The translations under genes and the position numbers were made by a program. The notes under the pieces were generated by a model. That model had not been told where the DNA came from. It did no database searches and was given only the letters and a program-made list of their open reading frames with translations. Positions 1 through 64,000 of a stretch of DNA of 64,000 nt are shown piece after piece. The stretch is taken from the NCBI RefSeq assembly GCF_900232825.1, contig NZ_OCTP01000009.1, positions 62,001-126,000 on the forward strand, given 5' to 3'. Every line of letters begins with the position of its first letter. Position 1 is the stretch's first letter. Origin of the DNA: Anaerococcus sp. Marseille-P3625 (GTDB taxonomy: Bacteria > Bacillota > Clostridia > Tissierellales > Peptoniphilaceae).

Positions 1-842
1 TCAATGCTACAAAAGAAAGTGCAAAATATGATTTTTCAGTTCTTGTTAATAATTTAATTAAAACACTAAGTGATTATAGTCCTGAAAAAGTAAAAGATTA
101 TACAAAAGATAGCGAATATGAAACAGCTATAGAAAAATTAACTGATGCATTAAAATATGCTGAAGAAAAAAAGGCAGCTTTAGATGGTAAAGCAGTAGAA
201 AACTCTGAATTATTTGACCTATATTACAAGGATAAAGAATTCAAAGATACTTACTACAAAAAAGCAACAAAAGCTCAAAAAGAAGCTTATGATAAGGCAA
301 AAACAGATGCTTACAAGGTCCTATTAAAAGGTGACAATGTTAGCGCGAAAGAATACAATGATGCCCTAAAAGCTTTAAAAGATGCTAGAAATGACATTAT
401 AAACTCATCCGATAAGGAAAAAGTATTTGAAAATCTTAAAAAAGAAATAGCTGAAGCAGAAAAATTAGATAAATCTTTGTACACAGAAAAATCTTACAAT
501 GTATTTAAGAAAGCTTTAATAGCAGCAAAAACAACAGCTGAATCTGCAAATTCAACTCTAGATCAATACAAAACAAGCCTTGAAGCTTTACAAGAAGCTA
601 AAAAATCATTAGTAAAAGTTGATACTAAAGAAGAAAAAGAATTAGCAAAACTAATAGAAGAATTAAAAGCTGCTAAAAAATCTAACGAAACAAAAGTTTC
701 TGCTGCACAATGGTTATTAGAAAACACACCAGATACAGTTAAAAAAGTTAAGGGCAAATTAGAAAAACTAATCAAAGATTCTAAAGCTATAATCAAAGAA
801 GTAGACCAATACTTAGCTGAACATGGCAAAACTAGAGGATAA
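1..842 (+). CDS. FIVAR-repeat surface protein, C-terminal part (5' end outside window)
   Basis: The reading frame is open from the first complete codon (position 3) to TAA at 840-842, so this is the end of a longer protein. It is lysine/alanine-rich and helical. At least two, probably three, FIVAR-like units of about 60 residues are visible, with the typical Y-T-x-x-S-Y ... A-L ... A-K-x-x-L pattern (last unit starts near base 477). The final ~50 residues (from base 684) are the recurring module with core AAQWLLENTPDTVKKVKGKL. There is no LPXTG signal. FIVAR units occur in adhesins and extracellular-matrix binding proteins of Gram-positive cocci. A role in adhesion is inference; export cannot be seen because the N-terminus is missing. 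It probably heads an operon with the next two genes. Confidence 0.8.
   Translation, partial: NATKESAKYDFSVLVNNLIKTLSDYSPEKVKDYTKDSEYETAIEKLTDALKYAEEKKAALDGKAVENSELFDLYYKDKEFKDTYYKKATKAQKEAYDKAKTDAYKVLLKGDNVSAKEYNDALKALKDARNDIINSSDKEKVFENLKKEIAEAEKLDKSLYTEKSYNVFKKALIAAKTTAESANSTLDQYKTSLEALQEAKKSLVKVDTKEEKELAKLIEELKAAKKSNETKVSAAQWLLENTPDTVKKVKGKLEKLIKDSKAIIKEVDQYLAEHGKTRG
684..830 (+). other. Copy 1 of the recurring AA-LL-N-P-T-V-KL module
   Basis: C-terminal ~49 residues of the cut surface protein. Key residues are A-A, L-L, N, T-P-D-T-V, V-K-G-K-L and L-I-K. It is predicted as two helices separated by the proline. The same pattern is found at 1289-1435, 2060-2206, 2439-2582, 7922-8080, 25063-25203 and 25755-25895. 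No named family was recognised. Confidence 0.8.
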
Positions 843-889
843 GAAGTAGCTAAAAACTTTTTATTTCCTATTAGAGGGAGTTTTTAACA

Positions 890-1438
890 ATGAAAATTAA
901 AAATAAGTTGTTAGTTTCAATCTTTGCGATAAGCTTTTTTGCAATGAGCTTTAACATGGAAAATAACAAAGCCCTTGCAACAAGCATCGATGAAAATGTA
1001 AATACCCCAGAAAATCAACAAGAACAATTGCAAAAAGCAGTTGATGATACAATAAAAGTTGTAAATTCAGAAGTTTATTATACTTACACAAGCCAAGAGC
1101 TAAAAAGTGAGTATGAAAAAGCCATAGCAAATGCAAAACTTGTTTTGGCAAAAAAAGATGCAAGTTATGACGAACTTAGAGATGCAACAGCTATGGTAAA
1201 TAAGGCTAAAAAAGATATCAAAGATGCCATGATAAAAATTGCTGAAAAAATAAATACCAAAAATCAGTTGGAAAAAGCTTTGAATGATAACAAAATAAAG
1301 GCTAATATGGCAAGAGATTTACTAACAAATTATCCAAAAACAGTTGCAAAAGTAAAAGGCAAACTTCAAAATATACTAAAAAGTTCAGAAGCTCTTGTAA
1401 AAGAAGCTGAAAGCCTATTAAAGCAATTAAATATTTAA
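890..1438 (+). CDS. Small secreted FIVAR-like protein with C-terminal module
   Basis: A 182-residue protein. Residues 1-31 form a signal peptide (K-rich start, hydrophobic core, Ala-Leu-Ala-Thr cleavage region). Residues ~60-115 resemble one FIVAR unit (Y-T-Y-T-S-Q-E-L ... A-N-A-K-L-V-L). Residues 134-182 are the recurring module (ARDLLTNYPKTVAKVKGKL). Its start has an AGAGGGAG ribosome site about 10 bases upstream. It lies 47 bases after the preceding surface protein and 9 bases before the next, so the three probably form one operon. Function is unknown; it is likely exported and retained at or released from the surface. No sortase signal. Confidence 0.82.
   Translation: MKIKNKLLVSIFAISFFAMSFNMENNKALATSIDENVNTPENQQEQLQKAVDDTIKVVNSEVYYTYTSQELKSEYEKAIANAKLVLAKKDASYDELRDATAMVNKAKKDIKDAMIKIAEKINTKNQLEKALNDNKIKANMARDLLTNYPKTVAKVKGKLQNILKSSEALVKEAESLLKQLNI
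1289..1435 (+). other. Copy 2 of the recurring module
   Basis: Last 49 residues of the 182-residue protein. Core residues are LLTNYPKTVAKVKGKL followed by an amphipathic helix ending S-L-L-K-Q-L. It is closest to copy 3 (both have L-L-T-N-Y-P-K-T-V). Confidence 0.8.
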
Positions 1439-1447
1439 GGAGCAACA

Positions 1448-2209
1448 ATGATAAAAACTAAAAAAGTAGCAGCTATTGGATTAGCATTAGTCTTTTCCCT
1501 AACAGGACTTGCTGGTGGAAAATCTTATTCAAATGTAAGTTTTGCACAAGGCGAAAAAACATCTTACAAAGATCTTTTGTTAGGATATATCAAAGAAGAT
1601 GCTAATTATAAAGAAAGTGAAGATTACAAAGATTCAAACGATGCCCTAAAGCTAGTTTATGTTTTGGCAATGGATACTGCTAAAACTTTAGTAGAAGATC
1701 AAAATTCAACAGAAGAACAATTTAAAGAAATTTATGAGCAAATACGCAAGGCAAAAAGCGAAATTGCTGATAAAACAAATCCAATTATGGAAAAAGCAAA
1801 ATATAGGGTAGGACTAGAAATTCAAATTTATGAAGCAAAAAATGCCCTAGAAACAATTGGTAGATATGACTATAACAAGAAATACTACGATGATCTAAAG
1901 CTTGAATATAATTATGCCAAAAAACTTGTAGACGATGACAAAACAAGCAACTACGAATTTTTGAAGGAAGCTAAAGATCTTAAAAATGCAAAAGATACAT
2001 TCATAAAAGAAAACAATAGAAAAGCTTATATCATAAGACTTGAAGATGCTATAGCTGTAAATCAAAAACAAGCTGCAGCAGCCAAGGATTTGCTAACAAA
2101 CTATCCAAAAACTGTAAGCAAGGTTAAAGATAAACTAGAAAAAATCTTAAAAGATTCTCAACAACTAATAGAAGAATCTCAAAAACTATTAAAAGAGCTA
2201 AAAAAATAA
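1448..2209 (+). CDS. Secreted FIVAR-like protein with C-terminal module
   Basis: A 253-residue protein. A signal peptide occupies about residues 1-35 (hydrophobic core near A-L-V-F-S-L-T-G-L-A). Two FIVAR-like helical units follow (about 50-115 and 125-195; motifs such as Y-x-x-S-x-D ... A-M-D-T-A-K-T-L-V). Residues 205-253 carry the recurring module (AKDLLTNYPKTVSKVKDKL). The ribosome site AAGGAG lies 6 bases before ATG. A strong terminator follows at 2227, closing the operon. Probable surface adhesin or wall-associated protein; ligand unknown. No LPXTG motif and no membrane segment after the signal peptide. Confidence 0.82.
   Translation: MIKTKKVAAIGLALVFSLTGLAGGKSYSNVSFAQGEKTSYKDLLLGYIKEDANYKESEDYKDSNDALKLVYVLAMDTAKTLVEDQNSTEEQFKEIYEQIRKAKSEIADKTNPIMEKAKYRVGLEIQIYEAKNALETIGRYDYNKKYYDDLKLEYNYAKKLVDDDKTSNYEFLKEAKDLKNAKDTFIKENNRKAYIIRLEDAIAVNQKQAAAAKDLLTNYPKTVSKVKDKLEKILKDSQQLIEESQKLLKELKK
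2060..2206 (+). other. Copy 3 of the recurring module
   Basis: Last 49 residues of the 253-residue protein: A-A-A-A-K-D-L-L-T-N-Y-P-K-T-V, then K-D-K-L-E-K-I-L-K and a final helix ending K-L-L-K-E-L-K-K. Confidence 0.8.
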
Positions 2210-2226
2210 TTAGATTATAAAGATTA

Positions 2227-2249
2227 AACACCCCTGGGGTGTTTTTTCT
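2227..2249 (+). terminator. Rho-independent terminator of the secreted-protein operon
   Basis: Perfect 7-bp stem AACACCC / GGGTGTT with a 3-base loop, followed by a T-rich tract. Confidence 0.9.
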
Positions 2250-2318
2250 TATCCCTATCTTTATAAAAATCTTAAAAATCGTATAGTTTAAGTAAATACA
2301 AATTTAAAGAGGTTATAA

Positions 2319-3431
2319 GTGAAAAGAAAAATTCTTGCAATAATTTTTGCTCTGGCTTTAATAATGCCAGCAAATTTAGGCGAAAAAAATATGGCTTATG
2401 CCATTTCAAATAAAGAATTAGCAGATAATTTAGATCCGAGCAAACTTGAAGCAAAAGTTGCTGCGGCAAGGTATTTGCTTGAAAATTACCCTAATACAGT
2501 CAGGGGAAGCATAAAAGAAAAGCTTAAAGTTCTTCTAAAAAAATCTCAAGAAACCTTAAATGAAGTTTACGCTTTCAAAAGAAAATACGGCAGCGAAGAT
2601 ACTCTAGCAATAAGGGTAAAAAATCAAATAAGAGAAAATTTAAGATTAAGAAAGACAGATTTTACAGTAAATATCAATTCCTATGCAGATAACGACCAAA
2701 TTTCCCAATATTTCTTAGAAACTTGCAAGGAAAATCCGTATTTTTTCTATAGCATTTACGAAAAAGCCAATGTTTCTAGCAAATATAATTCAGAAATGTC
2801 AAATGGAAGTAAAATCTATATGGACTCTGCAAGATTTATAGTTACTTACAGAGAAAATCAAGAGATTGAGAAAAAAGTTGAAGAATTTGCCAATAATTGG
2901 GTACAAAATAATATCAGTTCCTCTGATTCCGACTTTGATAAAGCTTTAAAAATCCACGATTTTATTGTAATGCAAAATCAATATAACCTAGGAGATAGCA
3001 AAAAGAGAAGTGGTGGATATTCTATTTACAATCCATCAAGCATTATCTTTGGCAATGGTGGTGTTTGCAATGCCTATGCAACCTTGTTTGACAAATTAGC
3101 ATCTCTTTCAGGTCTTGAAGTAAGATATGCAACTGGAATATCTAAAAAAAATTCAGAGTCACATATTTGGAACATGGTAAAAATTAACGGAAATTGGATG
3201 AATGTCGATACAACTTGGGATGATCCAACTTTAAAATTTGACGATGGTTATGTGACGAATCTCGATGATTTTGTGATTTATGATTATTTTCTAAAAAGCG
3301 ATGAACAAATGAGATACAGTAGAATCATAGATGAAGATAAAAATAGACCTTTGGGACTTACAACAATAGATACAGGTCTAAAAAATTCAACGATCAAGAA
3401 AATTGGCGATACTTATATGGTTGTAAAATAG
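2319..3431 (+). CDS. Secreted transglutaminase-like protein with N-terminal module
   Basis: A 370-residue protein starting at GTG, with AGAGG 6 bases upstream. A signal peptide covers residues 1-28. Residues 41-88 are the recurring module (ARYLLENYPNTV ... KEKLKVLLKKS), here directly behind the signal peptide. Residues ~210-320 are a transglutaminase-like (papain fold) domain. The Cys-His-Asp triad is visible as C250 in GGVCNAYA, H282 in SHIWNM and D297 in VDTTWDD. Bacterial proteins of this type are thought to cross-link or cleave surface proteins or wall peptides; the exact reaction is not predictable. It follows the operon terminator, so it probably has its own promoter. Confidence 0.85.
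   Translation: MKRKILAIIFALALIMPANLGEKNMAYAISNKELADNLDPSKLEAKVAAARYLLENYPNTVRGSIKEKLKVLLKKSQETLNEVYAFKRKYGSEDTLAIRVKNQIRENLRLRKTDFTVNINSYADNDQISQYFLETCKENPYFFYSIYEKANVSSKYNSEMSNGSKIYMDSARFIVTYRENQEIEKKVEEFANNWVQNNISSSDSDFDKALKIHDFIVMQNQYNLGDSKKRSGGYSIYNPSSIIFGNGGVCNAYATLFDKLASLSGLEVRYATGISKKNSESHIWNMVKINGNWMNVDTTWDDPTLKFDDGYVTNLDDFVIYDYFLKSDEQMRYSRIIDEDKNRPLGLTTIDTGLKNSTIKKIGDTYMVVK
2439..2582 (+). other. Copy 4 of the recurring module (N-terminal position)
   Basis: Residues 41-88 of the transglutaminase-like protein: V-A-A-A-R-Y-L-L-E-N-Y-P-N-T-V, then an insertion of two residues (R-G-S-I) before K-E-K-L-K-V-L-L-K-K-S. This is the only copy in the window that is not C-terminal. Confidence 0.7.
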
Positions 3432-3446
3432 AATTTTCTACAATTA

Positions 3447-3484
3447 AAAAATAGTGGCGAAAGATTGCCACTATTTTTTGCTTA
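3447..3484. terminator. Bidirectional terminator between convergent genes
   Basis: Perfect 12-bp stem AAAAATAGTGGC / GCCACTATTTTT at 3447-3458 and 3467-3478. It serves the transglutaminase gene on the plus strand and the mnmM operon on the minus strand. Its right arm overlaps the stop codon of mnmM (3471-3473). Confidence 0.88.
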
Positions 3485-4013
3485 TAATATTAAGATATGG
3501 TGGGGTATTTTTTTGATTTGGATAAGAAAGTTTTAGGACTGTAAAAAGTTTTTGATCCAAATTTCCAAGGTAGGCGTCAAGGGCATCTGCTTCTAATTTT
3601 CCTTCTTTATGGCCTGGATAAACACTTATAAAAATTTTCCCGTCCTTGTTTAATAGGTCTAAAAGTTTTTTTAGACTATTTATGGTGGAAGTTTTCTTGG
3701 TGGTAATATTTTTGTCGGCTTTTGGCAAATAACCTAGATTATAAATAGCTAAATCAATTTTTTCTTTAACATATTTATCGATATTTTCGTGACTATCTAA
3801 AATAAAGGTAAAATTTTCTCTATTTCCTATAAGTTTTTGTGTATTTTCCTTAGCTTTAGCTTGGATATCAAAGGCATAAAGTTTAGTAGCTTTTAGCTCA
3901 TCAAGGATAAATTTGCTATCATAACCGTTGCCAGCAGTCATATCCACCGCTACATTTATCTTTTTTTCATTTTTTAAAATTTCTTTGGCAAGTTCTGTAA
4001 TTTTTTCTATCAT
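3471..4013 (-). CDS. mnmM: tRNA 5-aminomethyl-2-thiouridine methyltransferase (MnmM/YtqB family)
   Basis: A 180-residue class I SAM-dependent methyltransferase. The SAM-binding motif I is V-D-M-T-A-G-N-G-Y-D near residue 25. An acidic post-I residue lies in AFDIQ, and NLGYLP near residue 95 is the family's catalytic-region motif. This matches the family once labelled rRNA methylase (B. subtilis YtqB), now known to complete the mnm5s2U wobble modification of tRNA. Its start overlaps the stop of the upstream immA-like gene (TAATG), so it is translationally coupled. Cytoplasmic. The linkage to a regulator-protease pair is unusual. Confidence 0.85.
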   Translation of the reverse strand: MIEKITELAKEILKNEKKINVAVDMTAGNGYDSKFILDELKATKLYAFDIQAKAKENTQKLIGNRENFTFILDSHENIDKYVKEKIDLAIYNLGYLPKADKNITTKKTSTINSLKKLLDLLNKDGKIFISVYPGHKEGKLEADALDAYLGNLDQKLFTVLKLSYPNQKNTPPYLNIISKK

Positions 4014-4561
4014 TAGTAATTGTAATAATCTTCCTCGATGTTGCCGTCAATTTGTGCAAAAAACTTTGGGTCAGCTTCATTTTGTCTTATTGGCATACCC
4101 ATCCTATGCATTTCGTTTAATTTAAAAATCATAAGATTTGCATTTACCTCGTATAAACTTGCCAATTGATTGTAGGTATAACCTAATTTTAAATCTTCTA
4201 GTAAAGTTTCTTCGTTTATTAACAGGTGGGCAGCAAAAATATTGGCCTCAATTTCCATATCTGTTCTTATGTCAAAGAGTTCATATTCTGCCATTTGATA
4301 AGAAAGTTCGTCTTTGTGGTAAATATCATGACCAAGTTCGTGGGCTAGAACCATATTAAGAAGTGGATCAGATAAATGAGGGTTATAAAATACAAAACGG
4401 TTTTTCTTGATAATTTTATACATGCCCAAAACTTTTGTTGGACTTTTAAAGGGGATAAGAAACACACCTTTTGCTTCTAAAATTTCCCTAGGGTCTCTGG
4501 TCTTGTATTTTTTTATGATCTTTTTTGTATCGAGGAAAATTTGATCGTATAAAACTGACAT
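4013..4561 (-). CDS. ImmA/IrrE-type metallopeptidase
   Basis: A 182-residue protein with the zinc-protease motif AHELGHDIYH (H74, E75, H78) and a downstream E-I-E-A-N-x-F-A-A-H-L-L segment that supplies the third ligand. This is the ImmA/IrrE family (DUF955), whose members cleave XRE-type repressors in response to a signal. It begins immediately after the stop of the XRE gene (TAG then ATG), which is the usual partner arrangement. Residues after 130 include an HTH-like stretch (YTYNQLASLYEV), as in other IrrE proteins. The likely target is the neighbouring regulator. The inducing signal is unknown. Confidence 0.85.
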   Translation of the reverse strand: MSVLYDQIFLDTKKIIKKYKTRDPREILEAKGVFLIPFKSPTKVLGMYKIIKKNRFVFYNPHLSDPLLNMVLAHELGHDIYHKDELSYQMAEYELFDIRTDMEIEANIFAAHLLINEETLLEDLKLGYTYNQLASLYEVNANLMIFKLNEMHRMGMPIRQNEADPKFFAQIDGNIEEDYYNY

Positions 4562-4963
4562 CTATTTCCTCTTTTTTGATCCGTATTTTTTATTTTCATT
4601 TTTGGCTATATAATAAGCCTCGCTTATAGCATCAAGGATTGCTTTTTTATCTTTTTCTGGCAATTCTCCACCTGCCATTAGTCCAATTACACCATTTACA
4701 AGCTCTTTGGCATCTCTTGCGCCCTTTGCTCCATAACGTTCATAGGCTCTTAAAATAAAATCATCCTCATCTGTTACCAAATAATCGTGACTTGTATCCA
4801 AAGCTTCTGCCAAAGCATCGTAAGTTTTTCTATACCTAGGTTTGCTTTGACCTGATTCATATCTTGAAATTGTCTTTAAAGAAACATTGCAATATTTTGC
4901 AAGCTCTTCTTGGGTCATATTTTTAGCTTCTCTTAAATCTCTAAGTTTTTCTGCAAATGCCAT
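4562..4963 (-). CDS. XRE-family transcriptional regulator
   Basis: A 133-residue protein with a Cro/C1-type HTH at residues 2-65 (T-Q-E-E-L-A-K-Y-C-N-V-S-x-x-T-I-S-R-Y-E-S-G), followed by a short helical C-terminal region. The start is ATGATG; the second ATG (4963) is preferred because AGGAG lies 5 bases upstream of it and only 2 from the first. It is the first gene of an operon with the ImmA-type protease and mnmM. By analogy with ImmR/ImmA it should repress its own promoter or stress genes until cleaved. No integrase or phage gene is nearby, so this looks chromosomal. Confidence 0.82.
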   Translation of the reverse strand: MAFAEKLRDLREAKNMTQEELAKYCNVSLKTISRYESGQSKPRYRKTYDALAEALDTSHDYLVTDEDDFILRAYERYGAKGARDAKELVNGVIGLMAGGELPEKDKKAILDAISEAYYIAKNENKKYGSKKRK

Positions 4964-5068
4964 CATATCTCCTTGTAATTAATATTATAGTCTTCTATTG
5001 TCTATATTATACATTAAAAGTCAAATCCTAACAAGAAAATAGAGCGAAAAACAAAACTATTAATAAAA

Positions 5069-5545
5069 TTAATTAAAAATTTTATCGTCGTTGTCGGAAT
5101 CATCAGTAGAAAGAGCTCTAATATCTAGGGTTTTCCCTAAATCTTTTAATTCTTTAAAGCAAGCGATATCGTCATCGTCTACGTATACTGTTTCATTTAC
5201 TTTTTTCTTGTAGTATTTTCTACTCATATTACCAACATTTACCATATCAATATCAAGTCCATTTTCTATTAGGGAAAGGGCATCTTTTGGATTTTCTACA
5301 AGAACTAAAGCCTCAGTATCATCTTCTAAATCACCTAATTCCTTAATTGCTTTTTCAACTGTTAAAAAATAAATTTTAGTATTAAGTGGTGTTACAATTT
5401 CCATAAGCTTTTGGGAATTTTCATCCATAAAAGTTCTGTCGTTAACTACAACGATAATGTCAGCTCCAACTTCTTTAAGCCAACTTTTTCCTATTTGACC
5501 ATGCATTAGTCTATCATCAATTCTTAGTAAAACTGTCTTTGCCAT
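5069..5545 (-). CDS. Orphan PTS IIB component, mannose/fructose/sorbose family
   Basis: A 158-residue protein matching the IIB domain of mannose-family phosphotransferase systems: L-L-R-I-D-D-R-L-M-H-G-Q-I, where H15 is the phospho-accepting histidine. The family normally transfers phosphate from IIA to sugar entering through IIC/IID. No IIA, IIC or IID gene is next to it. The C-terminal ~15 residues are unusually acidic (D-D-S-D-N-D-D-K). Ribosome site AAGGA precedes ATG. Either the partner subunits lie elsewhere or the protein serves as a phosphorylation-state sensor; this cannot be decided here. Confidence 0.85.
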   Translation of the reverse strand: MAKTVLLRIDDRLMHGQIGKSWLKEVGADIIVVVNDRTFMDENSQKLMEIVTPLNTKIYFLTVEKAIKELGDLEDDTEALVLVENPKDALSLIENGLDIDMVNVGNMSRKYYKKKVNETVYVDDDDIACFKELKDLGKTLDIRALSTDDSDNDDKIFN

Positions 5546-5758
5546 AATATATCCTTTCTTATATATAGTTATTTTGAAATGACTTTACCAGATATTTATC
5601 TTACTGCCATATTTTAGATAAAAAAATTCATCTTTAAGCAAATTTAATAGAAAAATTCTTATAATATAAAAAATATGATTTATTATATTGCTTACTCTAC
5701 AAATTTTCTTAGGCAATAAGAAAAATATAAATCATATACTTATAAAGGAGAAATATAT

Positions 5759-8083
5759 ATGAAAAATAAAAACAAAAAATTAGCAAGCGTACTATTAATG
5801 GCAATGGGATTTAATATGATTATGCCAAGCCTAAACTCAAAAGCTGATACAAAACTCGAAAGTCCGATAGAAGAAAAACAAAGCATCAAAGTAAAAAATT
5901 CAACCATAGAAACATTGGAAAAAGAATTAGATAAAGCAAAAATATATCTAATAAAAGCTAAAAATGATTTAAAAAATAAAGAAGCTGAGAAAAATCTCAT
6001 TGATAAACAATACAAAAAGTTAGCTGAAGAATATGAAAAAGCAAAAAGCCAAAGCGAAATTGCTAGAAAAAAACTAGAAGAATTAAGCAAAAATGAAATA
6101 GAAGCTAAAGCTAATTTAGATAAATTTATAAAAGAAAAAGAAAATCAAGAAGAAAGTTCAAAAAAACTAGATCAAGCTATTAAAGACCTAGAAATAGCCA
6201 AAAAAGATAAAGAAAAAGTGGATAAGGAATTAGAAAATGCACAAAATGATAAAAATGCTCAAGAAGAAAAATTTAACAAAGCAAAAAAAGCTCTAAGCGA
6301 AGCCAAAGAAATTGAGCAAAAAGAAAAAGATCTTTTAGAAAAAATAAATAATGATCCCAAAATCAAAGAAAACAAAGATAAAAAAGACAAAACTAGCAAA
6401 GATTTAGAAAAAGCTAAAGATTTAGATAAAAATTATCTAGAAGCTAGCAAAGAAGATTTAACAGACGTTCGCCTGAAGATAAAAGAATCTCAAGAAATTC
6501 TTAGTAATTCAAGAAATAATCTCGACCAAAGCAAGGATCAAATAAAGGATCTTTATGGTAATATAAAAGAGTTTGAAGCAAACAATAAAAACTTAGGAGA
6601 ACTTAATAAAGAAAAAGAACAAGCAGAAAAGGAATTAGCGAATCTTCAAAAAGACACAGAAGAATACAAAGAAAAAGAAAATCAAATTGAACAAATAAAA
6701 CAAAAAATTGCAAATATAGATGAAATAAAAGACCAAGTAAATGAAAAGTATAAAAATCTATACGAAAAAGCTGAAACTGATTTTGGGAAAGTTAAAGATT
6801 ACAGCAATGGATTCGATAAGTTAATTAATTCTATAATAGAACAAAGTGAAAAACAAGCAAAAAACAATCTAATAGATAATATCAAAAAAGGCGAGATAAA
6901 ATCTTCAAATATTGATGAGAAAATAAGCGAAGCTAAAGCAAAAGCAGATGCTGTAAAAATGCAAAAAAGTGCAGCTGAAAATAATTATATGAAAGCTAAG
7001 GAAAAATTTGCCAAAGCTTGGGATGATTTGACAATAGCAAGCCAAGGACTAAAAAATAGCAAAGCAAAACTATATGACAAGAATTTTATTGACTCAGAAG
7101 AAGAAATCAACAAAGAAATTAAAGAAAATGAAGAAAAATTCAACGAAGCTATAAAAACTTTAAAAGAATTATCAACTGACTTGGTAAATAAAGAAGAAAC
7201 ACTAAAACTAGTTTTAGGAGAAGAAGAAAGACTTGGCGCCTATGCCAAAGCAATAGAAGGCTCAAAGTCCATGATAGAAACTCTTGAAAAAAATAGAAAC
7301 AAAATTGAAGAATTAAGTAAAATTTTAGAGCAAATTGACCAAGAAAATAAAAAAGTACAAGAACAAATTGATGTTGCTAAGGCAAAACTTTTAGAAAAAC
7401 AAAAAGAAGTAGAAAAACAAATTGAAACATCAAAAAAAGCAGAAAAAGAATTAGAAGAAGCTAAAGAGAATTTGAAAAAGGCAGAAAGCAAAAAAAACGA
7501 AACAGATAAAAAGATTAAAGATTTAGAAGAAACAATAAAAAAACTAGAAAAATCATCAGAAGATAAAAATATCGACCAAAAAATAAAAACAGCCAAAGAA
7601 AAGTTAGAGAAGATACAAAAAGAAAAAGAAATTTTGAATAAAGATTATGAAAAAGCTAAAAACAGAGAAAAAGAATTAAAGAAAAAGCTAGATGACGAAA
7701 ATCATAAAAAATTAGAAGCTCAAAAAGAATTAGATAATGCCAAAAAAGAAGTGGAAAAAGCTCAAAACTACCTAAATTATAAAGAAAGTCAATTGTCAAA
7801 TGCTAAAAATTCTACAGATAAAATTTTTGTAAAAAAAGGCTATAAATTCATCAAAGAAGGTAATTACCAAAGGCAAAGTCTTGCCAATAATCTAAATTCT
7901 ATCAAAAATTCATTAAGATTAAACCAAATAAAAGTTGAAGCTTGTAAATTCTTATTAGAAAATACACCAAAGACTGTAAAAAATGTTAAAGGCAAGTTAG
8001 AAAAACTATTAAAAGTATCAAGTGATTTACAAAAACAAGCACAAGAAGCAATTAAGGAATATGAGGAAGTTCTTTCTAAATAA
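5759..8083 (+). CDS. Long secreted coiled-coil protein with C-terminal module
   Basis: A 774-residue protein. Residues 1-29 are a signal peptide (hydrophobic core LLMAMGF, end SKA). Residues ~45-720 are almost pure K/E/A/L/N heptad-rich coiled coil with no cysteine until the end. Residues 722-774 carry the recurring module (ACKFLLENTPKTVKNVKGKLEKLL). Ribosome site AAAGGAG precedes ATG. No LPXTG, no membrane segment, no enzyme motif. The shape suggests an extended stalk held at one end by the module, as in M-protein-like or SMC-like surface fibres; this is inference. It stands alone between the IIB gene and the thrS leader. Confidence 0.8.
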   Translation: MKNKNKKLASVLLMAMGFNMIMPSLNSKADTKLESPIEEKQSIKVKNSTIETLEKELDKAKIYLIKAKNDLKNKEAEKNLIDKQYKKLAEEYEKAKSQSEIARKKLEELSKNEIEAKANLDKFIKEKENQEESSKKLDQAIKDLEIAKKDKEKVDKELENAQNDKNAQEEKFNKAKKALSEAKEIEQKEKDLLEKINNDPKIKENKDKKDKTSKDLEKAKDLDKNYLEASKEDLTDVRLKIKESQEILSNSRNNLDQSKDQIKDLYGNIKEFEANNKNLGELNKEKEQAEKELANLQKDTEEYKEKENQIEQIKQKIANIDEIKDQVNEKYKNLYEKAETDFGKVKDYSNGFDKLINSIIEQSEKQAKNNLIDNIKKGEIKSSNIDEKISEAKAKADAVKMQKSAAENNYMKAKEKFAKAWDDLTIASQGLKNSKAKLYDKNFIDSEEEINKEIKENEEKFNEAIKTLKELSTDLVNKEETLKLVLGEEERLGAYAKAIEGSKSMIETLEKNRNKIEELSKILEQIDQENKKVQEQIDVAKAKLLEKQKEVEKQIETSKKAEKELEEAKENLKKAESKKNETDKKIKDLEETIKKLEKSSEDKNIDQKIKTAKEKLEKIQKEKEILNKDYEKAKNREKELKKKLDDENHKKLEAQKELDNAKKEVEKAQNYLNYKESQLSNAKNSTDKIFVKKGYKFIKEGNYQRQSLANNLNSIKNSLRLNQIKVEACKFLLENTPKTVKNVKGKLEKLLKVSSDLQKQAQEAIKEYEEVLSK
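7922..8080 (+). other. Copy 5 of the recurring module
   Basis: Last 53 residues of the coiled-coil protein: V-E-A-C-K-F-L-L-E-N-T-P-K-T-V, then V-K-G-K-L-E-K-L-L-K-V-S. It shares T-P-x-T-V-K-x-V-K-G-K-L-E-K-L with copy 1. Confidence 0.8.
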
Positions 8084-8185
8084 TTAATAAATTCTGTTAA
8101 TGCTAGTAAAATTTTATTCATATAAATAGTAAGCAAATAATATTTGCAAAAATTATTCGATGTGGTAAATTAAAAATATATTATA

Positions 8186-8394
8186 ACTGTGATGGGGCAG
8201 TAAGTATTAGGAAAATTTACAGAGAAAAGATGTTAGCTGAGAATTCTTGATGAAACTTTTACCCAAAACCACCCCGGAGTTTTTTAAGAAATTAAAACGA
8301 GTTTGTCGCGTTAAGACGTAAATGAGTAAAAAATTAGGTGGAACCACGGATAATCCCGTCCTTATATCGGAAACGATAGAGGGCGGTTTTTTAT
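8186..8394 (+). promoter_or_regulatory. T-box leader of thrS (threonine)
   Basis: Stem I begins with GGCAGTAAG. An AGAGA element lies at 8220-8226. The T-box core is AGGTGGAACCACGG (8337-8350), followed by a terminator hairpin (CCGTCC ... GGGCGG, 8357-8387) and T-tract. The specifier loop follows the pairing ATTAGGAA / TTCTTGAT. The bases after it are TGAAACTTTTACC, so ACT at 8255-8257 is the likely threonine specifier. Uncharged tRNA-Thr should stabilise the antiterminator and allow thrS transcription. Together with an AT-rich promoter region this fills the 332-base gap before thrS. Confidence 0.9.
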
Positions 8395-8415
8395 TTGTAA
8401 AAAAAAGGAGAGCAT

Positions 8416-10338
8416 ATGATAAAAATAAAATTACCTGACGAATCAATAAGAGAATATGAAGAAGGAATAAGTGTAGGAGAAGTTACAAAAGATATTTCCG
8501 AAGGTCTTTATAGATCAGCACTTGGAGCTGTTGTCAATGGAGAAACCAAGGGATATTTAGAGCCTATCAATGAAGATAGCGATTTTAGAGTTGTAAAATT
8601 TGACGATATTGAAGGAAAGAAAATTTTCTGGCATACAACAAGCCATTTAATGGCATCAGCTATCAAAGAATTGTGGAATGATACAAAATTTGCCATAGGA
8701 CCAGCAATTGACGATGGATTCTACTATGATATGGAAACTGAACATAGGTTTGTTCCAGAAGATTTTGAAAAAATAGAAGCAAAAATGCTTGAGATTGCAA
8801 AAAAAGATATAAAGCTTGAAAGAGTTGAGATATCAAGAGCTGAGGCTTTAAAATATTTTAAAGAAAATGGACAAGATTATAAAATTGAGCTTATAGAAGA
8901 TTTGCCAGAAGATGAAATGATAACCCTATACAAAATGGGAGATGTATTTACAGATCTTTGCCGAGGACCACATCTTGAATCTACAAAAAAAATCAAGGCA
9001 GTAAAACTTAAAACAATAGCTGGAGCTTATTGGAGAGGCGATTCTGACCGTCAAATGCTACAAAGAATTTATGGAATTTCTTTTGAAAAAGCTAAAGAAT
9101 TAGAAGAATGGAAAGAATTACAAAAAGAAATTGAACGTAGAGATCATAGAAAAATTGGTCGTGAGATGGACTTATTCTCCTTCCACGAAGAAGGCCCAGG
9201 ATTCCCATTTTTCCATCCAAATGGAATGATTTTAAGAAACGAACTTTTGGGTTGGTGGACAAGCGTTCTAGAAGCAAATGGCTATGGAGAAATCAAAACT
9301 CCACTAATATTAAATGAAGCTTTGTGGCATAGATCAGGTCACTGGGATCACTACAAAGAAAATATGTACTTTACAAAAATTGATGGCGAAGATTATGCAA
9401 TAAAACCAATGAATTGCCCAGGTTCAGTTTTAACTTATGCCTACAACCAACATTCTTATAGAGATCTTCCAATAAGACTTGCAGAATATGGCCAAGTTCA
9501 CAGACACGAACTTTCTGGAACCTTACATGGACTTTTCAGAGTAAGAACTTTTACCCAAGATGATGCTCACGTTTATTGCTTGCCAAGCCAAATCAAAGAT
9601 GAAGTTTATAAAATGATCGACCTTGCTGATCTTTTGTATTCTACATTTGGCTTTAAATATACTTTGGAATTATCAACAAGACCTGACGATTATATGGGCG
9701 AGCTAAAGGATTGGGATTTTGCTGAAGAACAACTTAAAGCTGCCCTTGAAGAACGTGGAATTGATTACGAACTAAATCCTGGTGATGGAGCTTTCTATGG
9801 ACCAAAAATAGATTTCCACCTACTAGATGCTGCCAAAAGAGAATGGCAATGTGGAACAATCCAATTAGACTTCCAATTACCACAAAACTTTGACCTAACA
9901 TACATTGACGAAGATGGCGAAAAGAAAAGACCAGTAATGCTTCACAGAGCTTTACTTGGATCAATCGAAAGATTTATAGGAGTTTTGACAGAACATTTTG
10001 CTGGAAGATTCCCACTATGGCTAAATCCAGAACAAGTAGTAATAATTCCAGTAAGTGATAAGTTCCTAGAAACTGCAGAAAATTTGGCAAAGAAAATTAA
10101 AGAAAATAACTTTAGAGTAAAGGTAGATGAGAGAAGCGAGGGAGTAGGCTACAAAATCCGTCAAGCACAACTAATGCGTGCAAACTATATGCTAGTAGTT
10201 GGAGAAAAAGAAGAAAGCTCAAAACTACTTACAGTAAGAAATAGAGATGGAGAAGAAACAAAAGATGTTTCACTAGAAGAATTCCTAGAAAAAATCAAAG
10301 AAGAAAAAGATAGCAAATCAGTAAAATCTATATTCTAA
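8416..10338 (+). CDS. thrS: Threonyl-tRNA synthetase
   Basis: A 640-residue class II synthetase of normal length that charges tRNA-Thr. Residues 1-60 form the TGS domain. The editing domain has HTTSHLMA (H-x-x-x-H) and DLCRGPHLE. Catalytic-core signatures are GHWDHYKENMY, KPMNCPG, R-T-F-T-Q-D-D-A-H and GAFYGPKIDF. The anticodon-binding domain begins near residue 535 (VVIIPVSDKF). Ribosome site AAAGGAG lies 5 bases before ATG. It is a single-gene unit, controlled by the T-box upstream and closed by a terminator at 10348. Cytoplasmic, essential. Confidence 0.98.
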   Translation: MIKIKLPDESIREYEEGISVGEVTKDISEGLYRSALGAVVNGETKGYLEPINEDSDFRVVKFDDIEGKKIFWHTTSHLMASAIKELWNDTKFAIGPAIDDGFYYDMETEHRFVPEDFEKIEAKMLEIAKKDIKLERVEISRAEALKYFKENGQDYKIELIEDLPEDEMITLYKMGDVFTDLCRGPHLESTKKIKAVKLKTIAGAYWRGDSDRQMLQRIYGISFEKAKELEEWKELQKEIERRDHRKIGREMDLFSFHEEGPGFPFFHPNGMILRNELLGWWTSVLEANGYGEIKTPLILNEALWHRSGHWDHYKENMYFTKIDGEDYAIKPMNCPGSVLTYAYNQHSYRDLPIRLAEYGQVHRHELSGTLHGLFRVRTFTQDDAHVYCLPSQIKDEVYKMIDLADLLYSTFGFKYTLELSTRPDDYMGELKDWDFAEEQLKAALEERGIDYELNPGDGAFYGPKIDFHLLDAAKREWQCGTIQLDFQLPQNFDLTYIDEDGEKKRPVMLHRALLGSIERFIGVLTEHFAGRFPLWLNPEQVVIIPVSDKFLETAENLAKKIKENNFRVKVDERSEGVGYKIRQAQLMRANYMLVVGEKEESSKLLTVRNRDGEETKDVSLEEFLEKIKEEKDSKSVKSIF

Positions 10339-10347
10339 GGAAAAATA

Positions 10348-10418
10348 AAAGACTAGTTATATGAATTTTTAGAAAAAAGAAATTTTCGAGAAAAAAGCTC
10401 TATAGCTGGTCTTTTTTC
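10348..10418 (+). terminator. Terminator of thrS
   Basis: Long imperfect hairpin, AAAGACTAGTTATA (10348-10361) pairing with TATAGCTGGTCTTT (10401-10414) through G-U pairs, followed by a run of T. Confidence 0.75.
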
Positions 10419-10447
10419 TTGACAAAATCTCCTAATTTGGATATCAT
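10419..10447 (+). promoter_or_regulatory. SigA-type promoter of the MATE gene
   Basis: -35 TTGACA (10419-10424), 17-base spacer, -10 TATCAT (10442-10447). The -35 box directly abuts the thrS terminator. Confidence 0.8.
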
Positions 10448-10486
10448 TATCCTTTGTAAATAAGATTAACTACAAAAGGAGTATCT

Positions 10487-11851
10487 ATGGCAGAAGTTAA
10501 TATAAAAGAAAATAAAATGGGGACCATGCCAGTTGGTAAACTATTATTTGAAATGTCCATACCAATGGTAATATCAATGCTTGTCCAATCCATATATAAT
10601 ATCGTAGATTCAATATTTGTAGCAAGAATCTCAGAAGAAGCCTTGACAGCCGTATCCTTGGCATTTCCAGTCCAAAGTATCATAATAGCCTTTGGAGTAG
10701 GAATTGGAGTTGGTTCATCAGCGCTTTTAAGTAGATTTTTGGGAGAAAAATCTTTTGAAAAAGTAAGATCGGTTGCCCTTCACGGAATTTTACTTTGCCT
10801 ATTAACATATATAGGTTTTGCACTTTTTGGCATATTTTTTACCGATACTTATGCAAACGCTCAAGGGCAAAAAGCCATTGTAACAGCCTACACCAAGGAT
10901 TATTTATCTATTGTAACCATATTTAGTGTAGGATTATTTTTCCAAATCTTAGCAGAAAAACTCTTACAAGCAACATCACTAACCAACTTCACCATGATTA
11001 CGCAAATCTCAGGAGCTGTCATAAATCTAATCCTAGATCCGATTTTTATCTTTGGATTATTTGGATTTCCAAGACTTGAAGTAAAGGGAGCAGCAATAGC
11101 AACTGTACTTGGTCAAGTAGGTGGAGCTTTGATAGGACTTTATTTTAACAAGACAAAAAATAAGGAAATAAACTTTAACTCAGACAAATTCAAATTCCAT
11201 TCAGACATAATGAAACAAATTTTTTGGATAGGCTTGCCATCAATTGTAATGAGTACCATGGGATCAATAATAGTCTTTATCCTAAATATAATCCTAAAAA
11301 CATTTGGCCAATCAGCCATAGCAGCCTATGGAGTAATGTTTAAATTCCAATCCTTTGCCTTTTTGCCAGTAATAGGAATCACAAATGCACTAACAACAAT
11401 TGTTTCCTACAATTATGGAGCAAGGAAAAAAGAAAGAATCAAAGAAGCCATAAAACTTTCCATGATAAGCTCCTTTGGGCTAGTATTAGTATCCATAATA
11501 ATAATGTGGATATTCCCAAGAGAACTTTTGGGATTTTTCAATGCAACTGATAAAATGGTTGAAATAGGAATTCCAATGATGCGCATAGTTTCACTATCAT
11601 ATTTTGCAGCAATTCCATCAGTAATAGCAGCAGGAGGAGTATTTCAATCTTTGGGCAATTGGCAAATAGCCATACTCCAATCATTTTTAAGGCAATTTTT
11701 TATCCTCCTACCAATATTTTATTTCTTCACATTATCAGGCAATCTAGAACTATCCTGGTGGGCATTTTTCATAGCAGAAACCCTAAACTCAATTTTATGC
11801 TACTTTCTATTAAAAAGAGAAATAAATAATAAAATAGAAATTTTGGATTGA
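10487..11851 (+). CDS. MATE-family multidrug/Na+ antiporter
   Basis: A 454-residue membrane protein with about 12 hydrophobic segments in two repeated halves, typical of NorM/DinF-like MATE exporters. The N-terminal half starts M-G-T-M-P-V-G-K-L-L-F-E-M-S-I-P-M, and V-D-S-I-F-V-A-R near residue 45 is the family's conserved first-helix region. It exports cationic drugs or metabolites in exchange for Na+ or H+; the substrate cannot be read from sequence. Own promoter at 10419 and terminator at 11888, so monocistronic. Confidence 0.92.
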   Translation: MAEVNIKENKMGTMPVGKLLFEMSIPMVISMLVQSIYNIVDSIFVARISEEALTAVSLAFPVQSIIIAFGVGIGVGSSALLSRFLGEKSFEKVRSVALHGILLCLLTYIGFALFGIFFTDTYANAQGQKAIVTAYTKDYLSIVTIFSVGLFFQILAEKLLQATSLTNFTMITQISGAVINLILDPIFIFGLFGFPRLEVKGAAIATVLGQVGGALIGLYFNKTKNKEINFNSDKFKFHSDIMKQIFWIGLPSIVMSTMGSIIVFILNIILKTFGQSAIAAYGVMFKFQSFAFLPVIGITNALTTIVSYNYGARKKERIKEAIKLSMISSFGLVLVSIIIMWIFPRELLGFFNATDKMVEIGIPMMRIVSLSYFAAIPSVIAAGGVFQSLGNWQIAILQSFLRQFFILLPIFYFFTLSGNLELSWWAFFIAETLNSILCYFLLKREINNKIEILD

Positions 11852-11887
11852 AAAAATCCTATAAAATGTAAATGATATCAAAAAAAC

Positions 11888-11924
11888 AACAACCCAAAAG
11901 TGATAGACTCTTGGGTTGTTTTGT
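11888..11924. terminator. Bidirectional terminator between convergent genes
   Basis: Perfect 10-bp stem AACAACCCAA / TTGGGTTGTT at 11888-11897 and 11911-11920, T-tract on the right and A-tract on the left. It serves the MATE gene and the minus-strand lipoprotein gene. Confidence 0.88.
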
Positions 11925-11937
11925 ATTTATATTAATT

Positions 11938-12885
11938 TTATTCTTTATCTCCTGGATACATGGTTGATGCGCCTGGGAACATTTTTCCTAGTTCTTCAAA
12001 TATTAAGCCTATGTCACCGATACCAGTTTCTTCTAGTCTGTCCATGGCTTTGGTGTAGGCAAGGTCTATATCATCGTTGGTCATTTGATTTACTGTTGAT
12101 GGGGCAAATTCATAATAGGAAACTAAAGCTGATTTTAGGGCGTCGTAGTCTACTTGACTTGAGCCAAATCTTCTTATAGCTTGTTTTTTTGTTTTCTTAG
12201 TTGTATTTTCATTTTCTTCGGTCGTTTCTTCATTGCCTTCTTCCTTATCTTCCTGGAAGAGGATTTGAGCGGCTCTTTTTACATAGTCTTCGTAGAATAA
12301 TTGGTCATCTTCCAAATAGGCTATGTTTAGGGCATCTTCTATGAATTTATCTTGGAAAGTCCAAACTTTGCCTGCATCATAGCCCCAATCAGCCATTAGT
12401 CTTCTTTCATGTTCGTATTTATTTGTTAGCTCCCCTTCTTGGCTTGCTTTTTGGTAATATTTTTTTTCTACGGAGTCTAATGGGAATTTGTAGGATAATT
12501 CAGGGTACATTTTTGATAATTGTTGGAATACAAAGTCTTTTACATCCCAATATCCAGTTGTTTTGGAAGCTTTTTTGGCTTTTGTGATAAGATCAGCTAG
12601 TTGATCGTCAGATAAATTATCAGCTAAGGTTTCAGAAAAATCACCTATTTCAACTATCATTTTTCTCCATCTATCATAATCAACTTCTTTTTCCTTCATT
12701 TCTTTATTAAGGGCATCATTTTTTTTAATATCTGTATCAGAAGACTTATCTTCTGTTTGTCCGTCGTCTAAAGCTGCTGCTATAGTTTCTTCGCTAACAG
12801 GATTTTTAGCAGTCTTTGCTTTATTGCTACAAGAGCTTAGTATTAATATTAAAGCTAGGCTTGTTATAATTTTTTTCTTATTCAT
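11938..12885 (-). CDS. Lipoprotein of unknown function
   Basis: A 315-residue protein with a lipoprotein signal: K-K-K start, hydrophobic core and lipobox L-S-S-C at about residue 20, so it should be anchored to the outer face of the membrane. An acidic low-complexity linker (D/E/K) follows to about residue 75. The rest is helical and rich in Y/W/D, with the phrases W-G-Y-D-A-G-K-V-W and R-R-F-G-S-S-Q-V-D-Y-D. A second acidic spacer (E-E-T-T-E-E-N-E) sits near residue 225. No domain recognised. Single gene with its own convergent terminator. AGGAG ribosome site before ATG. Confidence 0.75.
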   Translation of the reverse strand: MNKKKIITSLALILILSSCSNKAKTAKNPVSEETIAAALDDGQTEDKSSDTDIKKNDALNKEMKEKEVDYDRWRKMIVEIGDFSETLADNLSDDQLADLITKAKKASKTTGYWDVKDFVFQQLSKMYPELSYKFPLDSVEKKYYQKASQEGELTNKYEHERRLMADWGYDAGKVWTFQDKFIEDALNIAYLEDDQLFYEDYVKRAAQILFQEDKEEGNEETTEENENTTKKTKKQAIRRFGSSQVDYDALKSALVSYYEFAPSTVNQMTNDDIDLAYTKAMDRLEETGIGDIGLIFEELGKMFPGASTMYPGDKE

Positions 12886-12950
12886 AACTCCTCCTTGTAT
12901 TTATTTTATTTTATCATTTTTTTTGTAAAATTAATAGTTTTTGGCGAAAT

Positions 12951-13093
12951 TGTAATGTTTTTGCAAGAATAGCAGCAAAAAACACGAAAAAATTACAAAA
13001 ATTGTAACCTTTTTGTTGCAATTCTTTTTAAATTGGTTTATAATAGTTCTTGAACTAATAAATAATTTTATCTTGTAATATTATTGTAATAAA
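12951..13093 (+). promoter_or_regulatory. TTGTAA-rich regulatory region
   Basis: The hexamer TTGTAA (or its complement) occurs five times in about 140 bases, near 12951, 12993, 13002, 13073 and 13084. It includes a dyad TTACAA-AAA-TTGTAA (12993-13007) just upstream of the promoter and a direct repeat downstream of it. It may be an operator set for the secreted amidase gene; the regulator is unknown. Confidence 0.35.
13016..13044 (+). promoter_or_regulatory. SigA-type promoter of the secreted amidase gene
   Basis: -35 TTGCAA (13016-13021), 17-base spacer, -10 TATAAT (13039-13044), about 64 bases before the ATG. Confidence 0.8.
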
Positions 13094-13107
13094 AAATGAG
13101 GTAGTAA

Positions 13108-15126
13108 ATGAAGAAAATTAATAAAACCCTATTGCTTGCCTCAACATTATTTGTATCTCAAGCTGTAACCTTAGTTGATAATTCATATGCGGATGAAGGA
13201 TACGATCTAAATGTTGAATCAAACGCGGTAAGTAATATCCAAGAGAATAACACAGAAAATAGTATCTCAAATAATACAGATGAATTAGAGATAAAGACAA
13301 AATCTGATTTAAAAGCTAGTGAAGTTAATTTAAATTCTGATAATTCAACTTTAGATGATAATAAAGCAGACAAGGCTTATGATTCATCATTAGCTGATGA
13401 CTATGAGAAATTTGATTCAGATTCTATTAATAAAAAAATAATTGAAGAATATTATAAAGAACAAGAAAATAATCTTTCTAAAGAAAATACAGAAGATAGT
13501 TCTGTAGAAACTAATGAAAATGTTGAAGAGCTATCAAAATCTATAAACGACGAAGAAGAAAATAAAAGAGAAAATAAAAAAGAGAATGCTGATCTTATTT
13601 ACTATGATGACAGCAATCTTGATGATATTTTAAAATCTTCAAATGAAAATTTGGCAAATAGCGAAAAAGCTACAGCAACAAAAGAAAGCCAAATAGAAGA
13701 AAAAACTTATTATGCCCCAAAAGGCACAGGCGTTATAGTAGAAGAAAACAATACAACAAAATATTACGAAAACAATAAATTAGTTAAAAATGCACAAGTT
13801 ATAGTTAATAACAAATTTTACAATATAGATAAAAATGGTAATGCCACTAATCCAAAATCATATTGGTCAAGTATTGGCAAAAATGTTTATTATTCCGATG
13901 AAACTGGCAATTTAGCCAAAGGTGTAAAGGAAATCAAAAACAAGAAATATTATTTCGATGCTGAAGGAATTCTTCAAAGAAATAAGATTATAGTAACAAA
14001 CAGCGCTCACTACGATATAGCAAGTAATGGTGTTATGACTGCACCAAAAAATAAATGGGAAGCTATAGGTGCCAATGTTTATTATAATGACAATAATGGC
14101 AATTTAGCTAAAGGCATTACACAAATTAGAGGGAAATACTATTATTTTAACTCTGACGGAGCTCTAGTAACAAATAAAAAAATTCTTACTGATAAAAGAT
14201 ATTACACAGTTAATGATCATGGCGTTGTGACCAATAAAAAAGATACTTGGTTTGCAATGAATGGCAAAACCTACAGAACAGGTAGCGATGGAACAATCCT
14301 TAAGGGTGTTCAAACAATAAATAATAATACATATGTATTTGATGATAATGGTGTAATGTACCAAGATACATCAGTAATTTCTGCTGGCAAATTTTTCAAC
14401 GTTGACAAGAAAGGTATAGTTAGCATTCCTAAGAATTCTTGGGTAACTTATAATGGCAAAAAGTACCATACAAACGACGCTGGCTTTGTAAAAGTTGGTA
14501 TTTGGAAAATTGATGGCAAAAATTATTACTTTACAGCAAATGGTCTAACCAGCAATCAAACAATCAAAAAAAATGGTCAAACATACAAAGTTGATGCAAA
14601 TGGTGTTGCTGTGGCAGAAGGACCAAAAATAAACTTAGAAAATAATTTCTATGGCGAAAGATCATTAGATAAGGTTATGGAATGGATGTTTAATGCCAGA
14701 TTAAAGAAGATGACTTATGATATGGGTCCTGACCGCACATCTGACACTAAAGCAGACTGTTCATCAGCTGTATATAGGTCTTTGATCTATGGAGGATTCT
14801 TATCAGAAAAAGCTTGGATAGGCAATACCGAAAGTCTATTTAAAATGGGCGCTCAAGGTAAGATAATGTATGAAGTTAAAGAATCTGAACTTAGATATGG
14901 GGACATCTTTGTAGCTGGAACTCCAGGAGAATCTCTAGGAGCTGGAGGACACACAGGATTTATACTAAATCCAACAAAAGATACAATAATTCATATGTCT
15001 TATAGTAAAAACGGCGTTTCAATAACACCTAGAAAAGGTTGCATGGGAGATGCTGCAGGCTTGCCTGTAAAATATTTCCGTTTAGTTAACGCTAATTCAA
15101 AAAATGTTTATTTAAACAAAAATTAA
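13108..15126 (+). CDS. Secreted repeat protein with C-terminal phage-lysin type peptidoglycan amidase
   Basis: A 672-residue protein. A signal peptide covers 1-28. Residues ~29-215 are low-complexity and N/S/E-rich. Residues ~235-500 contain four ~64-residue repeats built from choline/cell-wall-binding-like units (K-x-Y-Y-F-D-x-x-G). Residues ~530-665 match the amidase_5 (bacteriophage peptidoglycan hydrolase) domain, as in pneumococcal phage Pal. Visible motifs are A-D-C-S-S-A-V-Y with catalytic C551, YGDIFV, GAGGHTGFI and I-I-H-M-S-Y. It probably cleaves wall peptide linkages during growth or separation, or in competition. Domain order (binding repeats first, enzyme last) is the reverse of Pal. 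Strong own promoter and terminator; no phage genes nearby. Confidence 0.87.
   Translation: MKKINKTLLLASTLFVSQAVTLVDNSYADEGYDLNVESNAVSNIQENNTENSISNNTDELEIKTKSDLKASEVNLNSDNSTLDDNKADKAYDSSLADDYEKFDSDSINKKIIEEYYKEQENNLSKENTEDSSVETNENVEELSKSINDEEENKRENKKENADLIYYDDSNLDDILKSSNENLANSEKATATKESQIEEKTYYAPKGTGVIVEENNTTKYYENNKLVKNAQVIVNNKFYNIDKNGNATNPKSYWSSIGKNVYYSDETGNLAKGVKEIKNKKYYFDAEGILQRNKIIVTNSAHYDIASNGVMTAPKNKWEAIGANVYYNDNNGNLAKGITQIRGKYYYFNSDGALVTNKKILTDKRYYTVNDHGVVTNKKDTWFAMNGKTYRTGSDGTILKGVQTINNNTYVFDDNGVMYQDTSVISAGKFFNVDKKGIVSIPKNSWVTYNGKKYHTNDAGFVKVGIWKIDGKNYYFTANGLTSNQTIKKNGQTYKVDANGVAVAEGPKINLENNFYGERSLDKVMEWMFNARLKKMTYDMGPDRTSDTKADCSSAVYRSLIYGGFLSEKAWIGNTESLFKMGAQGKIMYEVKESELRYGDIFVAGTPGESLGAGGHTGFILNPTKDTIIHMSYSKNGVSITPRKGCMGDAAGLPVKYFRLVNANSKNVYLNKN
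13810..14610 (+). repeat. Four-and-a-bit tandem 63-64 residue wall-binding-like repeats
   Basis: Unit starts at 13810, 14002, 14194, 14386 and (partial) 14575, a period of 192, 192, 192 and 189 bases. Each unit has [FY]-[FY]-x-[IV] ... G-x-x-T ... W-x-x-x-G-K-x-Y ... G-x-[LI]-x-K-G-[VI] ... Y-x-F-x-x-x-G. The units are diverged at DNA level, so expansion is not recent. Confidence 0.85.
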
Positions 15127-15134
15127 AATAGTAA

Positions 15135-15167
15135 AACCACTTAGGAAAAATCCTAGGTGGTTTTTTA
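15135..15167 (+). terminator. Terminator of the secreted amidase gene
   Basis: 12-bp stem AACCACTTAGGA / TCCTAGGTGGTT (one G-U pair), 4-base loop, then a T run. Confidence 0.9.
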
Positions 15168-15343
15168 TTTAGTCTTATTTTATATTTGCGATAAAAGTTA
15201 AAAATAATAGCAAAAATATATATGTAAATAGGCCAAAGGCCTATACATTACAATTATTTCTAGTGTTAACGATAACTGTCATGCACTTATATTATACTTT
15301 TTTTGCTAGTCTTATCCAATCAATTTATGTTTTTCTTAACTTA

Positions 15344-15352
15344 TGTTATACT
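15344..15352 (+). promoter_or_regulatory. Extended -10 promoter of sppA
   Basis: TG-T-TATACT with only a weak -35. The same TGnTATACT form appears before the ECF S-component gene (25998) and the PTS-IIC-like gene (54300). Confidence 0.55.
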
Positions 15353-15377
15353 ATAAATATCTTTTAAAGGAGGATGT

Positions 15378-16367
15378 ATGAAAGAAAATAATAAGAAAAG
15401 ATGGCTTGCTTTTGGGATTTTTATATTGGTAATCATATTATCAATTTATTCAGATATCAATAGAGGATCCAATAAGGAAAATTTGAATTTTACCAAAGAA
15501 GCTTTCGATAAATTTGCCGATAGCTACCAAGAAGAAGTCATTTCTGGAAGCAATCAGTTTAGCAAAATAAAAGTTATTAATGTTGATGGAGTAATAGCGA
15601 GCGATCCTTCAAATGATCAAATTGTAAAATCACTAAAAAATGCGGCAGATGATGATACAGTCGCAGGAGTTATTTTAAATATCAACTCACCAGGTGGTTC
15701 TGTCTATGCAAGCGAGAGAATTTACAAAGAAATTAAAAAATTACAAAAACTTAAAAAACCAGTTTATGCAGTAATGAGAGAGCTTGCCGCAAGTGGTGGT
15801 TATTATATTTCTGCTCCATGCGATAAAATTTTTGCCTCAAATGAAACGTGGACAGGTTCAATTGGAGTAATAATCCAATCCTATTCTTTGGAAGGATTAT
15901 TTAATAAATACGGAATAAAAGAGCAAAATATAACAACTGGCAAGATGAAAGATGCTGGTTCTTATGGTTCTGATATGGACACAGAAGAAAAAGAATATTT
16001 CCAAGGCTTAGTTGATTCTGCCTTTGGACGTTTTGTAAAAGTTGTTGCAAAAGGAAGAGATCTAAGCGAAAAAGACGTTAGAAAACTTGCCGATGGTAGG
16101 GTTTATGATGGCAGTCAAGCGGTAAAAAATGGTTTGGTTGATAAAATCGGAGATTTAGATGATGCCATAAAAGATATGGACACTTCCTATAAACTAAACG
16201 ATCCAATGGTTATCCAAGAAGTTGACTACTTAAATAATTTTTCAAAATTATTTCCAGGATTTATGTTAAAGAAAGATCCAGCAAAATCTGACCTACAAAT
16301 CATAAAAGACATGATGGAAAAAGATGGAATCAAGCCAATGTATTTATATGGAGGATATTGTGAGTGA
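15378..16367 (+). CDS. sppA: Signal peptide peptidase SppA (S49 family)
   Basis: A 329-residue protein with one N-terminal membrane segment (residues ~8-24) and an S49 ClpP-fold domain. Signatures are N-S-P-G-G-S-V-Y-A-S-E, A-A-S-G-G-Y-Y-I-S-A with the nucleophilic serine, T-G-S-I-G-V-I, and the G-L-V-D-K-I-G segment typical of the short Gram-positive form. It degrades cleaved signal peptides in the membrane. Ribosome site AAAGGAGG precedes ATG. It overlaps the next gene by 8 bases, so the two are translationally coupled. Confidence 0.93.
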   Translation: MKENNKKRWLAFGIFILVIILSIYSDINRGSNKENLNFTKEAFDKFADSYQEEVISGSNQFSKIKVINVDGVIASDPSNDQIVKSLKNAADDDTVAGVILNINSPGGSVYASERIYKEIKKLQKLKKPVYAVMRELAASGGYYISAPCDKIFASNETWTGSIGVIIQSYSLEGLFNKYGIKEQNITTGKMKDAGSYGSDMDTEEKEYFQGLVDSAFGRFVKVVAKGRDLSEKDVRKLADGRVYDGSQAVKNGLVDKIGDLDDAIKDMDTSYKLNDPMVIQEVDYLNNFSKLFPGFMLKKDPAKSDLQIIKDMMEKDGIKPMYLYGGYCE

Positions 16368-16854
16368 AAAAATTATTACAAATAAAAATCTTCCAAATTT
16401 TGCCTATGCAGGATTTTTCCTAAGACTTTTAGCCTTTGGAATTGACATGATAATAATCAGTGGACTTGTAAATATCATAAAAAGTTTTATAGGAGATGAT
16501 TTTGATATTTTCTATTCCATAAGTCTTTATATTCTAATTTATTATTTAGTAAGTCTCTGCTATTTTTCACTAATGACTTATTTTAACAAGGGTCAAACCC
16601 TAGGAAAGATGATTACAAATATAAGAGTAATAAATTTATATGGGGAGAAATTAACTTTTTCTCAAGTTCTTACAAGAGAAGTTTTTGGTAGATTTGTACA
16701 AAATAAGTTTATGTTTTTATATATAATCGTTGCTTTTGCGCCGATGCACCAGTCATTGATGGATATTTTGGCAGATACGGTTGTAATAAAAAACGACGTA
16801 AAAACTTTTATAGATCAAAGAGAAGAAAAATTGGCAATAGTTATTAATCAATAG
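16360..16854 (+). CDS. RDD-family membrane protein
   Basis: A 164-residue protein with three or four hydrophobic segments and the RDD pattern (F-L-R-L-L-A-F-G-I-D near the start, G-Q-T-L-G-K-M-x-x-x-I-R-V in the loop). The start is taken as GTG at 16360, because GGAGG ends 5 bases upstream of it; in-frame ATGs at 16324 and 16348 have no suitable ribosome site. RDD proteins are small polytopic membrane proteins of poorly defined role (some linked to ion transport). Coupled to sppA, as often seen. Confidence 0.85.
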   Translation: MSEKIITNKNLPNFAYAGFFLRLLAFGIDMIIISGLVNIIKSFIGDDFDIFYSISLYILIYYLVSLCYFSLMTYFNKGQTLGKMITNIRVINLYGEKLTFSQVLTREVFGRFVQNKFMFLYIIVAFAPMHQSLMDILADTVVIKNDVKTFIDQREEKLAIVINQ

Positions 16855-16927
16855 AAAAAAATTTTGATAATAATTTTAAAACAGCTAAAAATAGCCTTTG
16901 TATATTATTTATTTAATTTCCATATTC

Positions 16928-16984
16928 CTACTATATATGGTATAATTTAATCAATAGATGAAAAATAAACACTATATCTAGTGT
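16928..16984 (+). promoter_or_regulatory. NrdR box(es) and promoter of nrdA
   Basis: The sequence ACACTATATCTAGTGT (16969-16984) matches the NrdR consensus, and its dyad extends perfectly to AAATAAACAC / GTGTTTATTT. A weaker box, CTACTATATATGGTAT (16928-16943), overlaps the -10 TATAAT (16941-16946). The box centres are 41 bases apart, about four helical turns. NrdR should repress nrdA when dATP is high. Confidence 0.75.
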
Positions 16985-17014
16985 TTATTTCTTTTGAAAA
17001 ATTTAGGAGAAATG

Positions 17015-19543
17015 ATGGAAATTATTAAAAGAGATGGGACTTTTGTGCCATTTGAAAAAGAAAAAATTGAGATAGCTATAAAAAAATCTTTCGCCTCTGT
17101 TGATAGTCTCATAACAGATGAAAAGTTAAAGCAAATGTCAGATAAAATCGTATCAACCATAAAGGAAAAATATCCCAAAGACCACACCGTAACAGTAGAA
17201 GAAGTGCAAGATTTGGTTGAATTAACTCTAATCGATGAAAATTATTATAGAGAAGTAAAATCCTACATCCTTTACAGAGCCAAACACAACATGGATCGTA
17301 AGGTAATTACAGATTTTGAAAAATATATCCCTAACAAAGAAATAATTGAGATAATTGCAAGCATTCAAGATGAATTTGACTCTCAAAGATATCCGATAGA
17401 ATCTTTGTATTTCAAATTTGAATCATTCCTAAAGGAAAATATGACAGAAGCTGGACTTTTGAAAGCCTTAACTCGTGCAGCAAGCGAATTAACCTCCAAA
17501 GAAGCTCCTGATTGGGAAATAATTGCAGCAAGATTTTTGATGTATGAAATAAGTTTGGAAATACAAAAAAACGAAGAAAGATACGACATAGTAGATTTTA
17601 AAAGCAAAATTCATTTTTTGACAGAAAATGGACTTTATGGACCATACATTAGAGAAAATTATTCAAGCGAAGACATAGATGAACTTGAAAAATATATTAA
17701 AATTGAAAGAGATAAGATTTTCACCTTTTCTGGCCTTGACCTTGTCAAAAAAAGATATCTAATAAAAACCTTTCAAGGAGATATAATTGAATCTGTCCAA
17801 GAAATGTTTATGGGCATTGCTATGCACTTGGCAATTCCAGAAAAAAATAGGGTAGCTTTTGCCAAAAGACTTTACGATATCCTTTCAACTCTAAAGGCAA
17901 CTATGGCAACACCAACAATGACCAATGCTAGAAAGCCTTTTAACCAACTTTCATCATGCTTTATCGACACAATTCCGGATACTTTAAAGGGAATTTATAG
18001 GTCAATTACAAATTTTGCAGAAGTTTCCAAACATGGTGGCGGAATGGGATTATATTTTGGCAAAGTTCGTGCCAATGGTTCTGATATTCGTGGCTTTGAA
18101 GGAGTTGCAGGTGGAGTCATTCGCTGGATAAAACTTGCAAATGACACTGCAGTTGCTGTTGACCAATTAGGAGTTCGCCAAGGAGCAGTTGCTTGCTATT
18201 TGGATATTTGGCATAAGGATATGCCAGAATTTTTGGCACTAAGAACTAACAATGGCGATGATAGGATGAAAGCCCACGATATTTTCCCTGGAGTTTGCGT
18301 GCCAGATTATTTTTGGAAACTTTGTAGAGATGACATAAATGCAACATGGTATATGTTTGATCCACACGAAGTTTCAAAAAAATACGGCATCTGCTTAGAA
18401 GATACCTATGGAGAAAAATGGGAAGAATTTTACAAAAAATTAGTTGAAGATAAGGAAATTTCCAAAAGAACTATTTCAGTTAAAGAAATGGTTAGACTCT
18501 TAATCAAATCTTGGAGCGAAACTGGAACGCCTTTTGTCTTTAATAGAGATATAGTAAATAAATATAATCCAAATAAGCATCAGGGAATGATATATTCATC
18601 AAATCTTTGTACAGAAATTGCCCAAAATATGAGTCCGTCAGAAACTGTTTCTATAGAAATAGTAGACGAAAATGGAGATACAATAATTGTAAATAAAACC
18701 AGACCAGGAGATTTTGTTGAATGTAATCTTGCAAGCCTAACTCTCGGCAGATTTGATGTAAATGACCAAGATGAACTAGAAGAAACTGTAAGAACCATAG
18801 TTCGTGCTTTGGATAATGTTATTGACCTAAATTATTATCCAACCCCTTATGCGGAAGTAACCAACAAAAAATATAGGGCCATAGGTCTTGGTACAAGTGG
18901 CTACCACCACATGCTAGTAAAAAATAACATCAAATTCTCAGATAGGGAAAAACATGGAAAATTTGTAGACAAAGTTTATGAAGATATAAATTATTATGCC
19001 ATCAAAGAATCCCTAGAAATTGCTAAAGAAAAAGGTGCTTACAAAGTTTTTGAGGGAAGCGATTGGCAAAGCGGAGAATATTTCAACCTAAGAGATTATA
19101 ATTCTCCTAGATGGGAAGAACTAAGAAAAGAAGTCGCTAAACATGGCCTAAGAAATGGATATTTGATGGCCATAGCTCCAACAGGGTCAACATCAATAAT
19201 TTCTGGCACATCAGCTGGAGTAGATCCAATAATGAGCAGATATTTCCTAGAAGAAAAAAAGGGAGTAATAGTTCCAAGAGTTGCGCCAGGACTAACAACC
19301 AAGACCTTCTGGTTATACGAAAATGCCCACGATATAGATCAAAATATATCCATGGAAATGGCAGGAATTAGACAAAGACACATAGACCAAGCCCAATCGA
19401 TAAATATTTATATTACAACAGAATACACCATGCGCCAGATATTAAATATCTACATCAAAGCCTATGAATCCGGAGTAAAATCTATCTACTATGTTAGAGG
19501 AAAAAGCCTTGAAGTAGAAGAATGCGATTCTTGCGCTAGCTAA
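17015..19543 (+). CDS. nrdA: Class I ribonucleoside-diphosphate reductase, large subunit
   Basis: An 842-residue protein that reduces ribonucleoside diphosphates using the radical from NrdB. It has an N-terminal ATP-cone (residues ~1-95, I-K-R-D-G-T-F-V-P-F), the allosteric activity site. Active-site pieces are SSCFIDTIPD (redox Cys), N-L-C-T-E-I (radical Cys and Glu), E-C-N-L-A-S-L (second redox Cys), P-T-G-S-T-S-x-I and the radical-transfer tyrosine pair S-I-Y-Y-V-R. The C-terminal redox pair is E-C-D-S-C-A-S. The start is the second of two adjacent ATGs (5 bases from AGGAG). It is controlled by an NrdR box and ends at a terminator, separate from nrdB. Confidence 0.96.
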   Translation: MEIIKRDGTFVPFEKEKIEIAIKKSFASVDSLITDEKLKQMSDKIVSTIKEKYPKDHTVTVEEVQDLVELTLIDENYYREVKSYILYRAKHNMDRKVITDFEKYIPNKEIIEIIASIQDEFDSQRYPIESLYFKFESFLKENMTEAGLLKALTRAASELTSKEAPDWEIIAARFLMYEISLEIQKNEERYDIVDFKSKIHFLTENGLYGPYIRENYSSEDIDELEKYIKIERDKIFTFSGLDLVKKRYLIKTFQGDIIESVQEMFMGIAMHLAIPEKNRVAFAKRLYDILSTLKATMATPTMTNARKPFNQLSSCFIDTIPDTLKGIYRSITNFAEVSKHGGGMGLYFGKVRANGSDIRGFEGVAGGVIRWIKLANDTAVAVDQLGVRQGAVACYLDIWHKDMPEFLALRTNNGDDRMKAHDIFPGVCVPDYFWKLCRDDINATWYMFDPHEVSKKYGICLEDTYGEKWEEFYKKLVEDKEISKRTISVKEMVRLLIKSWSETGTPFVFNRDIVNKYNPNKHQGMIYSSNLCTEIAQNMSPSETVSIEIVDENGDTIIVNKTRPGDFVECNLASLTLGRFDVNDQDELEETVRTIVRALDNVIDLNYYPTPYAEVTNKKYRAIGLGTSGYHHMLVKNNIKFSDREKHGKFVDKVYEDINYYAIKESLEIAKEKGAYKVFEGSDWQSGEYFNLRDYNSPRWEELRKEVAKHGLRNGYLMAIAPTGSTSIISGTSAGVDPIMSRYFLEEKKGVIVPRVAPGLTTKTFWLYENAHDIDQNISMEMAGIRQRHIDQAQSINIYITTEYTMRQILNIYIKAYESGVKSIYYVRGKSLEVEECDSCAS

Positions 19544-19552
19544 AAATCAAAT

Positions 19553-19588
19553 ATCTCACAAGCCCTAAAAACTTGTGGGATTTTTTTA
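19553..19588 (+). terminator. Terminator of nrdA
   Basis: Stem ATCTCACAAG / CTTGTGGGAT (one G-U), 9-base loop, T-tract from 19581. Confidence 0.85.
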
Positions 19589-19611
19589 TAAAATTTTATT
19601 TTCTCAAATCG

Positions 19612-19639
19612 TTGCCCTAATTTTTAAATCCAATATAAT
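19612..19639 (+). promoter_or_regulatory. Promoter of the holin-like gene and nrdB
   Basis: -35 TTGCCC (19612-19617), 16-base spacer, -10 TATAAT (19634-19639). No NrdR box was seen here. Confidence 0.65.
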
Positions 19640-19669
19640 GAATATAAGAAATTTAATTTAGGAGTTTTT

Positions 19670-19996
19670 ATGATATTATTTATAACAAATGCCATAGCCC
19701 TTTGGCTTATGAGTCAATTTATTTCACATGTTTCTTTTGATAAGCCAAGTGCGCTTATATTAACAGCAGCTATTTTAACGCTTTTACAAAAAATAGTTAA
19801 ACCTATTTTAACTTTTATATCCTTTCCAATAACATTTTTGACTTTGGGTTTATTTAATTTGGTAATAAATGCCTTTGTCCTTTATCTTGCCTTCAAATAT
19901 GTAGAGGGGGCAAATATCGACAGCCACCTATCAAGTACGGTTATCGCAGGAATTATTTTATCAATATTAACATCTATAATACAATATATTTTGTAA
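19670..19996 (+). CDS. Four-helix membrane protein, phage holin 4_2 family
   Basis: A 108-residue, very hydrophobic protein with four membrane segments. The conserved stretch K-P-I-L-T-F-I-S-F-P-I-T-F-L-T-L-G-L-F of the phage_holin_4_2 (YvlD-like) family is present. Despite the name, these proteins are widespread chromosomal membrane proteins and not proven holins. It ends 10 bases before nrdB and shares its promoter. Role unknown. Confidence 0.85.
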   Translation: MILFITNAIALWLMSQFISHVSFDKPSALILTAAILTLLQKIVKPILTFISFPITFLTLGLFNLVINAFVLYLAFKYVEGANIDSHLSSTVIAGIILSILTSIIQYIL

Positions 19997-20006
19997 GGGG
20001 GAAATT

Positions 20007-21065
20007 ATGGAAGATAGCAAAAAAAAAGAAGTCAGCAAACGTGGAATTTTTAACGAAGATGGAGATATAGATCTTTCAAAAAGAAAAATCATCCAAGGAA
20101 ATACCACAAATCTTAACGATTTTAACAATTTAAAATACACTTGGACAAGCGATTGGTACAGACAAGCCATGAACAACTTTTGGATCCCAGAAGAAATCAA
20201 CCTAAATCAAGATATCAAAGATTATAGAAATCTAGACAAAGATGAAAAATTCGCCTTTGATAGAATAATTTCATTTTTAACCTACTTAGATTCTATACAA
20301 ACAGCAAATTTGCCAAATCTACAAACTTATATAACAGCAAATGAGATCAATCTTTGCCTATCAATTCAAACCTACCAGGAATCAATCCACTCCCAATCCT
20401 ATTCATACATCCTAGATACAATTTGCTCTCCAGAAGAGAGGACTAAAATTTTGTATATGTGGAAAGATGACGAACATTTACTTCATAGAAATGAATATAT
20501 AGGAAATCAATACAATGATTTTTTGGAAAAAGACGATGAATTTAACTTTATGAAGGCCTTGATTGCAAATTATATACTTGAAGGAATTTATTTTTATTCA
20601 GGATTTTCTTTCTTCTATAATTTGGGAAGAAATAGCAAGATGCCTGGAACAGTTCAAGAAATTAGATATATAAATCGTGATGAAAACACTCACTTGTGGC
20701 TATTTAGATCTCTAATAAACGACCTTAGAAAAGAAAGGGCCGATCTTTTTACAGAAGATCATATCAAATACTATAGAGAAATGCTAAAAGAAGGAGTTGA
20801 GCAAGAAATTGCTTGGGGCAAATACGCCATAGGCGATAATATAGTTGGCTTAAATGGCAATATGATTGAAGATTATATTAAATATCTAGGAAATCTTCGT
20901 GCCAAAGGCCTAGGATTTGAAGCCTTATACCAAGGATATGAAGAAATTCCATCATCTATGAAATGGGTTGATGAATACTCAGATCCAAACGCTGTAAAGA
21001 CCGACTTTTTTGAAGCAAAAGTTTCAGCTTACTCCAAATCTTCAATAATAGAAGATGATTTATAA
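20007..21065 (+). CDS. nrdB: Class I ribonucleoside-diphosphate reductase, small subunit
   Basis: A 352-residue R2 protein. All metal ligands are visible: D95, E125, H128, E192, E226 and H229, in the contexts L-D-S-I-Q, Q-E-S-I-H, I-L-E-G-I and D-E-N-T-H. The radical tyrosine is Y132 (E-S-I-H-S-x-S-Y). It should therefore build a tyrosyl-radical dimetal cofactor (Fe or Mn) and serve the NrdA encoded upstream. Ribosome site AAGGGGG precedes ATG. No NrdI or thioredoxin gene is adjacent, so it cannot be said from context whether the cofactor is di-iron or dimanganese. Confidence 0.96.
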   Translation: MEDSKKKEVSKRGIFNEDGDIDLSKRKIIQGNTTNLNDFNNLKYTWTSDWYRQAMNNFWIPEEINLNQDIKDYRNLDKDEKFAFDRIISFLTYLDSIQTANLPNLQTYITANEINLCLSIQTYQESIHSQSYSYILDTICSPEERTKILYMWKDDEHLLHRNEYIGNQYNDFLEKDDEFNFMKALIANYILEGIYFYSGFSFFYNLGRNSKMPGTVQEIRYINRDENTHLWLFRSLINDLRKERADLFTEDHIKYYREMLKEGVEQEIAWGKYAIGDNIVGLNGNMIEDYIKYLGNLRAKGLGFEALYQGYEEIPSSMKWVDEYSDPNAVKTDFFEAKVSAYSKSSIIEDDL

Positions 21066-21080
21066 AATATAAAAACCAAG

Positions 21081-21117
21081 GCTATTTGGATAAGAATTCC
21101 TATCCAGATAGCTTTTT
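21081..21117 (+). terminator. Terminator of nrdB
   Basis: 12-bp stem GCTATTTGGATA / TATCCAGATAGC with one G-U pair, 8-base loop, T run. Confidence 0.9.
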
Positions 21118-21183
21118 ACTTTTATGGGAGATTTTATCTTGTATAATAAGTTAGATGTATATTTTACTAAAAGGAGTAGAAAT

Positions 21184-21681
21184 TTGAAAGTTAAGAAACC
21201 TGGTTTAAGGATTATAAAAACTTTTATTGCGGTAAGCCTTGCTTGCCTTATTTCGTATTTAAGAGCTGGGGAAAGTTTGCCTTTTTATAGTGCCATAGCT
21301 GCAATTATTTGCCTAAAAGAAGGAGTAGAGGAAACTAAGCAGATTGGAATAAATAGGATTTTTGGAACAATCCTTGGCGGAATTTGTGGCTTAATATACC
21401 TACTTATAATTCCCAAAAATGCCCTACCATATTCTCTTGAGCTAATACTTATAAGCTTTTTGGCAGCTTTTAATATTTGGTTAATGTCTATGTTAAATAA
21501 GCCAAAAGCAATAACGATTATGGCTATTGTTTTTTTATCCATAACTATAAATCATGGCAAAGAAACAACTTTACCCTTTATCTTTGCCTTTAGCAGAATG
21601 TTAGATACCATGATTGGAGTTCTAAGCGCTATACTTATCAACAGGTTGGATTTTAAAAAAATCAACAAGTATAATTTTTAA
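21184..21681 (+). CDS. Aromatic acid exporter / FUSC-like membrane protein
   Basis: A 165-residue protein with four to five membrane segments, beginning K-x-G-x-R-I-I-K-T-F-I-A-V, typical of the ArAE_1 (YgaE/UPF0421-like, FUSC superfamily) proteins. The start is taken as TTG at 21184 because AAGGAG lies 7 bases upstream; an ATG at 21124 has no ribosome site and would add a non-family extension. The short form lacks the cytoplasmic C-terminal domain of longer members. Substrate unknown. Confidence 0.75.
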   Translation: MKVKKPGLRIIKTFIAVSLACLISYLRAGESLPFYSAIAAIICLKEGVEETKQIGINRIFGTILGGICGLIYLLIIPKNALPYSLELILISFLAAFNIWLMSMLNKPKAITIMAIVFLSITINHGKETTLPFIFAFSRMLDTMIGVLSAILINRLDFKKINKYNF

Positions 21682-21733
21682 GGTGAAAATAATAAAAACA
21701 ATTATATGTTAATAATAAATAATAGGAGGAAAA

Positions 21734-22456
21734 ATGATCGAAGTAAAAAACTTTTCAAAAGTTTATGGCAATGGCAAAAAAGCCGTAGATGACATAAGCT
21801 TTGAGGTTAGAGATGGCGAAATTTTCGGATTTTTAGGACCAAATGGTGCCGGTAAATCTACAACCATAAAAGCAATTGTCGGCATTAACAAAGCTACAAG
21901 CGGAGAAATTTTGATAAATAATATTAAATTAGCTGACGAGCCTATAAAATATAAAAAGCAATTTTCTTTTGTACCTGATAATCCAGAATTATTTGAAAGC
22001 TATACAGGCAATGAATATATAAATTTTTTGGCTGATATTTACGGTTTGGATGAAAATACCAGAAAAGAAAGACTGGATTATTATTTGGGTTTTTTTGACA
22101 TAAAAGATGCTATGAATGAGCAAATAGAAACTTATTCTCATGGTATGGCTCAAAGACTTGCTCTAATTGGAGCTTTGATTAACGATCCAGAAGTAATTAT
22201 CTTAGATGAGCCTATGGTTGGTCTTGATGCAAAATCTGCCTATAATCTAAAGGAAATTTTAAGAGCCAGAGCAAAAAGTGGAAAATCTGTATTTTTCTCA
22301 ACCCACGTTATGAGCGTTGCCCAAGAACTTTGCGATAGAATTGCAATTATCAACAAGGGAAAGATCATAGCAGATGGAACTTTTGATGAAATTAGAAATT
22401 CTACCAACCACAAGGAAAATCTTGAAGCAGTATTTTTGGAGCTAACAGATGAATAA
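21734..22456 (+). CDS. ABC exporter ATP-binding protein
   Basis: A 240-residue ATPase. Walker A is GPNGAGKST near residue 38, the signature is Y-S-H-G-M-A-Q-R (relaxed LSGGQ), Walker B is VIILDEP and the switch His lies in STHVM. The N-terminal G-x-K-K-A-V-D-D-I-S-F-E pattern fits the drug/ABC-2 exporter group. It overlaps the permease gene by 8 bases and forms a two-gene exporter. Substrate unknown. Confidence 0.93.
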   Translation: MIEVKNFSKVYGNGKKAVDDISFEVRDGEIFGFLGPNGAGKSTTIKAIVGINKATSGEILINNIKLADEPIKYKKQFSFVPDNPELFESYTGNEYINFLADIYGLDENTRKERLDYYLGFFDIKDAMNEQIETYSHGMAQRLALIGALINDPEVIILDEPMVGLDAKSAYNLKEILRARAKSGKSVFFSTHVMSVAQELCDRIAIINKGKIIADGTFDEIRNSTNHKENLEAVFLELTDE

Positions 22457-24095
22457 TCTAAAAACTATCACAAAATACACATTTAAGGAGCAATTTTTCC
22501 CATATTATCCCAACAAAAAAGCAATGAATATGCCAAATAGTTATGTTCTAAGAATTTTGTATTTTATAGGACTTTATGGATTATTGTCATATGTGGTTTA
22601 TTCATTTATGAGAGCTATTGGGACTTTATATTTGCCTTTGCCTAATGGCGAAACCATGTATTTTGCCTTCTTTGGAACTTTGCTTACTATTTCAATAATA
22701 GTCTTTTACATTCCAAGAATCTTATCGGATTTTTTCTCTGATACAAAAATAAATATTTATAAGACCTTGCCGATAAAAGAATCCGAACTTTTTATGGGCA
22801 AATTATTGGGAAGCGTTCTATCTTTTGTGGACTATTTGCTATTTTTCATAATAGGAATTTATATTTATTTTTCCATAAAAGGATTCGACATTAGTGTATT
22901 ATTTTTTGGTATATTAAACTTTTTTACCATAATTTTAATACCATATAGTTTGCTTACTGGACTTATACTTATAATTATGAGATTTACATCAGTTGGCAAT
23001 CACAGAAAGACCCTAAAAAATATAGGCTATATAATACTTTTTGCAATAATTGGAGCTTATTATTACTTCGCCTTTAATTTTAAGGGAAATAGCGGAAAAG
23101 AATCACAGATTTTTACTACAGCTACATCTGCCCTAGCAAATTTTTCTAATGCATTTTTCAATGCTAAATTCTACGGCCTAAGTCTAAGCGGAACTCTTGG
23201 TCAAAAAATTACTTATAGTCTTATTTTGCGGGCAATTACTATTGCAATAACTTTTATTATGTACAAACTTTCTGGTAAATTTTACTACAAGAGCCTTGGT
23301 GAAAAAGACGAGGAAACTAAAGTAAAGAAAAAAGAAAATACCAACAAAAGTACAAGTTTCGTCCCAAAATCTCAAGTTTATGCCATAGCAAAAAGAGATA
23401 TCAAAAATCTTACATCAAATATAGTGTTTTTCTCTCAGGCTGTAATGATGGTTATAATATTTGTGGTTATGGGATTAAGTGTTGGAAAAAGTCTTGGTTC
23501 AGAAATAAGTAAGAATGACCTTTACTCTTTGACAGGAAGATTTTGGAGTTTCTTTGCTGGTATAATTTTTGGAATTTTGATGTGGATGAATGGCGGTTTT
23601 GCAAATTCATCACTTTCACGTGAACACAAAAGTTTCTACCTTTTCCAAAGCCTACCAATAGATCCCAAAAAACATTTTTTGGCAAGACTTTGCTCAAGCT
23701 TTATCCTTTGCTTGCCATTTAACTTAGTAATGTCCATATTAATAACAGTATTTGTAGGACTTGGAATAGCTAATGGAATTTTACTATTTTTGGGCTTCTC
23801 CGTTGCAAGTTTGCTTGCTGCTATAGTAGGTCTTTACACTGGAAGCAAAAAAATTATTATAAATTGGACAAAGCCAGAAGAATTGAGCAAGGGAGGACTT
23901 AGAAATTTTATCTATTACATCCTATCTCTAATTTATGTTGGGCTTTTGATTGGTCTTTATATCTTGCTTATGAATATTTCTTCAATGGGAGAAATCCTTG
24001 GACCAATTTTAATAATTTCTCTTCTCATAGTAAGCTGCTTATTATTTTATAAACTTGCTTTAAATTCCTATAAAAATGGTTTTTACGATTTATAA
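22449..24095 (+). CDS. ABC exporter permease, 12-segment type
   Basis: A 548-residue polytopic membrane protein with hydrophobic segments throughout and a charged cytoplasmic loop near residues 280-305 (K-K-K-E-N-T-N-K-S). It matches the putative ABC exporter permease family that pairs with a single ATPase. Translationally coupled to that ATPase. Likely exports a lipid, peptide or drug; not predictable. Confidence 0.85.
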   Translation: MNNLKTITKYTFKEQFFPYYPNKKAMNMPNSYVLRILYFIGLYGLLSYVVYSFMRAIGTLYLPLPNGETMYFAFFGTLLTISIIVFYIPRILSDFFSDTKINIYKTLPIKESELFMGKLLGSVLSFVDYLLFFIIGIYIYFSIKGFDISVLFFGILNFFTIILIPYSLLTGLILIIMRFTSVGNHRKTLKNIGYIILFAIIGAYYYFAFNFKGNSGKESQIFTTATSALANFSNAFFNAKFYGLSLSGTLGQKITYSLILRAITIAITFIMYKLSGKFYYKSLGEKDEETKVKKKENTNKSTSFVPKSQVYAIAKRDIKNLTSNIVFFSQAVMMVIIFVVMGLSVGKSLGSEISKNDLYSLTGRFWSFFAGIIFGILMWMNGGFANSSLSREHKSFYLFQSLPIDPKKHFLARLCSSFILCLPFNLVMSILITVFVGLGIANGILLFLGFSVASLLAAIVGLYTGSKKIIINWTKPEELSKGGLRNFIYYILSLIYVGLLIGLYILLMNISSMGEILGPILIISLLIVSCLLFYKLALNSYKNGFYDL

Positions 24096-24171
24096 AATTT
24101 TAATGAGTAATGAACTTTTTCTTCTTATTTGCTATAATATTATTAGATAATAATTATTGGAGGATATAATT

Positions 24172-25206
24172 ATGAAAAATAAGAAAAGGTTCATAATGTC
24201 ACTTGCCATATCTTTTGCGATTATGGTATCTGTCTTTGTAGGAGCGACTACAAGCTTTGCGAGTGAAGGCCTAGATTTGGGAGTTAATATAGGCAATATG
24301 AAGTTGCCACAAAGATCTTTAAGATTAAATCAAAGTCAAGCAAGCAAAGAAGCTGCATTAAATGAGATCAAAAAAATCAGATCAAGAGCTTGGGATGAAA
24401 ATATCTATTATACTTATGAGGCTAACAATAGCAAAGGCTATAGAATAAGAGATATAGCTAAAATGTATAAAAATAGAAGCAAAGAAGATTATGTAAATAG
24501 CATATATTGGTCAATTGAATTGGAAAAAATCGCCATTCAAAGAGCTATTGAACAAACTATAACAGGTTTAAGTCACACTAGAGCAGATGGAAGTGATTGG
24601 GATAGTGCAAGATCTAATGGAGTAGAAGCTAATGCAGAAATACTTGCAATGAATTCTTCAACCATGCAACCTTCTTTGGCCTTTGATCAATGGTCGTTTA
24701 GAACAGTTAATGGAAATAAATCAGAATATGATTATTTGTTAGCTTCCAAGGGAGTTGGCACAGCTGAGAATGGTCATCTTCATGCAATCTTAGATCCAGG
24801 ATATTTCTTTGTAGGGTACGCTGATGTAAATAATACTGGAAGCAGATTTAATTATGCTGTTGGAGAGTTTGCAACTAATGCTAATAAGAGCGAAACAAGC
24901 ACAGGCTTGGTTGGTGATTATGGATTTTCTAGATCAAATTCTTCTACGATTTTATTAGAGAAATTAGGCCAAGCAAAAGCAACTAATCCTATAAAAGAAC
25001 AGCCGACAGATAATAAGCTTTCAAAAGAAACTAGAGAAAAACTAGAAAAAGCTGTCAAGGATTCTAAAAAGCAGATAGATGCTGCAAATTATTTGATGAA
25101 AAATTTACCTAAAACAATAGCAAAAGTATATGATAAGTTGGTTAATTTGATAAAAATTGCTAATGATACAATTGCTAGTGCAGAAACTTTACTAAATAAC
25201 AATTAA
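24172..25206 (+). CDS. Secreted CAP-domain protein with C-terminal module
   Basis: A 344-residue protein. The start is ATG at 24172, 8 bases after TTGGAGG. Residues 1-29 are the signal peptide (end S-F-A-S). Residues ~55-245 are a CAP/SCP-like domain: E-L-E-K-I-A-I-Q-R-A-x-E, SHTRADGSDW, G-V-E-A-N-A-E-I and GHLHAILDPGY. The central histidines and glutamates of the CAP cavity are present. Residues ~280-297 form a SKETR-containing linker, and 298-344 are the recurring module (A-N-Y-L-M-K-N-L-P-K-T-I). Role of bacterial CAP proteins is unsettled. Probably one operon with the next gene (14-base gap). Confidence 0.83.
   Translation: MKNKKRFIMSLAISFAIMVSVFVGATTSFASEGLDLGVNIGNMKLPQRSLRLNQSQASKEAALNEIKKIRSRAWDENIYYTYEANNSKGYRIRDIAKMYKNRSKEDYVNSIYWSIELEKIAIQRAIEQTITGLSHTRADGSDWDSARSNGVEANAEILAMNSSTMQPSLAFDQWSFRTVNGNKSEYDYLLASKGVGTAENGHLHAILDPGYFFVGYADVNNTGSRFNYAVGEFATNANKSETSTGLVGDYGFSRSNSSTILLEKLGQAKATNPIKEQPTDNKLSKETREKLEKAVKDSKKQIDAANYLMKNLPKTIAKVYDKLVNLIKIANDTIASAETLLNNN
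25063..25203 (+). other. Copy 6 of the recurring module
   Basis: Last 47 residues of the CAP protein: Q-I-D-A-A-N-Y-L-M-K-N-L-P-K-T-I, then V-Y-D-K-L-V-N-L-I-K and E-T-L-L at the end. It is nearly the same as copy 7. Confidence 0.8.
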
Positions 25207-25220
25207 GAGAGAAGATAAAT

Positions 25221-25898
25221 ATGAAAAATAAATTAAAATATGGATTACTAGTAATTGCCCTATCACTAGGCTTTACACTTATTAATACGCAAATTGAATC
25301 TGCTAGAAAAATTTCTTATGCAGCTACAAATTATTCAAATTCTGCATTTTATAGATCAAAAAAAACTAGAGACGCTTATCTCTCATTAACAAGTGAGCAA
25401 AGAGAAGAACTTGATAGGATGAATACTGATAATAAGGTCCCTCTTACAATTGAAGAAGTTCTTGCCACGGGCAAATATAAACTTCCTATTAGAGAAGGCG
25501 TAGATTGGCTTTATCCTTTTATGCTCGATAAGAATAAAAATGGAGAAGTTGGTGAAAATTATATAGGACCAAATAATGGCTCTCAAAGCAAAGATTCCCC
25601 TACAACGATAGTTCAAGAAACCACAGTTGAAGAAAACACCAATATAGTAGTTCCAATTAGTCCTTTAATAAGTGAAAAAACTGACGATAATTTAGAAATT
25701 GCCGAAGGAATTTCCAAAGAAACTAGACTACAACTAATGGAAGCTATAGCAAATGCAAACAAGCAAATTGATGCTGCAGAATATTTAATGGAAAATTTCC
25801 CTAAGACTATAGCTAAGGTAGTGGATAAGTTAGAATTTTTGATAAAAGATTCTAAAGAAACTATAAAAATGGCAGAAAAACTGCTAGCAGAGAACTAA
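25221..25898 (+). CDS. Secreted protein of unknown function with C-terminal module
   Basis: A 225-residue protein. Signal peptide residues ~1-34 (Y-G-L-L-V-I-A-L-S-L-G-F core, I-S-Y-A end). Residues 35-110 contain an unrecognised region with T-S-E-Q-R-E-E-L-D-R-M and W-L-Y-P-F. Residues ~110-160 are a T/E/V-rich linker. SKETR marks residues ~164-168, and 179-225 are the recurring module (A-E-Y-L-M-E-N-F-P-K-T-I). Downstream partner of the CAP protein; both share linker and module, suggesting that they act at the same surface location. Confidence 0.78.
   Translation: MKNKLKYGLLVIALSLGFTLINTQIESARKISYAATNYSNSAFYRSKKTRDAYLSLTSEQREELDRMNTDNKVPLTIEEVLATGKYKLPIREGVDWLYPFMLDKNKNGEVGENYIGPNNGSQSKDSPTTIVQETTVEENTNIVVPISPLISEKTDDNLEIAEGISKETRLQLMEAIANANKQIDAAEYLMENFPKTIAKVVDKLEFLIKDSKETIKMAEKLLAEN
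25755..25895 (+). other. Copy 7 of the recurring module
   Basis: Last 47 residues of the 225-residue protein: Q-I-D-A-A-E-Y-L-M-E-N-F-P-K-T-I, V-V-D-K-L-E-F-L-I-K-D-S, ending A-E-K-L-L. Confidence 0.8.
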
Positions 25899-25910
25899 AT
25901 AATAACTCAA

Positions 25911-25938
25911 GACTTCTAGTTTTAGAAGCCTTTTTTTT
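25911..25938 (+). terminator. Terminator of the CAP-protein operon
   Basis: Short stem GACTTCTA / TAGAAGCC with one mismatch, 4-base loop, eight T. Confidence 0.75.
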
Positions 25939-25997
25939 ATATAAATTTAAGTTATTAAAAATAAAGCATAAAAAAATTTAAAAGATAAGGCCATTTG

Positions 25998-26006
25998 TGT
26001 TATACT
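25998..26006 (+). promoter_or_regulatory. Extended -10 promoter of the ECF S-component operon
   Basis: TG-T-TATACT, 22 bases before the ATG, with AT-rich upstream DNA and no good -35. No riboswitch-sized leader is present. Confidence 0.5.
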
Positions 26007-26027
26007 TATACTCATGAGGAGGGGAAA

Positions 26028-26567
26028 ATGAAAAATTTAACAACCAGAAAATTAACTTTTATAGCTTTATTTACAGCTTTGGTTTACATATTTACCAGAT
26101 TTTTTCAAGTTCAAATACCAACACCATTTGGCAATACCATGTTTCACTTAGGAAATGTATTTTGCGTTTTGGCAGGTATTTTATTAGGACCAGTTTACGG
26201 AGGACTTGCTGGCGGCTTAGGTTCTGCCTTATACGATCTTTTTGATCCAATATATTTTGTGTCAGCTCCAACTACCTTTATTTTTAAATTTTTGATGGGT
26301 TTTGTAGCTGGTAAAGTTTTTGAAAAAAACAAAGTAATAGAAAATAAACACATTATCAAAGCTGCTATTTGTGGGCAATTAACCTACACAATTTTGTATC
26401 TTTCAAAAAATTTTATTAGAAATTTATTTATATTAAATCTTACTATGGAGGCAACTTTAAGCGAGATGGCTATTAAGGGTGGAGTTTCTTTGACCAATGC
26501 AATTATCTCTATAATAGTTTCATCAGTTTTGGCTCTTCCTTTGCTAAAAAGATTTGATTTTGAATAA
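26028..26567 (+). CDS. ECF transporter S component (vitamin-binding subunit)
   Basis: A 179-residue membrane protein with about six segments, beginning K-L-T-F-I-A-L-F-T-A-L-V-Y. It has the A-x-x-x-A-like contact motif region and G-P-V-Y-G-G-L-A-G-G-L-G-S-A-L-Y-D near residue 65, typical of the DUF1393/riboflavin-like ECF S components. It binds a vitamin and docks on the shared EcfAA'T module encoded elsewhere. The start is ATG at 26028 because GAGGAGGGG lies just upstream; an upstream GTG would add non-family residues. Substrate not predictable. Confidence 0.85.
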   Translation: MKNLTTRKLTFIALFTALVYIFTRFFQVQIPTPFGNTMFHLGNVFCVLAGILLGPVYGGLAGGLGSALYDLFDPIYFVSAPTTFIFKFLMGFVAGKVFEKNKVIENKHIIKAAICGQLTYTILYLSKNFIRNLFILNLTMEATLSEMAIKGGVSLTNAIISIIVSSVLALPLLKRFDFE

Positions 26568-26609
26568 GCAATTCTAAAAATGGGTAAGATTATCTACAAA
26601 GGAGTGTTT

Positions 26610-27029
26610 ATGGATTACAAAAAATTTGACAACAAAATTGTTTTAAGACTTAAAGCTTGCGATAAGATAATTGAATCATTAGAAACTGTAGCAAAAAAGG
26701 AAAATATAAGAGCTTGTCATTTTCAAGGAATTGGAGCTTGTAACGAATTAAAAATTGGACTATTTCACAAAGGTGCAAGTGACTATGATTGGAAAACTTA
26801 CAATGAAGATTTTGAGATAACTTCACTAATGGGAAATATCACGATTTTTGAAGATAAGCCTCTCGTGCATGCTCATATCACTTGTGCAAGAGAAAACCTA
26901 GAAATTATCGGTGGACATCTAAGCGAAGCCACTTGTTCACTAACAGCAGAAATATTTATCGATGTCATCGATGGTGAGATTATCAAAAAACACGATGATG
27001 AAGCTTCCATAAATATAATGGAATTTTAG
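26610..27029 (+). CDS. PPC (DUF296) domain protein
   Basis: A 139-residue cytoplasmic protein that consists of one PPC/DUF296 domain: C-H-F-Q-G-I-G-A, L-x-G-N-I-T, H-A-H-I-T and G-G-H-L, with the conserved histidines likely to bind a metal. In plants the fold accompanies AT-hooks; bacterial single-domain members are of unknown function. The start at 26610 follows AAAGGAG; an upstream ATG at 26580 lacks a site. Probably an operon with the S component and the following CpXC gene (8-base gap). Confidence 0.85.
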   Translation: MDYKKFDNKIVLRLKACDKIIESLETVAKKENIRACHFQGIGACNELKIGLFHKGASDYDWKTYNEDFEITSLMGNITIFEDKPLVHAHITCARENLEIIGGHLSEATCSLTAEIFIDVIDGEIIKKHDDEASINIMEF

Positions 27030-27037
27030 GAGATAAT

Positions 27038-27679
27038 ATGCAAACAAGAGAAAAAACTTTTGGAATAACTTGCCCATCTTGTGGAAATACTTTTGAAGAA
27101 AGTCTAAATACTGCAATATTTTCATCAACCTTAGATAGGCAATTGATTCTTAAAAATGAATTTGGAAAAATAATTTGTCCTGAGTGTGGCCATGAATTTA
27201 TTCTAAATTATAAATTCGTCTACACTGATGAAGATATCAAGTTTATGCTAGTAAATGATCCTAAATTTACGGATTTAAAATTTAGACTTGTTTTTTTAAC
27301 AAGCCTAGAATTATTGGATAAATCAAGAAAAGAAGAGCAGGAAAAATTCCTTACTCGTATGTGTACGGATATTGAAGAAGTTCGTGAAAAGATTATTATC
27401 TTTGAAAATTATTTGTCCGATAAGGCTATTGAATTATTAAAATATATTCTGCTAGAAAGCGAAGAATTGGAATTTAACCATGACGATGTAAGCTCTTTTA
27501 GACTAGTTGATAGTGACAGATTTTTGATAAAAACGGCAAGTGGAGAAGAATATACCCTAGCTTTTGTAAGAGAAGTTTATGATAAAATTCTTCAACAATA
27601 CAAGGGAATGTTTGATGCAAACAAAGTAGAAAAAGTCGATAAAACTTGGGCTTACGAATTTTTGAAAAAACACAGATAA
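27038..27679 (+). CDS. CpXC-domain protein
   Basis: A 213-residue cytoplasmic protein. Residues ~8-60 hold two zinc-ribbon-like pairs, T-C-P-S-C-G and I-C-P-E-C-G, separated by the S-L-N-T-A-I-F-S-S-T-L-D stretch characteristic of CpXC proteins. The rest is helical. The family has no assigned function, though the Cys pairs should bind zinc. Ends at a strong terminator. Confidence 0.85.
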   Translation: MQTREKTFGITCPSCGNTFEESLNTAIFSSTLDRQLILKNEFGKIICPECGHEFILNYKFVYTDEDIKFMLVNDPKFTDLKFRLVFLTSLELLDKSRKEEQEKFLTRMCTDIEEVREKIIIFENYLSDKAIELLKYILLESEELEFNHDDVSSFRLVDSDRFLIKTASGEEYTLAFVREVYDKILQQYKGMFDANKVEKVDKTWAYEFLKKHR

Positions 27680-27685
27680 TTTAAT

Positions 27686-27736
27686 ATCGCATTTGAGAAA
27701 AGTTAAATGAAACTTTTTTCAATTGCGATTTTTTTG
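27686..27736 (+). terminator. Terminator of the S component-PPC-CpXC operon
   Basis: Long stem of about 19 positions, ATCGCATTTGAGAAAAGTT / AACTTTTTTCAATTGCGAT, T-tract from 27729. Confidence 0.9.
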
Positions 27737-27822
27737 TTTAAAAAGATTTGTGGAAAATGTATAATAATATTATTACTAAGCTAATTATGGTATGATATTA
27801 ATAATAGCTTATCGGAGGTATT

Positions 27823-29022
27823 ATGAAAAAATTAGGAAAAATTATTCTTGCCCTACTTATAGTAGCTGGTGTTGGATTTACTGGCTATACTTTAGGTTCT
27901 AGCATGAATACAAATAATAGTACAAGCAGTCGTGATAGCCAACATATCAAAGATATGAAAGGACTAGAGGCTTTATTAAAGCAAAATTTCTTGTTTGATT
28001 TTACAGAGGATCAACTATATGAGGGATCTTTGAAAGGAATGTTTGCAAATTTAGGAGATCCTTATACTTCTTATTATACAGCTGATGAATATAAGAAACT
28101 TATGGAAACTCTTGATGGTCGCTATCAAGGAATTGGTGTTACCGTTCAAGCAAGCAAGGAAGGCTATATAAAAGTTGTACAAGTTTTTGACAATTCACCA
28201 GCAAAAACAGCAGGAATGTTACCAGGAGATTATATTACCAAAGTAAATGGGAAAATTTTCTCTTCTGAAGAAATGGACGATGCTGTTGCTGAAATAAAAG
28301 GTGAGCCAGGAACAAAGGTAAAACTTACAATTCTTAGAGAAAATGAAGATGGCACAAATTCCAAAGAATTTGACATAGATGTCGATAGAGCTGATGTTAC
28401 TGTCGACACTATAGAAGATGATATTATGGAAGTTGACGGCAAAAAAATTGGCTACATCCATATTTTAGCCTTTGATGATGTAACTTGGGATGATTTTTCT
28501 CTTGCCTATAATAGATTAAAAGGCGAAAATATAGATGGCCTTGTTTTAGATGTTAGAGATAATCCAGGTGGATCCTTAGATGTAGTATTAGATATTGCTG
28601 ATAATTTCTTAGATGAAGGAACTATTGTTACTACTAAAGATAAAAACGACAATGAAATAGTAGAAAAAAGCGATGCAGATTACGATGATATCCCAATGGT
28701 TCTTATACAAAACGAAAACTCAGCATCAGCAAGTGAAATTTTAGCTGGAGCATTAAAAGATAGAAAACGTGCAAAAATTGTCGGCACCCAATCTTTTGGT
28801 AAGGGCATTGTACAAAAAATCTTTGATCTAGAAAATGGAACTGGAGCAAAAATCACCATAAGTGAATATTTCACACCAAGTGGTAATAAGATTCACAAAA
28901 TAGGAGTTACACCAGATATTGAAGTGGAAGCTGATGAAGATTTTGATATAAGCAAAAAAGATTTGAAAAACGACAAACAATTTATTTACGCATTGACAGA
29001 ACTATTAGATGAATTGAAGTAA
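27823..29022 (+). CDS. ctpA: S41-family C-terminal processing protease
   Basis: A 399-residue protein. One N-terminal membrane anchor (residues ~7-25) is followed by a PDZ domain (~95-180, G-I-G-V-T-V ... P-G-D-Y-I). The S41 domain contains D-N-P-G-G-S-L, the serine motif SASASE (residues 300-305) and S-F-G-K-G with the catalytic lysine. Such proteases trim or degrade secreted and membrane proteins from the C-terminus outside the cell. CGGAGG ribosome site. It lies 12 bases before mgtE and probably shares its transcript. Confidence 0.94.
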   Translation: MKKLGKIILALLIVAGVGFTGYTLGSSMNTNNSTSSRDSQHIKDMKGLEALLKQNFLFDFTEDQLYEGSLKGMFANLGDPYTSYYTADEYKKLMETLDGRYQGIGVTVQASKEGYIKVVQVFDNSPAKTAGMLPGDYITKVNGKIFSSEEMDDAVAEIKGEPGTKVKLTILRENEDGTNSKEFDIDVDRADVTVDTIEDDIMEVDGKKIGYIHILAFDDVTWDDFSLAYNRLKGENIDGLVLDVRDNPGGSLDVVLDIADNFLDEGTIVTTKDKNDNEIVEKSDADYDDIPMVLIQNENSASASEILAGALKDRKRAKIVGTQSFGKGIVQKIFDLENGTGAKITISEYFTPSGNKIHKIGVTPDIEVEADEDFDISKKDLKNDKQFIYALTELLDELK

Positions 29023-29034
29023 AGGATCTTAGCC

Positions 29035-30405
29035 ATGAATACCTACTCAACAATTGAAGAAAAATTAAAAGAGCTTAGGTATCTTTTAGATAAGAAAAGC
29101 CTAATCGAGCTTAAAGAATTATTAAATAGAACAAACTCCATGGATATAGTGGAGTTTATTGAAGATTTGCCAGCAGAAGAAGCACTTCTTGTCTTTAGGT
29201 TATTAAGAAAAGATGATGCTAGGGAAGTATTTGCCGAACTTGATAGTGATGATAAGGAAAAACTTCAAGCAGGCCTTAACGATAAAGAATTTAAGGATTT
29301 ATTAGATGACCTTAACTTCGATGATATGATCGATACCCTAGAAGAAATGCCAGCGGCTCTTGTTAAAGATATCTTACAATCAACTGATAGCAAAACCAGG
29401 AAATTGGTAAATGAATATTTGCAATTTCCTGAAGATTCTGCTGCAAGCTTGATGACCACAGAATTTGTGGAATTAAGCCCAGATATGACAGTTGGAGAAA
29501 GTCTAAAACTAATTGAGGAAGTTGGCAAAGATAAGGTTATTGTCTACACTTCTTATGTAACCAACAAAGCTAAGGAGCTTTTAGGTTATGTTTCTTTAAG
29601 ATCAATGGTAACTAGCGATGAAGATGTAAAAATCAAAGATCTTATGTTTGAAGATGTAATATCAGTAAGAACGACAGAAGATCAAGAAGATGTAGCTCAC
29701 GTCTTTCAAAAATATGGTTTTACAGCTTTGCCTGTTGTAGATAAAACTGGAAAACTTGTAGGAATTATCACAGTAGATGATATTATGTGGATAATCGAAC
29801 AAGAGGCAACAGAAGACTTCCAACGTATAGCAGCTACAAGTCCAGAAGAAGAAGATTATTCAAAAATGAGTCCTTGGGAATTGGCAAAAAATAGAATCCC
29901 TTGGCTTATGTTTTTGATGATATCTGGAGCTTTTACATCGACAATTTTAAAAAGCTATGAAGATGTTATACAAACAGTAATAGCCTTAAATATGTTTATA
30001 CCAATGCTTACTGGTTCAGGTGGAAATGCTGGAAGCCAAGCATCAACTCTTGTAATTCGTGCTATGGCAACCAATGATATCAATTCAAAAGATTGGTTAA
30101 AAGTTTTATCAAAGGAAATGCTTGTTGGTTTAATCTGTGGACTAGTCTTAGGCTTTGTAGCTTTTTTAAAATGCTATTTCTTTGATAAAGTTTCTATAAC
30201 CATTGCACTAGTTGTTGGATTTGCAATATTGTCTATAATAATAATGGCAAAATCTATTGGCTCTATTCTTCCAATTGTCGCAAAAAAACTTGGAGCAGAT
30301 CCTGCCATAATGGCAAGCCCTCTTATTACGACAATTGTAGATAGCTTAGGATTAATTATATATTTCAAAATTGCTCAAACATTACTTCCAGGCCTTTTGG
30401 TCTAA
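29035..30405 (+). CDS. mgtE: Magnesium transporter MgtE, copy 1
   Basis: A 456-residue Mg2+ channel. An N-terminal domain (~1-130, acidic helices), two CBS domains (~135-260, F-T-A-L-P-V-V-D, I-I-T-V-D-D-I) and a five-segment membrane domain with T-G-S-G-G-N-A-G-S-Q-A-S (~325) are in the usual order. The acidic N-domain and CBS pair sense cytoplasmic Mg2+ and gate the pore. No M-box riboswitch precedes it; only 12 bases separate it from ctpA. Paired with a close paralogue downstream. Confidence 0.95.
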   Translation: MNTYSTIEEKLKELRYLLDKKSLIELKELLNRTNSMDIVEFIEDLPAEEALLVFRLLRKDDAREVFAELDSDDKEKLQAGLNDKEFKDLLDDLNFDDMIDTLEEMPAALVKDILQSTDSKTRKLVNEYLQFPEDSAASLMTTEFVELSPDMTVGESLKLIEEVGKDKVIVYTSYVTNKAKELLGYVSLRSMVTSDEDVKIKDLMFEDVISVRTTEDQEDVAHVFQKYGFTALPVVDKTGKLVGIITVDDIMWIIEQEATEDFQRIAATSPEEEDYSKMSPWELAKNRIPWLMFLMISGAFTSTILKSYEDVIQTVIALNMFIPMLTGSGGNAGSQASTLVIRAMATNDINSKDWLKVLSKEMLVGLICGLVLGFVAFLKCYFFDKVSITIALVVGFAILSIIIMAKSIGSILPIVAKKLGADPAIMASPLITTIVDSLGLIIYFKIAQTLLPGLLV

Positions 30406-30425
30406 AATAACAAGGAGACGATTTT

Positions 30426-31790
30426 ATGTATGCATATAAATCTAGCGAAGAAAGATTAATAGAATTAAAATATCTTCTTGATAAAAAAAGAACTGCAGAA
30501 TTATCCGAGCTTTTAAGAAGAACAAATCCAGTTGATATAGTGGAATTTATCGAAGATCTATCTTCTGAAGAAGCTCTTGTGGTTTTTAGACTTCTAAAAA
30601 AAGACGATGCAGTTGAAGTTTTTGCGGCACTTGATAGTGACGATAAGGAAAGACTCCAACAAGGTCTAAAAGAAGATGAGTTTAGAAGCTTATTAAGAGA
30701 GCTTAATTTCGATGATATGATCGATACCCTAGAAGAAATGCCAGCTGCCATGGTTCAAAGAATTTTGCGCACAGCAGATAAAGCTAGGCGTGATTTGGTA
30801 AATAAGTATTTGCAATTTCCAGAAGATTCTGCTGGAACTTTGATGACAACAGAATTTGTAGAAGTTAAACCTTATATGACAGTTAGGCAAGCTTTAGACC
30901 ATATAAAAAAGGTTGGCCATGACAAAGTAACTATCTACACCTGCTATGTCACAAGCCCTACTAAAAAACTTTTGGGTTATGTTTCCCTAAGGTCAATTGT
31001 AACAAATACAAAAGAAACCTTAATTGGCGATTTGATGTATGAAGATGTAATTTCAGTGACAACTACTGAAGATCAAGAAGATGTTGCTTATACTTTCCAG
31101 AAATACGGATTTACAGCTCTTCCTGTTGTAGATAACACCAACAGATTAGTCGGAGTTATTACAGTTGACGATATTATGTGGATAATCGAACAAGAGGCGA
31201 CAGAAGACTTCCAACGTATAGCAGCTACAACTCCAGATGAGCTTGATTATTCTAAAGCAAGTCCCTTTTCTTTGGCAAAAAATAGGATTCCTTGGTTGAT
31301 GTTTTTGATGATATCAGCAACCTTTACATCTACAATCCTAAAATCTTATCAATCCGTAATACAAGCTGTTATAGCTTTAAATATGTTTATACCAATATTA
31401 ACAGACTCTGGCGGAAATGCTGGAAGCCAAGCATCAACCCTTGTAATCCGTGCCATGGCGACCAATGATATTAACACCAAAGACTGGCTAAAAGTTTTAT
31501 TAAAAGAAATAAGCGTTGGTTTAATTTGTGGGCTAGCTTTAGGATTTGTGGCGTTTTTAAAATGCTATTTCTTTGATAAGGTTGACCTTAGTGTTTCACT
31601 TATAGTTGCTCTTACGATTATAGGAATAGTTATTATGGCAAAAGCCGTCGGCTCACTTTTGCCAATGATAGCAGAAAAACTAGGCTTTGACCCAGCTATA
31701 ATGGCAAGCCCATTAATTTCGACAATACTTGACTCCTTGTCATTAATTGTTTATTTTACAATAGCAAAAACTATAATTCCTGGAATATAA
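30426..31790 (+). CDS. mgtE: Magnesium transporter MgtE, copy 2
   Basis: A 454-residue paralogue of the preceding gene with the same domain order. Long stretches are nearly identical at DNA level (for example around 29322-29355 and 30706-30747, and the CBS-to-membrane junction). The pore region differs at one position in the core motif: T-D-S-G-G-N-A-G here against T-G-S-G-G-N-A-G. AAGGAG precedes ATG. It lies 20 bases after copy 1, so the pair is one operon. Confidence 0.95.
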   Translation: MYAYKSSEERLIELKYLLDKKRTAELSELLRRTNPVDIVEFIEDLSSEEALVVFRLLKKDDAVEVFAALDSDDKERLQQGLKEDEFRSLLRELNFDDMIDTLEEMPAAMVQRILRTADKARRDLVNKYLQFPEDSAGTLMTTEFVEVKPYMTVRQALDHIKKVGHDKVTIYTCYVTSPTKKLLGYVSLRSIVTNTKETLIGDLMYEDVISVTTTEDQEDVAYTFQKYGFTALPVVDNTNRLVGVITVDDIMWIIEQEATEDFQRIAATTPDELDYSKASPFSLAKNRIPWLMFLMISATFTSTILKSYQSVIQAVIALNMFIPILTDSGGNAGSQASTLVIRAMATNDINTKDWLKVLLKEISVGLICGLALGFVAFLKCYFFDKVDLSVSLIVALTIIGIVIMAKAVGSLLPMIAEKLGFDPAIMASPLISTILDSLSLIVYFTIAKTIIPGI

Positions 31791-31806
31791 GTTCAAAAGT
31801 AGATTT

Positions 31807-32505
31807 ATGATAACTAGCGTAAATTTTAAAATTCCTCACAGTATGTGTGATAGATTTGGAAATCTAAGCCTTAGAAATCTTGTTGGACTTATGGTTGAAA
31901 CATCGATTATTCAAGCACAAGAAGCCGAAAAGAATATAGACACTAAAAATCTTAGACGGATACTCTACTGTCGGGATATAAAAATAAAAGAGACCATAAA
32001 AGCAGAAGAAGAGATAAAAATTACAACGATGCCACTAGAAATGGACAAATTTTATTGCCATAGAAATTTCTGCGTGGAAAAAGATGGCAAGATTTTAGTA
32101 AAAGCCTATGCGAGATTTTTTATTCTTGATATCAATAGGCTTAGACCAATAAAAGCAAGTGATGAATTTAAAAAAGCTTATAGCAAAGAAAAGGGAATTT
32201 ATAGGCCTGAAAAAATTACTTACAGAGATGATTTTACTAATGAAAAAAGAATTTTTGTTAGAAATAGCGATATTGACACAAATTTTCATGTAAATAATGC
32301 CGTATATTTTGACTACATCCTAGATTATTTGGATATTTATAGCAAAGATATTTCTTATGTGAATATGGTCTATAAAAACGAAATTAGAGATAAAAAATCC
32401 ATCTTGGCAGAGTCGGTTTTCTATGATAATCAAATTGATTTTAGGTTAAAATCTAAGGATTCTAAACGTATCTACACCTATGGGAAAATAATAAAAAATG
32501 TATAA
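31807..32505 (+). CDS. Acyl-ACP thioesterase
   Basis: A 232-residue double hot-dog protein of the FatA/FatB-like bacterial family. The N-terminal half has M-C-D-R-F-G-N-L-S-L-R-N-L, and the second half has V-R-N-S-D-I-D-T-N-F-H-V-N-N with the active-site Asn/His region. It releases free fatty acids from acyl carrier protein. It follows mgtE by 16 bases and overlaps the next gene by 8. No fatty-acid genes are adjacent. Confidence 0.9.
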   Translation: MITSVNFKIPHSMCDRFGNLSLRNLVGLMVETSIIQAQEAEKNIDTKNLRRILYCRDIKIKETIKAEEEIKITTMPLEMDKFYCHRNFCVEKDGKILVKAYARFFILDINRLRPIKASDEFKKAYSKEKGIYRPEKITYRDDFTNEKRIFVRNSDIDTNFHVNNAVYFDYILDYLDIYSKDISYVNMVYKNEIRDKKSILAESVFYDNQIDFRLKSKDSKRIYTYGKIIKNV

Positions 32506-33151
32506 AAAAGATTTTGGAAATATACCCAATAAAGACAAAATAATATCCTATCTTGAGGAAGGCTATGAAAAAAATCCTGGCAAATGGGTCTTACATTCAC
32601 GGATAATAGGAAAAACAGCTTACAATATAGCAAAAGAAATTAATCTAGATCCTGATGTTGCCTTTGCTTGCGGAGCCTTACACGATATAGGGAAAATGAG
32701 TGGAGCAAAAGATGCTAAGCATTTTTTAAATGGTTATAAGATTCTTAGAGCTGATTCATATTTTTTTCCAGCAAGAATTGCCCTAAGCCATAGTTTTCAA
32801 ATACAAAACATCGATTCCTATGTTGGCAAATACAATATTTCTGAAATGGATAAAAAATTTGTGGAAAATTTCTTAACCTACATCACTTACAACGATTATG
32901 ACTTATTGATTCAACTTTTAGATGGAATTATTAAAACAGGATATCTGGGAGTAGAAAAAAGAGCTGAAGGAGTCCTTGAAAAACATGGATCAAATCCCTA
33001 TTTTGTCCAAAGAAAAGAAAGAATTTACCAACTAGAAGAATATTTTCAAAATAAATTAAAAAAGCCAATAAAAGCTTATATGCCAAGGCAGAGATGGTAC
33101 AAATTTCCTTATTCTTTGTACAGGAATGATCATAAGAATTTGCAAAAATAA
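32498..33151 (+). CDS. HD-domain hydrolase
   Basis: A 217-residue cytoplasmic protein with an HD metal-binding site: H in V-L-H-S-R, then ALHDIGK near residue 63, and a downstream S-H and D. Resembles predicted HD-superfamily hydrolases (YqeK-like in the N-terminal half, but longer). Likely substrate is a nucleotide; unknown. Coupled to the thioesterase gene by overlap and followed by a terminator, so it closes the ctpA-mgtE-mgtE-thioesterase-HD run. Confidence 0.8.
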   Translation: MYKKDFGNIPNKDKIISYLEEGYEKNPGKWVLHSRIIGKTAYNIAKEINLDPDVAFACGALHDIGKMSGAKDAKHFLNGYKILRADSYFFPARIALSHSFQIQNIDSYVGKYNISEMDKKFVENFLTYITYNDYDLLIQLLDGIIKTGYLGVEKRAEGVLEKHGSNPYFVQRKERIYQLEEYFQNKLKKPIKAYMPRQRWYKFPYSLYRNDHKNLQK

Positions 33152-33192
33152 GTTTTTGCTGTATATTATTAGTGAATTTATTTTACCATATC

Positions 33193-33217
33193 GAGAGGGC
33201 ATCAAGCCTTCTCTTTT
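33193..33217 (+). terminator. Terminator after the HD gene
   Basis: 8-bp stem GAGAGGGC / GCCTTCTC with one G-U pair, 5-base loop, short T run. Confidence 0.75.
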
Positions 33218-33270
33218 ATTTGGGAAATTACATAGAAATAAAAAAGAATTTATATTTTTCAAATAAAAAT

Positions 33271-33299
33271 TTGACAAAGAAATTTTATAGTGGTAAACT
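33271..33299 (+). promoter_or_regulatory. Promoter of the methionine operon
   Basis: -35 TTGACA (33271-33276), 17-base spacer, -10 TAAACT (33294-33299), just upstream of the T-box. Confidence 0.85.
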
Positions 33300-33324
33300 C
33301 TTTCTATCAAACAGATTAATAAAC

Positions 33325-33578
33325 CAAAAGAAAAGAAGAGTAATCTAAATGGACATTTTACAGAGAGCCCAGTTTGCTGAGATGGGTAAGTAGAAGTTTA
33401 GATGAACATGGCCTTTGATGGGGTGAGTCGATATTAGATTCACACGGGTCTTCCCGTTATAGAAGTAGAGTATGTTTGTACTTGATGAGTGTATGTATGC
33501 GCGAGTATGCATAAAATAAGGTGGTAACGCGAATTTTCGTCCTTAGATTCTTTAGTTAGAATGTAAGGGCGTTTTTTT
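33325..33578 (+). promoter_or_regulatory. T-box leader, methionine specific
   Basis: Stem I with AGAGTAA (33334 region) and AGAGA element near 33362, T-box core AAGGTGGTAACGCG (33518-33531), terminator CGTCCTTA / TAAGGGCG and T-tract. The specifier-loop strand after the TCTAAA/TTTAGA stem reads TGAAC-ATG-GC, placing ATG at 33408-33410. Uncharged tRNA-Met should switch on the downstream M20-metNIQQ genes. Together with the HD-gene terminator and the promoter, it fills the 450-base gap. Confidence 0.92.
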
Positions 33579-33601
33579 ATGCGTATTAGAAAGGAATAAG
33601 A

Positions 33602-34810
33602 ATGGCAAATAATGAAATAATCAAAGAAAAAATTGAAAAATATTTTGATCAAACAAAAAGTTGGAGAAATTACCTCCACGAAAATCCAGAAGTTTCTGAT
33701 AAGGAATATCAAACATCAAAATATTTGAAAAAAGAATGTGAAAAACTAGGACTAATAGTTGAAGACTTTGACGATACAACAGGTTTTATTGCCTTACTTG
33801 ATACAAAAAAACCTGGCAAAACATTAGGCATAAGAACTGATATAGATGCCTTGCCGATAGCTGAAAGTCCTAAAAATTGCAAAAGCAAAAAAGAAGTTGT
33901 TTCAAAAAATCCTGGCGTAAGTCATGCTTGTGGCCACGATTCACATATGGCTACACTTTTAAGCTCAGCAAAAATTTTATCAGAGCTTAAGGAAGATCTG
34001 GCTGGCAAAATCTACTTCATCTTTGAGGAAGGTGAAGAAACAGGAGCAGGCATTGATGCTATGGTTAGACATTTGAAAGATAAAAATTTGGACGCTTGCT
34101 ATGGTAATCACCAAAGTCCATTTTTGGAAATTGGAGAGATTTCTGTTGTTAAAGGTCCATCTTATGCAGGATGTGCTGGTGTAGAATTTGATGTAATTGG
34201 CAAGGGTGGTCATGGATCAAGACCTGATAAATGTATAAATCCTCTTACAGCTACAGCAAATATAATAACAGCTTTAACCAATGCTTGGGTCAACCAATTA
34301 GACATAAGTAAAACAGTAACTTTTGGTCTAGGAGCTATAAATGGGGGATCAGCATCAAATGTCATTCCAAATACTTGCACAGTTAAGGGAACTTTAAGAT
34401 TTTTTGATGACAAAGCTGGAGAAGATGCTCTTGAAGTTTTAAAGGAAGTTACAAAGTTAACAGCAAAGGCTCACAAGTGCCATGTGAAATTTACTGATTA
34501 CACAAAGATTGTTGCCTATCCTACCATAAATGATGTAAGCTTGGCAGAAGATGTTAGAAAATCTCTAGCTGATATTTATCCAAAAGCTCTAGTAGAAGAA
34601 GAAGCAACTTTTGGATCAGAATCATTTTTTGGCTACTCTAGACTTTGCCCATCAGTTTTCACAAGTTTTGGAATAAGAAATGAAGATAAGGGAATAACAG
34701 CTGGAGCTCACACCCCAGAATTTGATCTAGATCCAGAAGGCATAAAATATGCTATAGGTCTGCAAGTGAAATTTGCCAGTGATTTTTTGAAAGGAAGATT
34801 TGATGATTAA
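33602..34810 (+). CDS. M20-family amidohydrolase in the methionine operon
   Basis: A 402-residue zinc aminoacylase/amidohydrolase (M20D type). Metal and catalytic residues are visible in I-R-T-D-I-D-A-L-P, H-A-C-G-H-D-S-H-M-A, F-E-E-G-E-E-T-G-A-G and the C-terminal G-A-H-T-P-E-F. The family releases amino acids from N-acyl or peptide-like conjugates in the cytoplasm. Its position as first gene under a methionine T-box, overlapping metN, suggests that it frees methionine from an imported conjugate such as an N-acyl-methionine; that is inference. Confidence 0.9.
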   Translation: MANNEIIKEKIEKYFDQTKSWRNYLHENPEVSDKEYQTSKYLKKECEKLGLIVEDFDDTTGFIALLDTKKPGKTLGIRTDIDALPIAESPKNCKSKKEVVSKNPGVSHACGHDSHMATLLSSAKILSELKEDLAGKIYFIFEEGEETGAGIDAMVRHLKDKNLDACYGNHQSPFLEIGEISVVKGPSYAGCAGVEFDVIGKGGHGSRPDKCINPLTATANIITALTNAWVNQLDISKTVTFGLGAINGGSASNVIPNTCTVKGTLRFFDDKAGEDALEVLKEVTKLTAKAHKCHVKFTDYTKIVAYPTINDVSLAEDVRKSLADIYPKALVEEEATFGSESFFGYSRLCPSVFTSFGIRNEDKGITAGAHTPEFDLDPEGIKYAIGLQVKFASDFLKGRFDD

Positions 34811-35831
34811 GTTAAAAAATGTAACAGTTGATTTTGATGGTTTCAAAGCAGTGGATGATGTCAATTTAAGTGTCACAGAAGGTGATATATATGGAATAGT
34901 AGGATTTTCCGGAGCTGGCAAATCAACTTTAGTTAGAACCATAAATTTACTTCAAAAACCAACAGCTGGCCAAGTTTTAGTTGAAGGCGAAAATCTTTTG
35001 GATTTATCAGCTAAAGAGCTTAGAGCCAGAAGAAAAAATATAGGAATGATTTTCCAACACTTTAACCTATTAAATAATATAACGGTTTTGGATAATGTAA
35101 TTTTTCCTATAAGAAAGGAAAAAATTTCCAAAGAAGAAAAGATAAATAAAGCAAAGAAGCTTTTGGAACTTGTAGGCATAGGCGATAAGCTAGATAACTA
35201 TCCAAGAGAGCTTTCAGGAGGCCAACAACAAAGATGCGCCATAGCAAGAGCTCTTGCATCAGATCCTGAAATTCTCCTATGTGATGAAGCAACAAGCGCT
35301 CTAGATCCTAAAACCACCAAACAAATATTAAAGTTACTAAAAGAGCTTAACACTTCCTTGGGATTAACTATTGTAATAATAACCCATCAAATGGAAGTTG
35401 TAAAAGATTTATGTAACAAATGTGCAGTAATGCAAGCAGGAAAAATTGTTGAATCTGGCTCAACTCTTTCAATTTTCTCAAATCCAAAAGATAAGCTAAC
35501 TAGAGAATTTGTAGAAACATCTACCAACGTAAGCGAAACTATAGAGGAAGTTAAGTCAAATATTGGCATATTAAAGGAAAATGAGTTGCTAGTAAAACTA
35601 AACTATCTGGGCGAGTCTACAACAGAGCCTCTAATAAATGATATTTATGAAAAATTCGGAATAAAAACCAATATTTTGGCAGGAAATATCGAATTTATCA
35701 CAGGAGTTCCAGTTGGTAATTTGATAGTCACTCTTGCTGGGGATGATCAATCGTTAAGCAAGTTGGGAGATTATTTACAAGAAAGAGATGTAAACGCAGA
35801 AATTTTAGGAGGAAAAGATGGGATTTTTTGA
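34803..35831 (+). CDS. metN: Methionine ABC importer ATPase
   Basis: A 342-residue ATPase. Walker A is GFSGAGKST, the signature is LSGGQQQRCAIARAL, Walker B is ILLCDEATSALD and the switch region is I-I-T-H-Q-M. Residues ~265-340 form the NIL/ACT-like domain that binds methionine and inhibits transport. The start is ATG at 34803 (AAGGA 7 bases upstream), overlapping the M20 gene by 8 bases; it overlaps metI by 14 bases. Confidence 0.96.
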   Translation: MIKLKNVTVDFDGFKAVDDVNLSVTEGDIYGIVGFSGAGKSTLVRTINLLQKPTAGQVLVEGENLLDLSAKELRARRKNIGMIFQHFNLLNNITVLDNVIFPIRKEKISKEEKINKAKKLLELVGIGDKLDNYPRELSGGQQQRCAIARALASDPEILLCDEATSALDPKTTKQILKLLKELNTSLGLTIVIITHQMEVVKDLCNKCAVMQAGKIVESGSTLSIFSNPKDKLTREFVETSTNVSETIEEVKSNIGILKENELLVKLNYLGESTTEPLINDIYEKFGIKTNILAGNIEFITGVPVGNLIVTLAGDDQSLSKLGDYLQERDVNAEILGGKDGIF

Positions 35832-36483
35832 TTATTCACTTTCTATAAAAGATAGGATAATAGAAGACTTTGGAACAACCTTATATATGCTATTTTTTGC
35901 AGCTATATTTTCAGGCCTCCTTGGTCTTTGCTTAGGCGTAATAATGGTAGTTACCGATAAGGATAGAATTTTGGAAAACAAATTTATCTATAGTTTTTTG
36001 GATAAATTCACAAATTTATTTAGGTCTATACCTTTTGTAATCTTACTAGCTTTGATAGCACCTGTTACAAGGGCTATTGTAAACACAAGGATAGGTCCAA
36101 AGGCGGCCATAGTGCCTCTAGTATTTTCCTGCGTACCATTTTTTGCAAGACAAGTTGAACAAGCCCTTGCGGATGTAGATCCAGGTAAAATCGAAGCGGC
36201 ACAAGCGATGGGAGCATCTCCTTTTGAAATAATAACTAGAGTATATATAAGAGAAGGTCTTCCAAGCCTAATAAGGGCATCATCAATTACTCTGATTTCC
36301 CTACTAGGACTTACTGCAATGGCAGGACTAGTTGGAGCAGGTGGAATTGGTGATTTGGCCATTTCCATGGGTTACCAACGTTACAAGGACGATGTAGTAA
36401 TTGTAAGTGTTGTTTTGATATTAATAGTAGTATTTATAATACAAGCTGTTGCTAATCATTTGATAAGAAAAACAAGTCATTAA
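35818..36483 (+). CDS. metI: Methionine ABC importer permease
   Basis: A 221-residue permease with five membrane segments and the EAA loop (E-A-A-Q-A-M-G-A-S-P-F-E-I-I). N-terminal T-L-Y-M-L-F-F-A and R-S-I-P-F-V-I-L are typical of MetI. AGGAGG lies 6 bases before ATG inside metN. Two copies should pair with the MetN dimer. Confidence 0.95.
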   Translation: MGFFDYSLSIKDRIIEDFGTTLYMLFFAAIFSGLLGLCLGVIMVVTDKDRILENKFIYSFLDKFTNLFRSIPFVILLALIAPVTRAIVNTRIGPKAAIVPLVFSCVPFFARQVEQALADVDPGKIEAAQAMGASPFEIITRVYIREGLPSLIRASSITLISLLGLTAMAGLVGAGGIGDLAISMGYQRYKDDVVIVSVVLILIVVFIIQAVANHLIRKTSH

Positions 36484-36493
36484 GGAGGGAAAA

Positions 36494-37345
36494 ATGAAAA
36501 ATTTAGCAAAATTTACTTTAGCTCTTGCCCTAGTATTAGGATTAAGTTCATGCGGAGCAAACAAGACAGAAGATAAGACAAAACAAGAAGAAAAACCAAA
36601 AACTGAAGCCACAGATACCATAAAGATTGGTGTAGTTGGTGAAAAAAATGAAATTTGGGAAGAAGTCATCAAAAGATATGAAAAAGCAACTGGCAAAAAA
36701 GCTGAGTTAGTCAAATTTGCAGACTACAACCAACCAAATGAAGCCTTAGTAAGTGGAGATATTGATTTAAACTCTTACCAACACCACAAATTCCTAGATG
36801 AATTTAACAAAGCCCAAGGAGAAGAAAAAATTGTAGGCATAGGAGATACCATGCTTGCACCTTTGGGAATCTATAGCAATCAAATAAAAGATGTAAATGA
36901 ATTAAAAGAAGGAGATAAAATTGCTATTCCTAACGATCCATCAAATGGACCAAGAGCCTTATTCCTCCTTCAAGCAGCTGGTCTTATCAAAATAGATGGC
37001 AAAGCTGGTGAATCTGTAGCTCTAGAGAATATAAAAGAAAATCCAAAAAAATTGGAATTTATAGAAATGGATGCTTCTCAGACTCCAAGAAGTTTAGATG
37101 ATGTAAAAGCTGCAGTGGTAAATGACAATTACGCCCTAGATGCTGGACTTAGCCCAAATAAGGATGCAATTTTCCTAGAAGATCCTAAAAGTCCTGATGC
37201 AAAAATCTATGTAAATTGCATAGCTGCTAGAATTGAAGATAAAGACAATGAAGCTTACAAGGAACTTGTAAAATACTATCAATCAGAAGAAACAAAAAAA
37301 GATTATGAAAAATATACCAATGGTGCATGGATTGCCTCTTGGTAA
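36494..37345 (+). CDS. metQ: Methionine-binding lipoprotein, copy 1
   Basis: A 283-residue NlpA/MetQ protein with lipobox L-S-S-C near residue 19, acidic linker, then I-K-I-G-V-V-G-E-K-N-E-I-W. Ligand-site features F-A-D-Y-N-Q-P-N-E-A-L, N-S-Y-Q-H-H-K-F-L, I-P-N-D-P-S-N-G-P-R-A-L and the L-D-A-G-L segment are visible. It delivers methionine to MetNI. AAGGAGG before ATG. Confidence 0.94.
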   Translation: MKNLAKFTLALALVLGLSSCGANKTEDKTKQEEKPKTEATDTIKIGVVGEKNEIWEEVIKRYEKATGKKAELVKFADYNQPNEALVSGDIDLNSYQHHKFLDEFNKAQGEEKIVGIGDTMLAPLGIYSNQIKDVNELKEGDKIAIPNDPSNGPRALFLLQAAGLIKIDGKAGESVALENIKENPKKLEFIEMDASQTPRSLDDVKAAVVNDNYALDAGLSPNKDAIFLEDPKSPDAKIYVNCIAARIEDKDNEAYKELVKYYQSEETKKDYEKYTNGAWIASW

Positions 37346-37373
37346 AATAATAAAATTTAAAGGAGAAAAAACA

Positions 37374-38264
37374 ATGAAAAATATTACAAAAATAGCTCTA
37401 GGCCTTGCTATAATTTTAGGTCTAACATCTTGTTCATCAAATAACCAAAGTGCAAAAAATGATAATGCAGAAAAAAGTGCTCAAACAGAGGAAAGTAAAA
37501 CAGATAATTCAACCGATCCATTAGCAGATAAGGATGTTATAAAACTAGGTGTGTGTGGAGAAAATAACGAAGACTGGGACGATGTTGCCAAAAGATTTAA
37601 AGAAGGAACAGGCAAAGAGATTGAGCTTGTCAAATTTACCGACTATAGAGAACCAAACGAAGCCTTATTATCTGGAGATATAGATATCAACGCTTTCCAA
37701 CACAAAAAATTCTTGGAAGATTTCAACAAAGTTGCTGGCTCTGATATAGTATCAATAGCAGATACCTCCATTGCTCCTCTTGGTATATATTCTTCAAAAA
37801 TAAAAGATCTAAAAGATCTAAAAGACGGAGCAAAAATTGCTATACCAGATGATGCTACAAATGGAGCAAGATCTCTATTTCTTCTTCAATCAGCAGGCCT
37901 TATAAAAGTAAGTGGTAAAGATGGAGATGCTATAACCATAAACGAAATAACTGAAAACCCAAGAAATTTTGAAATTATAGAACTATCTGCTTCTCAAACA
38001 GCAAGAAGTCTTGATGATGTGGATATAGCTTGTGTAAACTCAGGAATGGCTGTAGATGCTGGATTTATTCCAACACAAGATGCAATTTACTTAGAAGATC
38101 ACAAGGATCCAAATAAGGGAATCTATGTAAATATTATAGCAACTACAAAAGCAAACAAAGATAGCAAAATTTTAAAAGATTTGGTAGATAATTACTATCA
38201 CACAGACGAAACTAAAAAAATAATAGAAGAAATATCCAAGGGTTCATCAATCCCAGTTTGGTAA
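37374..38264 (+). CDS. metQ: Methionine-binding lipoprotein, copy 2
   Basis: A 296-residue paralogue of the preceding gene. Lipobox L-T-S-C, longer D/S/T-rich linker, then I-K-L-G-V-C-G-E-N-N-E-D-W. Ligand-site motifs are partly changed: N-A-F-Q-H-K-K-F-L, I-P-D-D-A-T-N-G-A-R-S-L, and V-N-S-G-M-A-V-D-A-G. The start at 37374 follows AAGGAG; an in-frame ATG at 37305 inside metQ copy 1 has no signal peptide and is rejected. Differences suggest another ligand form, such as D-methionine or a methionine derivative. Confidence 0.93.
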   Translation: MKNITKIALGLAIILGLTSCSSNNQSAKNDNAEKSAQTEESKTDNSTDPLADKDVIKLGVCGENNEDWDDVAKRFKEGTGKEIELVKFTDYREPNEALLSGDIDINAFQHKKFLEDFNKVAGSDIVSIADTSIAPLGIYSSKIKDLKDLKDGAKIAIPDDATNGARSLFLLQSAGLIKVSGKDGDAITINEITENPRNFEIIELSASQTARSLDDVDIACVNSGMAVDAGFIPTQDAIYLEDHKDPNKGIYVNIIATTKANKDSKILKDLVDNYYHTDETKKIIEEISKGSSIPVW

Positions 38265-38314
38265 AATTCTTTAAAAGTCACAAACTAACCGTACAATATT
38301 ATAAAGGAGTGACT

Positions 38315-38797
38315 ATGACTACGATTTATGATTATAAAGTTAAAAATATAAATGGAGAAGATGTTTCTATAGAAAAATACAAGGGAAAAGTTCTTTTGAT
38401 AGTAAATACAGCAACTAAATGTGGCTTTACTCCCCAATATGAGGGTCTTGAAGAGCTTTATAAAACTTACAAAGATAAAGGCTTTGAAATTTTAGATTTT
38501 CCTTGTAATCAATTTGCAAACCAAGCTCCAGAAACAAACCAAGAAATAAAAAACTTCTGTACGGCAAGATTTGGTGTAACTTTTGAAACTTTCGCAAAAA
38601 TCGATGTAAATGGTGAAAATGAAGAACCACTATATAATTTCCTAAAAAATTCCAAAGGCGGAATTTTTGGAGATGATATCAAGTGGAATTTTACCAAATT
38701 TTTGATAGACAAAGATGGAAATGTAGTAAATAGATACGCTTCACAAAAAAAGCCAAAAAATATCGCCAAAGATATAGAAAAATTATTGGAAGCCTAA
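38315..38797 (+). CDS. Glutathione peroxidase-like thiol peroxidase
   Basis: A 160-residue thioredoxin-fold peroxidase. Peroxidatic Cys36 lies in N-T-A-T-K-C-G-F-T-P-Q-Y; conserved F-P-C-N-Q-F-A-x-Q-A-P and W-N-F-T-K-F-L complete the Cys-Gln-Trp-Asn site. The selenocysteine position is Cys. It probably reduces peroxides with thioredoxin-type donors. The start is ATG at 38315 (AAAGGAG upstream). It follows metQ by 50 bases without an obvious terminator, so it may share the methionine operon. Confidence 0.93.
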   Translation: MTTIYDYKVKNINGEDVSIEKYKGKVLLIVNTATKCGFTPQYEGLEELYKTYKDKGFEILDFPCNQFANQAPETNQEIKNFCTARFGVTFETFAKIDVNGENEEPLYNFLKNSKGGIFGDDIKWNFTKFLIDKDGNVVNRYASQKKPKNIAKDIEKLLEA

Positions 38798-38798
38798 G

Positions 38799-39284
38799 AT
38801 GGATAAATTTGTAAAACTAGCCAAAGACTCAATACAATATTATATAGAAAATAAAAAATACCTAAAAGAATATGATCAAAGCTTTAAGGACAACCACAAT
38901 GGAGTGTTGATTATTATTAGGCAAAATGGCAAAAATGAAATAAGTGGTTCAATTTACCCGACAAGAGCGAACATTGGCCTTGATATAATTTACGAATCAG
39001 TAAATGCAACGATTTTTAATAACGCCATAGATATGACTGATAATGACATAAGCGATTTATATATTAGCGTTTATGAAGCTACAAAAATAGAGCAGATCAA
39101 AGATATGAATGAATTTGGAGTATATCATGGTTTGCTTTTAAAATTTAACAATTTTGATTATTTGGCTTTTAGAAATGATTATGAATCAGACTATCAAATG
39201 TATGAGGATATAAAAGATAGGGCAAATGTTGATGAGGATGATATTTATAGCCTTTACAAATTTAAGGGAACTAGGCATATATAG
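38799..39284 (+). CDS. Divergent AMMECR1-like protein
   Basis: A 161-residue cytoplasmic protein starting one base after the peroxidase stop. The N-terminal K-L-A-K-D-S-I-Q-Y-Y-I-E and the G-V-L-I-I-I-R-Q-N-G ... G-S-I-Y-P segment resemble the start of AMMECR1 domains. However, the invariant L-R-G-C-I-G motif is degenerate (E-I-S-G-S-I). The C-terminal part is acidic and tyrosine-rich. Function unknown; assignment tentative. Confidence 0.55.
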   Translation: MDKFVKLAKDSIQYYIENKKYLKEYDQSFKDNHNGVLIIIRQNGKNEISGSIYPTRANIGLDIIYESVNATIFNNAIDMTDNDISDLYISVYEATKIEQIKDMNEFGVYHGLLLKFNNFDYLAFRNDYESDYQMYEDIKDRANVDEDDIYSLYKFKGTRHI

Positions 39285-39297
39285 GGAAAATAAGCAT

Positions 39298-39326
39298 TTG
39301 ACAATTAGACCTATAATTAGTACACT
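39298..39326 (+). promoter_or_regulatory. Promoter of ileS
   Basis: -35 TTGACA (39298-39303), 17-base spacer, -10 TACACT (39321-39326). Confidence 0.85.
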
Positions 39327-39339
39327 AAATTAAGAATAA

Positions 39340-39533
39340 TAATAGAGTGAAAAAAGAAGAGTAGCCCTAATAGGAAATCACAGAGAGGCAGGATTGGTGG
39401 AAACTGCTATTAAATATTTTGGTGAAGATCATCTTTTAGCATAATGAGTGAAAAAAGTAGCTTGTTACGAAAGCCAATCGTTAAGAGCAACAATTGAAAT
39501 AAGTGGACCGTCTGTATGGACGGTTCTTTTTTA
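39340..39533 (+). promoter_or_regulatory. T-box leader of ileS (isoleucine), compact form
   Basis: Stem I has AAGAGTAG (39357 region), an AGAGAGG element near 39402 and GGTGGAAACTGCT. The specifier strand reads TGAAG-ATC-AT, placing ATC at 39428-39430. The T-box core is only GTGGACCGTC (39503-39512), one base shorter than GTGGNACCG. The core overlaps the 5' arm of the terminator (GGACCGTC / GACGGTTC) directly. Uncharged tRNA-Ile should switch on ileS. Confidence 0.82.
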
Positions 39534-39546
39534 TTAAGGAGAATAA

Positions 39547-42500
39547 ATGAGCGAATTCAAATCTTTAAAAACTAACGAAAGCAAAAAAAGAGAAGAAGAA
39601 TTAAAGAATTATTGGAACGAAATTGATCTTTTGGGAGAAACTTTCAAAACTCGTGAAGATGCCAAACAATATGTAATTTACGATGGCCCTCCAACAGCTA
39701 ATGGCAAGCCTGGTATCCACCACGTTATAGCAAGAACCCTAAAGGATATGACCAGCCGTTATAAAAATATGAGAGGCTATAAGGTCTTAAAAAAAGCTGG
39801 TTGGGATACTCACGGTCTTCCAGTAGAAATTGAAGTTGAAAAGATATTAAATTTTCACGACAAAAACGACATAGAAGATTATGGTATAGAAAAGTTCAAC
39901 AAACTTTGCAAGGAATCCGTGTGGGAATATTCTGACTTATGGCGTGACATGAGCGATAGAATGGCCTATTTGTACGATATGGATCATCCTTATGTAACTT
40001 TGGATAATGATTACATCGAAACCGAATGGTATCTATTAGATAAGGCTTTTAAAGAAGGATTAATCTACGAAGGGGCTAAGGTAATGCCATATTGTCCAAG
40101 ATGTGGTACAGGACTTGCTTCCCACGAAGTTGCCCAAGGCTATCAAATGGATAAGACCATCACCCTTACCGTAAAATTCAAGAAAAAAGATACAGAAAAC
40201 GAATATTTCTTAGCATGGACGACAACTCCATGGACTTTGCCATCTAACGTTGCACTTTCAGTAAATCCAGATTTAACTTATGTTAAAGTTTTTGACAAAA
40301 CTGATGATTGCTATTATTATATGGCAGAATCTTTGGCAGAAACTTTGATGGAAGGCCACGATTACCAAGTTGTTGAGAAATTAAAAGGCTCTGACATGGA
40401 ATATATGGAATATGAACAATTACTTCCTTATGTAAATGTTGGGGATAAAAAAGCCTTTATAGTAACTTTGGCAGATTATATTTCAGCAGAAGATGGTACT
40501 GGTATTGTTCACTCAGCTCCTGCTTTTGGTGAAGACGACTATCAAGTTGGTAGAAAATACGACCTTGCTTTTGTTCAACCGGTTGACCTTGAAGGAAATT
40601 TCACAGAAACTCCTTGGAAGGGAAGATTTATTTTTGATACCAACGAAGATATTTGGCATCATTTAGTAAATGAAGGAAAAGTCTTTAAAAAACAAACTGT
40701 TGAACATAATTATCCACACTGCTGGAGATGCCATACACCGCTTGTTTATTATGCTAAACCATCTTGGTATATAGAAATGAGCAAGTTTTCTGAAAAAATG
40801 GTAGAAAATAACAAAACAGTTAATTGGTTCCCTCAAACTATTGGCGAAAAAAGATTTGGCAATTGGCTAGAAAATGTAAAAGACTGGGCAATTTCCAGAA
40901 GCCGTTATTGGGGAACTCCACTAAATATTTGGAAATGTGAAGAGTGCGGTCATACAAGAACTGTTGGATCAAGAGCTGAGCTAGCAGAGCTTGCCATAGA
41001 AGATATAGATGAAAATATAGAACTTCACAGACCATATGTAGATAATGTGACAATGAAATGTCCTCATTGTGGCAAGATTATGAAAAGAGTTCCAGATGTA
41101 ATCGATGTCTGGTTTGACTCAGGAGCTATGCCATTTGCACAACTTCACTATCCTTTTGAAAACAAAGAATTATTTGAAAATTATTATCCAGCAGATTTTA
41201 TCTGTGAAGGAATCGACCAAACTCGTGGCTGGTTTTATTCGCTAATGGCAATTTCAACCATAACCATGGGCAATGCACCATACAAAAATGTTCTTGTAAA
41301 TGATTTGGTAGTTGACAAAAACGGACAAAAAATGAGTAAATCTCGTGGCAACACCCTAGATCCTTTTGCACTATTTGACAAATACGGGGCAGATGCTGTA
41401 AGATTTTATTCTCTTTATGTATCTCCTGCTTGGATGCAAACTAAATTTGACGAAAATGGTTTGGTAGAAGTTCGCAATAATTTCTTTAGAACTTATGAAA
41501 ATGTCTACAATTTCTTTACTCTTTATGCCAATACAGATAATTTGGGCATGGAAGAGATGAAAAATATAGGTGAGGTTAAACTTGAAAAAATCGACAGATG
41601 GTTATATTCAAGATTAAATTCTTTATTAAAAGAATACTACCAACAAATGGAGATTTTTGAATACAACAAGGTCGTTCATTTGATATCTGATTTTGTAGTA
41701 GAAGATCTTTCAAATTGGTATATAAGACGTAATAGAAAGAGATTTTGGACAAGTGATATCAGCGATTCCAAAAAAGCAGTTTACAAAACAACTTACGATG
41801 TTTTACTCACTTTATCAAAGATAATAGCACCAATTACACCATTTATAGCTGAAGAAGTTTATAGAAACCTAACTGGAGATAAAACTGTTCACACACAACT
41901 TTTGCAAGAAGTTAACGAAAAATTAATCGACAAAGAACTTGAAAATGATATGGAATTACTTAGAAAAGTTGTAAATCTAGGTCGTGCTTCAAGAGAAAAA
42001 GAAGCAATCAAGGTTCGTCAACCACTTTCTAAAATCATTGTCGATGGCAGATATAAGAAAAACATCGAAGATTTAGTTCCACTAATCAAAGAAGAGCTAA
42101 ATGTCAAAGAAGTTGAATTTGCGGAAGATCTATCAGAATTTATGGAATTTTCACTAAAACCTGATTTTAAGGTTGTAGGTCCAATATTCCAAGCAAAGGT
42201 AAATGAATTTGGCAAATACTTACAAAAGATCAATGCCAAGGAATTTATCGATCAAGTGGAAAATGAAGATGTAGAAATAGAATTGTCAGGCGAAAAATAT
42301 CAAGTTAAAAAAGATTATCTAGACGTTAGAATTTCCGCAAAAGAAGGCTTTGATGTTGAAATTGATGGCAATGTTTTTGTAGTTTTGGATACCGAAATAA
42401 CAAAAGATCTAAAAGATGAGGGCTATGCTCGTGAATTTATTTCAAAAATTCAAAATCTAAGAAAAGATTCAGGATTTTTAGTAACAGATAGGATCGATAT

Positions 42501-42660
42501 AATTTATTCTTGCGATGATGAATTAAGTAAATCTTTGGAAAAATTCCAAGATGAGATAAAAAGCGAAACTCTTTGTGATAACTTAAAAAGAGAAGAAATA
42601 GACAAAGAGGAGACAGCGCTAAATGATAAATCAATTAAAATTGAAGTAAAAAGAAATTAA
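39547..42660 (+). CDS. ileS: Isoleucyl-tRNA synthetase, type 2, with GIHH signature
   Basis: A 1037-residue class I synthetase of the long, eukaryote-like type 2. The catalytic signature that is normally H-x-G-H reads G56-I57-H58-H59 in T-A-N-G-K-P-G-I-H-H-V. KMSKS is intact (residues 595-599). Editing-domain motifs T-T-T-P-W-T-L-P and G-T-G-I-V-H-S-A-P are present. Several Cys pairs (C-P-R-C, C-W-R-C, C-E-E-C, C-P-H-C) suggest zinc sites. Type 2 enzymes tolerate mupirocin, and the GxHH swap is reported to raise this further. Preceded by an isoleucine T-box, followed by a terminator. Confidence 0.96.
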   Translation: MSEFKSLKTNESKKREEELKNYWNEIDLLGETFKTREDAKQYVIYDGPPTANGKPGIHHVIARTLKDMTSRYKNMRGYKVLKKAGWDTHGLPVEIEVEKILNFHDKNDIEDYGIEKFNKLCKESVWEYSDLWRDMSDRMAYLYDMDHPYVTLDNDYIETEWYLLDKAFKEGLIYEGAKVMPYCPRCGTGLASHEVAQGYQMDKTITLTVKFKKKDTENEYFLAWTTTPWTLPSNVALSVNPDLTYVKVFDKTDDCYYYMAESLAETLMEGHDYQVVEKLKGSDMEYMEYEQLLPYVNVGDKKAFIVTLADYISAEDGTGIVHSAPAFGEDDYQVGRKYDLAFVQPVDLEGNFTETPWKGRFIFDTNEDIWHHLVNEGKVFKKQTVEHNYPHCWRCHTPLVYYAKPSWYIEMSKFSEKMVENNKTVNWFPQTIGEKRFGNWLENVKDWAISRSRYWGTPLNIWKCEECGHTRTVGSRAELAELAIEDIDENIELHRPYVDNVTMKCPHCGKIMKRVPDVIDVWFDSGAMPFAQLHYPFENKELFENYYPADFICEGIDQTRGWFYSLMAISTITMGNAPYKNVLVNDLVVDKNGQKMSKSRGNTLDPFALFDKYGADAVRFYSLYVSPAWMQTKFDENGLVEVRNNFFRTYENVYNFFTLYANTDNLGMEEMKNIGEVKLEKIDRWLYSRLNSLLKEYYQQMEIFEYNKVVHLISDFVVEDLSNWYIRRNRKRFWTSDISDSKKAVYKTTYDVLLTLSKIIAPITPFIAEEVYRNLTGDKTVHTQLLQEVNEKLIDKELENDMELLRKVVNLGRASREKEAIKVRQPLSKIIVDGRYKKNIEDLVPLIKEELNVKEVEFAEDLSEFMEFSLKPDFKVVGPIFQAKVNEFGKYLQKINAKEFIDQVENEDVEIELSGEKYQVKKDYLDVRISAKEGFDVEIDGNVFVVLDTEITKDLKDEGYAREFISKIQNLRKDSGFLVTDRIDIIYSCDDELSKSLEKFQDEIKSETLCDNLKREEIDKEETALNDKSIKIEVKRN

Positions 42661-42669
42661 AAACAAAAG

Positions 42670-42697
42670 AGGGTTGTTTATAACAATCCTTTTTTTA
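42670..42697 (+). terminator. Terminator of ileS
   Basis: 9-bp stem AGGGTTGTT / AACAATCCT with one G-U pair, 3-base loop, T run. Confidence 0.88.
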
Positions 42698-42708
42698 TAG
42701 GAGAAAAT

Positions 42709-43152
42709 ATGAAAATTCGACTAATGAATATGGTAAAAATTGTAAATGAAAAAACCAATGAAGTTGTAGTTTTAGACAAAATCAAAAAAGAGGGCTGGGA
42801 AGGTCTGACTTTTCCTGGAGGAAAGCGCAAAGAAAACGAAAGTTTAATAGAATCAGCCATAAGAGAGGCCAAAGAAGAAACAGGACTTGATATTAACAAT
42901 TTGAAATATTGTGGACTAATAAGCTGGGAAAGCCAAGACTTTATAGATGTTGGATTTTTGTACGAAACTACTGATTTTAGGGGAGAATTGATAAGAGATA
43001 ATAGAGAGGGCAAACTTTCTTGGATTAACTACGAGGATTTTAAAAAAATGCAAGGAATGAGCCTATCAATGGATAAAATTTTAGCAATCTATGAGGGCAA
43101 ATATCAAGAAATTCACTGGGATTTGATAAATGATAAGATAAAATATTTCTAA
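42709..43152 (+). CDS. Nudix hydrolase (MutT-like)
   Basis: A 147-residue protein with a complete Nudix box (G-G-K-R-K-E-N-E ... R-E-A-K-E-E-T-G-L) at residues ~43-65. The F-P-G-G-K opening is typical of MutT/8-oxo-dGTPase-like enzymes. It hydrolyses a nucleoside diphosphate-linked substrate; the exact one is unknown. AGGAG 7 bases before ATG, directly after the ileS terminator. Confidence 0.9.
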   Translation: MKIRLMNMVKIVNEKTNEVVVLDKIKKEGWEGLTFPGGKRKENESLIESAIREAKEETGLDINNLKYCGLISWESQDFIDVGFLYETTDFRGELIRDNREGKLSWINYEDFKKMQGMSLSMDKILAIYEGKYQEIHWDLINDKIKYF

Positions 43153-43201
43153 AGTTAAGGTAGCAATTCTAAGATAATATTAAAAAAATAATAGGAAAAT
43201 A

Positions 43202-43230
43202 TTGAAATTTATTTTTACTAATGATATAAT
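43202..43230 (+). promoter_or_regulatory. Promoter of the MacB-like ABC operon
   Basis: -35 TTGAAA (43202-43207), 17-base spacer, -10 TATAAT (43225-43230). An imperfect dyad AGTGTACC ... GTAACACT (43241-43265) follows and could be an operator. Confidence 0.8.
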
Positions 43231-43317
43231 TTGATAAAACAGTGTACCATATCTTATGTAACACTATTTTGTAATCAAATTTACAATAAATCAACGAAAT
43301 AAGGCTTGGAGAAAAAT

Positions 43318-44037
43318 ATGTCACTAATACAAGTGCGTAATCTAAAAAAATATTATAAAGTAGGAAATAACATAATCAAGGCCTTAGATGGGATAGACTT
43401 AGATATAGATAAGGGAGAATTTATTGCCCTTTTGGGGACATCAGGTTCTGGCAAATCGACCCTTTTAAATATGTTAGCAGGTCTTGAAAGACCCACGAAA
43501 GGCTCTATAAAGTATGGGAAAATCACCCTAAATGAGCTAAAAGAAACAGAAATCACCAAATTTAGAAATCTTAATATTGGTTTTGTCTTTCAATCCTATA
43601 ATCTTTTGCCCTATCTTTCAGCTTGGGAAAATGTATCGTTGCCCCTAACTTTTAAAGGCTTGGGAAAAGAAGAAAGAAAAAAAGAAGCCTATAAAATTTT
43701 AAATCAGGTAGGTCTTGGCAACAGGATGAACAACAAACCAAATGAATTATCTGGTGGTCAGCAGCAAAGAGTTTCCATAGCAAGAGCCTTTGTAGGCACG
43801 CCAAAGATAGTCTTTGCAGATGAGCCAACGGGAAATTTGGATACAAAAACCAGCTTTGAGGTTATGAAACTGATAAAAGATATTACAAAGAAAAACAATC
43901 AGACTTTTATCATGGTAACTCATGATGACGAGATGACTGAATTTGCCGATAGAACTCTTTTTATGAGAGATGGAAAGATAGAAAAAATACACAAAAATTT
44001 AACAATTGATGAGGTTTTAGATGTCAACAAACAATAA
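43318..44037 (+). CDS. MacB/LolD-type ABC ATPase
   Basis: A 239-residue ATPase. Walker A GTSGSGKST, signature LSGGQQQRVSIARAF, Walker B VFADEPTGNLD, switch M-V-T-H-D. T-G-N-L-D is typical of the LolD/MacB/FtsE group that works with FtsX-type permeases. The start is ATG at 43318, 6 bases after GGAG. It overlaps the next gene by 17 bases; the three genes from here form a coupled unit. Confidence 0.94.
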   Translation: MSLIQVRNLKKYYKVGNNIIKALDGIDLDIDKGEFIALLGTSGSGKSTLLNMLAGLERPTKGSIKYGKITLNELKETEITKFRNLNIGFVFQSYNLLPYLSAWENVSLPLTFKGLGKEERKKEAYKILNQVGLGNRMNNKPNELSGGQQQRVSIARAFVGTPKIVFADEPTGNLDTKTSFEVMKLIKDITKKNNQTFIMVTHDDEMTEFADRTLFMRDGKIEKIHKNLTIDEVLDVNKQ

Positions 44038-45046
44038 CAAAACAAACGAAATTCAAGATACAAGTGATCAAACTCCAACAGTACAAATGAAAAATCAACC
44101 TAAATTGATTATTTCAAATTATTCAATTACACCACAAACTGTAGAAGCAGGTAATGATTTTACCTTATCCTTCACTCTTTATAACACAAATGCAAAAAAT
44201 ACAATCTACAACTTAAAAGTAAGCATAGATCAACAATTGCAATCTCAACCACAAGCAAGTGGAGATAATACTGCCTTAGTAAGTGATGGATCTGTATTTA
44301 CACCTATGAATAGATCAAATTCATTTTATGTAGCAGCTTTGTATCCTTGGAATACTGCCACAAGAACCATAAACATGGGAGTTAATCCAAATTCTGCTGC
44401 TGGAAATTATGTAATTGGACTTACCTTAGAATATGAAGATTATTGGGGCAACCAATATCAAACCAAAGAAGCAATTGGAATTCCAGTTGTCCAAAGAGCA
44501 AATGTTACCATAGGCAATGTAAAGCACGACGAGCTTGTGGTAGGCCAACAAACAGCAGTTTCTGTAAATATTTACAACACTGGAAAAGATAATCTAAACA
44601 CCTTTATGTGCGATGTAATTGGCAAGGGCTTTACAATTGATAATGATAGAAGATTTATAGGAAATTTTAAAACAGGATCTACGGAAGAATTTACCTTTAA
44701 TATTACCCCACAAAGAGAAGGAGATGTTGAAGGAAAAATTCTAATCACCTATGAAGATTCAGCAGGAAATGTCCACACCCAAACTCAAAATTTCACAGCT
44801 AATGCTATGAATATGAATATGGGAGGAGCCGAAGAAGGTATGGTCCAAGATCCAAATACTGGAGAGATGATTCCAGCTGATCAAGCAAATCCACCAGAAG
44901 GAGCTGATAATGGAGGATCTATATTTACATCTCCATTTTTCTGGGTTGGAATAATAGCAATTATCGCCCTTGTTGGAGCTTTAATTTATAAGAAAAGAAA
45001 AAATAAGAAAAACGAGGAGTTGATTATAGAAGATGAAGATAACTGA
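44021..45046 (+). CDS. CARDB-like membrane-anchored protein of an ABC unit
   Basis: A 341-residue protein with two immunoglobulin-like/CARDB-type beta domains (about 28-155 and 160-265; T-L-S-F-T-L-Y-N-T and V-S-V-N-I-Y-N-T-G). A G/M/N/P-rich spacer and a single membrane helix (~310-328) followed by K-K-R-K-N-K-K give N-outside topology. Related to COG1361 S-layer-like proteins that accompany MacB-type exporters. No N-terminal signal peptide is present, which is odd for extracellular beta domains. The start is fixed by overlap with the ATPase gene. It may present substrate to the permease. Confidence 0.75.
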   Translation: MSTNNNKTNEIQDTSDQTPTVQMKNQPKLIISNYSITPQTVEAGNDFTLSFTLYNTNAKNTIYNLKVSIDQQLQSQPQASGDNTALVSDGSVFTPMNRSNSFYVAALYPWNTATRTINMGVNPNSAAGNYVIGLTLEYEDYWGNQYQTKEAIGIPVVQRANVTIGNVKHDELVVGQQTAVSVNIYNTGKDNLNTFMCDVIGKGFTIDNDRRFIGNFKTGSTEEFTFNITPQREGDVEGKILITYEDSAGNVHTQTQNFTANAMNMNMGGAEEGMVQDPNTGEMIPADQANPPEGADNGGSIFTSPFFWVGIIAIIALVGALIYKKRKNKKNEELIIEDEDN

Positions 45047-46403
45047 TAGATTTATAATGGCCCTAAGAAACCTATGGCGTCGTAAATCTAGAACTATACT
45101 AACAATTTTATCAGTTGTCATAGGTTCAACATCTATCATCCTGATGCTAGCCTTTGCAGAAGGCATAACAGCAAGTCAAAAGCAAATGATCGAATCTCTT
45201 CAAGGACTTACAACTATACAAATATATAACGATTCTCCAGATGGCTTAAAAGTTGATGCCAAACTTATAAATGACCTAAAAAAAATAGACCATGTAAACT
45301 CTGTCATTCCATCAAAAAATGTGTATTTGGAAATGAAAGTTGATGATAGCGATCAATATCAACTGGACGGTTCCTTTCAAGTAATACCAGATGATGTCTT
45401 TAAACTTTTAAAAAAGGAAGATTTGGAATGGGGAAGTATTCCAAAGACAAGCGATGATTCTTCTATACTTTTAGGGACTAATGCATCAGCGATGACAAAA
45501 ACAAAACATGGGGCGGATACTTGGTATGAACCTGATGAAAATTTTGACTATAATGCTCATAAATACATATTTTCTTTGGGTTATAAAGATGATAGTCAAG
45601 ATGATGGGGTAAACTTTGGAAATGAGGATAATCCCGATGATCCAAACAAGGGCAAGCCACAAGTAGTGGAAATTCCAGCAAAAATTTCTGGTAAACTTGC
45701 CCAAGGTTCAATTCTTACAGGTTATAACTCATATATGAATGAAGCAACATATAATAAGTTAAAAAAAGAAGATGAAAAACTCGCCTATCCAACGATGAAC
45801 CAATCTTATGACAAAGAGGGCAATCCTATAAAAGAAACTTCGGGCAAAATCGTTTATGATAGTGTTTCGGTTGTTATAGATAGCACAAAAAATGTGAAAG
45901 ATGCAGAAATGGAGATCAAAAAGCTAGGATATTCAACAAATTCTATGGCTAAAGCAAGTGAAGAAGTTGAAAATCAAACAAGAACCATTATGTTAATTCT
46001 AGGAGGCATAGGTTCTATTGCTTTTATAGTTTCTGCCATAGGAATTATCAACACCATGATAATGAGTATTTATGAACGTCAAAAAGAAATTGGCGTTATG
46101 AAAGTTATCGGTGCAAGTGTATCTGATGTTCAGACCATGTTTTTGATTGAATCTGGCTTTATAGGATTTTTTGGTGGAATTTTGGGACTAATAATTTCTC
46201 TAGTTGCAGCTTATTTTCTAAATAAAGTTCTATCAGGCAGTGAATCCATGTTTTCTGCAGGAGGCGGGCCAGCTGTTATAATCCCATTTTGGCTTGGTTT
46301 AGTCGGAGTTTTATTTTCAGCCTTGGTAGGAGTTCTTGCAGGATATTTGCCAGCAAGACGAGCAACGAAGCTATCGGCTATAGATGCTTTGCGCGCAGAG
46401 TAA
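45033..46403 (+). CDS. MacB/FtsX-type ABC permease
   Basis: A 456-residue permease: one membrane helix at ~20-42 (W-R-R-K-S-R-T-I-L-T-I-L-S-V-V-I-G), a large extracytoplasmic domain (~50-320), then three helices, with E-R-Q-K-E-I-G-V-M-K-V-I-G-A at ~347 and a final P-A-R-R-A-T-K-L motif. This is the MacB fold that moves substrates mechanically across the outer face. It overlaps the CARDB gene by 14 bases. Confidence 0.93.
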   Translation: MKITDRFIMALRNLWRRKSRTILTILSVVIGSTSIILMLAFAEGITASQKQMIESLQGLTTIQIYNDSPDGLKVDAKLINDLKKIDHVNSVIPSKNVYLEMKVDDSDQYQLDGSFQVIPDDVFKLLKKEDLEWGSIPKTSDDSSILLGTNASAMTKTKHGADTWYEPDENFDYNAHKYIFSLGYKDDSQDDGVNFGNEDNPDDPNKGKPQVVEIPAKISGKLAQGSILTGYNSYMNEATYNKLKKEDEKLAYPTMNQSYDKEGNPIKETSGKIVYDSVSVVIDSTKNVKDAEMEIKKLGYSTNSMAKASEEVENQTRTIMLILGGIGSIAFIVSAIGIINTMIMSIYERQKEIGVMKVIGASVSDVQTMFLIESGFIGFFGGILGLIISLVAAYFLNKVLSGSESMFSAGGGPAVIIPFWLGLVGVLFSALVGVLAGYLPARRATKLSAIDALRAE

Positions 46404-46412
46404 GGAGAAAAA

Positions 46413-47690
46413 ATGAAAAAATATATATCTATTTTAATTTTGAGTCTAATAATGGTAGGATGCACAAATTCTTCTAATCAGAAAGATTATTCTAACAATG
46501 AAATTAGTTCAAAAACAGCAAATGACGAAATTGATCTTTCAAAAAAAGAAGAACATGCTGAAAATATCAAAGAAAATGAGGAAAATGACGAAAATAAAAT
46601 AAAATCCTTTGAAAATGAGAAAAAGGATAAAGATACAAAAGAAGATTCTTCAGAGGATAAAAAAGTTGAAATAGATGTAAAAAAATCTGACGATGACGAC
46701 AAAGAAGATAAATATAAGAAAGTAAAAGACGAAGATAATAAAGACAAAAAATCTAAAGAAGAAAAAAACGAAAAAGAATCAAGCAAAGTTAGCAAAAATG
46801 ACTACTTCTATTTGCCAGCATCAGCTTTAGTTAGATTAAATGAAGATGGAGAAATGGTTGATGTAGAGGGTAATACCAAACCAGAAGAAAGAAATAAATT
46901 CTATGATTATGTAAAATACACCAACAATATTTTGGTAGAATCAAATATTTCATCTCCTAAAGCTAAGATTATAAAAGTTACTGGCAAAGAAAAAACTACT
47001 CTTTTTGAATTTCCAAAAGGCGAAGATTTTAGGCCTTTAGGGATGATAGGGGATAAAATTTACGGTTTCCACACCTATACAAGTTACAATGAAGAACAAG
47101 GAATTGATGAGATGGATTCTGACAAATCTGCTATTGGGGTAGTTGATTTAGCTAAGGGCAAAGTTTTTGATTACCAAGCGACTGTTGGAATAGCAACTGG
47201 AACCATTGCTCTAATCCAAGGAGAAATTCAATATACATCAAATACTGACAAAGATAGCGAAGATATTTACAATTATGATTTGTATAAGCTAGATCTAAAT
47301 AAAGGTTATGATCAAAAAGCAGAATTAATAGAAAAAGATTTTGGCTTGCAATATCTTTTTGGTCAAAAAAACTTTGAAAATGGCAAGGCAAGCTGGCACA
47401 TTAGACGTGCAGATAACGACAATATTTATGTAGATGGCAAAAAATTCCCGTTTTTGTGGGCAGAAATGGGATCTCAAGAATTTATTGGCAACAATATTTT
47501 CTATTTTACAGGTGTTGATGCCAAGGGAGATGGCCCACTTGATCATTTCTTAAGTCATCTAAAAATTATCGATATCGATAGCCAAAAAGAAATATTTAAT
47601 CAAGATATTAGAGGCTTAAAACTTTTTGATGGCAAACTTTATTATCTAAATAAAGACAAAGAAGTTAAATCTTTAGATCTTGACTTATAA
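46413..47690 (+). CDS. Lipoprotein with charged linker and C-terminal beta-rich domain
   Basis: A 425-residue protein. A lipoprotein signal ends at M-V-G-C (residue ~17). Residues ~20-130 are an extremely K/D/E-rich spacer. Residues ~135-425 form a beta-rich domain with repeated Y-x-L-D/G-x-x-x-Y strands (D-Y-F-Y-L-P-A-S, K-I-Y-G-F, K-L-Y-Y-L), resembling a beta-propeller. It lies 9 bases after the ABC permease, so it is the fourth gene of that unit and may be its external partner. Family not recognised. Confidence 0.72.
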   Translation: MKKYISILILSLIMVGCTNSSNQKDYSNNEISSKTANDEIDLSKKEEHAENIKENEENDENKIKSFENEKKDKDTKEDSSEDKKVEIDVKKSDDDDKEDKYKKVKDEDNKDKKSKEEKNEKESSKVSKNDYFYLPASALVRLNEDGEMVDVEGNTKPEERNKFYDYVKYTNNILVESNISSPKAKIIKVTGKEKTTLFEFPKGEDFRPLGMIGDKIYGFHTYTSYNEEQGIDEMDSDKSAIGVVDLAKGKVFDYQATVGIATGTIALIQGEIQYTSNTDKDSEDIYNYDLYKLDLNKGYDQKAELIEKDFGLQYLFGQKNFENGKASWHIRRADNDNIYVDGKKFPFLWAEMGSQEFIGNNIFYFTGVDAKGDGPLDHFLSHLKIIDIDSQKEIFNQDIRGLKLFDGKLYYLNKDKEVKSLDLDL

Positions 47691-47698
47691 GAAAGAAA

Positions 47699-47725
47699 AA
47701 TCACAGCAAAGTCTGTGATTTTTTC
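47699..47725 (+). terminator. Terminator of the ABC-lipoprotein operon
   Basis: 8-bp stem AATCACAG / CTGTGATT, 6-base loop, T run. Confidence 0.88.
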
Positions 47726-47756
47726 GCATAAAATCCTAAAAATAAGGAAAGTTAAA

Positions 47757-49034
47757 ATGAATGAAAAAATAATAAAAGAAAAATTACAAGAAAATTTTTT
47801 AAGATACTTGAGAATTTCAAGCCAATCTGACGAAAAAAATGAAAATATTCCATCAAGTGTGGGACAATTGGAATTAGCAAAACTTTTACAAAAAGAATTG
47901 GAAGACTTAGAACTTTGCCAAATAGAAATCAACCAATACGGAGTTCTTCAAGCTAGACTTCCAAAAAGAGGATCTGAAAAAGCTCCAATAGGCTGGGTTG
48001 CCCATCTTGATACTGTAGATGTCGGTTTATCAGATGAAATCAACCCTCAAATAATAAAAAACTACGATGGCAAAGATATTATCTTAAATAAGGAAGAAAA
48101 AATAATTTTTTCCACAAAAGAAAATTCTGAAATTCTTTCTTATATGGGCGATGATATAATACTTACAGATGGCAAATCAGTTTTGGGAGCAGACAATAAG
48201 GCTGCAATAGCAAATATTATGACTGCCTTGTGGTATCTAAAAGAAAATCCGCAAATAAATCATGGAGAAATTTATGTAGCCTTTGTCCCAGATGAGGAAA
48301 TTGGCCTAAGAGGCTCAAGAAAGATAGATTTTGAAAAATTTAAAGTTTCTTACGCCTACACAATTGATTGCTGCAAGCTTGGAGAATTAATCTATGAAAC
48401 ATTTAATGCAGCAAGCGGTATCTTAAAAATCAAGGGAGTTTCTGCTCATCCAATGTCTGCTAAGGGAAAGCTTGTTAATCCAATAATGATAGCCCATGAT
48501 TTTATCAATATGCTCGATAGAAATAAGATGCCAGAAAATACCGAAAATAGAGAAGGTTATGTGTGGATAACAGACATTAATTCAGATGTCCTAAATTGTA
48601 GAGTAGATTTCAATATTAGGAATCACGATAAGGAAAAATTCGAAGACAGCAAAAAATACCTTATCCAAGCAGTAGACCTATTAAAAGAAAGATACAAGAA
48701 AGCAGAAATTTCAATCGAGATTACAGATGTTTATTCAAATATAGCCGATTCAATTGATGAAACAAACAAAGTTGCCATAGAAAATCTAAAAGAAATTTAC
48801 AAAAAATTACAGATAGAGCCAATAATTATTCCAATGCGAGGAGGAACTGACGGGTCCTACCTATCAACAAGAGGAATTTTCACACCAAACTATTTTACAG
48901 GAGCCCACAACTTCCATTCAAACAAAGAATTTTTGCCAATGGATAGTTTTTACAAGTCATTTTTGGTTACTTTGGAATTGATGAGAGGAGAGAAAGTAGA
49001 TTTTAAGAACTTTATAAAAGTAGAAATCAGATAA
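47757..49034 (+). CDS. pepT: Peptidase T (tripeptide aminopeptidase)
   Basis: A 425-residue M20B zinc peptidase. Signatures are A-H-L-D-T-V-D, T-D-G-K-S-V-L-G-A-D-N-K-A-A, P-D-E-E-I-G, R-G-G-T-D-G-S and G-A-H-N-F-H-S. It removes the N-terminal residue from tripeptides in the cytoplasm, fitting the peptide importers nearby. The start is ATG at 47757 with AAGGA upstream; an earlier ATG at 47715 sits in the preceding terminator and is rejected. Confidence 0.95.
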   Translation: MNEKIIKEKLQENFLRYLRISSQSDEKNENIPSSVGQLELAKLLQKELEDLELCQIEINQYGVLQARLPKRGSEKAPIGWVAHLDTVDVGLSDEINPQIIKNYDGKDIILNKEEKIIFSTKENSEILSYMGDDIILTDGKSVLGADNKAAIANIMTALWYLKENPQINHGEIYVAFVPDEEIGLRGSRKIDFEKFKVSYAYTIDCCKLGELIYETFNAASGILKIKGVSAHPMSAKGKLVNPIMIAHDFINMLDRNKMPENTENREGYVWITDINSDVLNCRVDFNIRNHDKEKFEDSKKYLIQAVDLLKERYKKAEISIEITDVYSNIADSIDETNKVAIENLKEIYKKLQIEPIIIPMRGGTDGSYLSTRGIFTPNYFTGAHNFHSNKEFLPMDSFYKSFLVTLELMRGEKVDFKNFIKVEIR

Positions 49035-49054
49035 AATTTTAATAATTAAAAAAC

Positions 49055-49082
49055 AAGGAACGCTATTTTGCGCTCCTTTTCT
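49055..49082. terminator. Bidirectional terminator between pepT and murJ
   Basis: Stem AAGGAACGC / GCGCTCCTT with one A-C mismatch (49055-49063 and 49070-49078). It overlaps the murJ stop codon at 49063. Confidence 0.65.
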
Positions 49083-50577
49083 TTGCTATTTTGTTTTTAA
49101 ATGCTTGAATAATTTCTTCTATTCCATCAACTTTTAGTAGATATATAAGACTTAGATAAATTACAGCGGAAAGTGCTATTGTTAGTAAAAGCCAGATGTT
49201 TGATGGTTTTAGAGAAAAGAAAAATTTTGCAAATATTCCAAGAGATGCCCCTCCAATTAATAATTTGCATATATTTTTTCCAATATAGGTAAAATCAAGA
49301 TTGCCATAAGTTTTCTTATACATAATAAAGGCTATTATTACAGCTGAAAATTGGCTGATTGTCGTAGCAAGGGCAAGACCAACTAGTCCGTAAATTCTTG
49401 ATAAAGTAAAGTCCAAAATTATATTTATTCCTAGTTGGATAAAGGAAATAATCGTTGGTATTCTCGTATTTTGATTGGAGAAAAATGATAGATAAAGCAA
49501 ATCAGCCAAAGCTGGGCCGATTAGATAAAGGCTATAGTAAAATAAAACCTGGCTTGTCATTATCATATCTTGGTAGGTAAATTCTCCTCTAAAATAGACA
49601 AAAGTTATTATAGGCTTTGATAAGATCATAAGACCAATTATTGATGGGATAAACAAGGTCATTATCTTTACCAAAGTTTTGCTTATCAAATCTTTCATTT
49701 CGTTCATTTTGCCATTTGCAACTAATTTTCCTATTATCGGATAGGCGGTTATTTGAAAGGGGATTATAAAAGTAGAACTTACAATCCTAAGAATTTTTAG
49801 GGCGTAATTTATTATAGAAACCCCACCTTCAGGAGCGACAAGCGATGCAAATGATTGGTCAACTATGGTTGAAATATAAACTGCCGCCATGGTAAAGGTT
49901 GTTGGTAGAGATAGGATTAAGATTTTTTTGATACTTTCATCCATCTGGTAAAATTTTCTTTTTCTCTTGAAATTTGATTTTTTTAAAGCTATCGGAAACA
50001 TAAAATATTGTAACAAATAAGCTAAAAATATTCCAAAAGCCATTATTTTGACATTACCCTTGGATATTAAGATCGTTATGCCAAGAATTATATTTAAAAT
50101 AACCAATGGCAAGGCTGGGGTTAAAAAATCTCCCTTTACTTGCAAGTAAGCGGACATAATCGCCGCATAGACATTAGGATAGATGCTTAAAATTACAGCT
50201 CTCATAAAGGTCGATGCAATTTGCAATTTTTCCCCACTATAACCTGCTGCAAATAATTTTACTACAAAAGGTGCAAAGCTTAGGCCCAAAATCATAATTA
50301 CTGATGTTAGAAAAAGCATGAAATTTAAAAGCTTGTTGGTAAAAATATCGGCTTCTTTTTCTCCCTTATTTTTGTATATTTCGTTGTATGAGGGAATGTA
50401 AGTTTTACTTAGGGCGTAGGTTATTACAGAAAATATCAGCGTTGCTGCTGTTGTAGAAGTGTTAAAGGCATCTGTAATTGGTCCTGTTCCATAGGTAAAA
50501 GAAAAAATCATCTCACGGACAAATGAGAAGATTTTTCCAATTAAATTTAATATCATTAAAAGTAAAGTGTCATTCAT
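49063..50577 (-). CDS. murJ: Lipid II flippase MurJ
   Basis: A 504-residue membrane protein with about 14 hydrophobic segments of the MviN/MurJ (MOP) family: R-E-M-I-F-S-F-T-Y-G-T-G near residue 20, and G-E-F-T-Y-Q-D and Y-F-R in the middle. It flips lipid II to the outer membrane face for peptidoglycan synthesis. ATGA overlap with the upstream unknown gene. It is the last gene of a T-box-controlled operon that begins with an amino-acid importer. Confidence 0.92.
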   Translation of the reverse strand: MNDTLLLMILNLIGKIFSFVREMIFSFTYGTGPITDAFNTSTTAATLIFSVITYALSKTYIPSYNEIYKNKGEKEADIFTNKLLNFMLFLTSVIMILGLSFAPFVVKLFAAGYSGEKLQIASTFMRAVILSIYPNVYAAIMSAYLQVKGDFLTPALPLVILNIILGITILISKGNVKIMAFGIFLAYLLQYFMFPIALKKSNFKRKRKFYQMDESIKKILILSLPTTFTMAAVYISTIVDQSFASLVAPEGGVSIINYALKILRIVSSTFIIPFQITAYPIIGKLVANGKMNEMKDLISKTLVKIMTLFIPSIIGLMILSKPIITFVYFRGEFTYQDMIMTSQVLFYYSLYLIGPALADLLYLSFFSNQNTRIPTIISFIQLGINIILDFTLSRIYGLVGLALATTISQFSAVIIAFIMYKKTYGNLDFTYIGKNICKLLIGGASLGIFAKFFFSLKPSNIWLLLTIALSAVIYLSLIYLLKVDGIEEIIQAFKNKIAKKRSAK

Positions 50578-51086
50578 AATTTTTTGCTAGCATATCCTAA
50601 AAGAAAATTATCTATAGATTCTATTTCTAAGGTTATTATCTGATCTATTGAAATTTCGAATTGGTCAAAAACTTTGGCGTTTGATTGATTTATAGCATCG
50701 ATTTTTACTAAATTTTCTGTAAAAGAATTTACATAGCCACAAATGCTATCATAATAGTCAAAACTTGTGGCAAGGGTTATAATTTTATGGTTTTCTTTGG
50801 CATATTTTATCAAATCTATAAAATCAGGCTTTGATTTATAAATTGGATTGTCGGAATTACCTATGGAAATATTTCCCCAAAAATCCATATATTTACTCAA
50901 TTTTTTTAGATATTCGGTATTTTTTTCGATTTTTCTTATGGCTTTTTTATCAAATAGCAAATAGCCATCGATTTTGCCTTGGTCATCTACCAAATGAGCA
51001 AAAAGCCTATTGGAATTTTCATAAATTATTGATCCTACGGCAAAAGAATCTTCATCTGATGAGTATATTTCAACTAAATCTTGCAT
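50574..51086 (-). CDS. Unknown protein between importer and murJ
   Basis: A 170-residue soluble protein, no signal peptide or membrane segment. The N-terminal half has I-Y-S-S-D-E-D-S-F-A-V-G-S-I-I-Y-E-N, and F-A-H-L-V-D-D-Q-G-K-I-D-G-Y-L-L-F looks like a beta-barrel (OB- or PRC-like) region. Family not recognised. AGGAG precedes ATG. It sits 8 bases after the ATPase gene and overlaps murJ by 4 bases, so it is translated from the same message. Confidence 0.7.
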   Translation of the reverse strand: MQDLVEIYSSDEDSFAVGSIIYENSNRLFAHLVDDQGKIDGYLLFDKKAIRKIEKNTEYLKKLSKYMDFWGNISIGNSDNPIYKSKPDFIDLIKYAKENHKIITLATSFDYYDSICGYVNSFTENLVKIDAINQSNAKVFDQFEISIDQIITLEIESIDNFLLGYASKKL

Positions 51087-51094
51087 TTAATCTC

Positions 51095-51829
51095 CTAATT
51101 GTTTAAAAATCTTGACAAGAATTCACGAGTTCTTTCGTTTTTTGGATTGTTAAAGATCTCTTCAGGCTTGCCATCTTCTAAGATTATACCTTTATCCATA
51201 AATAAAACTCTAGTTGAAACATCTCTAGCAAAATCCATTTCGTGAGTTACAACTATCATTGTAATTCCAGATTTGGCTAATTTTGTCATAACTTCCAATA
51301 CTTCTCCAACCATTTCTGGGTCAAGAGCGCTTGTCGGCTCATCGAATAATAAAACTTTAGGATTCATGCACAATGCACGAGCTATGGCAACTCTTTGCTT
51401 TTGGCCACCGGAAAGTTGTGAAGGCTTATGGTTTACAAATTTTTCCATGCCTACTGTCGTTAATAATTCCATGGCAGTTTTTTTGGATTCTTCTTTTGAT
51501 TTTTTTAAAACTATTTCTTGACCCAAAGTACAATTGTCTAGGACGTTTTTATTTTCAAAAAGGTTAAAGTTTTGAAAAACCATGCCAACTTGTGACCTAT
51601 ATAATCTTTCGTCAAAATTGTGGGAAAGGATATCTTTGCCTTCATACAAAATCTGTCCACTGGTTGGATTTTCTAATAAGTTTAGACATCTTAATAGGGT
51701 TGATTTTCCAGATCCTGATGATCCGATTATTGAAACTACTTCGTTTTTTTCTATGGCAAAATTTATATCTTTTAAAACTAAATTGTCGCCAAATCTTTTT
51801 TCTAAATTATTTACCTTAATTATTGACAT
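51095..51829 (-). CDS. Polar amino-acid ABC importer ATPase
   Basis: A 244-residue GlnQ/HisP-type ATPase. Walker [10 protein letters not shown], signature [15 protein letters not shown], Walker [13 protein letters not shown], switch V-V-T-H-E-M. The start is ATG at 51829 because AGGAG lies 6 bases upstream; a longer reading frame to 51886 lies inside the preceding gene and is rejected. Overlaps the binding-protein/permease gene by 14 bases. Confidence 0.95.
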
Positions 51830-53402
51830 TTTTTGCTCCTGTTGATGATTCATAGACAAATTCTCTTCCATACATTCTATTTTCAACTAATAAAATAATT
51901 CTTGTTACTGCAAATGTTAAGATAAAGTAAATTATTGCAGTTATTAAATAAGTTGGGAAGTATTGGTAGGTAGATCCTGCAACAGATTTACTCATGAAGA
52001 ATAATTCTGTTACTGAAATTACGTTTAATACTGAAGTATCTTTTATATTTATTACAAATTCGTTGCCCAAAGATGGGAGGATATTTCTTACAGCTTGTGG
52101 AATTACAACTTTATTCATCGTTTGAAAATGTGTCATTCCTAAGGCCTTGCAAGCTTCAAATTGTCCTTTGTCAATTGAGTTTATACCACCACGAACAACT
52201 TCTGATAGATAAGCTCCGGTGTTTATAGAAACTATCAAAATTGCTGCAAACATAGTGGATAAATCAATATCAAAATATTGTTTTAGACCATAAAATATTA
52301 TTACTGATTGAACCATCATTGGCGTTCCACGGAAAATTTCCACATAGGCTGCTAAAATGAAATTTACAATTTTGTGTAAAGTGTAGGCAAGTTTGTTTTT
52401 AACTTTACTAACTTCAATTTTTCTAATAATTGCAACAAGTAGTCCAATCAAAAATCCCAATAGGGTAGAAAGTATAGCTATAAATAGCGTATTTACGATA
52501 CCACTTAGGAAAAGTGAAGAATATTTTTCCCAAATACTAGACATTTCATCTAGGAAAGTTGGATTTTCATTAGCATTTCCATCTTCTGTGGTTAATAAAA
52601 CCATTTCTTTCATGGTTTCTTCTCTTTCTTCTGGGGAAATATCTTTTAAGGCCTCATTTATTTTTGGAGTAAGTTCTGAATTTTTCTTAACTCCAACTGA
52701 AATTGAAGTTAAAGATTCGTCAACTTCAAAGCCCTTTCCTTCTTCAAAAGATACAAATATCAAGTCAGGGTTTGAAGTCATTGCACTTTCAGCTCCTGGC
52801 TTATCTGATACATAACCATCGATTGTGCCTGCTTTGGTTGCGGCGATCATTGTTGGGAAAGAATCAAGAGCTTGTTCTTTTTTTATTCCTTGCATTTGGT
52901 CAAGTAGATCATAGTGATAAGTTCCCAATTGGCCGGTAATTTTTGCATCAACAAAATCATTGATGGATTTTGCATCCTTATATTTTGAGTTGTTTTTTAA
53001 AATTACTCCAACTTGGGCGTCATAATAAGAATCGGTAAAATCAATTTGTTCTTTTCTTTCTGCTGTTGGACTCATACCTGCGATAATTATGTCGATTTTC
53101 CCGCTGGTTAGGGCTGGAATTAGACCATACCAATCGATCTTATAAATTTCTAAATCCATGCCTAATTTTTCAGCTACTTTTTTTGCTATTGCAATATCAT
53201 AGCCGTTGGCATATTCGCCCGGGGAATTTTTGACTGGGACTCCTCCCTTACTATCATCCACCTCTGAGAAGTTATATGGAGCATAATTTACTTCCATTCC
53301 TACTCTTAGGACATTTTTTTCATTTGAGCTTGCAAAACTTATGTTTGCAAAAGTCATAATCATAACTAATAAACTTAACAAAAATCTCTTTAACTTTTTC
53401 AT
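51816..53402 (-). CDS. Fused amino-acid binding protein and ABC permease
   Basis: A 528-residue fusion. Signal peptide 1-25. Substrate-binding domain ~30-265 ([33 protein letters not shown] for the ligand carboxylate). Permease domain ~305-515 with HisM/GlnP helices, G-T-P-M-M-V-Q and the EAA loop E-A-C-K-A-L-G-M. It imports a polar or basic amino acid together with the ATPase. The start at 53402 follows GAGGAG. Leader is a T-box whose specifier appears to be lysine. Confidence 0.94.
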
Positions 53403-53439
53403 TTTTTCTCTCCTCTTCTTTTTTGGGCTAAAAAAGTAT

Positions 53440-53692
53440 AAAAAAATACACGCCCTATAATCATCCCATGGGACGAAAGGCCGTGTTACCACCCAAATTC
53501 ATGCACATTTTACAATATGCACCTTACTAAGTACATTCATACTCTTTTGCTATAACGGGCAAATCCCGTCTTTGAATCATAAAAAATCCTCAAAGCAACT
53601 CCAAGTCTTTTTTCACCAAGTAATTCATTTTCCTAATTTCACCAGTAAGGAATCTCTGTAAATTTATTATCCTAGTTACTCTTCTTTTCAAT
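53440..53692 (-). promoter_or_regulatory. T-box leader of the amino-acid importer-murJ operon, probable lysine specificity
   Basis: On the minus strand: stem I with AAGAGTAAC, an AGAGA element, canonical T-box core GGGTGGTAACACGG (53481-53494) and a terminator around 53451-53475 with T-tract. The stem CTAGG / CTTGG closes above the specifier loop. The following strand reads TGAAA-AAA-GA-CTT, in register with TGAAC-ATG-GC-CTT of the methionine leader and TGAAG-ATC-AT-CTT of the isoleucine leader. The specifier (53608-53610) would then be AAA, lysine. Confidence 0.85.
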
Positions 53693-53704
53693 GTTGTTTT
53701 TCTA

Positions 53705-53733
53705 ATGATACGATTAATAAAAACTTTTGTCAA
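53705..53733 (-). promoter_or_regulatory. Promoter of the importer-murJ operon
   Basis: Minus strand -35 TTGACA (53728-53733), 17-base spacer, -10 TATCAT (53705-53710). Confidence 0.85.
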
Positions 53734-53755
53734 GTAAAATGTAGTATATTAATAA
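53727..53755 (+). promoter_or_regulatory. Promoter of niaR, overlapping the divergent promoter
   Basis: Plus strand -35 TTGTCA (53727-53732), 17-base spacer, -10 TAATAA (53750-53755). The -35 hexamer shares five bases with the divergent -35 box. Confidence 0.55.
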
Positions 53756-53769
53756 AAAAGGAGGGAAAA

Positions 53770-54267
53770 ATGAAAATCAGTCAAAGACAAAAACAAATCA
53801 TAGATATCCTTCAAAAGGCTGAAAATCCAATAAACGGAGATACTCTTGCCAAAGAATTTTCTGTTTCAAGACAAATTATAGTAAAAGATATTTCTCTATT
53901 AAAAGCTTTTGGCCTTGATATAATTTCCACAAATAAAGGATATAAAATCGAAAATAAGACGGAATATAAGAAAATAATCGAAACAAAACATGAAGATAAA
54001 GATATAAAAGATGAGCTAAATACAATTGTTGATAATGGTGGGGTAGTCATTGATGTTTTTATTAATCATCCAGTCTATGGAGTGATAAAGAAAAATTTGG
54101 ATATCCATTCTAGAAATGGGGTCAATAATTTTGTAAAAAATATGACAAAAACAAAACCTCTCAAAGAACTAACAGAAGACGTTCATTTTCACACAATAAG
54201 TGCAAAAAGTCTTGACGATTTAGAAAAAATCGAAGAAGCTCTAAGAGAAAAAGGCTATCTAAATTAA
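53770..54267 (+). CDS. niaR: NAD/niacin-responsive repressor NiaR
   Basis: A 165-residue regulator with an HTH_11 domain (residues 4-55, N-G-D-T-L-A-K-E-F-S-V-S-R-Q-I-I-V-K-D-I) and a 3H domain (~75-165). The domain's histidines are visible in I-N-H-P-V-Y-G, L-D-I-H-S-R and V-H-F-H-T-I. NiaR proteins bind nicotinic acid and repress NAD synthesis and niacin uptake genes. No nad gene is adjacent; the gene downstream is a membrane transporter-like protein. Confidence 0.92.
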   Translation: MKISQRQKQIIDILQKAENPINGDTLAKEFSVSRQIIVKDISLLKAFGLDIISTNKGYKIENKTEYKKIIETKHEDKDIKDELNTIVDNGGVVIDVFINHPVYGVIKKNLDIHSRNGVNNFVKNMTKTKPLKELTEDVHFHTISAKSLDDLEKIEEALREKGYLN

Positions 54268-54275
54268 TTTCCCGG

Positions 54276-54326
54276 TGTATATACATCAATCTTTTTTTGT
54301 GGTATACTTTTACCATCACAAAAAAA
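54276..54326 (+). promoter_or_regulatory. Two dyads and an extended -10 promoter before the PTS-IIC-like gene
   Basis: A perfect 10-bp palindrome TGTATATACA lies at 54276-54285. A large inverted repeat with arms TTTTTTTGTG (54292-54301) and CACAAAAAAA (54317-54326) flanks the extended -10 TG-G-TATACT (54300-54308). This looks like an operator set, possibly for NiaR encoded just upstream. Confidence 0.5.
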
Positions 54327-54335
54327 GGGGATATT

Positions 54336-55355
54336 ATGAAAAAATATTTACAAGAACAAAATATAAGCTTATCAGCTCATACATATTTTATAGATGCCCT
54401 AGGAGCCATGGCCTTTGGACTTTTTGCATCTTTACTTGTCGGAACAATTTTAAATTCGATCGGCAATAGTTTAAATATAAGTTTTTTGACAGAAAGAATT
54501 TGGCCTTTGATAGGCAAATCCACAGGAGCAGCCATAGCAGTTTCCATTGCCTATGCTCTTAAAGCTCCAAATTTGGTTTTATTTGCCATAACGATTGTAG
54601 GAATTGGAGCATACGATTTGGGAGGACCAGTTGGAGTTTATGTTGCCAGTGTTTTTGGAACAGAATTTGGAAAACTTGTATCAAAAAGAACGAAATTAGA
54701 TATAATTATTACTCCAGCAATTACAATTTTGGTTGGAATTTTTGTTGGAGATTTGATAGGACCAGGAGTTGCTGGTTTTATGAATGCTCTTGGAAATCTT
54801 ATAATGAAAGCTACAGAGCTTAGACCGTTTTTGATGGGAATAATTGTAGCAGTTCTTGTAGGAGTTGCCCTAACTCTTCCAATTTCTTCAGCTGCAATTT
54901 GTATGATGTTATCTCTATCAGGACTAGCTGGAGGAGCAGCAACTGCAGGATGTTCTGCTCAAATGATTGGCTTTGCAGTTATAAGTTATGCCGATAACGG
55001 TTTTGAAGGACTTCTTGCTCAAGGTTTGGGAACAAGTATGTTTCAAGTTCCAAATACCATAAAAAATCCAAAAATTTGGATACCTCCAACCATAGCAGCG
55101 GCAATTTTAGGGCCAATATCGACTTTGATTTTCAAAATGGAAAATTCTCCTTTAGGTTCTGGCATGGGTACAAGCGGTCTTGTTGGTCAAATTTCAATGA
55201 TAAATACCATGGCAGGATCAAGAAATTTGCCAATACTTTTAGGAGAAATATTGCTTATGCACTTTATCTTACCAGCTCTTATAAGCTTTGGCATTTATAA
55301 AATAATGCATCAAAAAGGTCTGATAAAAGATGGAGATATGAAGATAGATTTTTAA
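54336..55355 (+). CDS. PTS IIC-like membrane protein (EIIC_2 type), possible niacin-linked transporter
   Basis: A 339-residue membrane protein with about ten segments, rich in G and A, matching the PTS_EIIC_2 family (G-I-G-A-Y-D-L-G-G-P-V-G-V-Y and A-G-G-A-A-T-A-G-C-S-A-Q-M-I-G). These proteins have no IIA/IIB partners and their substrates are unknown. Start ATG at 54336 after AAGGGG. Its position directly behind niaR and a strong operator-like dyad suggests NiaR control and a niacin-related substrate; inference only. Confidence 0.82.
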   Translation: MKKYLQEQNISLSAHTYFIDALGAMAFGLFASLLVGTILNSIGNSLNISFLTERIWPLIGKSTGAAIAVSIAYALKAPNLVLFAITIVGIGAYDLGGPVGVYVASVFGTEFGKLVSKRTKLDIIITPAITILVGIFVGDLIGPGVAGFMNALGNLIMKATELRPFLMGIIVAVLVGVALTLPISSAAICMMLSLSGLAGGAATAGCSAQMIGFAVISYADNGFEGLLAQGLGTSMFQVPNTIKNPKIWIPPTIAAAILGPISTLIFKMENSPLGSGMGTSGLVGQISMINTMAGSRNLPILLGEILLMHFILPALISFGIYKIMHQKGLIKDGDMKIDF

Positions 55356-55360
55356 TTTAT

Positions 55361-55409
55361 AAGCTATTAATATTTTCTTAACAACTTAAGATATATTAAT
55401 GGCTTTTTT
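55361..55409 (+). terminator. Terminator after the PTS-IIC-like gene
   Basis: 13-position stem AAGCTATTAATAT / ATATTAATGGCTT with one G-U pair, T run at 55404. Confidence 0.8.
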
Positions 55410-55476
55410 CTTTATCTAATCTTAACACGAATTAATTTATAATTAAGTTAATCTATTTTTAAATATCTTAAAATTA

Positions 55477-55504
55477 TTGTAATTAATCAAAACAACAATA
55501 TAAT
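55477..55504 (+). promoter_or_regulatory. Promoter of the mrp operon
   Basis: -35 TTGTAA (55477-55482), 16-base spacer, -10 TATAAT (55499-55504). Confidence 0.65.
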
Positions 55505-55534
55505 ATAATTACAAATTTTAAAAAAGGAGTCATA

Positions 55535-56323
55535 ATGACAGAAAAAAATAGAAATTTCGACCAATTTAAAATAAAACTAAATGAAGGATCTTCTATTGGT
55601 CATACCATAGCTATAATGAGTGGTAAAGGTGGTGTTGGTAAATCATCTGTAACAAGCATGATAGCAAATAAATTAAACAAGAAGGGCTATAAGGTAGGCA
55701 TCTTTGATGCTGATGTAACAGGACCTTCAATTCCTCAAGCTTTTGGCATAAATGAAAATGTAAAAGCTACAGAAAATGGCTTGATAGGTCCAGGCCTAAG
55801 TCGCGATGGGATAAAAATTATTTCCATAAATATGGTTTTGCCTAACAAGACAGATCCAGTTGTTTGGAGAGCTTCAATTGTAAATGGAGTTATCAAGCAA
55901 TTTTATTCTGACGTTGATTGGGGAAAGCTCGATTATTTATTAATCGATATGCCACCTGGAACAAGCGACATTCCACTTACAGTTTTCCAATCAATTCCAA
56001 TAGATGGAGTAATTGCAGTTGCAACTCCTCAAGATTTGGTAGGAATGGTTGTAGAAAAATCCCTAAAAATGGCAAAAATGATGGGCAAAAATATAATTGG
56101 AATAGTAGAAAATATGAGCTACTTTCTTTGCCCAGATTGCGGTAGCAAACACAAAATTTTTGGCGATAGCAAAATTGAACAAGTAAGCGAGAAATTTTCA
56201 ATCGATACGCTTATAAAATTACCAATCAATCCTTTAATATCCCAAAAAATTGACCAGGGTCTAATCGAAGATATGGATATAAAAGAACTAGATCCAATGA
56301 TAGAAAAAATTGAAAAATTATAG
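55535..56323 (+). CDS. Mrp/NBP35-type P-loop ATPase, iron-sulfur carrier
   Basis: A 262-residue ATPase. Deviant Walker A with signature lysine, SGKGGVGKSS (residues ~29-38), then F-D-A-D-V-T-G-P-S-I-P and the L-I-D-M-P-P-G-T-S-D segment. C-P-D-C near residue 198 supplies the Fe-S binding cysteines. It carries and transfers [4Fe-4S] clusters in the cytoplasm. AAAGGAG precedes ATG; the DUF1002 gene follows 8 bases later. Confidence 0.92.
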   Translation: MTEKNRNFDQFKIKLNEGSSIGHTIAIMSGKGGVGKSSVTSMIANKLNKKGYKVGIFDADVTGPSIPQAFGINENVKATENGLIGPGLSRDGIKIISINMVLPNKTDPVVWRASIVNGVIKQFYSDVDWGKLDYLLIDMPPGTSDIPLTVFQSIPIDGVIAVATPQDLVGMVVEKSLKMAKMMGKNIIGIVENMSYFLCPDCGSKHKIFGDSKIEQVSEKFSIDTLIKLPINPLISQKIDQGLIEDMDIKELDPMIEKIEKL

Positions 56324-56331
56324 GAGCATAT

Positions 56332-57291
56332 ATGAAAAATAAAATATTAGCATTTTTGCTAGCCATATTTATCCTAACACCATCAATCTCACAAGCTAGT
56401 ACAAATAGTGGAAAAATCGACGATGTAATTTATGGCATAGCTTTAAATGAAGACGAAAAAAATCAAGTTAACCAAGCTTTTGGTATAAAAGCAAATGATA
56501 ATGTAAACTATTCAAGCGTAAATGGCAAAGAAGCCAGTGGATATTTGGGAATTAATGCCCTAGATGGCAACATGATTTCTTCAGTTTATATCAAGTACCT
56601 AGATGAAAATTCAGGCATAAGAGTAAATATAGTTACTCCAAATAACATCACAAAAATAACCAATGGCCAATATACCAACGCTGCAATTACAGCAGGAATT
56701 ACCAATGCAGATATTTTTGTGGCAAGTCCAAAGCCTGTAACAGGTGAATCTGCTTTAGCAGGAGTTTATAAAGCTCTAAATGCTAAAGGAGAAAAAATCG
56801 ACCCAAAGAGAGCACAAACTGCTCAAGATGAGCTAAAAACTGTAATAGAAATATCAGATCAAAACAAAGGCAAAGAAGGCTTTGACCCAAAAGAATTAGA
56901 CAAAGTTATAATTGAAGTTAAACAAAAATTAGCAGAATACAAGGAAAAAACTGGCAAAACTGCTAGCAGCGAGCAAATTGGAATTTTCATTAACGATGCC
57001 CTAAAAAATGTAAATCTAGAAAATATCTTATCAGATAACAACATAAATATTTTGATAGACTTTTTTAGCAAATATCAGGACACTTCAGCCATAGATAGCA
57101 AAGAAGTAAAGGAAAATCTAATCAAATTTGGCAACGAATTAGCAAATAATGCCAGCGAATTTTATAAAAATAACAAGGATTCCATAGATGAAGTAGTAAA
57201 TAAGGCTCAAGAAAGCGGTTTGCTTGATTCATTCTTAAACTTTTTAAGATCAATTGTAGATTCAATAGGAAAAATATTTTCTGGAAAATAA
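56332..57291 (+). CDS. Secreted DUF1002 protein
   Basis: A 319-residue protein. Signal peptide 1-23 (end S-Q-A-S). Residues ~35-190 match DUF1002 (YpuA-like): Y-G-I-A-L, G-Y-L-G-I-N-A-L-D-G-N-M-I-S-S-V-Y-I, and V-A-S-P-K-P-V-T-G-E-S-A-L-A-G-V-Y-K-A. The C-terminal part is helical. Function unknown; exported. It follows mrp in the same operon and ends at a bidirectional terminator. Confidence 0.87.
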   Translation: MKNKILAFLLAIFILTPSISQASTNSGKIDDVIYGIALNEDEKNQVNQAFGIKANDNVNYSSVNGKEASGYLGINALDGNMISSVYIKYLDENSGIRVNIVTPNNITKITNGQYTNAAITAGITNADIFVASPKPVTGESALAGVYKALNAKGEKIDPKRAQTAQDELKTVIEISDQNKGKEGFDPKELDKVIIEVKQKLAEYKEKTGKTASSEQIGIFINDALKNVNLENILSDNNINILIDFFSKYQDTSAIDSKEVKENLIKFGNELANNASEFYKNNKDSIDEVVNKAQESGLLDSFLNFLRSIVDSIGKIFSGK

Positions 57292-57306
57292 ATTTATAAT
57301 TAAAAA

Positions 57307-57342
57307 AATAAGGCGGTGATTATACACTGCCTTATTTTTTAT
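57307..57342. terminator. Bidirectional terminator between convergent genes
   Basis: 12-bp stem AATAAGGCGGTG / CACTGCCTTATT (one G-U) at 57307-57318 and 57325-57336, with T and A tracts on either side. Confidence 0.9.
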
Positions 57343-58547
57343 TGAATAATTCTTTTTATTGAAATTGGATTTCTGATTGGACTTATTATAATTCCAACTC
57401 TTGGGCTTGATGCGTGGATCATATTTCCGTTGCCATCTGCCATTCCAACGTGGGTTATATTATTAAGACTTGTTCCAAAAAATACCAAATCTCCAGCCAT
57501 TTCATAACCAAATGGAATTTCTACTCCGTATCTTTGCTGACTTTGGGCAAAATGTGGAAGTCCAATTCCTGCTTGCTCATAAATTCTCATGGTAAAGCCT
57601 GAGCAATCTATGCCGTTGTAAAGATTTGTTCCGCCCCATACATAAGGTCTGCCGAGAAATTGACATGCCCAATTATAAAGCTCTACTCCAATAGGATTTC
57701 CACTTACAGGAATATCATAAGTTTGAACATTGTTAAAAGTTTCAGTATTAAAATACTGAGTGGTTTCAAGTGTGTAGGCTTGGTTATTACTTTCTTCTTC
57801 TAATTTAGCCTTTATATGGTCATTTATCTGTTTATAATAATTTTTAAATTCTTCTAGTTCTTCTTTGCTTTTTTTAGAAATTGCAAGATCAGATAATTTA
57901 ATATATCCAGTTGCTTTATTTATGGAATCTGAAATTTCAACAGTTTCTGGATGATTATTGAGGGTTACTACCTTAGGAATATCCATATTATCATTAGAAT
58001 CATCTAAAGTAATTGTGTTAATTTCTTTGCTTTGATTTTCAGATGGAAGATCGTCGAATAAATCAGTGTTGATTAATTCGTTGATATTTACAAAATTTAC
58101 TTTCTTGTTATCCAAAAAGTCTTCATCATAGGAAACTTTGACATAATCACTTTCTTCATCAAATTCTAATATGTTGACTTTGGAATTAGCTTGAAGTTTG
58201 TAATTTACAATATTTTTTGAATCATCCTTTGGTTCTTCTTTTAAGTCTGATTCGTTAATCAAACTTGTATGATTTAGCTTAAAAAACCAAGTTTTGCCAA
58301 CGTAAGCGGTTTTTCCCTTAAAATCAATTTCATACCAATCATCTGATTCATTTTTTATTTCATAAGCAGTAAAATCTTCAATGCCACCTAATATTTTGCT
58401 ATCATTATCCTTTTTTTCCCTGACATTAACTCCCTGAGTTGTATCTTTATTTAAGATTATCATGTCAGCATAAGATTTAGAATTTCCAACTAACAAAAGT
58501 TGAGCAAAAACTAGAAAAGCCAAGATTTTTTTTGAATTTTTTGGCAT
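57339..58547 (-). CDS. Secreted NlpC/P60 endopeptidase with SH3 domains
   Basis: A 402-residue protein. Signal peptide 1-27. One clear bacterial SH3 domain (residues ~30-90, G-V-N-V-R-E-K ... W-Y-E-I) and a second degenerate one (~95-150) follow. After a helical spacer, residues ~285-400 form the NlpC/P60 domain with I-D-C-S-G-F (nucleophile), G-D-L-V-F-F-G and H-V-G-M-A. It hydrolyses peptide bonds in wall peptides (usually D-Glu to diamino acid). No recurring module here, unlike the other secreted proteins. Confidence 0.93.
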   Translation of the reverse strand: MPKNSKKILAFLVFAQLLLVGNSKSYADMIILNKDTTQGVNVREKKDNDSKILGGIEDFTAYEIKNESDDWYEIDFKGKTAYVGKTWFFKLNHTSLINESDLKEEPKDDSKNIVNYKLQANSKVNILEFDEESDYVKVSYDEDFLDNKKVNFVNINELINTDLFDDLPSENQSKEINTITLDDSNDNMDIPKVVTLNNHPETVEISDSINKATGYIKLSDLAISKKSKEELEEFKNYYKQINDHIKAKLEEESNNQAYTLETTQYFNTETFNNVQTYDIPVSGNPIGVELYNWACQFLGRPYVWGGTNLYNGIDCSGFTMRIYEQAGIGLPHFAQSQQRYGVEIPFGYEMAGDLVFFGTSLNNITHVGMADGNGNMIHASSPRVGIIISPIRNPISIKRIIQ

Positions 58548-58608
58548 TTATCTCTCCCAGAATATTACAATATTATTTTATAAGATAAAAACTTTTATGT
58601 CAATAAAA

Positions 58609-59193
58609 TCAGTAATTTTCAAAAAGTTCATAGGCAAAATCGACAGAATTTTTTGAAAAATCATTTCTAAGATATTTATCATCTAGCCAGTTAATTCTGA
58701 CTCTATCTAAGCCGTCGGCATCTTTAAAAAGTTTTGCCAAAAATAAGGCCCTATCAAAATCCTTTATTTCATAGCTTTTTATTACCTCTTCCATCAAGCT
58801 ATCATCAGTTGAATGGCTGGTAATTATGGCTTTTAGCAAAGGAATATCGGATTGCTTTATCTTAGCATATTTTTGACAAATATCCGCAGCGCGCTTTCCA
58901 TGTTCTGTATCATAGCCATCATTTTCGCGGCTTATATCATGAAGGCTTGCTGCATAGCGCATTAAATCTGTATCGTCATTATCTAGTTCATAATACCAAG
59001 CTAAAAGCATTGAAAATAAAATCACTCTTTCTATATGGCCTTGACCGTGAACTTTGCTTTTAAATAAGATTTCTGTATTCAAATTTTCATAAGTATCCAA
59101 TAGTATGGAAAAATATTTAGATTTCCTAAATTCTCCAAAGAAATCATAGTCATTTATCCAAGCATCTTTTCTTATAATATCAACTATTCTCAT
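58609..59193 (-). CDS. HD-domain protein
   Basis: A 194-residue cytoplasmic protein with the HD pattern: H-G-Q-G-H-I-E-R, A-A-S-L-H-D-I-S-R, and T-S-H-S-T-D later. It probably hydrolyses a phosphorylated nucleotide. The start is ATG at 59193 after AAAGGAG. Divergent from the glutaminase gene with an 83-base gap. Confidence 0.82.
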   Translation of the reverse strand: MRIVDIIRKDAWINDYDFFGEFRKSKYFSILLDTYENLNTEILFKSKVHGQGHIERVILFSMLLAWYYELDNDDTDLMRYAASLHDISRENDGYDTEHGKRAADICQKYAKIKQSDIPLLKAIITSHSTDDSLMEEVIKSYEIKDFDRALFLAKLFKDADGLDRVRINWLDDKYLRNDFSKNSVDFAYELFENY

Positions 59194-59276
59194 AATAGCT
59201 CCTTTATAATATTTTATCATCTAATCATTTATTTTAAAAGCTTAAAAGGGTATATATATTCCTAAAGAGGTAAATT

Positions 59277-60209
59277 ATGTTAGAAAAAAGAGATTATGTT
59301 GATAAAATTATAAAAAAAGCAATAAAGCAAACTGAAAAATACAAGGATATAGGAGAGCTTGCTTCATACATACCAGAACTTGCAAACGTCAATCCTGATA
59401 GCTTTGCGTTTTGTTTAGTTACAGTTGATGGGGAAGTTTTTTCCTATGGTGAAAGCGAAAAGATTTTTTCCATTCAATCAATTAGCAAGATTCTATCCTT
59501 GATAATGGCTTTGCACGATAATGATCCTATTTCAGTTTTTGATAAAGTAGGAAGTGAACCGACAAGCTATGAGTTTAATTCCCTAGTGCCAATAACCGAC
59601 AAGGCCACAAATCCTTTTATTAATGCTGGTGCAATGACTACAGCTTCTATGGTAAAGGGTGCAAATGTCGATGAAAAATTTGAGAGAATTTTAGCCTATT
59701 ACAAAAAACTTTCATCATTTGAAGATGCCTATTTGATAAAAGATATTTATGAATCTGAAATGGAAACTACGGATAGAAATAGAGCCATAGCCTATTATCT
59801 AAAGAGCAAAGATATTTTTTCTGATAATCCAAATGATGTGTTGGATCTTTATATAAGAAATTGCTCAATAGCTACAAATGTATGCGCTTTGGCAAAAACG
59901 GGAGCAGTTCTTGCCAACAAAGGCTATAAACCTAAGACAAAAGAAAAGCTTCTAAGTAAAAAGGAAGTTCAAATCATAGTAAGTCAAATGGCAACTTGTG
60001 GAATGTATGAAAATTCTGGTAGATATTTGATGGAAGTTGGAATACCTTCAAAATCTGGAGTTTCTGGTGGAATTTTGGGAGTCGTACCAGGAGTTTGTGG
60101 ATTAGGAGTCTACTGCCCAAGAATTGATAAAAGTGGAAATAGTGTAAGAGGCATAGAATTATTTAAAATATTGGCAAAAGATTTAGGATTTACAATATTT
60201 ATCAATTAA
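59277..60209 (+). CDS. glsA: Glutaminase
   Basis: A 310-residue serine-dependent beta-lactamase-fold glutaminase. F-S-I-Q-S-I-S-K carries the Ser-x-x-Lys pair (~65). Further signatures are P-F-I-N-A-G-A-M, R-N-C-S-I and S-G-V-S-G-G-I. It converts glutamine to glutamate and ammonia in the cytoplasm. AGAGG before ATG; single gene ending at a perfect terminator. Confidence 0.95.
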   Translation: MLEKRDYVDKIIKKAIKQTEKYKDIGELASYIPELANVNPDSFAFCLVTVDGEVFSYGESEKIFSIQSISKILSLIMALHDNDPISVFDKVGSEPTSYEFNSLVPITDKATNPFINAGAMTTASMVKGANVDEKFERILAYYKKLSSFEDAYLIKDIYESEMETTDRNRAIAYYLKSKDIFSDNPNDVLDLYIRNCSIATNVCALAKTGAVLANKGYKPKTKEKLLSKKEVQIIVSQMATCGMYENSGRYLMEVGIPSKSGVSGGILGVVPGVCGLGVYCPRIDKSGNSVRGIELFKILAKDLGFTIFIN

Positions 60210-60225
60210 AAATTAAAATCATTGA

Positions 60226-60254
60226 GACAAAGCTTAAAGGCTTTGTCTTTTTTT
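60226..60254 (+). terminator. Terminator of glsA
   Basis: Perfect 8-bp stem GACAAAGC / GCTTTGTC, 6-base loop, seven T. Confidence 0.92.
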
Positions 60255-60511
60255 GTCAAATTAAATTAATAAGGACATTAAATTTTAAAAAAATAGCAAA
60301 AAGATACAAATAAATCTATAAATTTAAGAAAAAAATCACAAAAAATATTTATTTTTTTTAAAAAAAATTAAAAAATTTTTAACAATTTTCTGACTAAAAC
60401 TCCCACAAATGTTGAATATGCAACAATGGCAACCCTTTCACTTGACCACTTTATAACACTTGCAATTTAATATAATAGAGTATATAATTATACAAAATAA
60501 AGGAGGACTTT
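60255..60511 (+). promoter_or_regulatory. AT-rich leader region of the opp operon
   Basis: No gene seen. It contains long A/T runs, a sequence resembling a CodY box (AATTTTCTGACTAAA, 60384-60398, four mismatches), a near-palindrome TGTTGAATATGCAACA (60410-60425), and a probable promoter (TTGACC at 60442, TTTAAT at 60466 or TATAAT at 60471). Confidence 0.4.
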
Positions 60512-61441
60512 ATGTTAAAGTACATAATAAAAAGAATATTACAAGCTATAGCAGTTTTGCTTTTAGTAACTTGTATAACTTTTTTCCTAATGAAATTAGT
60601 ACCTGGCTCTCCATTTGCAAGTGAGAAAAGTCAATCGCCAGAAGTACTAGAAGCTTTAAATAAAAAATACGGATTGGATCAACCTTATTCCGTTCAACTT
60701 AAAAAATTTATATTTAATGCTATGAAGGGAGAATTTGGAGTTTCTTTAAAAATGCAAAAGGATAGGCCAGTAATGGATATCATAAAAGAGATGCTTCCAA
60801 CTAGTGTAAAACTTGGACTTTTGGCTTTGCTTTGGGCATGCCTTGTGGGGATTCCCCTAGGTTGTCTTGCAGCCTACAACAGGGGCAAGCGATTGGATTC
60901 TTTTTTAAGAGTTCTTACAACTATTGGAATTTCAGCACCAGGCTTTGTAGTGGCAACATTATTACTACTTTTATTTGGAGTAAAATTAAAAGCTTTGCCA
61001 ACTATGGGTCTTGATAGCCCAAAATCTTATTTAATGCCAGTTTTCTCCTTGGGATTTTATCCAATGTGTTACATAGCAAGATTGTCAAGATCGTCAATGC
61101 TTGATGCAATCGGCCAAGATTATATAAGAACAGCTAGAGCTAAGGGTGTTTCTGAAAATAAGATTTTATTTAAGCATGCACTTAAAAATGCTTTTATTCC
61201 AGTTCTTACATATATCGGACCACTAACAGCTGGAATTATCACAGGTTCCATGGTAGTTGAATCTGTATTTTCAGTTCAAGGCTTGGGCAGATATTTTATA
61301 AACTCAGTTCTTAATAGAGATTATCCAATTATAATGGCAACGACTTTGTTTTTTGCCTTTATGGTAATACTTATGAATCTTGTGGTAGATATCTTATACA
61401 GGTTCATAGATCCAAGAATTGATTTAGCCAAGGGAGATTAA
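60512..61441 (+). CDS. oppB: Oligopeptide ABC importer permease OppB
   Basis: A 309-residue permease with six membrane helices, starting L-K-Y-I-I-K-R-I-L-Q-A-I and with the EAA motif A-R-A-K-G-V-S-E-N-K-I-L-F-K-H-A-L-K-N-A. Typical DppB/OppB. AAAGGAGG before ATG; 1 base between its stop and oppC. Confidence 0.95.
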   Translation: MLKYIIKRILQAIAVLLLVTCITFFLMKLVPGSPFASEKSQSPEVLEALNKKYGLDQPYSVQLKKFIFNAMKGEFGVSLKMQKDRPVMDIIKEMLPTSVKLGLLALLWACLVGIPLGCLAAYNRGKRLDSFLRVLTTIGISAPGFVVATLLLLLFGVKLKALPTMGLDSPKSYLMPVFSLGFYPMCYIARLSRSSMLDAIGQDYIRTARAKGVSENKILFKHALKNAFIPVLTYIGPLTAGIITGSMVVESVFSVQGLGRYFINSVLNRDYPIIMATTLFFAFMVILMNLVVDILYRFIDPRIDLAKGD

Positions 61442-61442
61442 G

Positions 61443-62465
61443 ATGGATAAGATTTTAAGTTTAAATGAAAAATTAAAATTAGAAGAATTTGACTTTAGTG
61501 AAGAAGATTTTAAGCTTGCAAGTGAAAGTCAAAAAGAAAATTTCATGACTAAAGCACCATCAACTTCTTATTTTCAAGATGCTTTAAGACGTTTAAAAGC
61601 AAATAAGGTGGCCATGGTTTCCTTAGGATTTTTGATACTTGTATGCATCTTTGCCTTTATAGGACCTATGTTAGTAAAAGGGGATTATACGACACAATAC
61701 AGAGGAGATGAAAATTTATTCCCTTGCCTAAAATATCCTTTTGGTACAGACAAACTAGGGAGAAATATCATGGTTCGTACCATGTATGGAACTCGTGTTT
61801 CACTTATTGTAGGAATATTTGCATCTTTGATAGTTTTAATAATTGGAACAATTTATGGATCAATTTCAGGATATTGTGGTGGTAAAGTAGATGCGATAAT
61901 GATGAGATTTTTAGATTTGATTTACTCAGTTCCAGATGTTTTGGTAGTAATTTTACTATCAATTGGAATATCTCAACCGCTTAAATCTTTTGTAAATTCA
62001 TCGACGTCGGATTTTGCCAAAAAAATTGGAGTTCTTGGACCTGCTTTAATATCAATATTCATTGCTTTTGGCCTACTTTATTGGGTAGGAATGGCAAGAA
62101 TTATTAGAGGTCAGGTTTTGATGCTAAAAAAACAAGAATTTGTTACAGCAGTTGAAGCCCTTGGTGGCTCAAGAAAAAGAATAATTAGAAGGCATTTATT
62201 TCCAAATTGTATAGGCCAAATAATAGTTATGACGGCTATGCAAATACCATCAGCCATATTTCTTGAATCATTCTTGTCGTTTTTAGGAATAGGAGTTTCA
62301 GCTCCAATGACTTCTCTCGGCGCTTTAGCAGCAGATGCTCTTGGTGGAATTTATTCCTATGCTTATAGGTTAATCATTCCTTCCTTGATATTAAGTTTGA
62401 TGATTTTATCCTTAAACTTATTTGCAGACGGACTAAGAGATGCCCTAGATCCAAGACTTAAATAG
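61443..62465 (+). CDS. oppC: Oligopeptide ABC importer permease OppC
   Basis: A 340-residue permease with an OppC_N domain (~45-100, A-L-R-R-L-K-A-N-K-V-A-M) and the transport domain with G-T-D-K-L-G-R-N and EAA motif V-E-A-L-G-G-S-R-K-R-I-I. Forms a heterodimer with OppB. Confidence 0.95.
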   Translation: MDKILSLNEKLKLEEFDFSEEDFKLASESQKENFMTKAPSTSYFQDALRRLKANKVAMVSLGFLILVCIFAFIGPMLVKGDYTTQYRGDENLFPCLKYPFGTDKLGRNIMVRTMYGTRVSLIVGIFASLIVLIIGTIYGSISGYCGGKVDAIMMRFLDLIYSVPDVLVVILLSIGISQPLKSFVNSSTSDFAKKIGVLGPALISIFIAFGLLYWVGMARIIRGQVLMLKKQEFVTAVEALGGSRKRIIRRHLFPNCIGQIIVMTAMQIPSAIFLESFLSFLGIGVSAPMTSLGALAADALGGIYSYAYRLIIPSLILSLMILSLNLFADGLRDALDPRLK

Positions 62466-62477
62466 TAGGTGATTATT

Positions 62478-63479
62478 ATGGAAAATACAAAAAATGAAGT
62501 ATTAAAAATTGAAGATTTATCTATATCCTTTTATACACCTGTTGGAGAAGTAAAGGCAGTTGATTCGATAAATTACACTCTACATGAAAATGAAATAATG
62601 GGAATTGTAGGAGAATCAGGATCCGGCAAATCAGTAGAAAGTTATGGAATAATGGGACTATTGCAAGAGCCTGGCAAAGTTAAAAATGGAAAAATTTTAT
62701 ACAAGGGTGAAAATATCCTTGACTACGATAAGAATCAAATGAGTTCTTTTAGAGGAGCAAAATGCTCGATGATTTTCCAAAATCCAATGACTTGCTTAAA
62801 TCCGGTTTATACAATCGGCAGCCAATTAATGGAAGCGATCTTAGTTCACCAAAAAGGAAATAAGAATGAAGCTTACAATAAAGCAGTCGAAATGCTCGAT
62901 TTAGTAGGGATATCTAATCCTAAAAGGCGCATGAGACAATATCCTCACGAATTATCTGGAGGTATGCGCCAAAGAGTTATGATTGGTATGGGGCTTATTT
63001 GCGAACCAGATATACTAATAGCAGATGAGCCTACTACCGCACTTGATGTTACCATCCAAGCTCAAATTCTTGAATTAATAAAAGAGATTCAAGAAAGAAA
63101 TCAGATGAGTGTAATATTTATCACCCACAACTTGGCTGTAGTAGCACAAATATGTGACACAGTAAGCGTAATGTATGCTGGAAGAATCGTAGAACAAGGT
63201 AGTGTTGATGATATATTTTATAATCCAAATCATCCATATACCAAGGGACTACTAAAATCAATGCCTAGAATAGATGTTGAAGATAACGGAAGACTTGAAA
63301 GTATCAAGGGTACACCAGTAGATATGCTAAATCCACCTGTTGGATGCGGATTTTCAACAAGATGTGATTATTGCATGAACATATGTCTAAAAAAAGAACC
63401 GCCAATGATTGAATTAGGAAATGGCCACAGAACAAAATGTTTCCTACATATAAAGGAGCTTTACGATGCCAGAAGATAA
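62478..63479 (+). CDS. oppD: Oligopeptide ABC importer ATPase OppD
   Basis: A 333-residue ATPase. Walker A GESGSGKS, signature [15 protein letters not shown], Walker [13 protein letters not shown] and a C-terminal oligo_HPY domain with cysteines ([13 protein letters not shown] ... C), which in relatives hold a [4Fe-4S] cluster. The start is taken as ATG 62478 (AGGTG upstream); a GTG at 62469 is possible. Overlaps oppF by 14 bases. Confidence 0.94.
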
Positions 63480-64000
63480 TAAATTATTAATATGCCAAAA
63501 CCTAGTCAAACATTTTACGGTTTCATCATCTTTTAATAAAACTAGCGAAGTTCATGCTATCGATGACGTTTCTTTTTACATAAACAAGGGAGAAACTTTA
63601 GGAATTGTAGGAGAATCCGGATGTGGAAAAACCACGCTGGGAAGAACCATACTAAGATTACATGAACCAACTAGTGGAAAAATAATTTATGATGGAGATG
63701 TAATTTTTGATAGCGAAAACAACATAAAACCCGATATGTACAAGTATAGGCGCAAAATGCAAATTATTTTCCAAGATCCATCAGCTTCACTAGATCCTAG
63801 AATGACAGTATCTGAAATTGTAGGAGAAGCTTTGGATATACATGGACTATACAAAAAAAATAGGAGGGATAGGATCAATGAGCTTTTAAGAAAGGTTGGA
63901 CTAAATGAAGAACATTCCAACAGATATCCACACGAATTTTCAGGTGGTCAACAGCAAAGAATAGGAATAGCAAGAGCTTTAGCAGTAGAGCCAGAATTTA
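63466..64000 (+). CDS. oppF: Oligopeptide ABC importer ATPase OppF (3' end outside window)
   Basis: Open from ATG 63466 to the window end; 178 codons are visible. Walker [10 protein letters not shown] and signature [15 protein letters not shown] are present. AAAGGAG 8 bases upstream, inside oppD. Completes the ATPase pair of the peptide importer; no binding protein (OppA) is seen in the window, so it probably lies further downstream. Confidence 0.93.

Follow-up and report, generated by a model that had tools for sequence, protein, structure and literature searches.

In the genus Anaerococcus, whose members are human commensals and opportunists, a small module recurs at one end of many exported proteins, and the genomes that have it almost always encode a lipoprotein made of a signal peptide, an acidic linker and one acidic copy of the module, and nothing else. 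The best explanation we can offer, with about an even chance of being right, is a non-covalent dock-and-plug system: the hairpin of each client would pair with that of the lipoprotein. The module would be the helical-hairpin docking tag of Anaerococcus. Secreted proteins lacking an anchor of their own would bear it at the C terminus or, in fewer cases, at the N terminus, and after export they would be held on the cell through hairpin–hairpin pairing, most likely as four-helix bundles. The fixed partner would be the lipoprotein, presenting its acidic module above the membrane on its acidic arm. A fuller reading has homologous plug and dock forming a display system that partly replaces covalent sortase anchoring: one acidic lipoprotein hairpin, paired in an operon with a V[KR]TG-tailed protein, would gather up to about 30 module copies. 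We regard this as quite possible, its chances falling somewhat short of even.

Why should this matter? Prediction of Gram-positive surface proteomes relies on a few known anchors, and this module is not among them. A sizeable share of Anaerococcus surface proteins appears to be anchored by it and would currently be listed simply as secreted. If one dock serves many clients, removing the lipoprotein should also cost the cell many surface proteins, and the module itself would make a small pairing tag that can be encoded genetically.

Module copies and their carriers

The window, by which we mean the whole stretch of DNA analysed (64,000 nt), holds seven copies, all in + strand open reading frames; the whole genome of which it is part holds 15.

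657..827, + strand: module copy 1, C-terminal, in a FIVAR-like secreted client (ORF 3-842, N terminus beyond the window); profile match
890..1438, + strand: secreted client, 182 aa, with relatives in 16 of the 17 genomes read
1262..1432, + strand: module copy 2, C-terminal, in the 182-aa client; profile match; AlphaFold2 hairpin predicted
1448..2209, + strand: secreted client, 253 aa (ORF)
2033..2203, + strand: module copy 3, C-terminal, in the 253-aa client; profile match
2319..3431, + strand: transglutaminase-like secreted client (PF01841, E 9.2e-13, passes the Pfam cut-off)
2430..2591, + strand: module copy 4, N-terminal, after the signal peptide of the transglutaminase-like client; profile match
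5759..8083, + strand: coiled-coil secreted client, 774 aa (ORF)
7895..8065, + strand: module copy 5, C-terminal, in the 774-aa coiled-coil client; profile match
24157..25206, + strand: CAP-domain secreted client (PF00188, 24.2 bits against a cut-off of 21.1)
25036..25203, + strand: module copy 6, C-terminal, in the CAP-domain client; profile match
25221..25898, + strand: secreted client, 225 aa, no Pfam domain above cut-off
25731..25895, + strand: module copy 7, C-terminal, in the 225-aa client; profile match

The initial annotation had proposed these seven copies, and they are real. A profile of 132 modules, all from other genomes but originally gathered with a profile started from the window copies (which makes the test reciprocal, not fully independent), recovers exactly seven sites at E <= 1e-3, with E from 1.9e-13 to 8.4e-21; the best match of the same profile in the reversed window is at E 0.16. 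The copy at 7895 is missed with HMMER default filters, probably on account of its coiled-coil carrier, and is recovered with filters off. At 53 to 57 residues the module is slightly longer than the 47 or so first given. Of the attached domains named at the outset, transglutaminase and CAP pass their Pfam cut-offs and FIVAR in the first carrier falls short (20.8 against 29.2 bits). The signal peptide of that carrier is present, just outside the window (L044:7748-8839).

The module still has no name. It passes no curated Pfam cut-off in the window carriers or as 45 single modules, and no NCBIfam cut-off in the window carriers; PHROGs gave no match among the 45. The commonest weak resemblance was to DUF948 (PF06103), which 12 of the 45 matched at E <= 1 (best E 0.0034), and we rejected it for not reaching its cut-off (11.1 and 15.3 bits in window carriers against 37.2). 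AlphaFold2 predicts a two-helix hairpin for a single chain of the copy at 1262-1432, with a pLDDT of 87.6. It counts against docking that hairpins are a common fold and that structural comparison produced no standout match. ROP, a cytoplasmic RNA binder that acts as a dimer, was set aside as a structural relative since the match of its hairpin is not significant.

Across the family Peptoniphilaceae, the module is present in 23 of 31 Anaerococcus genomes and in none of 99 others. Regions from 17 genomes yielded 139 module-bearing frames, 128 of them with a single module. The module ends within 10 residues of the C terminus in 112 of the 138 carriers complete at that end, and by a crude rule 123 of 128 carriers have a signal peptide, against 163 of 413 non-carrier frames, in keeping with the early view that it is terminal in exported proteins. 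Payloads include GA albumin-binding modules, subtilase, amylase, 5'-nucleotidase, CAP and transglutaminase. The claim that carriers lack any other anchor survives in the window, where none of the seven has a sortase-type (LPXTG) C-terminal signal, and gives way genome-wide, where 13 lipoproteins carry the module and 6 of 135 classified carriers have a C-terminal hydrophobic stretch. All six of these have the NAKTG motif of a sortase-type tail, which might provide further attachment to the wall.

GA proteins and retention

In module-bearing genomes, every GA protein counted (16 of 16) has the module, whereas both of those in module-less genomes (2 of 2) have a sortase-type tail. Sortase matches occur in all 31 genomes of the genus, module-less or not. 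GA proteins thus bear the module where related species use a sortase-type tail, which fits the surface-retention behaviour first suggested for it. We infer on good grounds that the module keeps its clients on the cell. Anchoring of this kind would account for the missing sorting signal in the albumin-binding proteins of most Anaerococcus.

Could the module instead bind a host molecule, as the three-helix modules of GA or protein A do? We think this very improbable. In its favour, the genus is human-associated, the surface module is small and helical, and some proteins that bear it also contain GA modules. However, ligand-binding modules are usually repeated, and this one is terminal, single in most carriers, and present as well on enzymes and a lipoprotein that otherwise has just a linker; two helices are predicted, not three. 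That the module might itself be a GA module was rejected on similar grounds: PF01468 has no match in the window carriers, and in all six GA carriers scanned its match falls outside the module. Both are small helical modules of Gram-positive surface proteins, but an excerpt of PMC3962080 describes GA as a three-helix albumin binder.

The acidic lipoprotein

The gene for the candidate dock lies just upstream of the window; one lipoprotein module is at G000:C8:60929-61096. Its product has a low-complexity, acidic arm of about 70 to 90 residues. Strong matches, one per genome, occur in 21 of the 23 genomes with the module; the profile was built from 13 of these, with the other 8 outside it, and scores at least 107 bits in 20 of the 31 genus genomes, with G018 at 74 bits (113 rescored). 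G017 has a divergent candidate at 40 bits whose module fails the module profile. Counting it, the lipoprotein is found in 22 of 23, the exception being G004, which is 86% complete. The eight module-less genomes have no match past position 116 of 161, so the module is not covered in any of them. A lipobox is present by pattern in 21 of 21 candidate docks, and its cysteine is invariant in the 13 aligned.

The module of the candidate dock is set apart from those of clients. All 21 copies are acidic (mean net charge -8.8, range -6 to -12), whereas client modules average +2.0 (n = 133), two of them at -6 or lower. Lipoprotein modules cluster in the tree with support of 97/91, two clients of G021 nested inside, and positions such as F8, R15 and E18 are invariant in all 21 and variable in clients. 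In each of the 22 genomes, the frame directly before the lipoprotein gene encodes a large, V[KR]TG-tailed surface protein. The gene after it is a client in 9 of 20 genomes resolved; that about half have a non-client there counts against docking.

A long flexible arm at the membrane, and one strong match per genome adjoining a conserved surface protein, would also suit a carrier or quality-control factor, one to which module proteins bind on leaving the Sec channel before being passed to another partner or released. We consider this distinctly doubtful: GA proteins, sortase-tailed in related species, would be expected to act on the cell, which argues for lasting retention. Two further points weigh against docking itself. 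A single lipoprotein may not suffice for as many as 29 other module copies if its expression is not strong, and isolated hairpins might self-associate without it.

Charge, hairpin surfaces and sequence similarity

The initial annotation suggested that a basic second helix binds an anionic wall polymer. As a general rule this fails, for net charge spans -12 to +11 across 146 modules and the lipoprotein copy is acidic throughout. A broader version, in which a wall component (teichoic acid, polysaccharide or peptidoglycan) is the direct ligand of the module, in the manner of LysM, SLH, CWB2 or WXL and the lipoprotein tethers membrane to wall, is in our view unlikely. It would suit the terminal position in exported proteins, the many copies, the differing tails of GA proteins and the mildly basic average of clients. 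Against it stand the same spread of charge and the lack of any polar or aromatic patch conserved across clients and lipoprotein; the columns best conserved in both are hydrophobic or the turn proline. Moreover, a Pfam scan of the 7 window carriers and 30 further ones, 37 in all, gave no match to LysM, SLH, CWB1/2, WXL, SH3, PGB or ChW, and no wall-binding family is among the 25 of 80 weak families listed for the 45 single modules.

Docking through the hairpins agrees with the hydrophobic faces. With the register assigned by eye, the a, d and e positions of both helices are hydrophobic at 16.5 of 22 on average, a surface that in the predicted fold would exceed what two helices alone might be expected to bury. 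Opposite charge could assist pairing. Yet the charges of clients and lipoprotein are not opposite in every genome, which speaks against docking: clients are not basic in G021 (mean -5.0), G022 (-2.3) or G010 (-0.2), and G021 has a client (-9) with more negative charge than the lipoprotein of that genome (-7). The lipoprotein module may also be acidic simply because the protein around it is.

Known systems offer partial likenesses. Cohesin and dockerin, the display pair of the cellulosome, are unrelated to each other, dockerin being a calcium-binding module, whereas the proposed dock and plug belong to one hairpin family; cohesin and dockerin drew no hit at E <= 0.001 in 30 further carriers or in the 7 of the window. 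Polyketide synthase docking domains join cytoplasmic synthase subunits in set pairs, whereas the Anaerococcus proteins are exported and have one proposed dock for many clients. In the part of PMC9113145 drawn on here, short terminal helices of the synthases pair as four-helix bundles through a hydrophobic interface, with charge aiding specificity; our module likewise has terminal helical elements with a hydrophobic face (a predicted hairpin, its a/d/e faces and a terminal position), and its pairing would be analogous. WXL, as a portion of PMC5817068 has it, is like our module a C-terminal retention domain on many proteins; it is encoded in gene clusters, and interaction with a transmembrane protein is reported. 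It differs in occupying the last 120 to 190 residues with Trp-x-Leu motifs, and the 37 Anaerococcus carriers scanned have no WXL match.

In favour of docking, modules that share a genome but differ in payload are more similar (0.426) than modules that share a payload across clades (0.315; 0 of 2000 shuffles). Against it, same-payload modules inside a single clade (0.440) reach about the same value as the first group, the same-genome figure drops to 0.387 once N-terminal transglutaminase modules are included, and gene conversion alone could produce such concerted evolution. The same-genome similarity, with module remnants and lineage-specific expansions, would suit a functionless C-terminal helix pair spread recently by recombination among surface-protein genes. 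We give that idea next to no credence, as the hydrophobic pattern is conserved genus-wide on many payloads and the lipoprotein, with its invariant positions, is nearly universal.

A predicted hairpin with hydrophobic faces at the ends of exported proteins

Seven copies of an unnamed module had been proposed for the window in the initial annotation, and on number and novelty we came to agree. In a six-frame reading, just seven places match a profile built on 132 modules of other genomes (which had first been picked up by a profile that started from the window copies), with E values of 1.9e-13 to 8.4e-21; the best match in the reversed window, our control, is 0.16. The copies lie at 657-827, 1262-1432, 2033-2203, 2430-2591, 7895-8065, 25036-25203 and 25731-25895, all on the + strand, and seven columns of their alignment are invariant. 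Their carriers are:

3-842, FIVAR-like module carrier
window, 182-aa module carrier
window, 253-aa module carrier
window, transglutaminase module carrier (PF01841, E 9.2e-13)
window, 774-aa coiled-coil module carrier
window, CAP-protein module carrier
window, 225-aa module carrier

No match on the module passes a Pfam curated cut-off, nor, for the window carriers, an NCBIfam one. Among the matches listed, which cover 25 of 80 weak families, DUF948 is the commonest weak likeness: 12 of 45 modules match it, the best at E 0.0034. A PHROGs search with the modules gave nothing at E <= 0.01, and no virus contig was confirmed as a module carrier. Two helices, residues 2-29 and 38-62, were predicted by AlphaFold2 for 14 module sequences (mean pLDDT 87.6, pTM 0.63). 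Structural searches found no significant relative, and solved chains matched at chance level only; the weak matches include repacked ROP hairpins. With the register set by eye, the a, d and e positions of both helices are 64-86% hydrophobic in clients (the secreted carriers), as against 10-54% elsewhere. On average 16.5 of these 22 positions are hydrophobic, more than a single hairpin would be expected to bury, so the predicted hairpin likely has a partner.

With filters off, regions around module matches in 17 genomes hold 150 modules, spread over 139 reading frames; the default filters give 146 in 135, and the charge, class and tree counts are based on these 146. The module is mostly terminal, and its carriers mostly look exported: of the 138 carriers whose end is present, 112 have their last module finishing within 10 residues of the C-terminus, and a crude hydrophobicity rule finds a signal peptide in 123 of 128 carriers, but in 163 of 413 non-carrier frames from these regions. 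Clustered without the module, 135 carriers fall into 59 groups, 12 of them lipoproteins with linkers that do not align. Among 30 carriers scanned, payloads over the Pfam cut-off include GA albumin-binding modules (six carriers), a subtilase with FIVAR repeats, pullulanase-associated and amylase domains, a 5'-nucleotidase, a beta-lactamase-family domain (PF13354) and G5; many of the 30 have none. Eleven proteins carry two modules, with linkers of 13-15 residues (five), 33-34 (five) or 24 (one). Two-module carriers in regions L074, L098, L057, L092, L050, L075 and L076, which include a 5'-nucleotidase and a beta-lactamase-family protein, keep to set linker lengths of 13-15 or 33 residues, a hint of a defined geometry between their two hairpins. 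Another short sequence, I-[FY]-V-x-K-G-Y-K, is also conserved; it lies N-terminal to the module at 7823-7891 of the window and recurs in several large coiled-coil or GA carriers (e.g. regions L049 and L155, more loosely L059).

One genus, one acidic lipoprotein

By profile A2, the module occurs in 23 of 31 Anaerococcus genomes, at 1 to 30 copies each (15 in the window's own genome, G000, where the window is C8:62001-126000), and in 0 of 99 genomes from the rest of the family; across the order this makes 23 of 249 genomes and one of 92 genera. Contigs of A. lactolyticus ATCC 51172, Anaerococcus sp. 9403502 and A. provencensis carry it. The seven module-less genomes included in a tree of threonyl-tRNA synthetases from 30 genomes group as a single clade (support 100/99); next to it stands G017, which bears the module and has a long branch. 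Remnants of the module in frames that are short or contain stops (G013:C38:64393, G051:C6:297782-298275, G022:C47:5229) point to birth and decay of client genes.

Thirteen of the carriers are lipoproteins of one layout: the lipobox leads into a linker of some 70-90 residues (net charge -13 to -31), and one module then completes the protein. Searched with their profile, 20 genomes each give a single strong match over the full length and G018 gives a split one; eight of these 21 genomes had been outside the profile. Counting a divergent 145-residue candidate in G017 (40 bits, its module failing the module profile), 22 of 23 module-bearing genomes have the lipoprotein, and the one that lacks a match is only 86% complete. 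In the eight module-less genomes, no match to the lipoprotein profile runs past position 116 of 161, which places every end ahead of the module or early in it; searching them with a profile made from divergent modules found nothing.

The lipoprotein module is acidic in 21 of 21 measured (-6 to -12, mean -8.8), as against a mean of +2.0 and a range of -9 to +11 for 133 client modules (Mann-Whitney p 2.8e-13, relatedness ignored). F8, R15 and E18 are invariant in all 21 and variable in clients, and identity between clades averages 0.463. In a module tree that is rough because it rests on 57 columns, the lipoprotein modules cluster (97/91), enclosing two clients of genome G021 with charges of -9 and -1.

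The frame immediately before the lipoprotein lies on its strand in 22 of 22 genomes, G017 among them, and encodes a protein of 481-1609 residues whose C-terminus combines V[KR]TG[IV] with a hydrophobic stretch and then a basic tail; Pfam FIVAR domains are present in four of the nine scanned. On the downstream side, a client follows the lipoprotein as next gene in 9 of the 20 genomes resolved. In G000 the V[KR]TG protein comes first, followed by the lipoprotein, a 174-aa client and the FIVAR, 182-aa, 253-aa and transglutaminase clients that start the window. Its V[KR]TG-tailed FIVAR surface protein and acidic lipoprotein lie outside the window at G000:C8:57684-61108 (L044:3684-7108), some 0.9 to 4.3 kb upstream of where it starts; the window opens within the gene cluster downstream of them. 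A terminator-like inverted repeat at window 2226-2244 separates the 253-aa client from the transglutaminase client. In G005, G006, G018, G022, G052 and G010 (regions L333, L335, L334, L081, L339 and L086) the lipoprotein is followed by a membrane protein of 210-244 aa, which may be NfeD-like.

Proposed docking, the rival of wall binding, and a test of retention

We propose that the client hairpin would dock onto the lipoprotein hairpin, held by their hydrophobic faces and often aided by opposite charge. Charge cannot be the whole rule: G021, G022 and G010 have clients that on average are not basic, and in G021 the acidity of one client exceeds that of the lipoprotein. The main rival is that the module binds the wall directly. 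We compared modules of the 182-aa, FIVAR, 256-aa and CAP clients. Those with different payloads within one genome are 42.6% identical on average, and those with the same payload within a clade 44.0%; between clades the figures are 31.5% (same payload) and 30.1% (different payloads). Label shuffles reached the observed value in 0 of 2000 trials, and with transglutaminase modules added, same-genome identity is 38.7% versus 31.8%. Modules of one species tend to change together, as expected if one partner is common to them, though gene conversion would look alike.

Dedicated modules that display proteins on the surface non-covalently are a known kind (LysM, SLH, WXL and cohesin-dockerin; PMC5817068), and there lies the likeness to the proposed Anaerococcus system. 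What would be new is that one hairpin family gives both the tag of many clients and their single dock, an arrangement undescribed in the open PMC literature as far as our searches reach.

If the module retains proteins on the cell, related proteins in module-less species should have another anchor, and GA proteins are the test case. All 16 GA genes in module-bearing genomes have the module; this count takes two G024 frames flanking a masked run as one gene, includes a G049 copy read by eye, and sets aside two weak G020 frames (21.0 and 23.9 bits) with neither module nor tail seen. In the module-less G008 and G054, a tail of NVQTG, a hydrophobic stretch and KRK closes the frame that comes after the GA matches. 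Each gene is partly masked: in G008 a GA-like end is in frame with the tail, and in G054 the GA part and tail flank the masked run. It is a small sample of two close relatives. The CAP part and the transglutaminase part each occur in 15 of 31 genomes, all module-bearing. Sortase matches in all 31 Anaerococcus genomes rule out the module as a stand-in for a missing sortase. The sortase-type tails we saw in Anaerococcus are NAKTG, NPKTG, NVQTG or NSKTG instead of LPXTG (regions L048, L328, L324, L325 and L072), so a search for LPXTG would miss them.
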